DNA of 64,000 nt from Chloranthus sessilifolius (lineage: Eukaryota; Streptophyta; Magnoliopsida; Chloranthales; Chloranthaceae): assembly GCA_021018995.1 (NCBI GenBank), contig CM037590.1, forward strand, positions 86,646,097 through 86,710,096, given 5' to 3'. The notes beneath the pieces are model-generated. The model saw only the letters and a program-made list of their open reading frames with translations. It did no database searches and was not told the DNA's origin. This document shows, piece after piece, positions 1 through 64,000 of this stretch; the first letter of the stretch is position 1; each line of letters starts with the position of its first letter. A program made the translations under genes and the position numbers.

Positions 1-1527
1 GGGGTCATAGTAGATCTAGATAAGATCGAAGCAGTGGCACAATGGGAACAACCAAAGACTGTGACAGATATCCATAGTTTCCTTGGTCTAGCTGGATACT
101 ATCGACATTTTGTGGAGGGATTTTCAAAAATATCGAGACCGCTAACATGGCTCACAAGGAAGGATGTGAGAATTGAGTGGGCTAAAGTGTGTAAAAAGAG
201 TTTTTAAGAACTCAAGAAGAGGCTCACTTCAGCTCCAGTACTAGCGATTCCTTCAGACAGTGGAGGGTTTGCGGTATATAGTGATGCTTCACATAGTGGT
301 TTAGGCTACGTGCTCAACTAGAATAGGAAAGTGATTGCTTATGGGTTGAGGCAGCTGAAATATCATGAGAAAAACTACCCGACACATGACCTGGAACTAG
401 CAGCGATCATATTTGGATTGAAGATTTAGAGACACTATTCATATGGTGAGACCTTTGAGATCGTCATCGACCATAAGAACCTCGGGTAAATACTCACACA
501 GAAGGAATTAAATATGAGGCAGCATAGGTGGATGGAGTTTCTCAAGGACTATGAGTGCTTCATACAATACCACCCAGGCAAGGCAAACATAGTGGCAGAT
601 GCCTTGAGTCGTAAAGGTTCGGCTCAGTTGGTAAATCTTATCATGCGGATGCACAGATGGAAGTTGTTTGAAGATCTTTTCTTGTATGATGCAAAGATCG
701 AGGTGCAAGTTTCAAAGGCTTTCTTGGCCAACATCACAGTGAGACCGACGACCTTTGAGCATATTCATGAGCTGCAAATGAAAGACCTGGAGTTAACCAA
801 AATTCGATAAGAAGTGATTGAGGGCACCAAACTAGAATTCTCGGTGAAAGAAGATGGTTCTTTGCTATTCAAGGGATGCCTTTATATTCCCGTTGATGTC
901 GATCTGCGGTAAACTATTTTAGATGAAGCTCACAAATCTAGATATGCAATTCACCCCGGTAGCACCAAAATGTATCAGGATATGAGGAAGAGTTACTGGT
1001 GGAGAGGTCTGAAGCAAGATGTAGCCAAGTATGCATCAAGGTGTTTGACATGTCAGCAGGTGAAAGTGGACCATAGACACCTTGCTGGATTGTTGCAACC
1101 TCTACCTATACCGAAGTGGAACTGGGAATAAATCTCCATGGATTTTATTATAGGATTACCGCATACAGTAAAGAGATACAACACTATTTAGGTAGTCATT
1201 GATTAAGTGACCAAGTCAGCTCACTTCTTACCCTACACCACGATGTATATGGCAGGAAAACTCATGGAGTTATATATGAAGGAGATAATACGGTTGCACG
1301 GGATTCCCAACAACATCGTCACTGATCGTGACCCTTTATATACTTCAAACTTTTGGAAGAAGTTTCAAGAAGGCATGGGTACGCGATTAGACTTTAGTTC
1401 GGCATTCCATCTGCAGACCGATGGGCAAACAGAGCGGGTAAATCAGGTAATAGAAGATATGCTCAGAGCGTGTATGCTTGAATTACAAGAAAATTTTGTT
1501 TATAAATTGGTTTTTTATGAAGTCTAA
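1..1527 (+). pseudogene. pol: Element A pol fragment: RT C-terminus, RNase H, integrase core
   Basis: Frame 1 reads through the end of reverse transcriptase (SFLGLAGYYRHFVEGFSKI near 30-135), RNase H (YSDASHSGLG near 280; [15 protein letters not shown] near 571-615), an integrase zinc-binding region (CLTCQQVK near 1047) and the integrase catalytic core (MDFIIGLP near 1139, VTDRDPLYTSNFW near 1318, TDGQTERVNQVIED near 1420). In-frame stops occur at 205, 319, 427, 487, 808, 910, 1129, 1189 and 1204, yet I see no frameshift from 1 to about 1480. After MLRACMLE the similarity ends abruptly. The product would copy and integrate the element; this copy cannot make it. Confidence in the family is high, in the lineage moderate. 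Confidence 0.9.
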
Positions 1528-2216
1528 CATATTTAACATGAATATATTTACGCCATGAAATGGATGGATGATGAGTCTTGAATAGGGGCTCATAAATATA
1601 TCAATAGGTAGTGTGAAGCAATAGGAAGGGAAGTTAGTACATGGCTAACTTCAAAGCCATCAGGAACTGGACAAAAAGAGGATTTAGAAGAAGAAATAAA
1701 AATTTTTACAGTTTCTATGAAAATTGATTAATCGATTTTGATTTTTGATTAATCAAAAATTGTTCGATTGAACTATTGGCTCACATCAGTGAGCTAATGG
1801 ACCTCGAAAACTTTTAGAAGTTAAATTCGACTAATCGAAATAAATTCCATTAATTGATTTTGAAAATCGTCTAATCAAGTTTTGAAATCGATTAATCAAT
1901 TTCGGGCAACTGAGTTTGAATAGTCAGAATCAATTAATCAATTTTAAAATCGATTAATCGATTTTCCCCTATAGGTAGCAGTTTTGGGGAATTTTCTCCC
2001 CATTCAAAATTCAAACTATTTTTTTTATTTTGGGCGCCTTTCTTCTTCCTTCGGCTGGCGACAACAGAGAGGGTTTGAGGGCTTTGAAGATCAAGATCGA
2101 ACCAAATCATATACGTTCGGATCGATTGCGAATGGTAAGCCCTAAATCGTGCAACTTCTTTTCCATTTTGACTAATTTACAGCGCTAGGTTTAAAATTTT
2201 TGTTTAAAACCCTACA
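1486..2216 (+). other. Element A spacer between pol and accessory ORF
   Basis: This is non-coding. It begins where integrase similarity is lost, carries the ATCGAT-type array at about 1721-1966, and then a leader-like segment. A GTAAG at about 2136 followed by a TTTACAG near 2180 could mark a small leader intron, which is only a suggestion. The ATG of the accessory ORF follows at 2217. Confidence 0.55.
1721..1966. repeat. Array of ATTAATCGATT-like palindromic words upstream of accessory ORF A
   Basis: About eight imperfect copies of a word centred on ATTAATCGATT (variants ATTAATCAA, CTAATCGAAA, CAATTAATCAATT) occur in 246 bp, for example at 1724, 1746, 1827, 1849, 1887, 1928 and 1948. The same word recurs in this element's LTR at 4569-4880 and is not seen in the intervening coding sequence. 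The core ATCGAT is self-complementary and contains a CpG. Confidence 0.85.
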
Positions 2217-3583
2217 ATGCCACCTAAAACCCAGCAAGCTTCGAAGCAAGCGGCTTTTAAAATACTCGTACGGCATAAGAACGCAGCGCTAGCACCACCA
2301 TCACCTTCACCTTCACTTTCCTCTTCGTCATCATATTCGATGGAGGCGTCATCACGCCAATCGTCACTGCCACCACCTCGACCCGGCCAATTACCGCAAC
2401 CAAATGAGTGGTGGGCTGCAAAGGACTTTGAGAATGAATACATTACAGATGAAGCTCTCTTTGAGGATCCGGAGGTTGAAGGCGTCACGAAATGGGCTCG
2501 AAAATACCTCATTGATGCGAGCCTCGGTAATCTCTTGAAGCCCTTGCATGATTATTATTACCCTAGGCTAGTTAGGTTATTTTACCAACATCTGAAAGAG
2601 GGTAGGGAAATCGGCACCATTATGATCGAAATTGATGGTCGTAAGTATCTTTTAAGCCTGCGCCATATTCATGAATCCTTGGAATGTTTTCCTGTATATG
2701 TACCCGAGACCAACCTTTTACTCCCATTCGATCAGCCAATAAATTTTGAAGAAATTAGAACTGAAATGACCAAGGGAAATAAAGGGTCAAGAAAGTCCAT
2801 TCAGAGGGTTGACCCCCTCATATGTGGATGCTCGACACCATCATTAAGTGCAACCTCTACCCTATGTGCCATGACACTGAAAGGGTAGAGGGGGTGCAAC
2901 AAGCATTGTACGCTACATATAAAGGCCGTTGGTTCGATGCCACTAAGCTGGTGTTAGAAGGTATGATCTACATCAAGGGAAAGATGAAGAAGGGACCCTT
3001 CAGACTAAAGGAGTGTATGCTATATGCTAATCTTATTTCTAGCATGATTGAGTGCTACTCTGCTGCCGTAGAGTACATTATTCCTTCCATCGAGCCAAGG
3101 GCTATTGACCATGTCAAAAGTTACTCCATCGCTTCCTGGAGCCAAAGCTACAACCTATTGAAAAAGGTGCTTCCACCGAAGGGACTAGCACCTGCCCACG
3201 CTGATGATGCCCCACCACAGCAAGATCACCCAACAGCAGCAGAGCAGCCTCCTGACCCTGTACAGTCTGCAGAGCAGCCTCTTGTACCACCTCCTACTCC
3301 TATGCAGTCTGCTCCTGCTACTCCTGTGCCACCTCACTGTCGGCGTGCTCCTCGGACCTCAGCTATTGTAGATGATGTTCTGCACCTAATGGAGGCAAAC
3401 AATCAGTGGATGAACCATTGGCTTGATTTCCATGAGGCACTGCTATACCAGACCATGTAGTATATGTATCCCAGTGATTACCATCAGTGCATAGCAACGG
3501 CGTGGACGTGGACTCCTGGCGCATCTGGTTCTGGTACACAGGAACATGACGGGGAGGATCAACTAGGTGATGGGACTGCCTGA
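2217..3583 (+). pseudogene. Accessory ORF A: putative plant transposon protein domain (PF20167-like)
   Basis: The ATG at 2217 opens a roughly 455-residue protein. It starts with a basic, Ser/Pro-rich N-terminus. A globular domain follows (WARKYLIDASLGNLLKPL, YYPRLVRLFYQHLKEGR), then a second conserved block (WMLDTIIKCNLYPMCHDTE, WFDATKLVLEGM, LYANLISSMIE), a Pro/Gln/Ala-rich linker and a short C-terminal helix-like segment. There is one frameshift near 2800-2820 and one stop at 3458; the frame then runs to a TGA at 3581. The two blocks match the accessory ORF of Element C in order and sequence, and resemble the Pfam family described as putative plant transposon protein (family named from memory, not searched). 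The biochemical role is unknown. It lies between integrase and PPT, which is unusual for a Tekay-like element. Confidence 0.75.
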
Positions 3584-3965
3584 TTGTTAGATTTTGATGC
3601 TTGTTTTTGGGTTATGATTATTTTGGGCATTTTGGGAACATGGTGGGGAAATGTAAAACAATTATGGAACAGTGGATGTTTCTTTTTGGGGAAATTATAG
3701 TTTTAAATTAATATTTAGAAATCCGATGTACCGAACGATATGGCATGGTTGCCATTGTTTCTTTTTAAGCTAATACAATTCAAATCTTTATTTTCTTACA
3801 CTTTCTGTTTACTGTTAATTATGTGCAAATGTAGTTGAGCTTTATGAAGGATGTATTGTGATTGTGGTTGTATCCATCGCCTTGTGTTAATGTGTGTGTG
3901 TCTTCCATGGAAGGGGAAGCCTTTGGGTGCATTTTTAAGGATGAAAATTCTCAAGGTGGGGAGAA
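3584..3965 (+). other. Element A 3' untranslated stretch and polypurine tract
   Basis: A short AT-rich 3' segment ends in the purine run AAGGTGGGGAGAA at 3953-3965, immediately before the LTR start TGTTACATCC. A purine run abutting the TG of an LTR is the expected primer for plus-strand DNA synthesis and fixes the element's orientation as +. Confidence 0.8.
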
Positions 3966-6347
3966 TGTTACATCCCCAAAAATTTAGGCTTTGATTAGTA
4001 TCCTCGGGATGCATGCCCGACTGGTCGTAAGTTTGATCAAGTGAAAGTCAACTTGATAACTTAGGCTATACTAGGCTTGAGGTGAAAAGTATACCAAGGT
4101 GTGTGTTGTGGGTCTTGTTATAAGGTCATATCACCTGTTAAGGGTGTATATACTTTGCACCAAATGTATGAAATGAGTTAAATAGAGTATGAGTTAAAGA
4201 GAAGTTATTTCTCTTTGGTTTTAGTTGCTGGTTTGGAAATTTATGAGGAGAGACAGATTAGAGCAAAAGGGGGAGTAAATGCTTGGGAGTTAATGTGAAG
4301 GAGCTTACGGGATGGCCTTACGAAGACATTAAATTGCGATGATAAGTGGTCTGGTTCGTTGGAGTCGAATCTAAGAACCCTAGCTTTTGATCCAAGCCAT
4401 TGAATCACTCATACTTTGGATTTGAGGTGAGATTTCATTAAATTATGATGTGTGTGATGCTGTGCATGAATTTATTAAATTAATGATGAATTAGAGAAAT
4501 AGAAAGAGGAAAGATTTGAGATAAAACAAAGTTGGAAAAACAGCCCGAAAAGGGCTGGTTTTCTGTCAAAATCGAATAATCGATTTGAAAACCGATTAAT
4601 CGATTTTTGACAGAAAGCAAATTTGGAGACTACAACACGAAACCCATTAATCAAATTAAATTTGATTAATCGATTTTTGGTTTTCAATTAATTGATTTGG
4701 AATCGATTAATCGACTGGGTACTTCTAGTGGCTGGAAGAATCTGAGTTTTGAAAAACCGACGAATCGATTTTGGGATCGATTAATCGATTTTAGAATTTC
4801 GATTAATTTATTTGGGATCGATTAATCGAAATTAGAAATTTGATTAATCGATATTGGGATCGATTATTCGATTTTGACAGTTTTATGTGAATTCTGTTTT
4901 AGACCTTGGAGTTCTGGGAGGGCCTTGTACCCTTCTTTTATGCATCGTTCTTGATGCTTTGTGTATGACATGATGTACTTTAGGTTGAGCACTTGGATAT
5001 GGACATGGAGAGCTCCTTTGGACCTTGATGCTTGGGGTTAAAGCACGTGATGTAGGAAATTCTTTGAATATATACTTTGATCACGATAGCATGTATGTAG
5101 TGATGTGAAAATGTGTATACATGTGTGAGGGCATAGAGATATGCTTGTGTTTCCGAAAATTAGTTAAAACATGTGAAAATTAGTTAAAACATGTGTACAC
5201 TAAAAAAGAAACCAATAAGCATATAAATGTGTGACATCTGAGGGATGTATTTCTTTTGATGTGAGCATCTAGGTGATGCAAATGATGTAGACAAGACTTG
5301 AACAAAACTTTAAATTATTGTATTTAGCATAACTTCATGGTGAACAACTATATGTATTTTACACAGTTGATTTGAGGTTCATAGAATACCCTACCGACAC
5401 GGCGGTATACTCGTGACTGACTCGACAGAATATCTGTGACCGGTATGGGGGCCAATCCGTACAAACATGAGATGAAATTACCAAGAGGGTAATGAGTATG
5501 CCAAGTCGCCTCGGTGAATGGGACTTGAGCTTGTATTTAGTTGAAATATAGTTCAATTGAACGACGATGGTGAGTATTCCATCGGGGCTTGATGCATACG
5601 GATTATTTAAGTTATTTGATTTAAGTTTCAAGACCGATCTTCTAGCCTATGTGAATAAAATTGAAAACAAGTTAACCCGTGTAGAGTAACAGATGCATTC
5701 AGTTCATGCTTTCAGTAACTTAAATTGCTTTTCAACTGTCTCTTATTGGTAAATAATGTTTCATAATGTCATGGAATATATGTGAGTAAGATAGACTTAT
5801 ATGTTCATTCAGTTAATTTCCTATAAAGCTATGATGTAGCTCACTCCTTCGACTATATGTCACAGGTCTAGTGTTAGTTGTTGCTACTGCTTGGGAGATG
5901 TTGATCCGGAGGATTCTGATTACGTGCTTGGGGAGGAGTCAGAGCCCCCTACCAAGGAGTTCTCCTAGAGGACCCTCTGCATACTTTGATTATTTTGTGA
6001 GAGAGATTGTATAGCTTGGCATGTCCAGCCTTTTGTATCAGATAATATAAATTTTTGTGAGACATTCTTTTGGCGAACAATCTGGGGTGATGGCTGTTTC
6101 GTCACCGATGGTTCGGGTTGGTTCTTTTGCTCATACATTGGCATCAGATTAGAACTATCTTTTGAACTACATGTCTTTGGCTTTATCTTATAGAACTGGA
6201 GAGTTAGTTCAATATTAGTTTGTTAGTACATGTTTTGTTTTCTAGTTGTGTGGATATACCAAATGTTCCGTGCATGTATATGGGACATGGCCTCGAGGGT
6301 CATGCCGATGGTACGAGTTTTGAGGTGCCAAAATTTGGGCTGTCACA
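3966..6347 (+). repeat. 3' LTR of Element A
   Basis: It starts TGTTACATCCCCAAAAATTT directly after a PPT and ends AATTTGGGCTGTCACA. The ends form an imperfect inverted pair (TGTTACATCCCC against TGTGACAGCCC), as in Tekay-type LTRs. Length is about 2.38 kb. It holds the ATCGAT array at about 4569-4880 in its first third. The partner 5' LTR is outside the window, so the right boundary rests on sequence pattern only. Confidence 0.75.
4561..4880. repeat. Array of ATTAATCGATT-like palindromic words inside LTR A
   Basis: About ten copies of ATTAATCGATT-type words lie in 320 bp, at roughly 4569, 4592, 4662, 4687, 4701, 4757, 4776, 4817, 4840 and 4860. The first two are arranged as a large imperfect dyad: a TTCTGTCAAA arm at 4561 faces its complement at about 4605-4616. 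The same words occur upstream of the accessory ORF at 1721-1966. Confidence 0.85.
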
Positions 6348-6767
6348 GTTAGGATAGGGTATGTCGAATCAATAGTTGTATTTTTAACAATTCGTTTTAC
6401 TTATAGTAAAATGATGGTATAATGATTTGACTTGAAATTGTATAGATTGTTTGTAGAAAAGTTACAAAATTTAGGGTTAGCAAACTCCTTAATCATCTCA
6501 TCATTGTTACTTTATTTGTCATAGTTCATCCTTGCATAGCATTGATTTAATTTTTATCATTATTGCATTGTGTAGTGGTAAATCTTAGCAATCAAATCTC
6601 ACCTTTGGTACTACCTTTGGTTGTTTCTTTCTTTTAAAAATTAATCAAACTTTGCGCTTCCCTGCTTCCCTGTGAGTTCGACACTTGTATTCTTGCCTTG
6701 ATATAATCAAACTTATGCACTTGCAAGGGTACACTTTAAAATTGATCATGCACACTCTCTAAAAAAG
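6348..6767. other. AT-rich stretch between LTR A and the D-type PBS
   Basis: No coding region is recognisable. The part from about 6655 (CCCTGTGAGTTCGACACTTG) resembles U5-like sequence of plant LTRs, but I cannot assign it. On the - strand it would be the start of the leader downstream of the D-type primer binding site, cut off on the left by Element A. Confidence 0.4.
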
Positions 6768-6781
6768 ATGGAGTCGCCACC
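6766..6781 (-). other. Primer-binding-site-like sequence of a Tat/Ogre-type element (minus strand)
   Basis: Read on the - strand this is TGGCGACTCC two bases after the LTR end TTCA. TGGCGACTCC is the start of the PBS commonly found in Tat/Ogre-type elements (reported as tRNA-Arg type; from memory). Only the first ten or so bases fit well. Confidence 0.6.
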
Positions 6782-7690
6782 TGAAGCTTTTGGTGACCCG
6801 GGATACCTCAAAAATCAATATGTAAGCATCGAAGTGCAAAAATATAACTCTAATTTACCGGTCTTTGCCAAAGGCTCTTGGGTAGGGGCTTCAGTTATCA
6901 ATCGGGAAGGTGTTAGACACTCGATCAACTTGCTCTTATGCGGTCTTTACTTATGGACAAATGATAAAAAAAGAAACAAAATGAATGACACTCCTCCTTG
7001 CCCGAAGGCACTATGATCCTATTTCAGCCCCCCGCAATCACTGAAATTTTTGCTGCATAACAGCTCAAATTCTAATAGGGAAGAAGAGCGTAGAAGGTAG
7101 AGGAATAGAGGGGAGAGCCGGAGCTCTCGGGCCCTTGTAGCACCGTTGTGGACCTTCGTGTTGGTATACTTTCAGTGAGCTTCCGATAGCGAATGGGTTA
7201 AAACATCCAAGGCTTGGGAGCTAGAAGGTAGGGGAAGAAGGCTAAGGCCTAGTCCTAGGCAAATCTAAGGGTTTGATGATGGAAAATGGGATCATAAAGG
7301 GTGAACTAAGTTCTTTAATTTTGGTGGTTTAATGCTCAAAAGGGTAGAGAGAACTCTCTAGAATTTTTCTCTATTTTGGAAAATTTTCAACCCCTTAAGC
7401 AAGGGGGGTGGCTCTCTATTTATAGAAAAGGAGAGGATTACTGAAGGGTTAAAAGGCTAGTTAGGTTAGTGATTAGGTAATCCTAGATCTAAGGTATTCT
7501 AGGGTTTTAGAGGCTTAGATAGGTGGGAAATAGGTTTAATGGTAGATGATAGGGTAGGGCTTCTAGAGGGTTGCAAATAGGCTTAATGGGGCTGAAGCAG
7601 TCCTAAAGAAACCCACCCCAGACTTTGGGATGGTCAACAAGCCAAACCCCAAAAGTGAAATTCGGACCTTTTTCGAAAAAATACTGTAGC

Positions 7691-7725
7691 TAAGCCTAGC
7701 GTGTATATCATACATGCTAGGCTTA
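7691..7725. repeat. 35-bp near-perfect palindrome in LTR D
   Basis: The arms TAAGCCTAGCGTGTATA and TACATGCTAGGCTTA pair almost completely around a TCA centre. It belongs to a palindrome family centred on CTAGCGTGTATA and its complement, found at eight places in the first 16 kb. One arm carries a CpG, mutated to CA/TG in the other. Confidence 0.85.
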
Positions 7726-7793
7726 GGAATAGTGTCCCTGAGAAGTTCAGAGCTCGTTTAGAGCTCAATTCTAGAGGAAGAAAGCAATTTTTA

Positions 7794-7820
7794 CCTAGCA
7801 TGTATAATATGCATGCTAGT
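7794..7820. repeat. Second CTAGC-TGTATA palindrome in LTR D
   Basis: CCTAGCATGTATAATATGCATGCTAG, interrupted by one mismatch, lies about 100 bp right of the first copy. It has the same architecture as the 7691, 9047, 9093 and 15595-15763 copies. Confidence 0.8.
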
Positions 7821-8182
7821 GTAATTTCCTTCATTTCTGCACAAATTTCAAATTGCTATAACTTTTGATATACGGCTCTAATTGAGACAATTCTTGGCTC
7901 ATTGGAAAGCTGGAAACATCCTCTTTCAAGAGTATAAGGCTCAGCTATAGTAGTGGTCTATGTAAGCCTTGGTATTCCTCTTTCTATCCACTACCTAGGA
8001 GGGTTCAAAGTGGGCTCGGGGAGGGTTCTATGGGTTAGGGTTGATTCCTCAGGGTCTGGGAAAGGTTCCTAAGGGTTTGGGAAAGGTTCCTAAGGGTTTA
8101 GAGAGATGCTATCAGATGCTCCAGGGTACACCCTTCTCGAACTAATGTCGATCTAGTCTTTAGCCAAATTTGGGTGTCTGCA

Positions 8183-8227
8183 GATGCCCCTCTTTGGTAT
8201 CCGATCACTAGTGATCGTATGCCAAAG
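8183..8227 (-). other. PPT-like tract abutting LTR D, overlapping a 36-bp inverted repeat
   Basis: On the - strand CCAAAGAGGGGCATC directly precedes the LTR start TGCAGACACCC, as a PPT should. The adjacent 8192-8227 is an inverted repeat with 18-bp arms and two mismatches, centred on GATCACTAGTGATC (8203-8216). Confidence 0.55.
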
Positions 8228-9046
8228 AAAGAAGCATCCGAAGAGGCCCAAGGCAATACTAATGGGTTCACCATATTCAAAGCAAAACTCAAACATCAGG
8301 AAAGTAATATGGTGAGTTTACGAAAGCCCTATATGTCTGGAAAAAACGTCCGTTCCTAAATGCTATCGGTCCCCAAGTGCTTAGTGACATTACTGGGCAT
8401 GACCGTAATGGGGCGAGTAGCAGAAGCCCAACATGTTGGGAAAAAATATTCATTTCCTTAATATGATTGATGAGGTGTGATGTTTGATTTTTATTTTGAA
8501 CAAGACAACCCCATAAACGAGGAGAGTGATCAACCTATATTTAGAGAATAGCGTAAAGCAAAGACGCAAAGGTCCACAATCTTATGAGGCATTGATTGTC
8601 CCATTTGACCGGTCACAAGTGCCCCTACGTAAAGTAGGGTTCGAGATCTTTGAGCAAACACATTGATCCCGAAGATAATTCAGCACAACTATCCGAGCGG
8701 AGCAAATATTGATGTCGCAATGCTTTTTGGGAGTGTGTGTCACTTTTTAAGTCACATATTTTTGTTATTTTATGTTTTATATATATTTGTTAGTTTTTTA
8801 TGTTTGTTCGAGATTTTTGAGTGTGCTCAATGACCTCAAACCTTTTTATTTTAGCACATCTTTCAAAGCGGACTGAATGGAGGTCAACGTGCTTCTTGGG
8901 ACGTATGCTACACTTTTTAAACCACCTATTTTTGTTATTATATATATATATATATATATATACTTTTTTGTTTTTTTTTTTACTTTATTGTTTATTATAT
9001 GTATATACATTATTATATATAGGGGTAAGAAGGACAACAGAATGAG
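8228..9046. other. Non-coding stretch with a duplicated segment and AT repeats
   Basis: No gene is recognisable. A segment of about 45 bp reading TTGGGAGTGTGTGTCAC, then TTTTTAAGTCACATATTTTTG, occurs near 8728 and again, diverged, near 8897. A (TA)n run is at about 8937-8962. Short frames here are low-complexity. Confidence 0.5.
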
Positions 9047-9121
9047 CCTAACGTGTATATTATACACACTTGGCCAAATCTGAAAAATTAAACCTAGCAT
9101 GTATATTATACATGCTAGGCC
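9047..9121. repeat. Tandem pair of CTAGC-TGTATA palindromes upstream of PMD gene 1
   Basis: Two palindromes (9047-9075 diverged; 9093-9121 perfect or nearly so) start 46 bp apart. This matches the 47-48-bp period of the four-copy array at 15595-15763. They lie about 1 kb upstream of the probable start codon of the plant-mobile-domain gene and just before its leader-like sequence. Confidence 0.8.
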
Positions 9122-10132
9122 ATTTTTTGGTTTAAATCAGCCAGGTACGAGCAGAGATCTAAAAATTGGGTATTTTTCAAAATCTCCCTCTCTCCCTTCC
9201 TCCAAACCGAAACTAGAGCCCCTACTTGTGTTCCTTTGATTTAATTCAAACCTTGATACCGCGCCGGTGTTTGCTATTGACGATTAATCATGTATCTCAC
9301 GCGGCTCTAGGGTTTTATCAAACAAGGTAAAAACCCTTTAACCCTCTCCTTTTCTTTGAAACTTTTTTGATTTATCTCAAATGTGGCTAGGGCTTTTGTA
9401 TCTAGATGATTTTCTTTGTAAACATGATCCATTTTATGATTGTTGTATTCATATGCAGGAATTTTTGTTTGAAAATTGGATGTATTTTGCCCTTTTGTGC
9501 TGAAATTGTTTTTGTTGAAACAAAATGGATGCCTTTTCCTTTAAAGAATTTTTTTGATTTCCCTCCCAAAAAGGTAGCTAGGGTTTTTGTCATAGATGAT
9601 GAGAAATGGTGATTTTCTATGAATGTATCCCCACCCATGATCTCTATATGCATGCATTGTGAGGATATTTAGTCGAAAATTTATTAATTATTTTTTGGAA
9701 AAATGATGCCTTTCTCATGACCAGAAAGTGGGGGCTTTTCTGAATTTATCATTTGAGACACCCCTTCCCCCCCCCCCCCTCTCTTTTTTTGAATGTAAAT
9801 GCATATGTATGTAGATATTTTTAAAATGGAGGGCAACTGGTGCCCTTGCGAAACCTTAGCCTCCTTTGTTCATATGTGCATGTAGATTTCTTTGATTTTC
9901 TTTTGGCAAGGATGTTTTGGAGAGTAAATGAACCGATATTTTTTTTTCCTCATTTATTATTTTTGCAAATTAAATGATAGGGTGTGCCCTCCTTTGTTGA
10001 TGATTTTTTTTTAAATTTTATGGTGCGAATGAGGAATATTTACCTCCCTTTGGTCCGATGTTTTTAGCAATGCACTTGATTTCCTTTTGCTTATCATTTC
10101 CTAATACATGCTACTTGTATATCTCTTTTCAG
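9122..10132 (+). other. Leader and probable first intron of PMD gene 1
   Basis: A pyrimidine-rich leader (about 9180-9210) and an AGGGTTTTA telo-box-like sequence (about 9310) precede CAAG followed by GTAAAAACCC at about 9327. A T-rich stretch then runs to a TTTTCAG just before ATG at 10133. This reads like a leader intron, but no transcript evidence is available. The interval is AT-rich with a C run at 9769-9779. Confidence 0.45.
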
Positions 10133-11951
10133 GATGTCCAGTGATGGGGACCAGGTCATGAGGGTGTCCCTGACGTGATCTCCGACATTTGTGGTGAGCG
10201 CCTCATTCAGGTGTAGCACTCCTCTCGCAGCTGATATGAGATGCAGGGCGAGGCGGCCCGCAGTGGGTTGCTTCATCAGCAATATACTCACATTTCCAAC
10301 TTTGGCATAGCCAGCCAAGTAAAAAAAGTATTCCTTGGTTTCTTTCTTTTGTTCGGGCTCCTTTGTTCCAAGATTTGACATTCCTCATTCTTTTGAGGCA
10401 GTCCTTGCCCCCTATTATGTTTCATGGAGGATAGTTCGACCTCCAATGCTTTTACATCCATCTCCCTCATGTCATGAAGTTCCTTCTGGCTCAGGCCAGC
10501 TTTGGGGACTTCTTGCCATGCCCTGCTATGAGGGGGGATTCAGCCTACGTGAAGGCTTTGGTGGAGAGGTTCCGTCCGGAGATGATGGCCTTCCACATGT
10601 CCATAACCGAGATGACCATCACTCCTGTGAATTGGTCCATGATCACAGGGATTGGGATAGGAGGAGTGCCCATGGTCTGCCCTCACATTCCAGATTGTGA
10701 GGAGGTGATTCAATTGATTGGGTTCTATCCCCCTTCTGCCCATATGACTGGCCCCAAGGTCAAGCTATCTTAGTTTGTGGATCTGTTTGAGGCCGATGAG
10801 TTGGTTGATCCAGACCAACCGGATATGGATATCATCATCTAGCCTGAGCGTGCTTTGATGTTTGCTCGTATTGCGCTTCTTTTTGTTCTGGATAAGATGA
10901 TCCTTGCCAAAGCCAGCGGCAGTCGAGTCTCGCTATCCCTTCTCAGCCTAATAGGGAACTGAGAGAATGTGCACCATTTTGATTGGGGCGGTGCTAGGTA
11001 CGTGATGCTGATGGATAGCTTGGCCAGAGCCTTGGTTGGGGATGTTACCTCTGTCCTTGGCTTTTGGCCCCGTGATTGAGGTAACCCATCAGTTTTTCTC
11101 TTTCATCCCTCTGGCTCGCTCTTCTTTGTTTTTGATTTTGTATTTGGCATATTTTCTTATTTATTCATCTTTTTAGGTTTCAGGGTATTTGCACTTCCAA
11201 CCTGGCTGCCCCCTCCTCTTCTCGGATGAGTACACATATCCCCTGATGAGTTGTTGGCATAAGGACCGTTGTCGGGACCTAGGAATGAAGCATTTGGAAC
11301 TAGGTCTGAGGTCTCAATTTGACTTGATGATTCCAGAGCAAGTTTGACACCCCCCTTTTCTTTATTGGTTAAATTTTTGGATTTTTTATTGTATTGCTTG
11401 ATCTAACGGGATTCTCCTTTCTTGGAAAGATTACATTTGATCCTTATGCCGGCTCCCCCTTCTTAGACTGCACTACTGTTGGCCAGTCACGACTATTCAT
11501 TGATCTTTGCATTGTCTTCTAAGACTATTTTGTTGTGCTGTTGGGTCCTCCTAAGGATGTTATGGTGCCAGAGGGTACGTCCCAGGAGCTTGCAGGGAGG
11601 CTCCTTCGACATGGGATTCCTGTTGATGACCTTTATGAGCACGGGGGTATCAGTTGTGGTACAAGGCTCTCCCCTATCGGTCCATCCTCCCACGTTTTGT
11701 GCCTGGTACAAACTTTTCGGCGTTCGTAGGCCCGCAATCTCAGGTATCTTCTTTTTTATTTCCCTTACTAGTGGGTTTCTTTTTTGACTGCTAAGTTTTT
11801 ACTTTATTGACCGGATTTCTTCCTCTTTCTTTAGTTCGAGGTTGGAGAGGACTCTAACGAGGACGCAGATGCGGGTCCTACAGAGGTGCTAGGTGCTGGA
11901 CCTTACGGGGTCTTCCGGTGTGGGGCCTTCAGGGACATGATGGCCAGGACT
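10133..11951 (+). pseudogene. PMD gene 1, 5' part: plant mobile domain (aminotransferase-like) pseudogene
   Basis: Plant mobile domain proteins occur in host genes and in transposons; their activity is poorly known. Here the recognisable blocks are in order: VKALVERFRPEMMAFHMSIT then EMTITPVNWSMITGIGIGG (about 10548-10665), ERALMFARIALLFVLDKM (about 10845-10900), HFDWGGARYVMLMDSLARAL (about 10977-11035), YLHFQPGCPLLFSDEYTYP (about 11185-11240) and ITFDPYAGSPFLD (about 11431-11470). A GTAACC...TTTTTAG intron fits 11081-11177. Several in-frame stops (for example 10771-10773) and early stops after ATG 10133 show it is dead. The gene runs opposite to LTR D and is interrupted by a solo LTR at 11952. 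An MULE-borne origin is an alternative to a retrotransposon accessory gene. Confidence 0.7.
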
Positions 11952-14677
11952 TGTTGTAAAGGACTTACCAGTGTGCTGATTTTATTATGTGTTCAGAACA
12001 AATTGAAAATTAAAGTAAAATAAAAGATGGAAACAGCACAACTAAAGTAATCCTAAGCCTGTAAGATACAGGGCTATTGTAGCAGGTTTTGATAGGTAAG
12101 AGTTTGTCCCATAGAGATATTGATCTAGAACCCAAAATTGGCTAAAATAGTAGGCTTCTAGATCTGGCTACAGATCTGACAATCCTAAAAAAAGGGAGTT
12201 AGGTGTCACAACTACACTAAATTACCTACTAAGAAAAGAAAAGAAATAAAATGCAGTCCTATCCTAAGATGGTGATGGTATGTTAAAATAAAGATAAAAG
12301 GGTGAGAAGTAAATAATTTAGATTAAAGTTCATTCAGTTATATAACTCTGATTTAGGGCTCTCTCTGCAGTAAATTCTTACTAAAGTGCTATCACTAACC
12401 TGAGCAAGGTAGAAGAATCCAACTTAACCCATGCCATTTGGAGCGCTCTTCAGGCTATAGTCTGTCCACTCAAATGGCCATAGTCTATCCAATAGAGTCT
12501 GTTAAATCCCATTGATCAAGCAAGAAAAGCTGACCTAATCCAAAGGAGTGAGCTGATGAAACCACATCTAATGAATCAAATCAGGCCGTGAATACCATTA
12601 CAGACACTATGTTTGCCAGTGCTCCAAGCTCCCCATATCTGCGCACAGATCTGGCTAGCATTTATAGGGGTATTAAACCTAGGAAGATCAGATGGCAATC
12701 AAAAGATCTAAAGGTTAAGCAAATGGGCAAATCTCAAAAACACAAATCCGATCGAGAATCTAATGGAACCAAAAGACCTATAGGTTTAAATAGACTTTAA
12801 ATCAACAATTTATTGCTTAAAAATTGCTTTCAATATAATGTCCTCACTGTTGCAATCACTACAAAGAAGCCAGATCTAGCATCTGATAGCAATCAAGTGA
12901 AGCAAAGGGGAGCCTGTTCCTGCACAATCTCTCACCAGGCTACAAGTTCTAGTACAGAAAAAACGAATTCATCTCAGATCTGTGACCAAGCTTTCCCTAG
13001 GGCTATAGTCTGTCCACTCTAATGGTCACAAGCTATCCACAGAGGCTCCCTTACCCAAAAATGATGAGACAGAACATGTAAACTGCTGCTACCACCATGG
13101 TCCCCAGGCTACATGCTCAAGCTTCCATGTTCCTTTCAATAAGCTTAAATCCTAAATGCATGCTATAGCCTGAACAGAACTACGAACAAATAGAAAAATA
13201 ACAGATTGAGTAAGCATTCAAACATAAATTCCATTGATCTGATGTTAGTAACAATGAAATCTCTCAAGGCAGCAGCCTTGTGCACAACAGTTCAACAAAA
13301 TTCCAAATGTTTAAATGACCTATTACAAAACTTAAATAAAACTACACCTAAATGCTCACCAAAGATTTAGCTAGCAAGTGCTGGGGTAAGAGAGAAAAAA
13401 AATGGAAAAAGAGGTGATCAAACCCTAACCCTAACCCTAGTCTACTTGAGCTCTCAGCCGACAGAGGTTGAAGGAAAGAGTGATTGATGGTTTCTAAGTT
13501 ACAAGCGTAGCTTATATACTTAGTCCTAATATTGTGGCTGAGAGAAGAGTAAACCTAATTTTTCAAGCAGATGTGCCACTGTTACAACCCATAGATGTCT
13601 TGAGATGCGTGCATCAGGATCCGTGCCTCAGGATGTGTGCCCTAGAGCTGGGGAAATCCCTAAAAGGTCCTTGAGTTAAGATTGAGAAGTGGAGAGCTCG
13701 AGCTTCGCAGGGCTGGTTCTTGCATATCACTTCTATCGCACAGCTGCAGAGTGTTCGCGGGGTAGAATTTAGCTTGGAATATTTTTGTCTCGCGCAGTAG
13801 AGCTTTGGGTGATCGCGTAGCTGCTTTAGCTTTGATTGCACTCACGAAAAAGAGCTTCAGGTGCTTAGCTTGCTTGCACAGAAGAGCTTCAGGAACTTCA
13901 TTTATGAGGTACTCACACAGATGCCTCCACATCTTGCTTGGTACAGATTTAAACTTTTAGACATGCGAGAGCTGCACAAGGGAACTTCAGGGCGTCTCTC
14001 TCTTCCAGAGCCACCCGAGAACTTGTCGAGGTCTTTACTGTTGTTCGCGCCAATTGGTCTCACGGGGTAGTACGCACGGTTGCATTAAGGTTTGATCCTC
14101 ATGAGAACTTCACGAGTTGTATTTTTGGAGGCTTAGTGCGTGAGAGCTCCATGAGTTTCTTCACATGTAGATTACAGCTGAACTACGCAACTACTGCACG
14201 AGAGCTACTTTGTGATAACCCCTTCATTGAGTTGCGCGACTTCTTCATGAGCTCTATTATGTTGCATATCTTTGCTGTCCGAGGGAGCTCTGCCAGTGAA
14301 TTGAACAGTGCGAGGTAGCACCTCAGCTGTGAGAGATAGGTCCTTTGCTCCTCTGCTGCTATGCACATGCTTCTGTTATAGCTTCCTCCTCTCTAACTTA
14401 TACTTCATTCATCTGCTGGATTTTCTTGGTCCATTATGACATGCAAAATAGTCACCATGGTGTGTACCACCATGGTGTTCCATCACTTTCTAGTTCAACT
14501 GTCATCTTTTGCTTGAATTCTCTCTTCTTGGCACCAAAAGCATAAACTTTGTGTTAAGCTGCATAGTCTAATACTAACTACAAAACAAGCTAAAAAGGAG
14601 TTATTAGTCAGCTTCAAGGTCCAACAAATGCTACGTTAATAGGTGAAAAGTGATACTTTTCAGTGAATAACAGGACT
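11947..14677 (-). mobile_element. Solo LTR of the Element B family with TSD GGACT
   Basis: The 11952-14672 sequence (2721 bp) is homologous along its length to both LTRs of Element B, with TGTTGTAAAGG at the left end and GTGAATAACA at the right. GGACT occurs on both sides (11947-11951 and 14673-14677), the 5-bp duplication of one integration event. No internal sequence remains, so the element was lost by LTR-LTR recombination. The transcriptional orientation is - (TATATAAG read on the minus strand at 13511-13518). It holds a GCGAG/TCGCG array at about 13700-14330 upstream of that TATA. A CCCTAACCCTAACCCTA run at about 13424 is telo-box-like. Confidence 0.92.
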
Positions 14678-15260
14678 CAGGGGACCTTTTGGCATTTTGA
14701 CGATGCGTTCCTCTCGGATTTGTGTGTTGATGTGATGGAGCATGCTTGTCTATCCAACGAGGCGATTACAGTTCCTTCTCTCGAGCCTGGTCCCAGGGGT
14801 GTGTTCTCTTTTCCACATTATCTTAGGGACATGATTGTTTTTATATTATTTTCCCACGCTGCTGACTTCTCTCTTCCCCCTCCCCCCTTGCAAATTTATG
14901 AGTCAGTTGTTTAGCAGGCGGAGTATTTTTATCATATTGCTGACCTTCGGGATGCTGAAGTGGTAAGTATGATGGTTTGCCTCGTCTGTTTCTTTGTTGC
15001 CCTATGCTTTCCTTTAACTGATCTTAACTGATCTTTATGGTGTGATGCTTTCAGCGCGCTCATGAGAAGGAGTCGCATTCACTACTCAGCCGACTGTCCC
15101 AAGCATGGTCGCGGGTGGGGGATATTCAGACGTATTAGAAGACTTTGTGCTGGCGAAAGAAGAAGGACACTTATTAGGAATGACTTTTGTCTCTTTTTTA
15201 TTCCTTTTTATAAACATTTTAAACTCTTGAACACTCTTCGAAAGCAAATGTAATGATAAT
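14678..15260 (+). pseudogene. PMD gene 1, 3' part, after the solo LTR
   Basis: When the solo LTR and one TSD copy are set aside, the + strand sequence continues from 11951 into 14678. A readable stretch at 14678-14914 (HFDDAFLSDLCVDVMEHACL, then SFPHYLRDMIVFILFSHAADF) ends in a TAG at 14912. A GTAAGT at about 14962 and a TTTCAG at about 15052 suggest another intron. The tail has no conserved domain I recognise. Assignment to the same gene rests on continuity across the TSD. Confidence 0.5.
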
Positions 15261-15594
15261 GAATGATCGGATGTATTTGGATGAATCATGGAATGGATGT
15301 TTTTGCTTTCCCTTTCTATTTGTTATCTCTCTTTGGATGTGATATGCTTGCTCTTTTGCAGGATGGGCCATGAGTCTGGCAAATGGTGAAATGACCCCTC
15401 GATTAGGCATTGGCTAACATAGCCACAGTCCATGTGCCCTTCATTCATTTGTGATGAGTAAGGTACCTGTAAAAATCAAGCGTTAAACAAGTTAAGTGAT
15501 GTACTAAGGAGAAAGTTGCAAGTGGATTGGTCCAAAGGATGGGCAAAACAGATTTTACTTCCCTCCGTTTCCCCTTTTTTTTTTGTTTTTCTGG
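15261..15594. other. Non-coding stretch before the palindrome array
   Basis: No gene or repeat is recognisable; it is the downstream flank of PMD gene 1 and upstream flank of the next accessory gene, ending in a T-rich run. Confidence 0.4.
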
Positions 15595-15763
15595 CCTAGC
15601 GTGTATATTATACACTCTAGGCATTTCTGGACATTTTTTTGGTCTAGTGTGTATAATATACACGCTAGGCTTTTTTCTGGGTATTTTGGTCTAGCGTGTA
15701 TAATATACACGCTAGGCATTTTCTGGTTGTCTTTGAATGAGCATGTATATTATACACGCTAGG
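15595..15763. repeat. Four-copy tandem array of CTAGCGTGTATA palindromes
   Basis: Four palindromes start at 15596, 15644, 15691 and about 15738, a period of 47-48 bp. The third is a perfect 25-bp palindrome, CTAGCGTGTATA with its complement around one base. Spacers are T-rich and similar (TTTCTGG). The array ends about 25 bp before a CTATAAGAC at 15787, which could be a TATA box for the gene at 15830-17330. Confidence 0.9.
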
Positions 15764-15829
15764 CACTTTCCCTTACAGTGGTGGGCCTATAAGACCTAAG
15801 AATGCACTCTTTTTCCCTTATTTTCAGTT

Positions 15830-17330
15830 GGGTTTTGAATTTTGCTCCAATCTTTTTGTCTTTTCTTCCAGAGGGTGGGTCCAATGTCCTACATAGAATC
15901 ATGATTCCTTAAACGGCCTTGTATTACCATGGACCTGCTTCACGACCCTGCCCCTCCGGAGGGGCTTCAGACTTTTATACTTCCTTCCTAGGGTGTAGGG
16001 CCCAACTTCCTAAGGCGTTAGCTTGATAGTTTGAATGGGAGCAAGTTCATGGGTTTGGATCAACTTGGGCTTGCCTGTCTTTCCTCTATTCTTGACATTC
16101 CCCTACTTCGAGACCTTATCAATGCTGCAGTTTCTTATTGGGATGCAGGAACCCATGTCTTCTGCTTTCGGACCCGTGAGCTAACTCCGACACTTGAAGA
16201 ACTCTCTGTTTTGTCGGGTTTGTTGCATCATGATCTTGCTAAGGTATTACCAAAACTGGGTTATGCTAAGCCTTACCATGCAACTTTGGGCATGAAGAAA
16301 AGTGAGTATGAGAAGAGCTTTGTCGGTGGTCCCACCAGGTGTTCGATGAAATTTCAGAGAGAACTTTTCAGCGATGAAAGTTTGCAAAAATTATCAATCT
16401 GAAATGTTCATAATGTGAACACTTTTACTCTGGCAGAGCTTGGAGGGGGCCGCTCTGTGATGCATTTTGTGCTGGCCAAGATTTATTGCGGTCTTGATGC
16501 CTTTGCCTAGGGAAAGGTGGAGTGCTTCAGGAGATGCCCTGCTCTTATTCAAGTCTGGCTTAGGGAGAATCTGGCCATTTTGGGATTCGTGCCCCACTTT
16601 TATGTGGTCCTGGGGGAGGTAGCTCATTGCTTTTTGGGCCGATGTTCCAAGTGGCCTCAGGGGAATACATGTGAAATGTGTATTTGCCTGACTGAGGCTA
16701 TGCTGATATCGATGCTTCCATGGCTTGGCGGTACCTTCCCGATAGTTTGATCTAGGGATCATGAGGGTATCATCCTTCTCGGCTTGACTAGTAGTACTCA
16801 TTACTTCCCATCTCGGGTGCTACCCCAATTTGGCTATGTCCAGCAAGTACCTGGTGACTGGGATAGGATAGCCGCTCTTTAAGAAATGCATCATTCAATG
16901 CATATGAGCAATCTAGAGCAAGGGACCTTCCTTTTGACTTCGCCAGAGTATGAGGTTTGGCTACTATCTGAGAGGCCTTCTGCTCGTCGACTACATCAGG
17001 CTGAGAGCAACGATTCCCAGGGACCATGGCTAAGGAAAGAGTTGACGCTCCGGACCTGGATTGAGTTACTGGCAGATGAGAATTGGGTCTTACATGAGCA
17101 TTTAGAGAAAGACCAAAGTAGAGCTGATGTTGTCGAAACCAGAGCCGAAGTTGCAGAGTGTGAGGTCCTTCGCCTGGAAGGGACTCTGAGTGATGCTCTT
17201 GGTGCCACCGATGCTTCCCAGAAGTGATATAGGAGCCTCCATGGTTAGTGGATGACTGATTGGAATACTCGTGACGATGCTCTGCGTGCACAGATCCGCA
17301 TCTTGAAGCGCGAGTTGCGTCGTTGACCTG
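15830..17330 (+). pseudogene. DUF7745-like accessory gene with C-terminal coiled coil, broken
   Basis: Recognisable blocks are LINAAVSYWDAGTHVFCFRT then RELTPTLEELSVLSGLL (about 16106-16220), an Ala/Cys-rich middle (ALIQVWLRENLAILGF, about 16541-16590), SRVLPQFGYVQQVPGDWDRI (about 16813-16870) and a heptad-like C-terminus (DQSRADVVETRAEVAECEVL, about 17110-17175). Order and motifs match proteins carrying DUF7745, often transposon-associated, related to the plant mobile domain. In-frame stops occur at 16400, 16508, 16748 and about 16879, with a stop at 17225 before the end. The function is unknown. It lies on the same strand as PMD gene 1, opposite to LTR D, and behind the palindrome array. 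Confidence 0.6.
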
Positions 17331-18516
17331 GTCCTGCACACACTTTTTACACAGATCAAACATCATAGGAAGAGGGATAAGAACCCTTGACAGATATATT
17401 TTTGGTGTATATATATTTTTTTGTGTTTTGGTTTCTTTTTCTGATTTGTAAAGGGGGAAAAAAGGTGTCACACCAATTATCTTTTTGAGATGTGGTGCAA
17501 GCAAAAACTAGACGTGAAAATGGGAAAGGAAAATTTATTATCTTTTAAAAGTATCTTCTTTTTTTTTGATGATTTTGTTGCTTCTCCTTTCAAAATAGGG
17601 TGTCGCACTGATTATCTTTGTGGGATGTAGTGCAAACAAAATATGGCTATGAAAATGGGAAAGAAAATTTTTTTATCTTATATAAATATCATTTTCTTCT
17701 TTTTTTGTGTTACTTCTTATTCCAAATTTGTAAAGGGAGAAACAGGGCGTCACACCGATTATCTTTTTGAGGTGCGGTGCAGGCAAAATCTTGACGTGGA
17801 AATGGGAAAGGGAAATTTATTATCTTTTATAAGTATCATCTTTTTTTTTTATGTCTGGACCATGAGACGAGGTGATCGGTCTCATTTTGAGTATAGCCGA
17901 ATCCGTTCATGCGGTCGGACTTGTGTGAGGTTCAGAGTCTTTACCAAGGACAGAACGTCCATCCCTTCAGATTGAATTAACCTTTTCTCCTTACCCCGGG
18001 TCATACATTTGACAATATAGTCTGAAGATACACCTGATTAGGACTTGATTTGAGTAAACATGAGCGACCCAGTTGGCGACCAGATAATTTGTATGTGACC
18101 AAAGGAGCAAACGATTTTTCTTTCATAGACATTTTCACTCATAGCGCTAAAGATGGGTTTTCGCTATGCTTGTCATTTCCCTCTTTTTTGCCCATAGTGC
18201 TCTTTTTGGTTTTCACTACATCCAAGGGCATTACATTTTTATCCCAAGCACTTTTTCAGGTTCACCTGGTCCGCACAAGGTTGCTCTTTTTACCCATAAT
18301 GCCCTTTTGGTTTTTCACCACGGCCATTTTGCTTTGAGCTTGTATATTTTCTTTTCTTTTTCTTTTTAATTCAACAACAAAGGTGACGACATGGACATTA
18401 TTTCCATCATAGCCAGCTGGATGGAGTTCAGTGTGGTCTCTCAGCTCGGCTCGTGCTGACTCAACGGATACCATGACTGCTTGTAGACCTCAAAGATGGC
18501 TTTCCAGGGATGTATC
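17331..18516. other. Non-coding stretch with three tandem units
   Basis: Three diverged tandem units begin near 17464, 17599 and 17746. Each has GGTGTCACACC or a close variant, then ATTATCTTTTTGAG, then GAAAATGGGAAAGG, then a T-rich tail. From 17880 to 18516 I see no coding sequence; two related pieces (TTTGGTTTTCACTACATCCA near 18205 and TTTGGTTTTTCACCACGGCC near 18307) suggest another old duplication. Confidence 0.55.
17464..17850. repeat. Triple tandem repeat, period 135-147 bp
   Basis: Units at 17464, 17599 and 17746 share the order of palindromic GGTGTCACACC-type box, ATTATCTTTTTGAG, GAAAATGGGAAAG and TTTATTATCTTTTA. No coding content is seen. Confidence 0.8.
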
Positions 18517-21180
18517 TGTAGACACCCCCATTTTTCCCTCTCGAAATATACAAATCTGTTCGATCAACCTTTGACCTCACAACCCTAATTGGGACCATAT
18601 GCTGAAATAATAGTATATGGCTAGACATAGGCTGAAATAATAGCTCTGTGGTTCAGGCCCCATGACCCTAACGTAGGGACCATGCACTGAAATAATAGTA
18701 CGTGACTGAACACAGGTTGAAACAATAGCTCTGTGACTCAGATCCCAATGTAGGGAGACCATATACTGAAACAATAGTATATAGTCGAAATACAGATTGA
18801 AGCAATAGTCTCGCATTTCAAACCCCCTGACCCTAACGTGGGAACCATGCACTGAAATAGTAGTACATGCCTGAACAGAGGCTGAAGTAATAGCTCTGTG
18901 ACTCAGATCCCAACTTAGGGAGGCTATATACTGAAACAATAGTATAGAGTCAAAATGCAGACTGAAACAATAGTCTAGCATTTCAGACCCGACCCAGATC
19001 CGGGCAGCCCCGAATTATGCGCCTAAAATCACACGTGTAATTTAATTGCATGCAAAACAACACATGTGCAATTAGTCCCCTTTCCAGACCAGGCTTCCTT
19101 TCTCAGATCCCTTCAAGACTCGATCACGCACCTCGCAAGAGATGTGCGATTGAATTGAGCGCCCCACCACTAGCGGGTAATTGGCCTATGCCCGACCAAG
19201 TCTTACCGTCCTTGACCCCAAAGCTTCCTCAATCAAGCGCTTCAAATGAGATGCTTAATCAGGTTTCGCACTCCACACTAGGCGCGCAATTAGTTCTAAC
19301 GTGATTAGAACTAGGAAACTCACTGAGCAAGTTAGCTGGTCGCTCACTAAGTTGGTGACCAACTCAAAGCGATTAGGCACCAGGAAACTGACACGTAATC
19401 AAGTTAAACGCCTAAAACAGGGCGCTTAATTTGAGAAAAATCTATAAAAGTTTTTTTTCTAATTCGCCTGAGGGAGAGGCTGGAATTTTGAGAACGGAAT
19501 TTTTTTGGGATTTCGAAACCAGAGAACTCCGAGAACGAACCTATAGAAGAACATAGCCGTGATTTCGAGATTCAAGCTTCGAATCTTCGGGATTTCTCTG
19601 TGCAGCCTCGACCTTAGGTAAGAATTTAAAATTTAATTTCTGACCGTAGTTCATAGTTCTTAGAGTTAGGGTTTTTCTTAGTTTAAATTATTAATATTAA
19701 TTTAGTCTTAGACCGTAGCACCCTTTTTCATATCGTAATTTTAATATCTGTTCTAGTTCTCTGAACCTAGAACAAGTCCTTAATCTGACGGCCCAATTTA
19801 CCAACCATAGACTCAATTCCGTTCTAAAATTTTAATCTTTAGTCCTATCATTAATCTCTGGTTCTAGTTCATAGTTTCTAGAACAAGTCCTTAATCATAC
19901 GGCCTGATTTATTTTATTTCGTACTCGAATTCAGTCCTAAAACTTTAAACTTCTAGTCTTAATTCCTTAATTTAATATTTCTAAAATCCCAAATATTAAT
20001 TTAGTCTTCTATAATCCTAGTTTCATAATTTAATTCATAATTATAATCCCGAAAACAACTTTGAAAATCCAAAAATAATATTTTATAATTCGAAAATCTA
20101 AATTATCCTTAATCTTAGCCACCCGATTTGTCCAAGGGTGGTTACAGAGGGTACTCAGGAATGAGGCCAATCCTCCTTAGCATAGCGGGCACAAAACCCC
20201 TTCTTTAAGATTATTTTATTGCTTTAATCAGAATTAGAAAGATCAAGTCCATACTTTTCATAGATTTTTAGTATAATTAATTTACATGCTTTATTTTAAT
20301 TAGATCCTTCGAATAATTGCTTTGATTAGAATTATAATATAATTAGTTCCCCTATTTTAATTAGATAATTCTAGCATAGTTAATTCGTTGCTTAATTAGA
20401 TTCCAGTATAGTTAATTTCTTTTTTTTTATTAATCAGAGTTTTAGTATAATTAATTCATTGATTTGATTCTAATTCTAGAAAAAAATTAGTTCCTTTATT
20501 TTAATTGGATTTTAGTAAAGTTAATTCATTGCTTTAATAAGTGTTTTAGTAAAATCAGTCTTCTATTCCAATTAGAATTTCAATCGAATCAGTTTTCTAC
20601 TTCAATTAGAATTGCAGTAGGGCAAGTATACTTGCTTTACTTAGAATTTCAGTACAATTAGCATGCTTGATTTAATTAGAGTTTCATTAAAATTAACATA
20701 TTTTGATTCCTAGTATAATTAGGAGACTGATATTAATTGAACTTCTAATAGGATTAGGACACTAAATTAATTAGACTCCTAATAGAATTATAATATTAGA
20801 GCAAATCACTCTAACAAACCCACACCACTAGACTCACAATAGAATTAGGAAATCTAAACCGATTAGAATCACAATAATAACAGGAAATAAAAGGAAAACT
20901 GAACTATCTAAACTATAAGGAAGAGCCATAACTGCTGATGTTCACAGGCGGACGATTCAGTAAAGAAGTAATCCACACCCGCTCTAAAGCATGATCACTA
21001 ACATGTTGCAGCGTCGTTAAATATCTGCAGCTGGAGATCGCAACAAACTAGGAACCTTCCTAAAAATCATTTTTTTATTTCTAACATTCCAAACGCTGCT
21101 TTGCTAGAGTCCACTTGGACAGAATTGGGCCATTGATTCAACGATGATCGAGAGGAACCCAAAAAAAGCACGCACCGACA
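18517..21180 (+). repeat. 5' LTR of Element E (about 2.66 kb)
   Basis: The start TGTAGACACCCCCATTTTTCC is a familiar Tat-type LTR end. The right end is placed at ...GCACCGACA just before the PBS-like site, with an error of about 20 bp. A TATA-like CTATAAAAG is at about 19442-19450, and the repeat array at 18602-18973 lies upstream of it. From 19600 to 20900 the sequence is very AT-rich with many AGTATAATTA-type repeats of R/U5 character. The partner LTR is not in the window. Confidence 0.65.
18602..18973. repeat. Ten-box array of CTGAAAYAATAG in LTR E
   Basis: Boxes reading CTGAAATAATAG or close variants start at 18602, 18632, 18686, 18717, 18766, 18797, 18852, 18882, 18931 and 18962. They form five pairs (30-31 bp within a pair, 79-86 bp between pairs). 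Between pairs the text CTCTGTGACTCAGATCCCAA or CATTTCAGACCC alternates, so there is a higher-order unit of about 165 bp. Confidence 0.9.
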
Positions 21181-21183
21181 GAC

Positions 21184-21200
21184 TGGCGATTGCGATGGGA
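21184..21200 (+). other. PBS-like site of Element E
   Basis: TGGCGATTGCGATGGGA shares its start TGGCGA and its GGGA end with Tat/Ogre primer binding sites (TGGCGACTCC type). It is degenerate; the call depends on its place at the LTR end and before gag. Confidence 0.5.
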
Positions 21201-21427
21201 CTTCACTTTCTTTCTTTAGATAGGTAGCTTTTAGTTTGTTTTCTTGCTCTTCTTTCCATCACATCATTTAGATTTCCTTTAGATATATGAGTCTTCGTCA
21301 AAGACTCGAGATGTCTGGCATACGAAGAGTGAGCTTAGGAGACCCACCATTATGGAGATATCATAACAACCCCATGTACGAAGAAGAACCACCTTACAAT
21401 TCCAGCCTATGACAACCCGAGATTAAC

Positions 21428-23290
21428 ATGGCTAGTGAACAAGAGAATCTCTTCTCTATCCCACACACCAGGAATAATCATAATGGAAGAGATGGTAGCA
21501 ATGGACAAAACCTTACTACTCAACAATTCGTAGAGCTCAATATTCAGAGAATACAGAGAGGAGATGATGACTCAGAGGAATTGCTTCGAGGATTGGCTAC
21601 CTCATATGAGACCATTAGGTCACGACAATTTTCAGAAGACCAAGAACGACAAGAGAGGCCACCGCCTACCCTGAGCACGGCGTCAGCCTGCGTCACACCA
21701 TTGAGACAACCTGCTCACACATTCTTCAACGACGACTCTTTAGATAAGTTTGCTCACGGATCGCTCTAAAAGACAACACTATCAAAATTGAAGATCTCCC
21801 TAAAATGCTCGACGAATACATGGCTAAGAGGGAATACCCTGGTCACTCATTCGGATTCAACAAATTTTGTCGAGATGTCGAATTTAACTTGCCAATAGGA
21901 TTTAAACCACCAAAATTTACCAAATATAATGGCACGGGAAATCTGAACCATCACTTGGTCCTCTTTTGTAACAGTTATCGACCCATACGTGATAATCAAG
22001 GACTCTCATTCACTATTTCCAACGCTCGTTAGAAGGAGAAGCTTTAGATTGGTTTGCAGGACTCTCGCTTTATAAGATTGAAATATTTGACGATTTAGTC
22101 GGTCAATTCCTAGACCAATACAAACACTTAATCCAAGAGACAATCAGTCTCAGCAATCTGAAGTAGGCCAAGCAAGGACCCGATGAAGAATTTACTGACT
22201 TGGTCGCCAGATGGAGAAAACTCGCCGCTAGGACCAGCACTTCAGTGAAAGAGAAAGAGTCAGTTGATATTATTATCGACAACACTAGGGAACCGTTAAA
22301 GAGCGCGCTTGTCATAAGTGATTGCCTCGATTTCACTGTATTCTACTCTCGAGCATCGTAACTAGCATGACACATTAAAGGTGGAGACCTCGCCCTATTC
22401 ATAGTTACGTCGAAAGTAGGCTCTTCTAGTAAATCAAAGTAAAAAAATAATAAGCAAGCCTCAAGAATCGAATAGGTTAACACCATTGTCAACCAAGGAC
22501 AGAACTCTAGGAACGGAAGGTTCCAATCAAGAAATTTTGGGCCAAATCAGAATCAACAATGGTACACGAACAAAAACTAAGGCACTAATCAACAAAGATA
22601 TGCAAACTAAAACCAAGGGAAGAATCAGAATCAGAGCCAGTACTAGAATAGAAACCAATATCTCAACACCTATCAGAACTAAAATACAACACAAAATCGA
22701 CCGACCCACGACACCAAACTATAATAACGTACCTCCACCGCAAAACTTCAACCCAGCTAGAGGCGCTTACCAGCCAAGGCGAGAACACTATTCCCCCTTA
22801 CCTGGTACGATCCCCAACATCTTCTGTCTCCTTAACACTCAAAATCTCCGTCGATTCTTGTAAGAAAGACCTCGACCCTGGCTGACGAATCTAGATTATA
22901 GCAAATACTGCACATTCCATCGACACGTGAGAAAACCTAAAAGACTACTGAGCCCTACGGGATATAATCTATGACATGAATGACCGAAATCAAATCAATT
23001 GAGAAGCGCTTAGGAATCCTAACTCTAGAAATAACCAACTCCAATTAAATTTAGGGATCATTAATAACCCTATGCCTAACCACAACCAAGCAACACCGGC
23101 CCAGGTCACTATCGTGGATCTTTTCGGCCAATCCCCCATCCAGCCCTCCACCTTAGTCACTCGCATCAATCCTTTTGACACTTTTGCTACCCCTATGAGA
23201 GTTCCTTTACCCCTACACCCCTCAGCCTTGATCACTCAAATCGCCCCACTGAGCCCTTCTCCTCACCTGAAATTTACTTAGATACGAATC
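21428..23290 (+). pseudogene. gag: Element E gag (capsid), broken
   Basis: The ATG at 21428 opens MASEQENLFSIPHTRNN. A capsid-like region follows in a shifted frame (GFKPPKFTKYNGTGN at about 21898, then FDDLVGQFLDQYKHLIQETI and EFTDLVARWRKLAART around 22090-22230). Near 22890 DYSKYCTFHRH matches the cysteine/histidine box of Tat gag proteins. At least one frameshift (about 21770-21800), a stop after ISNAR near 22030, one at 22861 and others break it. Gag would form the particle that packages element RNA. Confidence 0.75.
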
Positions 23291-24020
23291 CACTCCTTTA
23301 GGGCTCGGAGATCATTCCTCCATAGTCGCCCACCAGAACCTTCAACCCCTCCAAGTCCTGAGCCAACACCATTGCCACTCCTTTCATCTGATTATGAGCC
23401 CAAGTATGGAGATCATGTTCTTTAAACCGCAGCTTAAATTATCGCGTGGGTAGAACGTGTCACTCGAAAGACCCCAAACCAAGAAAATGAAACAGAGTCT
23501 AAGTGCTCGCTAAACATAGAAGAAAGCCAGTGAGGAGAACATCCCAACCCGTGTTAGACACTGGTCTCTGCTTTCCTAGAAGAAAAGGATTACACACAGT
23601 ACCTCCCACCTTGGAGCGGCACCATGCAAGTATGCGCTTCGACCTCGAATTTCACTCACTTCACAAATACATCGACGTCGAGCCACACCGGGTTTGGTCA
23701 ACAACTGACTTGCCCGATTCTTAAATCAGGAATGAATTATCCACCTCTGCCTTTTCCTCGAAATAAGGATTTCATGAATGCACAACCACCAGAGAGGAAC
23801 GTGAGAAAGATAAGCTAAATTGTCGCCCCCACCTCATATTATCTCTCCACCAATCCCTTTACCTCAACCACTCCAACCACCTGCACCTAAGGCTCATCGA
23901 TAGGGCAAATAAATTGCACTCAAGCTAGGGCAAAAATATTACCTTCTACAACATCTTCAAAAGATCCTGACCCAGATATCTATATTAGAACTCATCAAGA
24001 AATTTCCTGACCATCATCGG
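23291..24020 (+). other. Element E gag-protease linker, degraded
   Basis: Frames are short and Pro/Ser-rich (for example PPSPEPTPLPLLSSDYEP-like text near 23355-23400). Nothing conserved is recognised. Confidence 0.4.
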
Positions 24021-24458
24021 TTGTTTATAAGGATACTCGAAGACACACAAGTGGATGAGGATACAACATTAGATGAGCTTCACCAAATTACCTTGGTCAT
24101 GGCGCAACCTCCAGCACTCACTTTCATAGACGAGAACATGCCTAAAGAGTCACTTCACGAAAGCACAACTCCCATGTACCTTATAGTCATAATCAGAGGA
24201 TTCTCCATACCCCATGTGTTGGTCGATACAGGAGCAAGACTCAATATCTGCCCAATCACAATGTTAAAGACAGTCGAATACACGGAGCAGGATGTCAGAC
24301 CCTCCACACAATCACTTATAGCTAATGATGGCTTGCGTCATTTTGTCAAAGGAACTATCAAACTTCAAGTTCGCCATGGACCTGTAACTAAAGACGTCAC
24401 TTTTCATGTTTCTGATTCCGCTAGTATGTATAATCTTATCTTAAGAAGAAAATGGTGA
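24021..24458 (+). pseudogene. PR: Element E aspartic protease domain
   Basis: An open stretch of 145 residues contains the active-site motif HVLVDTGARLNICP (about 24216-24260) preceded by YLIVIIRGFSIP, and the flap-like region ending VTFHVSDSASMYNLILRRKW. This is the classic Tat protease arrangement. A TGA at 24456 ends the frame just after LRRKW, where these proteases normally continue. The enzyme would process the Gag-Pol polyprotein. Confidence 0.8.
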
Positions 24459-26790
24459 GAGTCAATGAAACCCACACATACCATCAATGCGTAAAATTCC
24501 CGTATGAGGACTCCATTGTCCGTATATACGCTAATACACCCCTCTAGGAGATGGACACTGATTACGCTGTGAGTATTCCAACAGCCCATTATTCCATATT
24601 AAACACAGGTCATATTCAAAAGGCTCGAATTCTTGATGAGACAATCATTGCAAAAGTCTGTTCCCCTACCCCTCCTAGTTCTCCCCCAACGTGTCAACAA
24701 AAATTAATGAGAAGAGAGGTGGTCAAGACCTCACCAAACTCTATGACAATAACCCTATCACGAAAAAAGGTTGGGACATCATGTATCAACTCGAATATAA
24801 CCCCGACACCAGACTCGATAGAAATAAGCAAGGTCGTGTAGGACCTTTTGTCCCAAGGAAAATACATAAACACATAGGATTAGGTTACCAATTGGATAGA
24901 CCACAAGCCGACTTGTTCTCTGCCTTGCCAAAATGGTCTCTATACAACCACTTCGTCTACGGGACCATCGAGAAAGTGGATGTATCAAAAAAGAAGGAAG
25001 TGCCCTTCACTAAATCTCAAGAAGCGGAAATCGAACAAATGGCTGAAGCATTCAACGATTTGATGAATCTAAACAACGATATTAATGAACCGCTCGAAGG
25101 AGTCAAACCTTTGTTTTGCACTAAGGAGCTTATAGAAGAGAGAAAGGGAGAACCTCCCAAACTCAAGCCACAAGTAGAAGATTGGGAATCCACTGACAAC
25201 GAATATTTCCACATATCCACCTTGCAAGATAGTGAAGAGCACTTACGCTTAACATGGGAAGGAGATGACACCCCACAAGAGGATTTTAACTCGCATAGCA
25301 TCCGCCTTGGCCTTGGAGGATGGGAATGCTCATGGGACTCCCCGTGTATCACTCATCCATACCAACCCTGCTATTGGGCATGCACCAGCATATTAGAATG
25401 CTTCACAAGTTGGATTTGACATTCCGTAATGGTAGAATCGAACGATTCCAACCCCATTACAACGGAAGCAAGTAATGACCCACCAACTCAGCTACCGGCA
25501 CAAGAAGAAGAAAATTTAAACAGTCATTTGGTTAACAACCCACCAAGGGAAAACACCCGCATCACTCTTGTTGAGGTTGAAGAGGAACTTGAACTAGACA
25601 CTCCTCCATCCCCAGATACGCCACAACTCTAAATATTTTAGAAATCTCTCGAGGAAGAATGGCAACCCCCTCCGAGTGATGACGAGGATTACTGGATAGA
25701 CATCCCTGCCCTTGAGATAGAGGAGCAGGCTAACCTAGGACTTCAAGCATTGTTAGATTAAGAAGACAAGTTCGATACCAGCCTTAACTCCAGCTCGGAA
25801 GGATAGGAATGCCCTCGGGGATCTCCCTGCATTTCTCACCAATACCAGCCTCGCTGCCACGCATGTGTGCTTATCCTAACATACTATGAAGTTCAAGGGA
25901 AAGAGCTCGCTACCCCTGAGGATCCCTTAGGAGATAACCCTCGACAGGAAGAACAACCACATTATAACTCAGAGGATGATAGTTCGACTTATTACGATCT
26001 CCAAAGCTTCTTCCAAGATGTGACAATCAATGTGATAGAGGAAATCTGAATGTTAGTGTCGCTTTCATCGGCATCGATTATCCAAAAGATCTCATCCGAT
26101 GGGGACTTCAAAAAAAAAAATGCCAAATTCAGAACAAGTCAACATTTCCTGAAGAATCACCCGAACGGCTCCTACACCTGTCTCGCTCTCTCAATTAGAG
26201 GAAGTAACTCTCCCAATGCTTCCTGAGGCGACCGACCTTGTACCATATCTACTATCGAAAATAAAAAAAATAGAAAAAGTAGAAAACCCTAAAAAAAAAA
26301 AAACCCCAGAAAAGAAGGGGAACCCTTCATCTCAAATTAACTTTGTAACCAACAAGGAGGCTTTTCTCCCAAGACTACTATGCCATCTCCCATAAGAGGA
26401 TGCAAGGCATCCAGGCTAAACAACAAGCCAGTGATCATATCAGATGAGATACTTCATGACTTTGAGAAAATAATTAATAACCTTGACCTTCACCTTACCA
26501 AAGATTTCTCAATCATAACTTCTATCGATGAAGGGTTACCTTTCACAAAGTCGAATCCCCAGTATAGCAATTTTACTGTATATGAGGTTATCGAAGATGA
26601 AGAAGAAACACTGATCGCTGAAGAGGCGCCAAACTTCTGATGGTTTATCAAGCGTTTCGGTGACCAAATTGAAGCTATCGTGGAACCTACATAAGCAATT
26701 AAGATTGGCACTGAAGAGAAACCCAAGAAGCTACTAATTAGCGCAATGCTTAATTCTAAGGAACGTCAACAAATTACACAAGTCTTATAA
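24459..26790 (+). pseudogene. Element E protease-RT linker
   Basis: Tat elements carry a long poorly conserved linker here. The 24691-25419 frame is open for 242 residues and includes KHIGLGYQLDRPQADLF and an acidic segment. Further open pieces (25429-25632, 25867-26049, 26380-26640) are acidic. The phrase GWECSWDSPC...HPYQPCYWAC at about 25318-25390 has a degraded twin at about 25806-25865, an internal duplication. Stops separate all pieces. No enzymatic domain is recognised. Confidence 0.6.
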
Positions 26791-27291
26791 GAGCACCTCG
26801 ACTCCTTTGCATGGTCCTATGAGGACATGCCTGGTTTCAACCCAACTTTAGTAGAGCATCACCTTGTCTTAGAACCCGATGCGAAGCCCGTTAAGTAGAA
26901 ACTCCGTAGGATCCACCCACAAATAACCCTTCAAGTTAAGGAGGAAGTTGACAAATTACAAAAAGCCAAATTCATCCGAGTCGTCCTCTACCCCAAGTGG
27001 GTCGCTAATATAGTACCTATCGCTAAGAAAGATGGCAGATTACGGGTTTACATTGACTTTCGAAACCTCAACCAGGCATGCCCAAAAGACGACTTCTCAC
27101 TTCTGCACATTGACACTTTAGTCGACAACACCGCTGGACAAGAGATGCTATCCTTTATGGACGGTTTCTCTGGGTATAATCAGATTAAATTAGCAGAGTC
27201 TAACCAAGAGAAGACTTCTTTCACCACACCATGGGGAACTTACCGCTATGTCATCATGCTTTTTTGGCTCAAGAACGCAGGAGCCATGTAC
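26791..27291 (+). pseudogene. RT: Element E reverse transcriptase, N-terminal part
   Basis: One frame reads HLDSFAWSYEDMPGFNP, EHHLVLEPDAKPVK, WVANIVPIAKKDGRLRVYID then FRNLNQACPKDDF (about 26997-27090), and MLSFMDGFSGYNQIKLAESN (about 27145-27200). It ends with NAGAMY at the Element B insertion point. Stops occur at the 5' end and after KPVK (26896). The palm motif with the catalytic aspartates is on the far side of the insertion. Confidence 0.9.
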
Positions 27292-29976
27292 TGTAGGTTG
27301 GATTTAAGTGTGCTGATTTTATTGTGTGATGAGAACAAATTAAAAATCAAAGTAAAATAAAAGATAGAAACATCACAACTAAAGTAATCCTAAGCCTACA
27401 ATATATAAGGCTATTGTAGAATGTTTTGATAAGTAAGAATTTGTCCCATAGAGAAATTGATCTAGAACCCAATATGGGTTGTAATAGTAGGCCTCCAGAT
27501 CTAGCTACAGATCTGACAATCCTAAAGAAAGGGAGTTGGGTGTCACAATAACACTAAATTATCTACTAAGAAAGAAAAGAAATAAAATGCAGTCTTATCC
27601 TAAGAAAGGGTTATGAAGAAGGTGGTGATGGTGCGTTAAAATAAAGATAAAAGGATGAGAAGTACGCAGTCTAGATTAAAGTTTATTTAGTTATATAACT
27701 AAGATTTAGGGCTCTCTTTGTAGCACATCTTTACTGAAGTGCTATCAATAAACTTAGCAAGGTAGAAGAATCCAACTTAACCCATGCCATTTGGGGCGCT
27801 CTTAAGGCTATAGTCTGTCCACTCAAATGGCCACAGTTTATCCAATAGAGTTCGTCAAATCCCATTGATTAAGCCAGAAAATCTAACCTAATCCAACGGA
27901 GTGGGTTGATCAAACCTAATCTAATGAATCAAATCAGGTCATGAATACCATTGCAGACACTATGTTGGCCAGGTTACAAGCTCTCCAGTTTTGCGTACAG
28001 ATCTGACTGACATTCATAGGGGTATTAAACCTAGGAAGCTCAAATGGCAATCAAAAGATCTAAAGGAAAGTGAATGGGCAATCCCCTCATACACAAATTT
28101 GATCGAGAAACTAATGGAACCAAAAGATCTATAAATTTAAATGGACTTTAAATCAACAATTTATTACTTAAAAATAGCTTGCAATAAAATGTCCTCATAG
28201 CTGCAATCACTACAGAGAGGCCAGATTTAACATCTGATAGTGGTCAAGTAAGACAAAGGGGAGCCTGTTCCTACATAATCTCTCACCAAGCTACAAGCTC
28301 AAGTGTAGAGAAAGAGAATCCATCTCAGATCTGTGACTAAGATTGTCCTAGGGCTATAGTCTGTCCACTCTAATGGTCACAGGCTATCCACAAAGGCTCC
28401 CTTACCGACAAATGATGAGACAAAATATGTAAACTACTACTGCCACCATGATCCCAGGGCTACAAGACCAGGCTTCCATGGGCCTTTCAATAAGCTCAAA
28501 TCCTAAATGCATGCTATAGCACGAATAAAACTATGGGTAAATAGGAAAATAATAGATTAAGTAAGTATTCCAACACAAATTCCATTGATCTGATGTTATC
28601 AACAATGAAATCTCTTAAGGCAGCAGCCTTGTGCACAACAGCTCAACACAAAATCCTAATATTTAAATGACCTATTACAAAACTAAATAAAACTACACCT
28701 AAATGCTTACCAAAGATTTAGCCTGCAAGTGCTGGGCTAAGAGAGATAAAAAAATGGAAAAGAGGTGATAAAACCCTAACCCTAATCCTAATCTGCTTGA
28801 GCTCTTAGCCGACAGAGGTTGAAGGAAAGAGTGATTGAAAGTTTCTAAATTACAACCATAGCTTATATACTTAGTCCTAATGTTGTGGTTGAGAGAAGAG
28901 TAAACCCTAATTTTTTAAGTAGATGTGGCACTGCTACAACCCTTGGATGTCTTGGGATGCATGCATTGGGATCTATGCCTCGAGATGTGTGCCCTAGACC
29001 TGGGAAAATCCCCTAAAGGTCCTTGAGTTAAGATTGAAAAGTGGAGAGCCCAAGCTTCACGGGGCTTGCTCCTGCATATCACTTCTATCGTGCATCTACA
29101 GAATGTTCGCGGGGTAGAGTTTAGCTTTGAATATTACTGTCTCGCGTAGTAGAGCTTTGGATGATCACGCAGCTACTTTAGCTTTGAATGCACTCGCGTA
29201 GTAGAGCTTCAGAAGTCTTCTTTCACGAGGTACTTGAGCATATGCCTTTTCATCCCGCTCGGTTCAGAGTTAAGCTTCTATGCGCGCGAGAGCTGTGCGA
29301 GAGAACTTCTGGGTGTCTCTCTCTTCCAGAGCCACAATAGAACTTCGTGAGCTCTTTGCTATTGTTCTCACCAATTAGTCTCGCGGGGTAGTGCGTGCGG
29401 CTGCATTAAGGTATGATCCTTGCGATAACTTTGCGAGCTATATTTCTGAAGGCTTAGTGCGCAAGATCTCTGCGAGTTTCTTCACATTTGATTACAGCTG
29501 AACTGCGCGACTGTTGTGTGAGAATTTACTTTGTGATAACCCCTTCATTAAATTGTGCGACCTCTTTGTGAGCTCTAATATGCTGCATGTCTGCACTGTG
29601 CGAGGGAGCTTTGCCAATGAATTGAACAACGCGAGGCTGCACCTCAACTATGCGAGATAGGTCCTTGGCTCCTCTGCTGTTATGCACATGCTTCTGTTGC
29701 ATCCTCCTCCACTCTCACCTTGACTTCTTTCATCTGCTAGACTTCCTTGGTCTATTGTGACATGCAAAATAGTCACGATAGTGTTCCATCACTTTCTGGT
29801 TCAGCTGTCATCTTTTGCTTGAATTCTCTCCTTGGCACCAAAAGCATAGACTTTGTGTTAAGCTGCATAATTTATTCCTAACTACAAAACAAGCTAAAAT
29901 GGAGTAATTAGTCAGCTTCAAGGTCCAGCAAAGGCTAGGTTAAGAGGTGCAAAGTGGTACTTTTCAATGAATAACA
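27292..29976 (-). repeat. 3' LTR of Element B (left copy)
   Basis: It starts TGTAGGTTGG and ends ATGAATAACA. It is colinear with 39199-41893 and with the solo LTR at 11952. A minus-strand TATATAAG is at 28862-28869, and the GCGAG/TCGCG array lies at about 29055-29665, upstream of it in the transcribed direction. The inner side abuts a PPT. Confidence 0.93.
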
Positions 29977-29990
29977 CACCCCCGAACCTA
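29977..29990 (-). other. 3' polypurine tract of Element B
   Basis: On the minus strand it reads TAGGTTCGGGGGTG directly before the LTR, equivalent to TAGGTTTGGGGGTG of Element C at 60511-60524. One G/A-type change lies in the tract. Confidence 0.85.
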
Positions 29991-30056
29991 ATCTTTGCTA
30001 ATCCCTGAGCAAAGCAAAATTTAAACAACTACTCTAAGAATATAAATGCCACTTTC

Positions 30057-30159
30057 GTAGGGAGCACAGATGCATTTAGCTTATGCATCAAGCCTTTTAA
30101 ATCCGTAGGTGATCTCTAGTGGAGGAGTGAAGTCTCCTGAGGGTTTTTAGTGAAGGTAC
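30057..30159 (-). other. Conserved 103-bp non-coding block, Element B copy
   Basis: On the minus strand GTACCTTCACT...GTGCTCCCTAC aligns without gaps to 60350-60452 of Element C, with 8 differences in 103 bases by hand count. It sits about 70-170 bp before the 3' PPT in both elements. Confidence 0.9.
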
Positions 30160-31602
30160 GCAAAAACTTCTCAATGAAAAAGTTAACAAAAGTGCACACA
30201 GTGATTAATTAATTTGAAATAACTATAGTTCATTTCACCCTTGCTCTGTCAAAATTAAAGGGGTCCCACAGTAGTGTTTCCAAACAATTTAACACCTCAG
30301 TCATGCAAGCATGCTCATCATATCTAATCAGCTGATACCAAGAAAAACAAAATGTGCAAAATAGTACTAAGCTTACCAGTGCATCAAAATTCAGGTTCAA
30401 ACAATGCCCCAATGATTTCAATCTCAGACCTAATGCTTACCAGGGTTGTCTCTCATAAATGAATTTAAGGGTGTATCATTTCTCATAAGCTCAAGAGTAG
30501 TTACTACCCCAAATGGGTTTGCAAGCATGAGCGAAGGCATTTCTTCTAATTTCTAACATCATAAAGCACTCTCACCATAGATTAGACATTCCCTCATCTT
30601 CACATGACAGTTCATTTGACTTTGGATCAACAAGGGCTTTTGATGGGTTGTAATGTAACTTATTAGTAAGGGTTGTAAAGAATAAAAGGGGTAAAAAGGG
30701 ATTCAAAATTGAGAAATCAACACAGGTAGGAGATGATTCATGACTTCACCTTTTTCATTTCAGCACAACTCCATCTTCTTTTGAAATTTCAGAGCTAAAG
30801 TGGCCAACTTCTTCTCTTCTTTTCAACATTTCCAATGGAATTCTTCTTTTGGCTTCTCTTTCTTTTCTTTTCTCTTTATATATATATATATATTTAAGAT
30901 GGTTGCCACACATCTAAAACTACTACAATATTATTTTCATATTTCCTTCTCTCTTCTTCTCCTTTCACCAAATATTAAACTTTACTCACCTATCTTCAAC
31001 ATCCTGTCCTTTACCTTCTGAATTCTCAGAGTGAGGGTAAGGCTAAATTAGGTTAAGAGGTTCAGGTTCAAGTACTTTGGTATTTGTTAAAGAAAAATGG
31101 GGCTTTAAGGCACAAAAAGTGTATGCACAAAGGTAGTTTCACAGGTTTGATCTTTTAGGCTCAAACTGTCCAAATGAAGGCCTTGATCCTTTCCTTAGTG
31201 TCATGATTACTATCAAATAGCTTCAACTTGGGGTGTCTAACTTTTAGTGAAAAAGGCTTGATTCAGTCAGTCCTTAGAAGAGGAAAAAGTTGCCATAGAC
31301 ACTCCTAAAAAAAAAATTTATAGGCTCAAAGCTCACTGGGTATGGTGTTCAATTGAACTCAAAGGGGTATGCTTTTACCTGTTTCTCTCCTTACTGGTTC
31401 ACTAACTACTATTTATAAAAAACAAATTTTGATGTTCACCTCATAGAAGTATTGATTTTCAAATGATTTTAGTATTAAAAATGTCTACACAGTGTTTAAG
31501 TTTCCTCATTTTCAACATTGCTTAGGTGAAATTCATTCTATTTATTCTTTACTTAGCTAAGACTGCTGCACTTAGGTTAACTAGATCATTGGCAATCCTT
31601 GA

Positions 31603-31619
31603 CACACCCCCAAACCTAT
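31603..31619 (-). other. Second PPT-like box of Element B
   Basis: On the minus strand it is ATAGGTTTGGGGGTGTG, nearly the same as the terminal PPT and as the internal box of Element C at 58916-58933. The flanks are also conserved (GAGGACACT before it and ATTGCCAATGAT-like sequence after it). Confidence 0.8.
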
Positions 31620-32019
31620 GAGGAGTAGTGTCCTCACTGATTCAAAGATAAGAGGGCATGCACAACAGGGAGAAAATACAAAATTGATACTAAAACAAAC
31701 AACTAAAACAAACTTAACTAAGTAAAGCATATAAAAGCAGGAAACAAGGCACACACACAACTAAAATAAACAAACTAGCTATGAAGCAGAAATGGAACAA
31801 ACAGAACATAACAAAAAGGAATTTCATTAATGCAACAAAATTTGTACAATGTAAGGTAAAAGAACTACATAGAAACAACAGAAAATTTCATTTCAACACA
31901 TAAATAGTATAAACCTAGGACAAATCTAGACACACACTAACTTAGACATGACAGGGCAGAAACTTGTTGTTCGGGAAGAGGAACTGTAAGCCAGAAAAGG
32001 GGGGATAATAGGAACTAAG

Positions 32020-32440
32020 GAGAAGGATGCTGAGCATGTGGTGGATGGGGTGTAGAGGACGGGGCAGAAGATGCAGATGGTTCTATCTTCTGTTTCTTTT
32101 TCTTTCTCCGGTTCTTTTTCTTTTCCTCCTTGTCCAAAATCTTTTGTGCTTCCTCATACTCGTCCCACAGGAATTATAGTGGGTCAGGTTCTTTTGGTGG
32201 TGGTGGGTCCTCCCAAACTAGGTTGAATTTGATCGACAACTTAATGGGTTTGTCAACTACCATAGTTGTGGGTAGGGACAGACTGATGGGGTCAAAAGAG
32301 AACGAGTGCGATGGAGGTGAACTAGTCTTATATTTAAAATTCATGGGTGGTGGAATGTGTATCGGTGTAATAAATTTTCTCCTCCTTCCAAGGTTAATTG
32401 CTATAATGATATTAAAGAAGGTTAGTTAGCAATAAATATG
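32020..32440 (-). pseudogene. Element B accessory ORF remnant (short, basic C-terminus)
   Basis: On the minus strand a readable frame gives TTMVVDKPIKLSIKFNLVWE, an in-frame TAA after EPDPL, then a very basic run (EEKKKNRRKKKKQK) and a Ser/Pro/His tail ending at a stop near 32030. I do not recognise the family. It occupies the place of the accessory ORF of Element C but lacks its conserved domain, so it is either a different ORF or a strongly deleted one. Confidence 0.45.
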
Positions 32441-32564
32441 TCAGTTGGGAGAAATATAAAACATCGTGCGATTTATTATGGGGAATGATCCCGCAGAGTG
32501 CATGTTGGCCTATTATTAGCAATGGGAGTTAAGGAGAAAGGATATGAAATGAAGAATGCGTAGA

Positions 32565-32950
32565 AATTCGCCAGGGTTTAAAGGGCAAACTCGTGCCTCG
32601 CACAGATGTTAACAGGTGCTCGCAGGGCACATTTCTTGCGCAGTGTATATTCAAGCCTGCGAGGAGTTCTGTCGTGCAGAAGAAAAAAAAATGCGTCTCA
32701 ATGTAGTTCGCAGAGTTGAAACTGGGCCTTGGTGTGCGAGTTGAATTTTGCTTTTTCGCGTAGCTGCGCTATCTAACTTTGCGAGACTTTAAAATGTAGA
32801 GCATTAAGTGCCTCGTGAGATTAAATGCGTGGAGTTAGTCACTCGCGCAGTTCCAAATTTATGCCAAGATCGAGCCTCGCGGGGGCTTGAACTATCATTA
32901 GAGCTCTACGAGATTGAACTTTATGCCTGTTAGCATCGTGAGAACCCATT
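32565..32950. repeat. GCGAG/TCGCG-rich array upstream of the Element B accessory ORF
   Basis: Words such as CTCGCAC, CTCGCAG, TTGCGCAG, CTGCGAGG, TTCGCAG, TGTGCGAG, TTCGCGTAG, TTTGCGAG, CTCGCGCAG and CTCGCGGGG occur about every 20 bp in an otherwise AT-rich element. The same vocabulary fills the U3 part of this element's LTRs (29055-29665 and 40955-41560). The sense is between integrase and the accessory ORF. Confidence 0.85.
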
Positions 32951-33340
32951 TTTAACCATTTTCTCAGTTCTGCACATTGGCCAGTGCCTCTATAATGTCA
33001 TGCACCTATCCATTGTGCATCAGCATCAGCCCTTTCACATATACTCCATTTTATCATCACAATTATGTGCCTATTAACAACAACTAGTCATCACAATCAC
33101 AAAATTCTAAAGATAGTTATTTAGATCAAATTCATGCCATTTATCATTAGAGCACCTCAACCTTGTATAGCAAATTCAGATGACTGATATGCACATGTAC
33201 TTGAAGCAAAAATGAACAAAACAAAATCAAACACATAAGCAAATCAACACCCTAAAAGCAATGATTGAAAATTTTCTAAGCATCATAAAAAAACAAAGTA
33301 GTGAACTCATATGGTACATATGTTACAACGCTGTGGATCA

Positions 33341-34680
33341 CTAAGAAGTGGGAGGGTCATGTAGGTGAATGAACGGAGGAGGCTCCATTAAATTTTCTAC
33401 ACAAATTTTTAGCCTTTGTCCATTCACTTTCATGATCTTCCCAGACCTGATGGGGAGGCATGAATGACAGTGTAAGGTCCATCCCATCTTGATTTCAACT
33501 TCCCTGGAAAAAATCTTAGTCTGGAGTTGAAAAGCCAAACCTTAGTGCCAGCATTGATGTCCCTTCTCACAAGCTTCTTGTCAAAGAATGCCTTTGATTT
33601 CTCCTTGTATATTTTGGCATTTGAATAGGCTTCCAGCCTCAGCTCATCAAGCTCTGCCAGCTGTAATTTCCTGTGAGAACTAGTAGAAGTTAGATCAAAA
33701 TTCAGTGATTTGATAGCCCAATAGGCTCTATGCTCTAACTCCACTGGTAGGTGGCAGGCCTTGCCATACACCAGCCTAAATGGGGACATACCAATAGGGG
33801 TCTTATAGGCAGTCCTATAAGCCCACAAAGCATCATTTAGCTTTTGTGCTCAATCCTTTCAATCAGTCTTCACAGTCTTCTCCAAGATATGCTTGATTTC
33901 CCTATTGGAAATTTCAACTTGCCTAGTGGTTTGTGCGTGGTAGGGAGTTGCAAGTTTATGGGTACCAGAGTACATTTTGAGGAGGTTTTCAAAAGGTTTG
34001 TGATAGAATTGACTCCCCCCATCACTAATGATAGCTTTGGGAGTGCCAAATCTTGAGAAGATATTATCCTTCAAAAATTTAAGGACAACTGTGTGGTCAT
34101 TGGTCCTTGTGGCAATGGCTTCCACCCATTTGGACACATAGTCCACTGCCACAAGTATAAAGTTAAAACCCATAGATGGAGGAAAGGGGCCCATAAAATC
34201 AATGCCCCATATGTCAAAAAGTTCTACCACAAGGATGGGTTGCAATGGCATAGAATTTTTCCTGGAAATGCCTCCCATCCTTTGACATCTCTCACAGGCT
34301 TTGCAATGTATAAATGCATCTCTGAATAAAGAAGGCCAATAAAAACCACATTACAGCACTTTTGTAGCAATCTTATTGCCACTGAAGTGACCGCCACAGG
34401 CTTGCTCATGGCACATGGAAAGAATGTTGTGGAACTCACTTTCAGGTACACACCTCCTAACAGCCTGGCCTGCACAATGCTTAAATAGGTATGGATTCTC
34501 CCACAGAAAATGTTTGACCTGAGAGAAAAATAGGTCTTTGTCCATCTTGGACCGGTGAGGGGGGATCCTACCAACAGCAAGAAAATTGACAATATGTGCA
34601 AACCAGGGTACACTAAACTGCACAGCAAATAGCTGCTCATCAGAGAACAACTCATTAAAAGGTGCTACTGCACATTCTTC
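33341..34680 (-). pseudogene. INT: Element B integrase
   Basis: In the minus direction: a zinc-binding region ([16 protein letters not shown] and [11 protein letters not shown]), the catalytic core ([45 protein letters not shown]) giving the D, D and E positions, and a C-terminal [13 protein letters not shown] (GPF/Y module), ending VNGQRLKICVENLMEPPPF near 33350. At least two frame changes (about 33835 and 33490) and a stop before CGFYWPSLF (near 34350) break it. Integrase would insert the DNA copy, making a 5-bp TSD as observed. Confidence 0.92.
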
Positions 34681-36130
34681 CAAAATAATCCTAGAGAGGT
34701 GGTCAGCCACCACATTCTTAACTCCCCTTTTATCTTTGATCTCAAGATCAAACTCCTGTAATAGGAGGATCCATCTGATCAACCTTGGCTTGGAATCCTT
34801 CTTAACCAATAGGTATTTCAGGGCTGAGTGATCAGTGAAAATAATAATTTTAGACCCAAGCAAGTAGGATCCAAACTTGTCCACAACAAACACAATAGCT
34901 AGCAGCTCTTTCTCAATAGTGGTGTAGTTCAGCTGAGCTTCAGCTAGTGATTTGCTGGCATAATAGACCATTGCAGGCAACTTATCTTTCCTTTGTCCTA
35001 AGACAACACCTATGGCCAAGTCTGATGCATCACACATCAGCTCAAAGGGGAGTGAGTAGTCTGGGGCCTGGATTACAAGAGCAGTGGTAAGGCACTTTTT
35101 CAAGACCTCAAAGGCCTCAAGGCACTCAGCAGAGAAGTCAAATGGCACATCCTAACAAAGCAGGTGGCATAATGGCTTTGAAATTTTGCTGAAGTCCTTA
35201 ATGAACCTCCTGTAAAATCTAGCATGTCCAAAAAATGATCTGATTTGTTTAACAGTTCTGGGTGGGGACAGGTGTGAAATCAAGTCTACTTTAGCCTTGT
35301 CAACCTCTATTCCTTTGTGAGAGACCATATGGCCTAATACAAGTCCTTGTGTCACCATAAAGTGACTCTTTTTCCAACTTAGGACCAAATTAGTCTCGTC
35401 ATATCTTTGTAAAACCAGTTCAAGGTGACTCAAGCACTAGTTAAAGTTGTCCCCAAATATTGAGAAATCATCCATAAAGATTTTCAAGAATTTCTCAATC
35501 ATATCAGAAAAGATTGCATGCATGCACCTCTGAAATGTGGCTGGGGCATTACACAGTTCACAAAGCATCCATTTGTAGTAAAGGTGCCAAAGGGACATGT
35601 AAAAGTAGTTTTCTCCTAATCTTGAGGATCCATAGGGATTTGGTTATACCCTTAGTATCCATCAAGAAAGTAGTAAAATGCCTTCCCAGCCAGCTTATCT
35701 AGGATTTGGTCAATGAAAGGGAGGGGGAAGCGGTCTTTTCTGGTCTTGGAGTTGAGTTTTCTATAATCAATGCAAACTCTCCAGCCAGTGGTCTCTCTGG
35801 TTGGCATCAACCTCCCAAAATCAGTAGTGATAACTGTTATGCCTGACTTTTTAGGCACCACTTGGATAGGTGACACCCATTCTGAATCTGAAATGGAGTA
35901 AATTACCCCTGCATCCAACAGTTTCACTATCTCCTTAAGGGCCACCTCCTGTATGTGAGGATTAAGTTTTCTCTATATCTCCCTTGAGGGTTTTGCACCC
36001 TCATCCAGGTAAATTCTGTGCATGCAGACTGAGGCATCAATGCCACCAAGATCAGCTATTGTCCACCTCATTGCCTTTTTATGCTTCTTGAGAATACTCG
36101 ATAGTGCCTCCTCCTGTTCACTAGTGAGAG
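34681..36130 (-). pseudogene. RT-RH: Element B reverse transcriptase and RNase H
   Basis: The RT part contains LLDAGVIYSISDSEWVSPIQ, then VVPKKSGITV, GWRVCIDYRKLNSKTRKDRF, and the catalytic FMDDFS (minus strand, near 35465-35485). RNase H contains [45 protein letters not shown] and [10 protein letters not shown], which carry the catalytic acidic residues. The RT is broken by frameshifts and stops between 35440 and 35650 and by a stop near 35155; the RNase H stretch is open for 265 codons (34351-35148). Confidence 0.92.
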
Positions 36131-37096
36131 AGGAGGAGATAATCACTGAAAGGTTGTTTTTCTACCCCAAGAAGGCATATTTTAATGTGACTGGGACCTA
36201 TTTCAGCTCCAGCTCACGGGGACTTTCAATTGAAGGCAGCAAAGGTGCCTTAGTGGTTTGAGGAAGGGGTAGCAATGTATGTTTCCAGCTGGAATGCTAC
36301 ACTAGGCTCACAAAGACTCTATTTTGGTGCTATCTTCTGTCATGAAAACTTGGGCCTCCTTCTCATCCATACTCCAAATATTTGCCATGTCATCAACAAC
36401 CTTATCCCAATCCAACAGATTGGATAATTCTTCTTCGACCTGCCATCGAGTACATCTATTGTACAGTAGTCCTCAATGTCCATCTAAGGATGCCCAGTAG
36501 CATCATGCACATTTAATTGCACCTTCATGTTCTCAAAGGTCACCTCCATCAACCCTGACCTGCATTGTATGCAAGCATTTGTAGTGGCCATGGCCTTCCA
36601 AGGATGACAGAAATTGGGGCTTTAATTTTGCAAGGGTCCATGTCCAAAACAAGGAAATCGACAGGATAGTAGAACTTGTCCACCCCAGTAAAACATCCTC
36701 CACCACAACTACAGGTCTCCTCGCAGACCTATTAGCCAGTTGGAGCACAACTGATATGGATTTCAGCTCCCCCAAACTTAGTTCCTCATACACAAAATAT
36801 GGGAGTAAGTTCACACTGGCCCCTAAGTCCAAGAGGGCTTTAACAATAGTATGGTTTCCAATTATGCAGGGGATAGTAGGTACCCTAGGGTCTTGTAGTT
36901 TCTCAGGTGTGGCAATAGGTAGAACTGACTCAACATGCTCAATAACAAAATCCTTTTTGGACATCTGCACCCTTGCTTTTCTCTTTTGTGTGTAGAGGTC
37001 CTTCAGGATTTTAGCATAGGCAGGGACCGATTTTATGGCATCAAGCAGTGGCAAATTGATCTTGACCTGCTTGAAGGTCTCTATCATTTCCTCCAT
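36131..37096 (-). pseudogene. PR: Element B protease and protease-RT linker
   Basis: An open stretch (36533-37096) contains EEMIETFKQVKINLPLLDAI and then KALLDLGASVNLLPYFVYEE, with the Athila-type active site DLGAS. Its end loses the frame relative to Element C. The linker is broken up to about 36131, where the lead-in to RT (LNPHIQEVALKEIVKLLDAG) is reached. Confidence 0.85.
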
Positions 37097-38880
37097 CTAA
37101 GCATTCCCCTTATAAAAAGGAGATGGGTTAGCTAATACTTGAGGAAATGGGAGTTATGGGACTGCTGGTGCCACAGCTACATGCTTAACCACATCATGGT
37201 CAATTTTTAATTTTTCTCTTTTTTCTTCACTTATTAGTTGCTATTGGGGCTCAACATCAGCCCCTTTATTTTGCCCTTGCTGATCCATAGCAAGGGATTC
37301 ACCACTCTCATCTCTTTCAATTTCACTTTTTATGACCTCCTTAGTTGCCCTGCCCACTAAATTATCAACCACTCTCCCACTCCTTAGGGTAGTGATTGCA
37401 TTAGCATCCTCTTAGGCAGAGGATGCTTCTCCAATCATATCCTACCCTTTGGGGTTGGCTAAGGCTTGGCTAGGCAGTCTGCCCTCCTCTCTTTTGTTCA
37501 AAGCATTACGGATTTGACCCAGTTGCTCCTCTATTTTCTTAATGCTTTACCCATGAGAGTTCACAGTTTGGACTAGGCTCCCCAGATTCTGCATGGATGC
37601 CAGCATTTTCTCTTCAAAAGAAGAGGATGTGGGCTGTTGTGGGGGCAAGACTAACTGGTTGGGCTGTGGGGCAGGCAACAAAAAATTTTGTATAGGTGGG
37701 TAACCCTACTTAAACTGGTGCTGAGGTCTATATGGAGCTACCAACTGCTGCTGCTGGGGTTGAGGGTAATTATCTTGTCTCCACCTCAAATGGGGGTAAT
37801 TCCTCCAGGAGTACCCAGCAGCTTACTGCGCAAATGCTTTGGTAGCATTGACTTGCTCCATAACAAAGTCAGGGAATTGGTTGGCTAATAGACAATCCTG
37901 GAGTGAATGTGTGGGAGATTGGCATATCAGACATGCCTCCACTTGTGCAACTATTCTAGGCTACATCACATTCATCAATTTGTCAAACTTCAAGCTCAAA
38001 TTATCCACCTTCTTCTCCAACTCACTTTGCACCTTAATCTCATATATTCCACCTCTAGGGGAGGACTCTTTCACTGACTTAGCAAGGATCTGGCTGTCAT
38101 TGCGAGACAGTGACTCCTGCTGCATGGAATTTTCTCCTATAATGTCAAACAACTCCCAAGCCTCATCAGCTGTCTTGTGGAGGTAGCTACTACCACATGA
38201 GGCATCCACCATATCCCTGCTCTTGGGATTAATTCCTTGGTAAAATACTTGCACTAATTGCCACATTAGAATTTGGTGGTGGGGGCATTGTTTTAACATC
38301 TCCTGGAATCTCTCCCATGCTTCATAAAAATCCTTAGTTGAGGACTAAGTAAATAACAAAATACTTGTCCTCATTTGGCTAGTCTTGTTCATAGGAAAGA
38401 ATTTAGCCAGGAATTGGCTTTGGAGGTCACTCCATGTTTGTATGTTGTTGGCTAGGAGCTAAGAGAGCCATGTGATGGCTTTATCCTTTAAGGAAAAAGG
38501 AAAAAGCCTTAGTTTGGTAGCTTCAGGTCCCAAGCCAGTAATATTGAAGGTGATGCAAAGTGTTAAAATTGGTCAATGTGCTTGTAAGGATCTTCCTTAC
38601 TAAGCCCATAAAAAGAATGCAGCATATTGATGATGGAGGACTTGATTTCATAGTTTCCTTCCCCTAAAGGGAATTGCATGCAGAAGGGAGAAGTGTAATC
38701 CCCTGGTGCATTATACTCCTTCAAGGTTCTTTGCCTCTCAGCCAAGTTAGCTTGCTCAGTTTCAATAGTAGGGCTTTGTGTGGTGTTTCTTGGTCTAAGG
38801 ATCCTTTCAACCTTAGGATTTGGAGGTTCCAATTCAGGGTTCAGGGGCCTTCTTCTAATCATACACCCACAACTCAGCAA
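37097..38880 (-). pseudogene. gag: Element B gag
   Basis: In the minus direction: RPLNPELEPPNPKVERILRP near the start, GDYTSPFCMQFPLGEGNYEI, GLSKEDPYKHIDQF, WERFQEMLKQCPHHQ, then a CX2CX4HX4C zinc knuckle (CLICQSPTHSLQDC, near 37930) and a Gln-rich tail. The order and motifs match Element C gag. Several stops and a frameshift near 38565 interrupt it. Confidence 0.9.
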
Positions 38881-39174
38881 GTAAGGAAAATGCTTACAAC
38901 ACTCAAAGAATTTCTAAACTAAAATAACAACTAAACAAATTTACACTTTAATTATAGTGAATTCAATATTAAAGGACTAAGTTTCAAGGTAAAAGAAGTG
39001 CAAACAGAGCTAGCTAAACTCCAGCTGTAGCTCTAGCTTTTCCCTTCTGCTGTTGTCCAATTTTGTAAAATTCAAACAAAAATTCAGTGGTACTTTTATT
39101 CTACTATGGCACAACTATAAAGAATTTTCTAAAATACAATATAATATAACTCAGGTCTAATAAAAAGATCAATA
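38881..39174 (-). other. Element B leader between PBS and gag
   Basis: About 290 bp, AT-rich, without coding content; it corresponds to the 171-bp leader of Element C. Confidence 0.6.
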
Positions 39175-39192
39175 TCCCCGACAGCAGCACCA
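39175..39192 (-). other. Primer binding site of Element B (tRNA-Asp type, mutated)
   Basis: On the minus strand TGGTGCTGCTGTCGGGGA differs from the tRNA-Asp-type site of Element C (TGGCGCCGTTGCCGGGGA) at four positions, all transitions. The six-base spacer AGTTTT between LTR and PBS is identical in B and C. Confidence 0.85.
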
Positions 39193-39198
39193 AAAACT

Positions 39199-41893
39199 TG
39201 TAGGTCGGATTTAAGTGCGCTGATTTTATTGTGTGGGGAGAACAAATTAAAAATCAAAGCAAAATAAAAGATGGAAACAGCACAACTAAAGTAATCCTAA
39301 GCCTGCAAGATACAGGTATATTGTAGCAAGTTTTGACAAGTAAGAGTTTATCCCATAGAGAAATTGATCTAGAAACCCAAATGGGTTGTAATAGTAGGCC
39401 TCCAAATCTGGCTACAGATCTGACAATCCTAAAGAAAGGGAGTTAGGTGTCACAACTACACTCAATTACCTACTAAAAAAGAAAAGAAATAAAGTGTAGT
39501 CCTATCTTAAGAAAGGGTTATGAAGAAGGTGGTGATGGCGTGTTAAAATAATGATAAAAAGATGAGAAGTAAGCAGTCTAGGTTAAAGTTCATTCAGTTA
39601 TATAACTCAGATTTAGGCCTCTCTGCAGCACATCCTTATTGAAGTGCTATCAATAACCTCAGCAAGGTAGAAGAATCCAACTTAACCCATGCCATTTGGA
39701 GCGCTCTTAAGGCTATAGTCTGTCCACTCAAATGACCACAGTCTATCCAATATAGTCTATCAAATCCCATTGATTAAGCCAGAAAAGCTAACCTAATCCG
39801 AAGGAGTGGGTTGATCAAACCTAATCTAATGAATCAAATCAGGCCATGAATACCATTGTAGACACTATGTTTGCCAGGCTACAAGCTCCCCAGTTCAGCA
39901 TACAAACCTAGCTAACATTCATAGGGGTATTAAACTAGGAAGATTAGATGGCAATCAAAAGATCTAAAGGAAAGTGAATGGGCAATCCCCAAATACACAG
40001 ATCCGATCGAGAAACTAATGGAAACAAAAGATCTATAGATTTAAATGGACTTTAAATCAACAATTTATTACTTAAAAATAGCTTGCAATAAAATGCCCTC
40101 ACAGCTGTAATCACTACAGAGAAGCCAGATCTAACATCTGATAGCGGTCAAGTAAGACAAAGGGGAGCCTGTTCCTGCACAATCTCTCACCAGGCTACAA
40201 GCTCAAGTGCAGAGAAAGAGAATCCATCTCAGATCGGTGACCAAGATTGCCCTAGGGCTATAGTTTGTCCACTGTAATGGTCACAAGCTATCCACTGAGG
40301 CTCCCTTACCCACAAATGATGAGACAAAACATGTAAACTATTGCTGCCACCATAGTCACAGGGCTACAAGCTCAAGATTCCATGGGCCTTTCAATAAGCT
40401 CAAATCCTAAATGCATGCTATAGTCTGAACAAAACTATGGGCAAATAGAAAAATAACAGATTAAGTAAGCATTCAAACACAAATTCCATTGATCTGATGT
40501 TACCAACAATGAAACCTCTCAAGGCAGTAGCCTTGTGCACAACAGCTCAACACAAAATCCTAATGTTTAAATGACCTATTACAAAACTAAATAAAACTAC
40601 ACCTAAATGTTTACCAGAGATTTAGGCAGCAAGTGCTGGGCTAAGAGAGAAGAAAAAATAAAAAAGAGGTGATCAAACCCTAACCCTAACCCTAATCTGC
40701 TTGAACTCTCAGCCGACAGAGGTTGAAGGAAAGAGTGATTGATAGTTTCTAAGTTACAAGCATAGCTTATATACTTAGTCCTAATGTTGTGGCTGAGAGA
40801 AGAGTACCTAATTTTTCAAGCAGATGTGGCATTGTTACAACCCTTGGATATCTTGGGATGCATGCATCGGGATTCATGCCTTGAGATGTGTGCCCTAGAC
40901 CTGGGGAAATCTTCAAAAAGGTCCTTGAGTTAAGATTAAGAAGTGGAGAGTTCGACCTTCACAGGGCTGCCTCCTGCGTATCAATTCTGTCACGCAGCTA
41001 TAGATTGTTCGCGGGGTAGAGTTTAGCTTTGAATATTATTGTCTGGCGTAGTAGAGCTTTGGATGATCGCGCAGCAGCTTTAGCTTTGAATGCACTCACG
41101 TAGTAGAGATTCAGTAGCCTTATTTCGTGAGGTACTTGCACAGATGCCTTCTCATCTCGCTTGGTTCAGAGTTAAGCTTCTAGGCGTGCGAGAGCTACGC
41201 GAGAGAATTTCTGGGTGTCTCTCTCTTCCAGAGCCACGCAAGAACTTCACGAGGTCTTTGCTATTGTTCACGCCAATTGGTCTTGCGGGGTAGTGCGCAC
41301 AGCTGCATGATGGTATCATCCTCGTGCAAACTTTGAGAGCTATATTTCTGAAGGCTTAGTGCGCAAGAGCTCCGCAAGTTTCTTCACATTTGATTGCAGC
41401 TAAACTGTGCGACTGCTACACAAGAATTTGCTTTGTGATAACCCCTTCATTGAACTACACGACTTCTTCGTGAGCTCTAACTGCATGTCTGCACTACGCG
41501 AGGGAGCTGTGCTAGTGAATTGAATAGCGCGAGGCTGCACCTCAACTATGTGAGATAGGTCCTTGGCTCCTCTGCTGCTATGCACATGCTTCTGTTGCAA
41601 CCTCCTCCACTCTCACCTAGACTTCTTTCATCTGATGGACTTCCTTAGTCCATTGTGACATGCAAAATAGTCATCATGGTGTGTACCACCATGGTGTTCC
41701 ATCACTTTCTAGTTCAGCTATCATCTTTTGCTTTAATTCTTTCTCTTCTTGGCACCAAAAGTATAGGCTTTGTGTTAAGCTGCACAATTTATTCCTAACT
41801 ATAAAACAAGCTAAAAAGGAATTATTAGTCAGCTTCAATGTCCAGCAAAGGCTAGGTTAAGAGGTGCAAAGTGGTACTTTTCAGTGAATAACA
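39199..41893 (-). repeat. 5' LTR of Element B (right copy)
   Basis: It starts TGTAGGTCGG and ends GTGAATAACA. The minus-strand TATATAAG is at 40766-40773, with the GCGAG/TCGCG array at about 40955-41560 upstream in the U3 position. A telo-box-like CCCTAACCCTAACCC is at about 40677, in the likely leader of the transcript. It differs from the left LTR by many substitutions and small indels, so the insertion is not recent. Confidence 0.93.
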
Positions 41894-41898
41894 TGTAC

Positions 41899-42330
41899 CA
41901 ACGTGCCATGATGGCTATCTTTCACAACATGATGCATAAGTATATAGAAGTCTACGTCGATGACATACTAGAGAAGTCCCAAACGCGAGTATGACATATT
42001 GACACACTCCGACTGGTACTGCAAAGAGCTAAGAAATATCAGTTAAAAATGAACCCAAAGAAATGTGTCTTTGGAGTCACCTCCAGAAAATTACTCGATT
42101 TTATAATCAGCAAGCGAGGGATCGAAGTGGACCCCACAAAAGTTTGAGCCATCCTTGAGATGCCACCTCCCAACAATATCAAAGAATTATGAAGCCTGAT
42201 TGGAAGATTATAATTCATCAGGAGATTTGTCTCCCAACATTTAGACTATGCGATCCTTTCTACAGACTACTTAAAGGAGGAACTGAGTACAAATGGGATG
42301 ACCAGTGGCAGCAAGCCTTCGACAATATCA
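41899..42330 (+). pseudogene. RT: Element E reverse transcriptase, C-terminal part
   Basis: The frame resumes CQRAMMAIFHNMMHKYIEVY and the catalytic YVDD at 41953-41964, then LRLVLQRAKKYQLKMNPKKC then VFGVTS, with GIEVDPTKV near 42121. Stops occur at about 41991, 42148 and 42190. It follows directly on 27291 once Element B and one TSD copy are ignored, which proves the split. Confidence 0.93.
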
Positions 42331-42790
42331 AAAAGTACCCCCTTAACCCACCAATACTATCGCCACCAGTTCCCGAAAGACCCCTAATCATATACCTCTC
42401 TGTGAATGATAAAGCAATGGGAATGATTCTGGGACAATATGAAGAAGATGGTAAGAGAGAGAAGGTTATCTACTACCTTAGTAGGACGATGATCGAGTAT
42501 GAACGAAAATACACTCCAATGGAGAAGACCTGTCTCACATTGGTATGGGCCTCAACCAAACTATGACACTACTTCGGAGTATATAAGATACTAGTACTAG
42601 CTTGAATGGACCTTCTAAAGTATGTATTCGAAAAGCCCGCAACCTCAGGAAAGATCGCTCGCTGGCATATGCTCTTACAAGAATTCGATATCACTTATGT
42701 CACGCAGATGTTGATCAAAGGGCAAGCGATCGCCAGTTACCTCACAGATCTCCTGCTCCCGAGTGATGAACCTATACACACTGATTTCCC
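42331..42790 (+). pseudogene. RH: Element E RNase H (retroviral type)
   Basis: RPLIIYLSVNDKAMGMILGQ, YERKYTPMEKTCLTLVWA, and after a stop LLKYVFEKPATSGKIARWHM and LLQEFDITYV. The first catalytic Asp region is degraded (YLSVND). Stops lie near 42564 and 42603. Confidence 0.85.
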
Positions 42791-42819
42791 CAATGAAGAC
42801 CTACTCATGATTCATAACG

Positions 42820-43250
42820 AAGAGCCCGATATGACCTCATGGATCCTTAATTTCAATGGTATTCTAAATCACAAAAGAAAAGGCATCAGGATAGTCTTCC
42901 TAAGCCCGAAAGGAGTGGTCATACCGAAGGCTTTTCAATTAGACTTCTCTGTCACTAATAATGTCACAGAATATGAAGCTTTCATAGCTGGACTATGAGC
43001 AGCACTATAATTAGGCATTAAATAATTAAAAACCATCAGTGATTCCAAGCTAGTAATCTCGCAAGTCATAGGAGAATGGAAAACCAAGGAAAGGATACTA
43101 ATGACATATTTAGAAACCGCTCAATATTTGGTAAAGAAATTTAAAAGAATCTCTTTTACGCACATCCCTAGATTAGAAAACGAGCTCGCAGACTCCTTCA
43201 CCATGTTAGCCTCGATCATCCAAATAGCCATTGGATAAAATACCAAGAAC
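42820..43250 (+). pseudogene. aRNH: Element E second, archaeal-type RNase H (aRNH)
   Basis: SWILNFNGILNHKRKGIRIV, VIPKAFQLDFSVTNNVTEYE then AFIAGL (about 42838-42996), KTISDSKLVISQVIGEW (about 43030) and the late PRLENELADSFTML (about 43170-43210). The order and residues (N/D-G start, TEYEA, DSKLV, N-x-xAD) are those of the additional RNase H that marks the Tat lineage. The first Asp of the usual FDGAS-like start is an Asn here. Stops at 42996, about 43008 and 43021 break it. Confidence 0.85.
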
Positions 43251-44760
43251 TTTTCCATCAAAGAGCTGGCAGTACCTGCTCACGAGGTAGCATGGACCTT
43301 CAAGAGAGAACTACCAATCCTCCCCACCGGCACAGGACCAAAAGAAGCAATCTCTCTGAAAAAGCATGTCAAGTCAGAAACCAAAGTCTCTATGTTCAGA
43401 TTTAAAAAATCACCAATTGACAATGGATAGCCATGGTATTTTGACATCTGGAACTTCTTGAAGCATTAACATGTCCCTCCATACACCACAAAGATTGAAC
43501 AGAAGACTATAAGGAACTGATGCACCTGATTCTACATACTCGGTAAAATACTATTCAAAGAAGCCTTCACCAAAGGAGTACTACTACGATGCATCACAAC
43601 CGTCGAAAGATAATATGTCATCCGAGAAGTACACGCCAGTGCCTGTGGTGCCCACGCCGAAAGACAAAGACTCGTCGATAAAATCATATGACAAGGCTAC
43701 TTTCGACCGACAATGATCAGAGATTGCCACCTCTACGTCCAACGCTGCAAGCAATGCTAAAAACATGTCACACTTATCAAAGCTCCATCAGTTACATTGA
43801 ACACTATGACCTTGCCCTGACCGTTTTCGATGTAGGCCTTCGATGTCATTGGACCTTTCACAGACACGGTTGGGAACACTCATAAGCATGGGTTCATACT
43901 TATGGCAACCAAATACTACACCAAATGGGAAGAGGTTGAATCCTATATCTGAATCACCACTTCAACACTCGTAAGGTTTATCGTTTGGAATATCATAACC
44001 AGGTTTGGAGTACCCAGAATGTTCGTTATCGATAATGGTCTGCAGTTCATCGTGGAGAAGACGAAGAAATTATGCAAGAAGTTCAACATCGATCTATGCC
44101 ACTCATTACCGTTCTACCCTCAAGGAAATGGACAAGTAGAAGCTAAAAGTAAAATGTTGATTTGAATTCTAAAATGCATAGTAGGAATAAGCAATGGAGC
44201 CGACTAGCCTGAACGACTACCAGAAGCACTCTGGGCCTACAGACCTACGGGATGGAGGTAGTCTTATCATATGAGATATAAGTACCGTCTTTAAGGATTC
44301 AACTTGATGATGGGCTATCCTTAGACGAGAGGAGAATTGTCCTACTCACACAGCTAGAGTAACTTGATGAAATACGTCTAAGGGCAGCTGATCACGCTCA
44401 AGTATATCAAAGGAGAGTGGCTAGAGCCTATAATAAGAAAGTCCTCGAACGAACCATTAATATTGGAGAATTAGTCTTGAAGAAAATCATGCCTTCCAAG
44501 CACACCCATCTGAAAGGAAAACTGAAATCAAACAGGGAAGGCCCTTATGTTATAACAGTCGCATACCCTGGAAATGCATACAAACTGGCGAATCAAGATG
44601 GGGAGGAACTCCCTAGTCCTTGGAATGCCATGTACCTTAGAAAATACTACCCTTATCCTTGTGAACATCACATCTCATGGTTAAATAGTTATACTTATCA
44701 CCCCTGTAGTCATCACGACCCATTCATCAGTCGCGCGTCATCAATTCGTAAAATGTCCTG
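43251..44760 (+). pseudogene. INT: Element E integrase
   Basis: Recognisable: REVHASACGAHAERQRLVDK and CHLYVQRCKQC (zinc-binding, about 43628-43760), FDVIGPFTDTVGNT and FILMATKYYTKWEEVESY (about 43838-43945), FVIDNGLQFIVEK (about 44022-44060), GNGQVEAKSKML (about 44127-44160), and the C-terminal RTINIGELVLKKIMPS... KLKSNREGPYVI...NAMYLRKYYP (about 44450-44655). Many stops interrupt the core. The C-terminal piece (44417-44761) is open. It is the last pol domain of Element E. Confidence 0.88.
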
Positions 44761-46289
44761 AAGACCTCCAATTTATCGTCCACTTTCTATGTTGGGCAAT
44801 CTGATTGAAAGACTAGTGACCTATCTAACCTCTTTTAAAAGCATAAGTAACACCCGATTCTCATTTTCCCTTCCCCACCATTGGAGGAGATGTTAGAGCA
44901 AAAAAAAATGAAGATGCTAGGTTCAATCAAAACTCATTATTCTTGCACTAGTAGGATGCTTTTAAAAATACATATATAAAAAAAAATCTTGAGTAAGAGC
45001 ATTACAACCAATGAACAAGTCCATGAGCTCAAGGAAGCATAAGCAAGCCATGAGGACATCTTTAGTAACTTTACTAGAAATGTATAAGCAAACTGTAAGG
45101 GCATCCTTGGTGTCCCCATACTACTAGATATCGTTGTAAGATGGTGGGAGGAGGACAAAATTTTGCTAATCATAGAATGTGAGACTTTGATGGTAGCAAA
45201 ACATGACGAAGAGCTCGATCATGGCACCCTGTATCCCTCTGAAAAAAATATTGTTACTCACCCTTTTTGGAAAGAATTAGATACAAACTATTCCCTACAT
45301 CAATGAGCCTTACCCCTCCTCTTCTATTTTTATTTTGGACGATAAATCTGAAGCCTTACAGGATGCTCCTAGGAAGGAAATTGAAAACCGATGAATGATG
45401 ACTGAAGACTGATGTAATCACCCACTATACCTACCGTACTTCTCCCTAATAACCACGGGATAGGATGACCACCACCCTAAGATAAACCCTCGCATACGAC
45501 TAACCTAATCAAAGAGACCTCCTTCGATTCGATGACAGTATTGATGAACTTTTCTCCAAAACTAACTCACCAAATACCCATGAATGCTTATAGACCCGAA
45601 GTGCTCATCCAAAGCCTAGAAAAGCTCCATTGCATCTACACACTGGGCATTTTTTTTAGAAAGAAGGAGAATCACATTGGAAGCGCCGACTTGTCCACAA
45701 AGAAGATGTGAAATAATGAAGTTACCATCTGGAGAATGCTATCGAAGATACTATATTGTCGATCCTACCATGCTCCTACACTGGGGCATTTTTGCTTTTA
45801 TTTTTATTTCTCTAGCTATTTGCTTTCCCTATTGCATTATTTCTATTTCAACAAGAAAAAAAGAAAAAAAGAGAAAAAAGAAAAGAAAAAGAGAGCGTAC
45901 ATATCCATCTTTTACGACTAGGCCCCAGTCGGAGACACAAATCCCCCTTGACAACTAGCAATGGAGAGAACAAAGATTACTGATAGCGTTACCTTTATAT
46001 GTGTAGATACAAAGCAACCTTCAACCATCACCAGGCCAGCTCAGGAAGCATCCAAGTCCCAATGACGGTTGATGGCATTAGAGAAAAAAAGTGAAGGATA
46101 AATACGAGAGGTAATTAAAAGAAAAGGAGCCAACAAGTACATCTAAACTAAAAATCTCCATATATATATCAAAATTTTCTTTTATTTTTCTTTTACACTT
46201 GTCACCGTGGGGCATCCCCCCTATATATACAGTGCACACACAATGGACAAATAAACACACACACACACACACACCTACTCCCTACACTG
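44761..46289 (+). other. Element E 3' non-coding region
   Basis: No gene is recognised. A purine run (AAAAAGAAAAAAAGAGAAAA and on) occupies about 45855-45895, and a (CA)n run 46255-46274. No TGTAGACACCCCC-type LTR start follows, so either the 3' LTR is much further right or it has been lost. Confidence 0.5.
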
Positions 46290-47917
46290 TCGCTGGGATG
46301 GACAAGCATCGTTGTCCCCAGTATCATCGGCTCGGAGGTCTGTAGACTGGTTCTCCGAAAACACAATCCTGACACCCAGAGTCATCAGAACCTCTAGACG
46401 ACGAGTCTCCACCATAGAACCCCCCTCACTCGTCTAGCTAACAGATCGCCTGGATCTAGAATGAGGAGGATACCCAGCGAGAATCTCACGGACATCACCC
46501 CTGACACGATCATGTGATGTGTGACGAGACTGCCCAATCGAGGAACCCGTGGCCCTCGACTCCGATCCCACAAGCTGACTAGCCAGCCTACGAACCCCCC
46601 GCTCACTCCTCGTCAGACGATACTACAGCTGATCTAGGGACACCTGCATCTTTGCCCGCATCATCTAACGCACCACCTCTAATGCCTCAGCCTGAGTCTT
46701 CTATGCAACCATCATCTCAACGAATAGGTCATCACGACTCTGCGTCTCTTCGAGGATCTGCCTCGCCTCAAGAGTGGCATCACGTCAGACGACCAAGTCA
46801 AACAAAACTAATGTATATATAGATATATGAACATAAAAATGAAACTTTGAAAAGGAAAGGATCATACCAGATCCAACCTGTCCTCCAGAAGTCACTCAAC
46901 CATCTCAGCAGTCAATGGATCAGCAGGAGGCACGGAAGGGACAACAAACATAGGTGGTTGCAATAAGAACAAATAAATACATCAGATAACATTGTAATGA
47001 CAAATAAACTATGAACATAATAACTAAAACATACCTGAGTAGGGATAGGGATAAATCTCTGAGGGGGAGCCATGGGAGCAGAGTCTGGAACAGCCTGCGC
47101 CGAGAACCAAACAAGCCAACACAAGATATGACAGAACCAATAAGATGAAATATCCTAAGTTGCAGTACACCACACCAAAAACTATACTTGACTCTCTGGG
47201 CATAGAGAGGCAGCAGCCGCCTCCCTTGTATGAAGATCCTCGGCAATCTGATGCTAAAATATCACCACGTAATGTTAGTAAAATATTAAGAAAGAGAAAC
47301 AATAACATCCAACAAACTAATGCAATGACACAAACAAGATAAAAGATTGAATGGAACTTATCCAATGCTCTAGCTCGACATGAAGTTGAGCCATCACTGG
47401 ATCCTCTCGACTGGAGGAAGCAACTGAAGATGGATCAAATGTCGGAATGGGACCTCCAGCAGCTAGTTCGGCTCTCTACGAATAACAATAAACACATCAA
47501 TTTGTAAGCTCACCACGCTAACAATTAAGAAAACCAAGTTCACATAGACACATACCAATCGATCAATCTCGGATCACAAACTGGCCTCCACCTTTCGGCC
47601 AGCCTGCAGCTGACCGCGTAACAACCCTATCATCGCCACATGACTAGCAACCTCAGCCTCCCTCTCAGACTGTCCAAAATAAAATGAGACACCACAACCA
47701 TGTCAGAATGACAGGAAGATTATGTCCACATAATACATAAACAATTAGACCAATAAGTTAACTCACCAGGAGTCATCGAGTCTCTGCCAGCGGAGCCCCC
47801 AACTCATCCTCTGCTCCCCTAGCCTGAGCAACCAAGAGGGCTAAGGAGTGCAACAACTCCTCATCCGGATGAAGAGCACACCCCATCTACTCCATCGCCC
47901 TATGGAGAGCATCTAAC
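46290..47917 (-). pseudogene. PMD gene 3, 3' exons: plant mobile domain gene, C-terminal part
   Basis: On the minus strand a chain of short exons with GT...AG-like borders can be followed from 47917 downwards: LHPDEELLHSLALLVAQARG then AEDELGAP (to a GTGAGT at about 47766), SEREAEVASHVAMIGLLRGQ (about 47556-47669, then GTATGT), RAELAAGGPIPTFDPSSVAS, HQIAEDLHTREAAAASLCPE, AQAVPDSAPMAPPQRFIPIP followed by GTATGTTT, VPSVPPADPLTAEMVE and a last Arg/Ser-rich exon with heptad-like text (EARQILEETQSRDDLFVEMM). In-frame TGA/TAG codons occur in most exons. The N-terminal side continues at 62351 beyond Element C. The role is unknown; such C-terminal coiled coils are common in plant-mobile-domain proteins. 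Confidence 0.6.
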
Positions 47918-48225
47918 TCTTGAGAACTGGAAAATACCATTTTCCACCCCTTAACCTGAGTCTTGATAGACCTTTAAGAGTACTAAATAAGTATTTTTAG
48001 TATTTATTTTACAGCTAACAATAAAGGCAGGCTTAACCCTAAAAGCAGCTTAAAAGTGCCAAAAAGATGATGAGTCATGCTAATCTAGTGGAAGAAGTAG
48101 AAGGGACAACCTCACTGGCTGTCAAAATTCCTAAACTAAAGAGGACAAAGGCCTGGTTTCAACTTGGAAAGATTGCAAAAAGAACCAAAAGCTCCAGGCT
48201 TAGTTTTTGAAGAGCACCTGAACTA

Positions 48226-48345
48226 TTCGAAAGGATTCCTGACCTATTTGAAAAGAAGAGAACTCCTTGCGAACAGCACCAGATTTGTACGAAAAGAGCT
48301 TCAGAAGTTACAATTCCTTGCGAAAAGTTCTCCAAACTATGCGAA
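48226..48345 (+). repeat. TTCGAAAAG-type array in the 5' LTR of C
   Basis: Boxes at about 48226 (TTCGAAAGG), 48269 (TGCGAAC), 48288 (TACGAAAAG), 48319 (TGCGAAAAG) and 48340 (TGCGAAAT). The 3' LTR holds eight (60792-61037). The same words recur at 55652-55999 before the accessory ORF. Confidence 0.85.
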
Positions 48346-48569
48346 ATGGTATTCTGAATATTCCCAGCATATGCAAGGGCAATTCAATAATCTCTGCATG
48401 CGCCCCAATGCATTTAAAAACCTAGGGACATTCCGAAAGATTCTGAGCACGAACCAAAGGCATATTCCACTCCATGTGAATACCCAAAGATAAAATTACT
48501 TGGCGGGAACTTCTAGAAGCTCAAACAAATTTTTAAATTACATAACAGAATTGATGCTTCTGTCACTTG

Positions 48570-48712
48570 ATTGGCTGAACCAGATCAAGCAGTTCTGATT
48601 GGCCAGAACAGATCTGGATCCTTGTGCTCGACTCCTATTGGCTGATATGGATCTAACCAATTCTGATTGGTTAATACACATCTGAAATGGACTTGGGGAA
48701 AAACTATAAATA
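48570..48712 (+). promoter_or_regulatory. LTR promoter of Element C: CCAAT-type boxes and TATA box
   Basis: ATTGG (reverse CCAAT) occurs in TTGATTGGCTG, CTGATTGGCC, CCTATTGGCTG and CTGATTGGTTAA between about 48571 and 48680. CTATAAATAG lies at 48704-48713. The 3' LTR has the same layout with the TATA at about 61394-61403. Transcription start would be expected some 30 bp after the TATA. Confidence 0.75.
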
Positions 48713-49718
48713 GACGAACTATTTGCCCAATTTGGGTATCCAGAGTCTGAGTTTCAATTCTGCTGCCCCATTTCCAATTCAGATAACTTGTCTGAAACCT
48801 CTATAATAGACTAGCTTTTGTTTGTAACTGAGAACTGTGAGACACTTATGTAATTCAAGTGAGAATTATATTCAAGACTACAAATTCGAGAGCTGTTTAA
48901 GTTGTGCTCTGTAATTGTAATGGTGGATTTGAAAAGGTTGCTTTCAACAGTACGTTCTCAATCAGATTCATGTTGAGGGTTCCTTGTGATCTCCTTACTC
49001 ATTAAACTCCTTTAGATCTACTATTTTTTTTAAAGCAATTTCCCTTAATTCATTATCCCTATGAGAATCTGCATTTGTAACCTAATTTCTTACAGCATTT
49101 ATAGTGGTGCTCATGTTCTGAATCAAGAATTTGGATTGAAGACTATTGGATGATCTATGTCCATGACAGTGGACAGATCATAGCCATAATTTCAACTCAA
49201 TCCAAATCCTTGAGTTGGACTATTTTCTCTTACATCTGAGCTAGTAGCCAGATGAAGATTTGGATACTTTCTCGACTGTGCTACACTAGTTCTCATTCTA
49301 TAATCAGTTACTAAGCTTAAGTCAACTATTATTTCTCCATTCTTATTAATTTTACATCTAATTCCCCCAACTCGGATCTGGATCACTTAGTTTAAATTCT
49401 ACTTTTAGATAATTTAGTTAATGTGACAAATTCAACCTCTCATCTTATTCGCTTTGTAGATAGGATTAGAGGCCAGATCTGGTAGCTCAGATCTAGAGGT
49501 TTACCATTCATTTTAAATCAATTCCCTGTGGATGATCTTTTACTCACTTACATTTAAAACTTGCTACAATTGGCCCTGATCTTGCAGGTTAATTAATTTC
49601 TCTCTATGCTGATATTTCTTTTTCTTTTTAATTTTCTAGATTCAGTATAATTTATCATTTGCAAATCTGTTTTAAAAATGCAAATAAATCATGCACACTT
49701 AGAACAGTAACAAGTTTT

Positions 49719-49736
49719 TGGCGCCGTTGCCGGGGA
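49719..49736 (+). other. Primer binding site of Element C, tRNA-Asp
   Basis: TGGCGCCGTTGCCGGGGA is the exact complement of the 3' end of plant tRNA-Asp including CCA (tRNA sequence from memory). It starts six bases after the LTR end. Athila elements are known to use this primer. Confidence 0.93.
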
Positions 49737-49907
49737 ATAGATCTTAAAATTGGTAGACCTAAGTTTTTTTATTATTATTACATCAGTGCTAACTGTTCTA
49801 TTGTTTAAATCTGTGCAGTTATTCCTATACATTTGAGCCTGGAATCTACTTTGAAAGGAATACTGAAGGTTTGCTTTGCATAATTTTACTCTCTGTTTCT
49901 GTGTTGT

Positions 49908-51610
49908 ATGTTTGGTAGGACTCTCAATCCTGAGATTGTCCCTCTGAATTTAGAAGTTGAAAAGCTACTAAGAACCAGACAAACATCACAGAATTTTGCT
50001 GAGACTGCTACTATGGGTGAGCAACCTAGACTTTTGAGAGATTACTTTGCACCTGGTGCATATAATTCCCCATTTTGTATTCAATTTCCTACTGTTGAAG
50101 GAAATTATGAGATCAAATTATCAACTATCCAGATGCTTCCTTCCTTCCATGGTTTGAGTAAGGAAGATCCATATAAGCATGTGGATGAATTCTTATCCCT
50201 TTGTACAACATTCAACATAGCTGGACTGGGTCCAGAGGCAACCAAGCTCAGGCTCTTTCCTTTTTCATTAAAGGATAAAGCTAGAGCATGGTTGTCCATG
50301 TTGCCACCAAACAGTATTACTTCTTGGAATGATTTGCAATGTCAATTTTTAGCCAAATACTTCCCTATGTCTAAGACCAGCCAGTTGAGACAAAATATTG
50401 TTTCCTTCTCCCAACACTCAACTGAAATTTTTCATGAGGCATGGGAAAGGTTTAAAGAACTTTTAAGGCAATGTCCTCATTATCAAATTCCCCAATGGCA
50501 GCTTGTTCAAAGCTTCTATCAGGGAATTGATTAAAAGGGCAAGAATATGGTAGATGATTCATGTGGAGGCACCTATTTACAAAAAACTGTTGAGGAGGTC
50601 TGGGACCTATTTGAAGTTATTGGTGAAAATTCAACTCAACAGGAATCTTTGTCAAGAGACATTGAGAATCCTACTCGGTCGAACAATCAGCAGACCACCA
50701 AGGGAAAGATTTATGAGGTGAATGAGTTGGAAAGGAAGATGGATAATTTAACCATCAAGTTTGACAGATTGATTGACTCACTTAAAAATCCAATGGTTGC
50801 AAGAGTGGAGGAGGCATGTCTGATATGTCAGTGCCCTACTCATTCCCATGATCAATGTCCAGCTGCACCACAGTTCCCAGATCTAGTGGTGGAGCAAGCT
50901 CATGCTGCCCAATCATTTGGACAGATGCAATCTAATGAATATACATGGAGAGGACACCCCAATTTAAGGTGGAGCCAAGGCAATTATCAATCACAACAAC
51001 AGCAACAACCAAAGAACCAAATACCCTTAAAAACTGCTCAGCCTTACCAGTAGAATTTTTATACCAAGTCAAATTTTCAGCAGCCTATTCCACAACAGAT
51101 GGCACAACCTGTGCAGCAATTTGCTCCAGTTCAAACCCCTTCCAGATCCCCTTCTTTTGAAGACCATGTTCTAACTTCACTCTAGAATTTAGGGTCTTTA
51201 ACTCAGACTGTAAACTTTCACAGTCAAAGTATAAAGAAGATTGAAGAAACATTGGGTCAACTTTCAAATACTTTGGCCAAAAGAGAGGAAGGCAGGTTAC
51301 CCAGCCAACCCTTGAACAATCCTAAAGGACAATTCATGGTTGGAGAGGCTTTTGTTTCACATGAAGAAGTAAAAGCTATCACTACCTTGAGAAGTGGAAG
51401 AGTTGTAAATAACAATGTAGGTACTGAAAAGGACGAAGTAAAAATTAAGGAAGCTGCTAGGAACATGCAGTAGGAGCAGCATGATGTTAGCATTGGGGGT
51501 ATTGATGTACCTCAGAAAAATCAAAAAAATAAAAAAACAAAAAATCAAAAAAGTTCTGGTGATGATTCAAAAGTTATAAATGAAGGACTAGTTACTCATT
51601 TACCATTTCC
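49908..51610 (+). pseudogene. gag: Element C gag
   Basis: The ATG at 49908 starts MFGRTLNPEIVPLNLEVEKL. The capsid-like region holds YNSPFCIQFPTVEGNYEIKL, GLSKEDPYKHVDEFLSLC, GPEATKLRLFPFSLKDKARA then WLSMLP and WERFKELLRQCPHYQ. A CX2CX4HX4C knuckle follows (CLICQCPTHSHDQC, about 50818-50860), then a Gln-rich tail and a Lys-rich end. In-frame stops at 50532, 51051, 51183 and 51471 break an otherwise continuous reading (the frame shifts once near 50535-50547). Gag forms the particle and binds element RNA. A protein of about 560 residues would be expected. Confidence 0.92.
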
Positions 51611-52240
51611 CCATGCAATTAAATCCGCACCTCCTTTTGATAAAGGAAGTACAAAAATAGACGAAATGATGGAGACTTTCAAGCAAGTCAAGATAAATAT
51701 TCCTTTGCTTAATGCAATCAAGCAAGTCCCAGCCTATGCAAAATTTTTGAAGGACATTTGCACACACAAAAGACAATCTAGGATCCAGTTATCCAAGAAG
51801 GTCTTTGCTGTGGAAAGAGTTAAACAGGTTTTGTCCATTGCCACACCTCCTAAACTGCAAGATCCTGGAATCCCCACAATCCCTTTCATTATTGGGGAAC
51901 ATACCATTGAAAAGGCTTTATTAGATTTGGGTGCTAGTGTCAACCTGCTTCTATATTTTGTATATGAGAAACTAAGTTTGGGAGAATTAAAACCCACTCA
52001 TGTGGTGTTACAACTAGCAGACAGATCTGAAAGAAAGCCAGTTGTGGTGATTGAAGATGTATTGGTAGGGGTAGATAAGTTTTTCTGCCCTATTGATTTT
52101 TTGGTATTGGACATAGAGCCTACAAAAACAGAACTTCTATCCCTGTCATTTTGGGGAGACCATTCCTGGCTACAGCCAATGCTTGCATTCAATGCAGGTC
52201 TAGTATTATGGAAGTGTCTTTTGGAAATATGAAGGTAAAG
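51611..52240 (+). pseudogene. PR: Element C protease
   Basis: Open for 188 residues. MMETFKQVKINIPLLNAIKQ leads to TIEKALLDLGASVNLLLYFV (active site DLGAS, about 51920-51940), then ERKPVVVIEDVLVGVDKFFC then PIDFLVLDIE. The frame is lost near 52140, before the conserved GRPFLATA, which is found in the next frame at 52151. It would cleave Gag-Pol. Confidence 0.9.
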
Positions 52241-52702
52241 TTAAATATTTACAATGCAGTTACCCAGCCTCAATTCAGTTCTGAGGAATGCTTTTTTGTT
52301 GATTTGTTGGATGAACTGGTAGAAGAAACTTTACCACGGTTTTTACAGTGTGAAGATTTAACCACAGATTTTGAAGATGTTTGGAGAAATGTTATGGAAG
52401 AGACAGTTTGTGCCTCAAAGTCTGAGGAAGTCAAAGCTGTGCAAGAAGTTCATGTCCAATCAGCAAGGTCTTCTTCATGGAAACCTGCTATTTTTCTCCT
52501 TCCACAGACAGCCAAGGTACCTCTGTTACCTTCTTTTCTCAGCCCACCTGATGTAGAGCTGAAACAGTTGCCAGAAAATTTGAAATATGTGTTTTTAGGA
52601 GACCATAAAATATTGCCTGTGATTATTTCTTCCCCCCTCACTAAGGAGCGGGAGGAAGAGTTGCTGATTGTATTGAAACAGCATAAGAGGGCAATTGGCT
52701 GA
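52151..52702 (+). pseudogene. Element C protease C-terminus and linker to RT
   Basis: MGRPFLATANACIQCRSSIM closes the protease, followed by an acidic linker (VDLLDELVEETLPRFLQCED) and ELKQLPENLKYVFLGDHKIL. A TGA at 52700 interrupts it in AIG-TIADL, where related elements have Trp. Confidence 0.85.
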
Positions 52703-54120
52703 ACTATTGCTGATCTGGGAGGAATCAGTCCAGCTATTTGCGTACATAAAATTCACTTGGAAGAAGATGTAAAGCCTTCTAGAGAAATGCAAAGGAGGCT
52801 AAATCCTCATATGCAAGAAGTGGTCATGAAGGAGGTTGTTAAGTTGTTGGATGCTGGGGTCATTTACCCCATCTCAGATTCAGCTTGGGTGGCACCTACA
52901 CAGGTGGTACCTAAGAAATCTGGGATCACTGTTGTAACCTCAGATTATGGAGAGCCTATTTCAACTAGACAAACAACTGGTTGGAGGGTCTGTATTGATT
53001 ACAGAAAGCTAAACACAATGACCAGAAAGGACCATTTCCCTCTTCCATTCATTGATCAGATTTTAGATAAGTTAGCAGGAAAAGCTTATTACTGTTTTCT
53101 TGGTGGTTACTCTGGTTACAACCAGATTCCTATGTATCCACAAGATCAGGAAAAGACCACATTCACTTGCCCCTTCGGCACTTTTGCCTATAGGAGGATG
53201 CCTTTTGGTCTTTGTAATGCTCCTGCTACCTTTCAAAGATGGATGTACTCCATTTTCTCTGATATGATTGACCAATTTATGGAGATTTTTATGGATGACT
53301 TTTCAATATATGGAGACAGTTTTGCCCAGTGTTTACATCATCTCAGCTTGGTGTTACAGAGATGTGAGGAAACCAATTTAATTTTGAGCTAGGAGAAGAG
53401 TCATTTCATGGTCACCCAAGGCATTGTCCTTGGCCATGTTGTCTCCCATAAGGGCATTGAGGTGGATAGAGCAAAAATTGATTTAATTACACATTTGCCT
53501 CCTCCCAAAACTGTTAAGCAAATCAGAAGTTTTTTGGGGTATGCTGGATTTTACAGGAGGTTCATTAAGGACTTCAGTAAAATATCCAAGCCTCTTTGCC
53601 ATTTATTGTGCCAAGATGTCACTTTTGTTTTCAATGATGAATGCCTTAGGGCATTTAAATTCTTAAAAAATTGTTTGATTTCAGCTCCAATACTACAGTC
53701 TCCAGATTATTCACTGTCTTTTGAGCTGATGTGTGATGCATCAGATTATGCTTTGGGAGCTGTTCTTGGGCAGAGAAAGGATAAGCTGCCTCATGTCATA
53801 GCTTATGCCAGTCGATCAATGATTGATGCACAGCTCAATTACACAACAACTGAGAAAGAGCTGCTGGCAGTTGTTTTTGCCCTGGAGAAGATCAGGTCAT
53901 ATGTTTTGGGTTCACGAATTGTGGTGTTCATTGACCACTCAGCCCTAAAATATCTTCTGTCTAAGAAGGATACCAAACCAAGATTAATCAGGTGGATCCT
54001 CCTATTACAGGAGTTTGATTTACAGATTAAAGACAAAAAGGGTGTGGAAAATGTGGTGGCTGATCACCTGTCTAGAATTATAACTGCTGAGATTGATGGG
54101 TTGCCTATCAATGACTCTTT
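52703..54120 (+). pseudogene. RT-RH: Element C reverse transcriptase and RNase H
   Basis: RT: LLDAGVIYPISDSAWVAPTQ then VVPKKSGITV, GWRVCIDYRKLNTMTRKDHF, GYSGYNQIPMYPQDQEKTTF and catalytic FMDDFS with FMDD at 53288-53299. A stop at 53390 (ILS-EKSHF, where Trp is usual) is the only break here. RNase [21 protein letters not shown] (about 53719), [32 protein letters not shown] and [11 protein letters not shown] (about 54046), all catalytic acidic positions present. The part 53408-54430 is open for 340 codons. RT and RNase H copy the RNA genome into DNA. Confidence 0.94.
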
Positions 54121-55449
54121 TCCTGATGAGCAACTTTTTGCTATCAATGTGCATACCCCTTGGTTTGCAAATATAGTCAACTTTTTGGCTACTGAGAGGA
54201 CCCCTCAATACTGGAATAAAATGGATAAAGATCTCTTCTTCTCAAAGGTTAAACACTTTATTTGGGAGGATCCTTACCTATTCAAGATTTGTGCAGACCA
54301 AATCATTAGAAGATGTGTCCATGAAGAAGACTTCCACAGCATACTTTCCATGTGTCATGAACAGGCCTGTGGAGGTCATTTTAGTGGAAACAAAACTGCT
54401 GCAAAGGTTTTGCAGTGTGGATTTTATTAGCCGACACTTTTCAAAGATGCACTACAACACTGTAAGTCTTGTCAGAATTGCCAGAGATTGGGCAACATTT
54501 CCAAGAGAAATTCAATGCCTTTATAGCCCATTTTGGTAGTTGAATTGTTTGATATTTGGGGGATAGATTTTATGGGACCTTTTCCTCCTTCAAATGGTTT
54601 TAATTTCATCTTAGTAGTTGTGGATTATGTATCCAAATGGGTTGAAGCCACAGCCACTAAAACCAATGACCACAGAGTTGTCCTTAAATTTTTAAAGGAC
54701 AATATTTTTTCCAGGTTTGGTTCCCCCAGAGCCATTATCAGTGATGGAGGAAGCCATTTTTGTAATAAGCATTTTGAAGTTGTATTGAAAAAGTACTCTG
54801 TGACTCATAGAGTAGCTACTCCATATCATCCACAGACTAGTGGACAAGTGGAGATTTCCAATAGAGAAATCAAACATATACTCGAAAAAACTGTGAGGAA
54901 GGACAAAAAAGATTGGTCCCTTAAGCTAAATGATGCATTGTGGGCATATAGGACAGCCTATAAAACCCCAATTGACATGTCCCCATTCAGATTGGTTTAT
55001 GGTAAAGCATGCCATTTACCAGTGGAGTTAGAATATAAGGCCTTTTGGGTCATTAAAACTTTAAACATGGATCTTACTACTGCTAGTAATCACAGGAAAC
55101 TGCAGCTCTCTGAGTTGGAAGAGCTAAGGATGGATGCATACACCAATGCAAGATCTTACAAAGAAAAAGTTAAGGCTTTCTATGATAAAAATCTGCTAAG
55201 AAAAGATTTCACAGCTGGCACAAGGTATGGTTATTCAATTCAAAACTCAAGTTTTTTCCAGGAAAGCTAAGATCCAGATGGGAAGGGCCATATACTGTCA
55301 TTCAAACATCTCCATCTGGAGCTGTTGAAATTATGGACCCAAGTGATGGGAGAACCTTGAAAGTAAATGGTCAGAGGCTCAAACCATGCATTGAAAATAT
55401 TCTGGAGCCTGTGATGACCATCTATCATCAAGAGCCTCCACAAATCTGA
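54121..55449 (+). pseudogene. INT: Element C integrase
   Basis: The zinc-binding part reads [20 protein letters not shown] and, after a TAG at 54428, CKSCQNCQRLG. A second TAG lies near 54516. The core (54533-55270) has [40 protein letters not shown] and [20 protein letters not shown], giving the three acidic residues. The C-terminal module ([13 protein letters not shown] and VNGQRLKPCIENILEP) follows after a frameshift near 55224 and ends at TGA 55447-55449. Integrase would join the cDNA to the target, consistent with the 5-bp TSD. Confidence 0.93.
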
Positions 55450-56300
55450 TGTCACACAACTGTATCATAGGTATTGTAACTGTCTCTGTTCTGTGATTAT
55501 AGAATAGTTTTGTAATTTTTTTTTTGTTGTTTTAGTCATGTTTTAGTTAAATTTCCTTTGAGGAATCATGAGTTCTGAAAGTTTTGTGGTTAAATTTGAG
55601 TTTTGTACTTCAGAACTTTTGTTCATAATTTTTGAAAAGTTTTACAATCATTTCGTAAAGAAAAATTCATTTCGAAAAGAACAATCTTCTTTTCAAAAAG
55701 GATCTGAACTTGTAACCATAACTGTTCGAAAAGAATGAATTTGCTTTTCGAATAGTTGTGTCTGGAGCTTTTTGCTTCTCGAATAGTTGTTTCTGAAGCT
55801 ATATGCTTTTCGAATAGTTGTTTCTGGAGTCTTTTGCTTTTCGAATGGTACTAATGCCATTCCCCTTTTTGAAAAGGACTTTTTTGAACTTTTCGAAAAC
55901 TTCAATAAGGCTTTGCAAAATCAATTTAAGCATATTTAAACCCATTCGAAGCAAGGTTTTCATATTCGACAGCATTCCAGCCCGTCTTGTGTCGCGAAAA
56001 ACCCATTTATTTTTCTCTACGTTCTTCGGGAGCTCTGAACGAATTACCTTCATTTCTTTGCCATTGATTATGCTTGAAAAGAAGAACATTTTGCCTCTGG
56101 TTTTGGTGGATTTGATCAAGGGGTCAGATATTTTGAGCAAACCCTAGGTTTTGGTATTTTTCTCCCCATATGCTCTGTCTGTGCTTTCAAGATTTGATTT
56201 TTTTTTCTATAAACACACATTGTCTGAGATTCTAGAGAATTGGTAGTTAATTGTTGTTAAAAGGAGGAACTTTTTGAAGAACTGTTTAGAAATTGTTAAA
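55450..56300 (+). other. Element C spacer between pol and accessory ORF
   Basis: Non-coding, AT-rich. It carries the TTCGAA array (55652-55999), AAACCCTAGGTTTTGG at about 56140, and a TATA-like CTATAAACAC near 56208. The accessory ORF starts at 56301. The layout looks like an internal promoter region. Confidence 0.6.
55652..55999. repeat. TTCGAAAAG / CTTTTCGAA array upstream of accessory ORF C
   Basis: Boxes near 55652, 55671, 55725, 55744, 55775, 55806, 55838, 55889, 55945, 55964 and 55992 in both orientations; several are followed by TAGTTGTTTCTGGAGC-like text with a period of about 31 bp (55744, 55775, 55806, 55838). The core TTCGAA is self-complementary and contains a CpG. Confidence 0.88.
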
Positions 56301-58735
56301 ATGGGAAAAGCTGAAAAATCGTTGGCTCCAATGTTCCCTAGGTCTTCTACTATGAAAGTTAGTAAGCCCTCCACCAAAGGAAAAGCCAAAACCTCAGCCA
56401 AGAGAAAACTGTCGATGGATAAGGCTGATAAAATTGAGAAATGAAAGAAGGTTAGAATTGAGGAACCCATCCCCGCAGCTGACCCTAGTCCTGAGCCTGA
56501 GCTTCCTCCTCTTCCTATGCATTTGGTACTGCCAAACCCTTTCATCGAAGCTCAGAAACTGATCCGAGAGCTTATTGTTGATGAGAATTTTTTCTTGAAC
56601 AAACCTGAATGTATGCTATCCTTGAACTACATCAGGGATGCTTCATTGAGTAATATCCTAACCCCTCTTCTAGAGAAAATTTATCCAAGAATGGTGAGAT
56701 TATGGTACCAAAACATGGTGAAAGTGACTGAGAAGGATGTTGATGTCCCAACTCTTGTAATTTTCATTGATGATTGTGATTTAACAGTCACTTATGAAGA
56801 CATTGGAAATGCCTTGGGAATACCATTTCAGCATGATCCGGCTGGTCCTTTGGCTGCACCAGAGACATCTCTTTTAGAGAAATTGCTGCACATCTAACCC
56901 AAGGCATAGTTGCAACTGGACAGTCCATCATGAGGAGAGACTTAGCACCTCAATTTTTGCTGATGGATTCCATTTTGAGAGGTTGTTTTTATGTCACTGG
57001 GCACAGTCAGGAAAGAAGGACACCCATTTTGGAGGCCCTCTTTCATTTTTCAAAAGGGCAATTCTTCAATGCCCTTATGCTGATTTTGGAAGCCATGGCT
57101 GACATTAGTGCCAAGCTGAAGAAGGAACAGAAAATAGCTGGACTACCATTTGGAAGGCTGATCACAGCCCTACTTAGGGCCAAATTTGACATTAATGAGT
57201 AAGAGCCATTTAAAATTGTATCCCCTCATGCTTTTGGGAAGAGGGCTTGGACTATAAGCCAAACCATGTTGAATAGAATGAGGGAGGAAGCTGAGCCAGC
57301 TCAAGAACCTGATATACCTGCACCTGAGGTGACCAGCTCTTTAGTTGCACCCATTGCTCTTGTAATTGCCAGTGAACCTACTATACCGGAACCAGAGGTG
57401 ACCAGCTCTTTAGCTGCACCTATTGCACCTGCAGCTGACATTGAACATACTACCATTGAGGAGGTACCCAGCTCTTTAGCTATACCCATTGATGAGGAGA
57501 TCATCATCTAACCAACTTCTCCTATCACAGCTCCCATCCCTTCACCTTTCCCAGCAGTGCCATCACTCATCACCACCATAATCCCAATTATAGATTCTCC
57601 CTCTACACCAACCACTCCGGCCATACTTACACCACCAATTTCACCTAACAATTCCCAAGCTATTGCCACAGATTTTGTTGAACACTCTCCTGGCACTTCT
57701 ATCCTCCAAAGTTTCTCAGGTTCACCAGCTCATTCAGTCCATACACCTGAAACTACCCATACTCCTGAACCTGAGTTATTCACCACTGAGGCCTAGTCAT
57801 CCTTGATGGGATCTATCTTGGAGAATATTGGGCATGACTCTGTCCTCATGCCTGATCCCCCTCAATTCACTCATTTGGCTACTTCCCCCTTTACAGTCAT
57901 CCCACCCATTGCCCCCCAACCATCTCCATCAATCATACCAGCCCCTACTCTACCTACCCCACCCACACCTGACACAATTAGCCAAATCTTCACCTTTCTC
58001 CAATCTATCCAAGCTCAACTTCAGATCAACACAGACAACCAGTCTGTGACAAATTCCATTCTCCAAACCTTGGCCTCCACATCCCAACCAACTACCTTAG
58101 CCACAGTACCATCTGTTTTTGACCAAGCTACCCAAACAGAACAGGAAGCAACATTTTTAGATCCACTCATCCTTGCTGTTTCTGATCAAGCCACCCAAAC
58201 TGATCCAGAGGTAGTGCTTGTAGATTCATCTTCTCCCACCCCCACTGCTGGGATACATATGGTCCCCTACCACTCCATTCCCATCCCACGTATTGCCACT
58301 CTTAAAAGGGCTATGGAAGAGAACCCTTACATCTTTCGTGACGTCCTTAAGGGGATTGCAGATTTCCACGCTTACATCAAAACTTCTTATGAAGACCAGA
58401 TTCGAAAGTTGGAGCTGTTTATGAAATTTGAGAGAAATAAGATGCAAGACCTGTTGAGCCAAACATTTCAGATGGTTAGGAGTGAACAGCACAAAGTTAC
58501 CATGTTACAAGAGAGTCTGGCACAAGAAAAACTGAGGACTGATAGACTTGCAAAATATATTGGCCTCACCAAAAAGATCAAATCTGAGGAGTACACCGAA
58601 CTTCAAGCCACAATCCAAGAGAAAGCTAAATCGAGCTCAGACTCCAATACTGACTCAATTTCTGACTCCAACAGTGATTCCAGTTCTGACCCCATTGAAC
58701 AAACTTATGATATAGACTTTGACCCTAGTTATTAG
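56301..58735 (+). pseudogene. Accessory ORF C: large post-pol protein with PF20167-like domain
   Basis: The ATG at 56301 gives a basic N-terminus (KPSTKGKAKTSAKRKLSMDK), a stop at about 56442, then the domain (YIRDASLSNILTPLLEKIYP, RMVRLWYQNMV, and after a frameshift near 56870 LLMDSILRGCFYVTGHSQER, FFNALMLILEAM, LITALLRAKFDI). A Pro/Thr-rich linker with three repeats of EVTSSLVAPIA type (about 57325-57490) and two DQATQT motifs (about 58120 and 58187) follows. The C-terminus is a probable coiled coil (about 58380-58560) and an acidic Ser/Asp tail to 58735. Stops at 57200, 57509 and 57794 are in one frame. Length would be about 810 residues. In Athila elements this position is called env-like; I see no signal peptide or membrane segment here. 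It resembles accessory ORF A. Confidence 0.8.
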
Positions 58736-58915
58736 AATATCTTGTACATGTCTGTTTTGTTGGTTCTGGAGTGTGTAATTAATGTTTACTGTTGACTTTT
58801 ATTAATTTTTGATTACTGTGCATTTCTTTTCTTTCTTCTCTGTCAATATGCTCTTTGTTTTTCCTTCTTTTCTTTTTGCTTATTCACTTCTTGACCAGTG
58901 AGGACACTGTTCATC

Positions 58916-58933
58916 ATAGGTTTGGGGGTGTGG
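58916..58933 (+). other. Internal PPT-like box of Element C
   Basis: ATAGGTTTGGGGGTGTGG repeats the terminal PPT 1.6 kb further upstream. The counterpart in Element B is at 31603-31619 with conserved flanks (GAGGACACT before; ATTGCCAAT after). Confidence 0.8.
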
Positions 58934-60349
58934 CAGAATTGCCAATAGTTTAGTTAACATCAATACAGCATATGAGCAGCAGAGTTTTTGAAATTGAAGT
59001 GTTTTCACACCCGCTTATTTTTGAAAAAAATGGGGAAGTTAAAACTTTTTAAAATTAATTTCCTAGTGTAATTCTAATACTGTCATAAAATGAATGTCAG
59101 AAAGTTTCCAAAAGAAAATTGATGTTTCGGTAAACCTAAAAAGAGAGAGAATAGTAATGATACACCTCAGCATGTTGATAGAAAACCACAGCCAGTGAGA
59201 TTTGGACCTAAAATGAATTCTTTGGAGGATTGAATTGGCATTTTTTTTCTGCTCTAGGGACTGCTTGAACCTGCTTACTTTCACTAGAAGTTACACATAT
59301 CCAAATTGAAATAATTTGACAGTAATCATGATATTATAGACATGATGTAAGGCCTCCTTTTTGACAGTTTGAGCTTCAAAAAGCCCCACCTTTTGAAACT
59401 GCCCTTGATACACACCATTTGAGCTTTATAAATCTAAGATTTCTTTGAAACATCATCAACCTCATTTAGCCTAATCCTCACTCTGAAAATTCAGAAGGTA
59501 AAGGAAAGGAAGTTGAAGAAAGGAGATTTGGGTAACAGTTGGTGATAAAAAAAATAATAATAATAAAAAAAAATAGTTGAAGGCAATGATGTATCAGCAG
59601 AAGAAGTTTGGCATTCAAGTCAATGTCATTTTGTAAAAAAAAAAAAAAAAAAGGGGGGAAGAAAAGTCATTTCATTTGAAGTTTGAAAAAGAAAGAGAAA
59701 AAGATGGCCACTTTGGCTCTAAAAATTCAAAGGAGAAAATGAAATTGTGATGAATTAATAAAAGGTGTGTCTGTCACTTCCTTACCTTGACTGACTTCTA
59801 GATTGTGAAATCCATTCCAACCCTTTTATTCTTGATAAATTTCACCCATAAGCCACATTACAACCCAAGTTAAAGTCCTTACTGATAAATGATGGATTGA
59901 GCTATCACATGGAGATAAGGATTTGTGTAATCTATGGTGAAAAGAGCAGTGAATTCAGAACTAAAAAGCAATGCCTATGCTCCTGCTTACAGTCCTATTT
60001 GAGGGATGTAACTGCTCTTGAGCTGTGTGAAATAGTACAACCCTCTTACTTGCATGTTGAGTGAAAATCCTGGTAAGAGTTGGGTTTGAAATCAACTTAT
60101 TGGGGTAACATCAAAAACTGAATTCTCAAATAGAAGGCAAGCTTTTCATTAATTTGTCTTGTAAAAACTTTTTGACAAAAACTGAGTGAATGGTAAAAGG
60201 AATTACAGCAGAATTTTAGTTTTGAACTGATAGTTTCTTGAGATTCCTCTTACAGCCTGACTGATGCAGGAGTGAATAATCTGATTGGATGAAAGTCTGC
60301 TTTAACGGAACTGCATTGATATTAACTAATTTATTGGAGAAGTTTGTGG

Positions 60350-60452
60350 GTACCTTCACTGAAAACCCTCAAGAGACTTCACTCCTCCACTAGGGATCAC
60401 CTAGGGGTTTAAAAGGCTTGTTGCATATGCTAAATGCAACTGTGCTCCCTAC
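60350..60452 (+). other. Conserved 103-bp non-coding block, Element C copy
   Basis: GTACCTTCACT...GTGCTCCCTAC, gap-free match to 30057-30159 (minus) of Element B with 8 differences. It includes CTTCACTCCTCCACTAG and GGCTTG...GCTAAATGCA. It ends 59 bp before the PPT. Confidence 0.9.
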
Positions 60453-60510
60453 AAAAATGGCTTTTCATTCTGTTTTTAAATTTTGTCTTTGTTCAGAGAC
60501 TAGCAAAGCT

Positions 60511-60524
60511 TAGGTTTGGGGGTG
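60511..60524 (+). other. 3' polypurine tract of Element C
   Basis: TAGGTTTGGGGGTG lies directly before the 3' LTR start TGTTGAGAAC. It primes plus-strand synthesis in this class of element. Confidence 0.88.
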
Positions 60525-62345
60525 TGTTGAGAACTGGAAAATACCATTTTCCACCCCTTAACCTGAGTCTTGATAGACCTTTGAGAGTACTAAATAAGTG
60601 TTTTTAGCGTTTGTTTTACAGTTAACAATAAAGGCAGGCTTAACCCTGAAAGCAGCTTAAAAGTGCCAAAAAGATGATGACTCATGCTAATCTAGTGGAA
60701 GAAGGAGAAGGGACAACCTCACTGGCTATCAAAATGCCTAAACTAAAGAGGACAAAGGCCTGGTTTCAACCTGGAAAGAGGTTTGGAGCTATTCGAACAG
60801 AAGAATGCATTACAGAATGCTATTCGAAAGGATTCCTGAACTATTCGAAAAGAACCTGAACTTTGCGAAAAGAACTAAAAGCTCCAGGCTTAGTTTTCAA
60901 AGAGCACCTGAACTATTCGAAAGGATTCCTGACCTATTTGAAAAGAAGAGAACTCCTTGTGAACAACACCAGATCTGTACGAAAAGAGCTTCAGAAGTTA
61001 CAGTACCTTGCGAAAAGTTTTCCAAACTGTGCGAAATGGTATTCTGAAGATTCCCAGCATCTGCAAGGACAATTCAATAATCTCTGCATGCGCCCCAATC
61101 CATTTAAATACCCAGGGACATTTTGAAAGATTCTGAGCATGAATCGAAGGCATATTCCACTCCATGTGAACACCCAAAGATGAAATTACTTGGCGGGAAC
61201 TTCTAGAAGCTCAAACAGATTTTTGAATTACATAACAGAATTGATGCTTCTATCACCTAATTGGCTGAACTAGATCAAGCAGTTCTATTTGGCCAGAACA
61301 AATCTGGATCCTTGTGCTCGACTCCTATTGGCTAATATGGATCTAACCAATTCTGATTGGTTAATACACATCTGAAATGGACTTGGGGAAAAACTATAAA
61401 TAGACGAACTATTTGCCCAATTTGGGTATCCAGAGTCCGAGTTTCATTTCTGCTGCCCCATTACCAATTCAAATAGCTTGTCTGAAACCTCCGTAATAGC
61501 CTAGCTTTTGTTTGTAACTGAGAACTGTGAGACACTTATGTAATTCAAGTGAGAATTGTATTCAAGACTACAAATCCGAGAGCTGTTTAAGTTGTTCTTT
61601 GTAATTGTAATGGTGGATTTGAAAAGGTTGCTTTCAACAGTACGTTCTCAATTGGATTCATGTTGAGGGTTCCTTATGATATCCTTACTCATTAGACTCC
61701 TTTAGATCTATTATTTTTTTTAAAGAAATTTCCCTTAATTCATTATCCCTATGAGAATCTGCGTTTGTAACCTAATTTCTTACAACATTTGTAGTGGTGC
61801 TCATGTTCATGACAGTGGACAGATCATAGCCAGAAGTTCAACTCAATCCTAATCCTTGGGTTGCACTATTTTCTCTTACATCTGAGCTGGTAGCCAGATG
61901 AAGATTTGGATACTTTCTTGACTGTGCTACACTAGTTCTCATTTTGTAATCAGTTACTAAGCTTAAGTCAACTATTATTTCTCCATTCTTATTAATTTTA
62001 CATCCAATTCCCCCAACTCGGATCTGGATCACTTAGTTTAAATTCTACTTTTAGATAATTTAGTTAATGTGACAAATTCAACCTCTCATCTTATTCGGTT
62101 TGTAGATAGGATTAGAGGCCAGATCTGGTAGCTCAGATCTGGAGGTTTACCATTCATTTTAAATCAATTCCCTGTGGACGATCTTTTACTCACTTGCTAC
62201 AATTGGCCCTGATCTTGCAAGTTAATTAATTTCTCTCTGTGCTGATATTTATTATTCTTTTTAATTTTCCAGATTCAGTATAATTTATCATTTGCAAATC
62301 TATTTTAAAAATACAAATAAATCATGCACACTTAGAACAGTAGCA
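60525..62345 (+). repeat. 3' LTR of Element C (1821 bp)
   Basis: It begins TGTTGAGAACTGG and ends ACAGTAGCA. It is colinear with 47918-49712 apart from three indels (83 bp in the array, about 50 bp near 61808 and about 12 bp near 62195). It has eight TTCGAA-type boxes (60792, 60823, 60844, 60864, 60916, 60978, 61009, 61030) and TATA at about 61394. Confidence 0.95.
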
Positions 62346-62350
62346 CTAAC

Positions 62351-62985
62351 GCCCCTCGCACGCTTGCGGTGAGATGGCCCTGCTCCAATGCAGTCAGCCT
62401 CTCCCTCAATGTCGACGCCGACTCCGGCCCGTCGATCATGAAAGAACCACTCCCATGGAAGGGAAGTGTGAAGAGGTGCCCACCACCCAATGGACTAAAC
62501 CATCTCCTATACTCTCGGACATCCGCCTCATCACGCACCCCTGTGACCCTGGTCCCCCCAGCTCTGAAATCGACAATCTAAAGTGCCATTCACTCAGCAA
62601 AGTTTCGGCCAAAGGGGTTGGTCATCCTCTTCGCCACCCTGTGGTGAATCTCTGGAGGGACTCCCTGAGTGAGCCCCAGCAGTCGCATTGCCTAAGATAG
62701 GTGGATCCTCTCCTCCTTCTCAAAACAATGGACCCATATGTCCACGTCAAAGAAGGGCCGGCCAGACTGAATCACTGGCACACACGCATCCTCCTCAGCC
62801 GCGTATGGTCTCCAAATCACCTAACCAAATAAACAAGCCAACCTATCAATGAATCCTTAGTTCCTAAAAGACTGAAACAAAATATACACACGATGATATA
62901 TACCTGCCCCACATGCATGTCCTCAAGAAGACCCCGTGCAGTTTGAAGATTAGAAGACCAGTGACGACCCCATAGCGCTGCCCTC
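62351..62985 (-). pseudogene. PMD gene 3, 5' exons: plant mobile domain gene, core part
   Basis: On the minus strand, from 62985: QRAALWGRHWSSNLQTARGL then LEDMHVGQ, an intron 62821-62903 (GTATAT...GGTTAG), then VIWRPYAAEEDACVPVIQSG then RPFFDVDIWVHCFEKEERIH, a TAG near 62697, and MRLLGLTQGVPPEIHHRVAK then RMTNPFGR. DMHVGQVIWRPYA and the RxxGLTQGVPP are hallmarks of plant mobile domain proteins. The reading continues at 47917 after Element C, and its 5' end is cut by LTR F at 62986. It lies antisense to Element E and downstream of its pol, so it may be an antisense accessory gene of E (inference). Confidence 0.75.
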
Positions 62986-64000
62986 TGTTGGCGATTTCTG
63001 AGTTTTGTGTGCTTTATTTATTGGTTGCTGGTAAAAGTCATTTAAAAATCAAAGAAAGAATAAAGAGGGGATGGAATCAGCACAACTAAGAAATTCTAGT
63101 CCTGCAAGATACAGGGTCCATTGTAGCAAGTTTTGATAAGTAAGAGTTTGTCCCACAGGGAAAGGTGATCTACAGCTCCAAAGGAGCCATCTCTAGTAGT
63201 CCCTCCATATCTGACTACAGATCCGACAGCCCTAAAAGGAGGGGAGTTTAAGGTCACTTATTCTAAGTATTCTAAGGTACTCTAATGTCTAAACTACAGA
63301 AAGGGTTGAGACGATGGATGGAGTGTGGAAAATAAATATAAAAGGGTGAGAAGTATGTTATTGAGCCCAGATCAAAGGAGTTTTGTAATTCAGATTCAGA
63401 TCTGATGTTATAGAAATCCTGTCCAATGGCTACATTATCACCACTGAGGAGAAAGGATTCAACCCATCACTTCTGCCATGATTCAATCCCTTAAGGTTAT
63501 AACCTGTCCACTCAAATGGTCACAGACTATCCCATAGGGGAACCGCAATTCAGGGATGGGTCAAAACATAACAAGTTAATCATTGCAGGCACTATTTCAT
63601 CCAGGCTACCAGCTCAAGAATCCATAGGGAACCTCAACCTCTAAAGATCTATGTGTGGGGCTAAGGCTGTATAGGACCATGATAGCCCAGACACATAGAA
63701 CCAGCAAGCGATTGAGTACAACCTTCGATCTAGCTGTCCATTGCTTGAGTGAGGCTACAATGGTCCAGTCACAAGCCTACAACCTCTATAACCAGATCAA
63801 ATCCAACATCTAATGGCAGATCTATACAAATATAGGGGGTGATTCTAATTCACCGATCCATCTTGGATCGGTGAATTAGAATCACCCTAAGGCTATAACT
63901 TGTCCACTTGAATGGTCACAGACTATCCTAAAGGCTATCCTCCTCACGGAGCCCAAGACAAAACAAGAATATCACTGCCACCACCATGGTCACAAGGCTA
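62986..64000 (-). repeat. LTR F: diverged relative of the Element B LTR, cut by the window edge
   Basis: It begins TGTTGGCGATTTCTGAG next to CCCTC (possible TSD 62981-62985). Colinear blocks with the B LTR include GATACAGGG, TTTTGATAAGTAAGAGTTTG, ACCACAGA/TCACAGACTATCC-type text and CTGTCCACTCAAATGG. It is too diverged to be the same subfamily. The rest lies beyond 64000, so solo LTR or full element cannot be told. Confidence 0.75.
63838..63886. repeat. Perfect hairpin with 23-bp arms in LTR F
   Basis: Arm GGTGATTCTAATTCACCGAT (plus CCA) at 63838-63860 is exactly complementary to 63864-63886, with TCT as the loop. The equivalent place in the other B-family LTRs has no such structure. Confidence 0.92.

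Follow-up and report, generated by a model that had tools for sequence, protein, structure and literature searches.

Why would a plant retrotransposon carry the same short DNA word in its LTR and again before its accessory ORF? No function has been agreed for the accessory genes that lie between pol and the 3' LTR in plant retrotransposons; an ENV-like role is described as controversial in a review (PMC7264820), and a survey describes their function as rather speculative (PMC6317226). In the 64,000-nucleotide stretch of Chloranthus sessilifolius DNA analysed here (the window), each of three elements, referred to as A, B and C, possesses its own CpG-containing word, arrayed in the LTR and again before the accessory ORF. 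The only other case found in the literature concerns another class of plant retrotransposons, the Sireviruses (Ty1/copia), as far as the excerpts of PMC2829016 describe them. A family word common to the LTR and the pre-accessory stretch points to gene regulation, not to an envelope function.

Three elements and their paired arrays

We take the elements to be Ty3/gypsy retrotransposons from their gag and RT-RNase H domains. Gag and RT-RNase H were recognised by Pfam matches and homology, and the domains and their order are seen in B and C; these two presumably belong to the Athila lineage, which is characterised by a Ty3/gypsy pol, an accessory ORF placed between pol and 3' LTR, and a PBS TGGCGCC... 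The features are listed below, "pre-ORF" designating the stretch before the accessory ORF.

1721..1966, plus strand: element A pre-ORF array, 7 copies near ATCGATTAATCGAT (cost <=3, scan 1690-1990), gaps 21, 82, 19, 42, 42, 20
2217..3460, plus strand: element A accessory ORF, interrupted by a frame change and spread over the overlapping frames 2208-2888 and 2813-3460
3966..6347, plus strand: element A putative 3' LTR, a purine tract followed by TGTTACATCCC ... CTGTCACA, ends by inspection
4561..4880, plus strand: element A LTR array, the ATCGATTAATCGAT-like word in 11 copies, gaps 20, 70, 22, 19, 54, 20, 22, 19, 22, 20
13700..14350, minus strand: array of a third B-family LTR (11970-14672), 26 CpGs
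27292..41893, minus strand: element B, presumably Athila-type Ty3/gypsy, LTRs 39199-41893 and 27292-29976, target-site duplication of 5 bp (GTACA, by inspection)
29055..29665, minus strand: element B 3' LTR array, 32 CpGs in 29040-29680, upstream of a TATA at 28869
32559..32945, minus strand: element B pre-ORF array, degenerate word approximating CTCGCGTAG, 24 CpGs in 32500-32970
40955..41560, minus strand: element B 5' LTR array, 30 CpGs in 40940-41570, upstream of a TATA at 40773
47918..62345, plus strand: element C, presumably Athila-type Ty3/gypsy, LTRs 47918-49712 and 60525-62345, target-site duplication CTAAC (by inspection)
48226..48345, plus strand: element C 5' LTR array, without 83 bp that are present in the 3' LTR
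55652..55999, plus strand: element C pre-ORF array, word near CTWTTCGAAAAG, 11 sites at cost 2.5 (scan 55600-56010)
56301..58735, plus strand: element C accessory ORF, in pieces through stops and frame changes
60792..61037, plus strand: element C 3' LTR array, 9 words near CTWTTCGAAAAG (cost <=2.5, scan 60700-61130), gaps 31, 21, 20, 32, 20, 21, 41, 31

The array coordinates given by an earlier, sequence-only reading of this DNA were correct on re-check, and the islands that it listed for B do hold clusters of the B word; its list lacked the third B-family LTR, which is 84-85% identical to the LTRs of element B. Across the window, 20 of 28 TCGCG matches fall in B islands, five of these in the third LTR (13755-14235), as do 25 of 55 GCGAG matches, third LTR included. 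All eight exact matches to ATTAATCGATT lie in the two sites of A (4+4), an element whose LTR is seen in the window as a single copy. Exact TTCGAAAAG has seven of its eight matches in C (six pre-ORF, one in the 3' LTR, none in the 5' LTR); the exact word proposed for C thus marks the pre-ORF array but understates the LTR cluster, the common form being approximately AACTATTCGAAAAG and weaker in the 5' LTR. With degenerate words, matches inside an element's own sites number 18/25 for A (in 1.0% of the window), 25/72 for C (in 1.8%) and 31/58 for B (in 3.7%).

The three elements had been described as independent, which does not hold for B and C: with amino-acid identities of 57-69% in gag, 73% in RT and 78% in integrase, they are sister families. 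Gag, pol, the 3' non-coding part and the start and end of the LTR can be aligned between them, the arrays cannot; these sister families carry different words, each word at both of its own sites. The LTR arrays of B and C do lie, as had been noted, upstream of a TATA common to the LTR copies (40773, 28869 and 13518 in the B family; 48705 and 61395 in C). This common TATA is one among several TATA-like matches in these LTRs. A search for relatives among viral contigs, in a collection suspected to be plant-poor, returned none for the C integrase or for the B/C RT alignment.

Despite differing pol and words, A and C have homologous accessory ORFs (33% over 123 aa; 35% over 60 aa). That of C displays a basic start, a Transposase_32-like middle, a proline-rich part and an acidic serine-rich end. 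What had been called an ORF remnant in B comes down to an ATG at 32263, downstream of the pre-ORF array, followed by an early stop, with no detectable homology to the accessory ORFs of A or C; element B has no demonstrable accessory protein.

Word sharing between the two sites

Sharing between sites was measured without reference to any word by comparing the k-mers (6, 7 and 8) of each pre-ORF stretch with 628-630 windows of 400 bp, using 60 dinucleotide shuffles each as control. The own-LTR window ranks first in 18/18 k-mer lists, bearing out the proposed enrichment over shuffled sequence, with best z values of 14.5 for A, 12.3 for C and 6.3 for B. For B, when all k-mers are counted, unrelated windows near 15500 and 44800 approach the LTR (z 3.9-4.4 vs 5.0-5.1; k 7 and 8). 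Ranking 191,706 non-homologous window pairs by shared CpG 7-mers places the six own pre-ORF/LTR pairs between 1 and 84 (C 1 and 23; B 7, 37 and 84; A 21); by all 8-mers the ranks are 1 for A, 3 and 71 for C, and 118, 637 and 906 for B. The six cross-element pre-ORF x LTR pairs tested rank 1634 or worse, which amounts to no score. The LTR arrays of B and C themselves have k-mers in common (rank 63, all 8-mers).

EM motif finding yielded diffuse models, and CpG-centred context models were used instead. Trained on one site, they recognise the other site of the same element with an AUC of 0.86-0.93: against 914 background CpGs, pre-ORF-trained models reach 0.90 on the LTR of A, 0.92, 0.89 and 0.89 on the three B-family LTRs, and 0.86 and 0.92 on the two LTRs of C, while the reverse direction, from LTR to pre-ORF, gives 0.93, 0.88 and 0.90. 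In cross-tests, the B model also picks the LTRs of C (AUC 0.77 and 0.89), and six further combinations give 0.59-0.66 (p <0.05).

Word-free ranks and cross-site models thus support the two-site layout with family-specific words that the sequence-only reading had put forward. Its stronger form, in which each word is clustered only at its own two sites, stands for the clustering in A, B and C but not for the exclusiveness: the words are degenerate and, judging from the B/C k-mer sharing and the cross-model AUCs, less than fully private to their element. The sharing in B is weaker than in A and C and rests mainly on CpG k-mers, and any co-variation is judged from three elements, of which B and C are sisters.

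Spacing, symmetry and CpG content of the arrays

The words of A and C are spaced at multiples of ~10.3 bp and thus lie on one face of the helix. This phasing was first spotted by eye in C, and several word thresholds were tried; at the loosest, the C 3' LTR reaches a power of 8.58 of 9, equalled by 0/3000 random placements, and p is 0.010 for the C pre-ORF array, 0.0033 for the A pre-ORF array and 0.0017 for the A LTR array. Computed from all CpGs rather than from words, the signal is weaker (A LTR, p 0.13). Short tandem repeats in the arrays of A and of C account for part of the spacing, yet the gaps in the C 3' LTR range from 20 to 41 bp and hold the helical period. B has no clear phasing: among 12 scans, the 10 with enough sites gave p 0.046-0.51. 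Phasing of this kind constitutes a quantitative prediction of same-face binding.

The words had also been read as CpG palindromes. Dyad symmetry about the CpG is present in all three islands of C (p <=0.045, 4 positions) and, in A, at the four inner positions (p 0.017 and 0.0006); it is lost in A over 8 positions (p 0.13 and 0.22) and absent from 4/4 B islands (p >=0.63).

In B and C, CpG richness is concentrated mainly in the arrays, seen as local peaks of CpG o/e: the ratio is ~0.06 over 5600 bp of coding part in both elements and reaches 0.41-1.13 where a bin holds an array, with 0.21 for a C bin that merely overlaps one. The words of A are AT-rich, and its CpG peaks stand against a higher background. 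Between the two LTRs of B, 17/45 array CpGs are kept vs 3/20 outside the array; the other two comparisons give 16/41 vs 4/18 and 17/42 vs 4/20, and the LTRs of C 5/8 vs 7/15, so that the kept fraction is higher inside the array in 4/4 LTR comparisons. Full protection of array CpGs from decay after insertion is ruled out, since 28/45 differ between the LTRs of B and array CpGs have thus decayed in these dead copies; partial protection may have operated. The CpG-methylation sensitivity proposed for the words would be compatible with such CpG-rich arrays.

Candidate readers of the arrays

Because the words of B and C differ, each recurring at its own two sites, and those of A and C are phased, it may fairly be inferred that a single factor would read both sites. 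The mechanism that we favour, plausible if somewhat short of probable, is that in each element a single family-specific factor, most likely the accessory protein, would read the arrays of two promoters. The same family-specific cis-array would be present in the promoter of the LTR (in U3, ahead of the TATA in B and C) and in a putative internal promoter, the pre-ORF stretch preceding the accessory gene. One sequence-specific factor would bind both, cooperatively and on a single DNA face in A and C, and if this reader is the accessory protein itself, its gene would act in a feedback loop on both its own promoter and the genomic transcript, by transactivation as in the case of foamy virus Tas or by lifting silencing locally as in that of VANC. 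With a CpG inside the word, methylation could switch the sites off.

Against this proposal stand, in B, the missing phasing, the lack of a demonstrable accessory protein and the weaker sharing between sites, as well as the incomplete privacy of the words and the absence of a DNA-binding domain from the accessory pieces scanned. One piece of C weakly resembles Transposase_32 (PF20167; E 0.0011, 19.4 bits, below the curated cut-off of 45), and the 4 other accessory pieces scanned have no match to it. Across the 5 pieces scanned with Pfam, no DNA-binding domain was found, nor any DUF1985 match up to E 10. The five open A/C pieces (the middle part of C excluded) have no transmembrane segment such as an Env-like protein would possess, the highest 19-residue mean hydropathy being 1.21. 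Structure prediction from a two-sequence alignment gave a mean pLDDT of 35.6 and no usable model. The two accessory pieces of A have no relatives in a protein collection suspected to be plant-poor (C pieces excluded), and one of them gave three matches of E 0.62 or worse in a PDB sequence search.

Alternatively, both the LTR and the accessory promoter could be driven by ordinary host transcription factors that each family recruited on its own, leaving the accessory protein another role (env-like, movement); this is possible, if rather doubtful. An element-encoded reader is unnecessary if two promoters need the same host input, phased sites suit host factors equally, and Sirevirus boxes with a like two-site layout mainly matched stress-related plant cis-elements in the excerpts of PMC2829016. 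Host-type patterns exceed expectation at single sites, the heat-shock pattern in the C 3' LTR (2 vs 0.5) and the W-box core in the A LTR (3 vs 0.9), whereas in a short list of 8 patterns over 8 islands, drawn up without a motif database, only ATTAA/TTAAT and GATTAATC clearly exceed shuffles at an element's LTR and pre-ORF site alike; these two patterns belong to the word of A itself. Moreover, the sister families have different words, and this at both sites, a divergence that would hardly be promoted by a stable host factor.

Sharing by descent, the pre-ORF stretch being an old LTR copy acquired by capture, template switch or gene conversion, is improbable. The short tandem repeats of A and C would suit it, as would the long best local alignment between the sites of A (score 61 vs a shuffled maximum of 40), but A scores equally well in either orientation (59 and 61), the behaviour expected of a palindromic array, none of the three B-family LTRs exceeds its shuffles (26, 21 and 24 vs 32, 27 and 29), and C does so in one LTR of two (33 vs 29; 29 vs 33). 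Spacing is altered between word copies, the varying gaps of the C 3' LTR keeping the helical period. A partial LTR duplication before the ORF was accordingly rejected: there is no colinear block in B and a marginal one in 1/2 C LTRs. That CpG-rich or AT-rich low-complexity stretches merely resemble each other by chance is very improbable; the arrays are locally CpG-rich and the A words AT-rich, but comparison was made with dinucleotide-shuffled sequence or with the window's remaining CpGs, and the cross-element pairs gave no score. The word-free tests refute this artefact for A and C; for B its refutation comes chiefly from CpG k-mers and CpG-context models.

Arrays of this kind have relatives elsewhere. 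The sequence-only reading had likened the arrays to VANDAL/VANC, and a likeness in family-specific motif arrays stands, but it overlooked the closest precedent. In Sireviruses, as described in the excerpts of PMC2829016 (Bousios et al. 2010), repeated-motif (RM) boxes are element-specific palindromic motifs that occur in high copy ahead of the TATA in the upper LTR; they recur upstream of ENV (77/79 linker copies), in 9 elements with ENV and not in 4 without it, and they mark CpG islands, an internal promoter being proposed. The elements studied here resemble them in the repeated motif at the LTR and before the accessory gene (strongly in A and C, more weakly in B), in the LTR cluster upstream of the TATA (B and C) and in clusters that are CpG peaks (clear in B and C, by local o/e rather than a formal island caller); the box Tnd-1 (ACAATCGATTGT) even has the ATCGAT core of word A. 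They differ in being Ty3/gypsy rather than Ty1/copia, in lacking in 8/8 islands the CGG..CCG core of 12/13 Sirevirus boxes, and in the helical phasing and the differing words of sister families, neither of which these excerpts describe. New here are the 10.3-bp phasing in A and C, the differing words of the sisters B and C, and the A/C accessory homology.

In foamy viruses, one element-encoded protein, Tas/Bel1, binds the LTR and an internal promoter (PMC517496, PMC8670036, PMC4929722, in excerpt), a layout matched here by an accessory gene with a putative internal promoter. The VANC21 motif YAGTATTAY forms dense, tandem-repeat-derived arrays in non-coding parts, and co-evolution of protein and motif has been proposed (excerpts of PMC5735166 and PMC10398659); dense non-coding arrays of a family-specific short motif are shared with the present elements, whereas VANDAL is a DNA transposon, its motif has no CpG, and the five pieces here match no DUF1985. 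Excerpts of PMC11728184 report a 3' accessory ORF of sunflower Athila with Transposase_32 and predicted nuclear localisation, similar in lineage, ORF position and Transposase_32 similarity, with a basic start here against a nuclear signal there; they mention no cis-array. Del (Tekay) carries a CpG island of variable length and sequence in the upstream LTR part, as here, while its eudicot group lacked islands; in the excerpts of PMC4029996, no accessory ORF is preceded by a further site.

A bolder model, tentative but possible on the sequence evidence, would give plant Ty3/gypsy retrotransposons a private feed-forward switch, in which a Transposase_32-type accessory protein would bind the phased, CpG-containing family word at the LTR and at its own promoter and counteract silencing, such that a change in protein specificity would lead to replacement of the word at both sites and render sister families mutually blind. 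In a sunflower Athila clade, methylation drops in the LTRs and modulation by element-encoded proteins has been left open (excerpts of PMC12844716); the arrays are candidate targets for such modulation. The shared arrays name the DNA for functional study, in Ty3/gypsy elements as in Sireviruses. If the model is true, unexplained accessory genes would acquire a function, and retrotransposons would join VANDALs and foamy viruses as a third group of elements that activate themselves in a sequence-specific manner.

Three Ty3/gypsy elements and the accessory proteins of A and C

Two insertions, B and C, and the 3' part of a third retrotransposon, A, carry CpG-containing words in their LTRs and in an array upstream of the accessory ORF (the pre-ORF array).

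27292-41893, minus strand: element B, Ty3/gypsy insertion with target-site duplication GTACA; ends by inspection
47918-62345, plus strand: element C, Ty3/gypsy insertion with target-site duplication CTAAC; ends by inspection
11970-14672: third LTR of the B family (84-85% identity to those of B), with the same CpG word array
Left end of the window: element A, 3' part of an element, with pol (to ~1485), array, accessory ORF, purine tract and putative LTR
3966-6347: putative LTR of A, starting TGTTACATCCC

B and C are taken here to be of the Athila type. Two pieces of the accessory protein show homology between A and C, one at 33% over 123 aa (E 5e-13) and the other at 35% over 60 aa (E 7e-12); for B, no accessory protein is demonstrable. 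The C protein has a basic start (14 K+R in 47 aa), and no transmembrane segment is found in the five accessory pieces scored. The last C piece (57797-58735) holds two similar short stretches, DQATQTE and DQATQTD, followed by a coiled-coil-like part (by eye) and then by an acidic serine-rich end. We presume a resemblance of these TQT motifs to dynein-light-chain binding sites. One C piece weakly matches Transposase_32, which is likewise reported for an Athila 3' accessory protein of sunflower with predicted nuclear localisation (PMC11728184).

The reverse transcriptase (RT) of A is 40% identical to that of C over 218 aa and A's pol includes the integrase zinc domain; the start of its putative LTR is close to TGTAACACCC, the common form of the Del U3 att in the excerpted publication (PMC4029996). 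Between B and C lies a further, more distant Ty3/gypsy pol (42058-44243; RT 29% and integrase 31% identical to C's), and two blocks of tandem repeats, with units of ~140 and ~165 bp, occupy 17416-17854 and 18582-18990.

Word sharing between LTR and pre-ORF array

The sequence-only reading had assigned each element an exact word at both sites; its coordinates and words stand as given, but the exact words are part of the pattern only, as oriented CpG contexts reveal. By our reading of these contexts, A's word is approximately AAAATCGATTAATCG in pre-ORF array and LTR alike, C's is approximately AACTATTCGAAAAG before the ORF and in the 3' LTR, the 5' LTR having a weaker version, and B's is degenerate and CTCGCGYAG-like. 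C's LTRs hold the exact TTCGAAAAG once. In B and C, TTTAAACCC is found close to where the pre-ORF array ends downstream (32583, 55934), and ~250-300 bp separate array end and ATG in all three elements (ATG 2217, 32263, 56301).

Three tests were independent of the earlier words while using the same regions. When the k-mer set of each pre-ORF stretch was compared with 628-630 windows (60 dinucleotide shuffles each), the top window came from the element's own LTR in each of the 18 lists. In the case of B, two unrelated regions came near when all 7- and 8-mers were used (z 3.9-4.4 vs 5.0-5.1). Every window pair was also compared (191,706 pairs), with aligned homologues masked; own pairs (pre-ORF stretch and LTR of one element) attained best ranks of 1 (A), 3 and 71 (C) and 118, 637 and 906 (B) with all 8-mers, of 21 (A), 7, 84 and 37 (B) and 1 and 23 (C) with CpG 7-mers, and of 3 (A), 57, 250 and 68 (B) and 1 and 74 (C) with CpG 8-mers. 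The six pairs of pre-ORF stretch and foreign LTR tested (for B and C, 3' LTRs only) had ranks of at least 1634 in all three k-mer sets. CpG-flank models, trained on one site and tested on the other against 914 background CpGs, gave AUC 0.86-0.93 within the element. The words are not perfectly private, since B's model scores on C's LTRs too (AUC 0.77, 0.89), six other cross-tests gave AUC 0.59-0.66 (p <0.05), and k-mers common to the LTRs of B and C rank 63 (all 8-mers).

Outside the masked homologies, many 8-mers are common to the window pairs 40001 x 63601, 7501 x 9001 and 18301 x 45701 (z 10 to 12.5).

Helical phasing and CpG decay

Word centres lie at multiples of ~10.3 bp in A and C. The scan accepted deaminated CpGs at low cost and used several thresholds; because the pattern was first noticed by eye in C, the values for C are not blind, and A is the independent check. 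At the loosest threshold, the 9 sites of C's 3' LTR (gaps 31, 21, 20, 32, 20, 21, 41, 31) reach a phasing power of 8.58 of 9, with 0/3000 random placements as high; p is 0.010 in C's pre-ORF array (11 sites), 0.0033 in A's (7 sites), 0.0017 in A's LTR (11 sites) and 0.0017 in C's 5' LTR (5 sites, non-independent of the 3' LTR). Stricter thresholds gave 0.020 (pre-ORF) and 0.0093 (LTR) in A; in C, they gave 0.027 and 0.012 (pre-ORF), 0/3000 twice (3' LTR) and 0.0067 at one threshold, with too few sites at the other (5' LTR). A shorter C word, used in an earlier scan, had yielded 0.0004 (pre-ORF) and 0/5000 (each LTR). Phasing is weaker with all CpGs instead of words (A: pre-ORF 0.015, LTR 0.13; C: pre-ORF 0.044, 5' LTR 0.028, 3' LTR 0/4000); values for B are 0.10-0.70 with all CpGs and 0.046-0.51 with words.

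Tandem duplication accounts for part of the phasing, with units of 20 and 41 bp (LTR) and 20-21 bp (pre-ORF) in A and blocks of 31 bp (pre-ORF) and 20 bp (2.8 copies, 3' LTR) in C; on its own it is insufficient for the gaps of 31, 32 and 41 bp in the 3' LTR of C. C's LTRs, the same at insertion, differ by 83 bp within the array (60780-60862 vs 48172/48173), or about eight helical turns, so that array length varies even inside one insertion.

CpG o/e is ~0.06 in the coding sequence of both B and C (17 and 13 CpGs per 5600 bp, respectively) and 0.41 to 1.13 in array-holding 400-bp bins, with 0.21 in one C bin merely overlapping an array. In B's LTR pair, identical at insertion, 17 of 45 array CpGs are still kept, and of the 28 that have changed, 26 now read TG/CA; the arrays were therefore CpG-rich at insertion and decayed later, perhaps slightly more slowly than the CpGs outside, of which 3 of 20 are kept. 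The active lineage therefore retained its array CpGs while the coding part had lost its own; either word selection or unmethylated arrays in active copies would suffice for this retention.

A candidate family-specific reader

Alignment between B and C covers gag, pol and the non-coding 3' part, runs from the purine tract into the start of the LTR (80% over 321 bp), and is also seen at the LTR end and in short pieces of the later LTR; over the arrays, there is none. In either element both sites share a word that is the element's own, and this joint difference between sister families is the best argument for a putative single trans-acting reader.

The layout is already known from Sireviruses, in which, according to Bousios et al. 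2010, the boxes before ENV go together with the presence of ENV itself (9 elements have both, 4 have neither; PMC2829016). A, B and C share this layout but are Ty3/gypsy elements; a literature search, with most subscription journals beyond its reach, found no report of it in that group, and within the literature searched its occurrence there is new. As far as the excerpted sources go, the closest working analogue of a two-promoter reader is foamy virus Bel1/Tas, with response elements bound in LTR and internal promoter alike (PMC517496), and VANC is the closest as to family-specific anti-silencing motifs (PMC5735166). In the proposed mechanism, a two-promoter array would be read by one family-specific factor, which would be the accessory protein. 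The whole chain, with the accessory protein as candidate factor, is put forward tentatively, its chances falling a little short of even; a two-promoter array with a single family-specific factor as candidate reader is the most likely reading and, in our judgement, a probable one.
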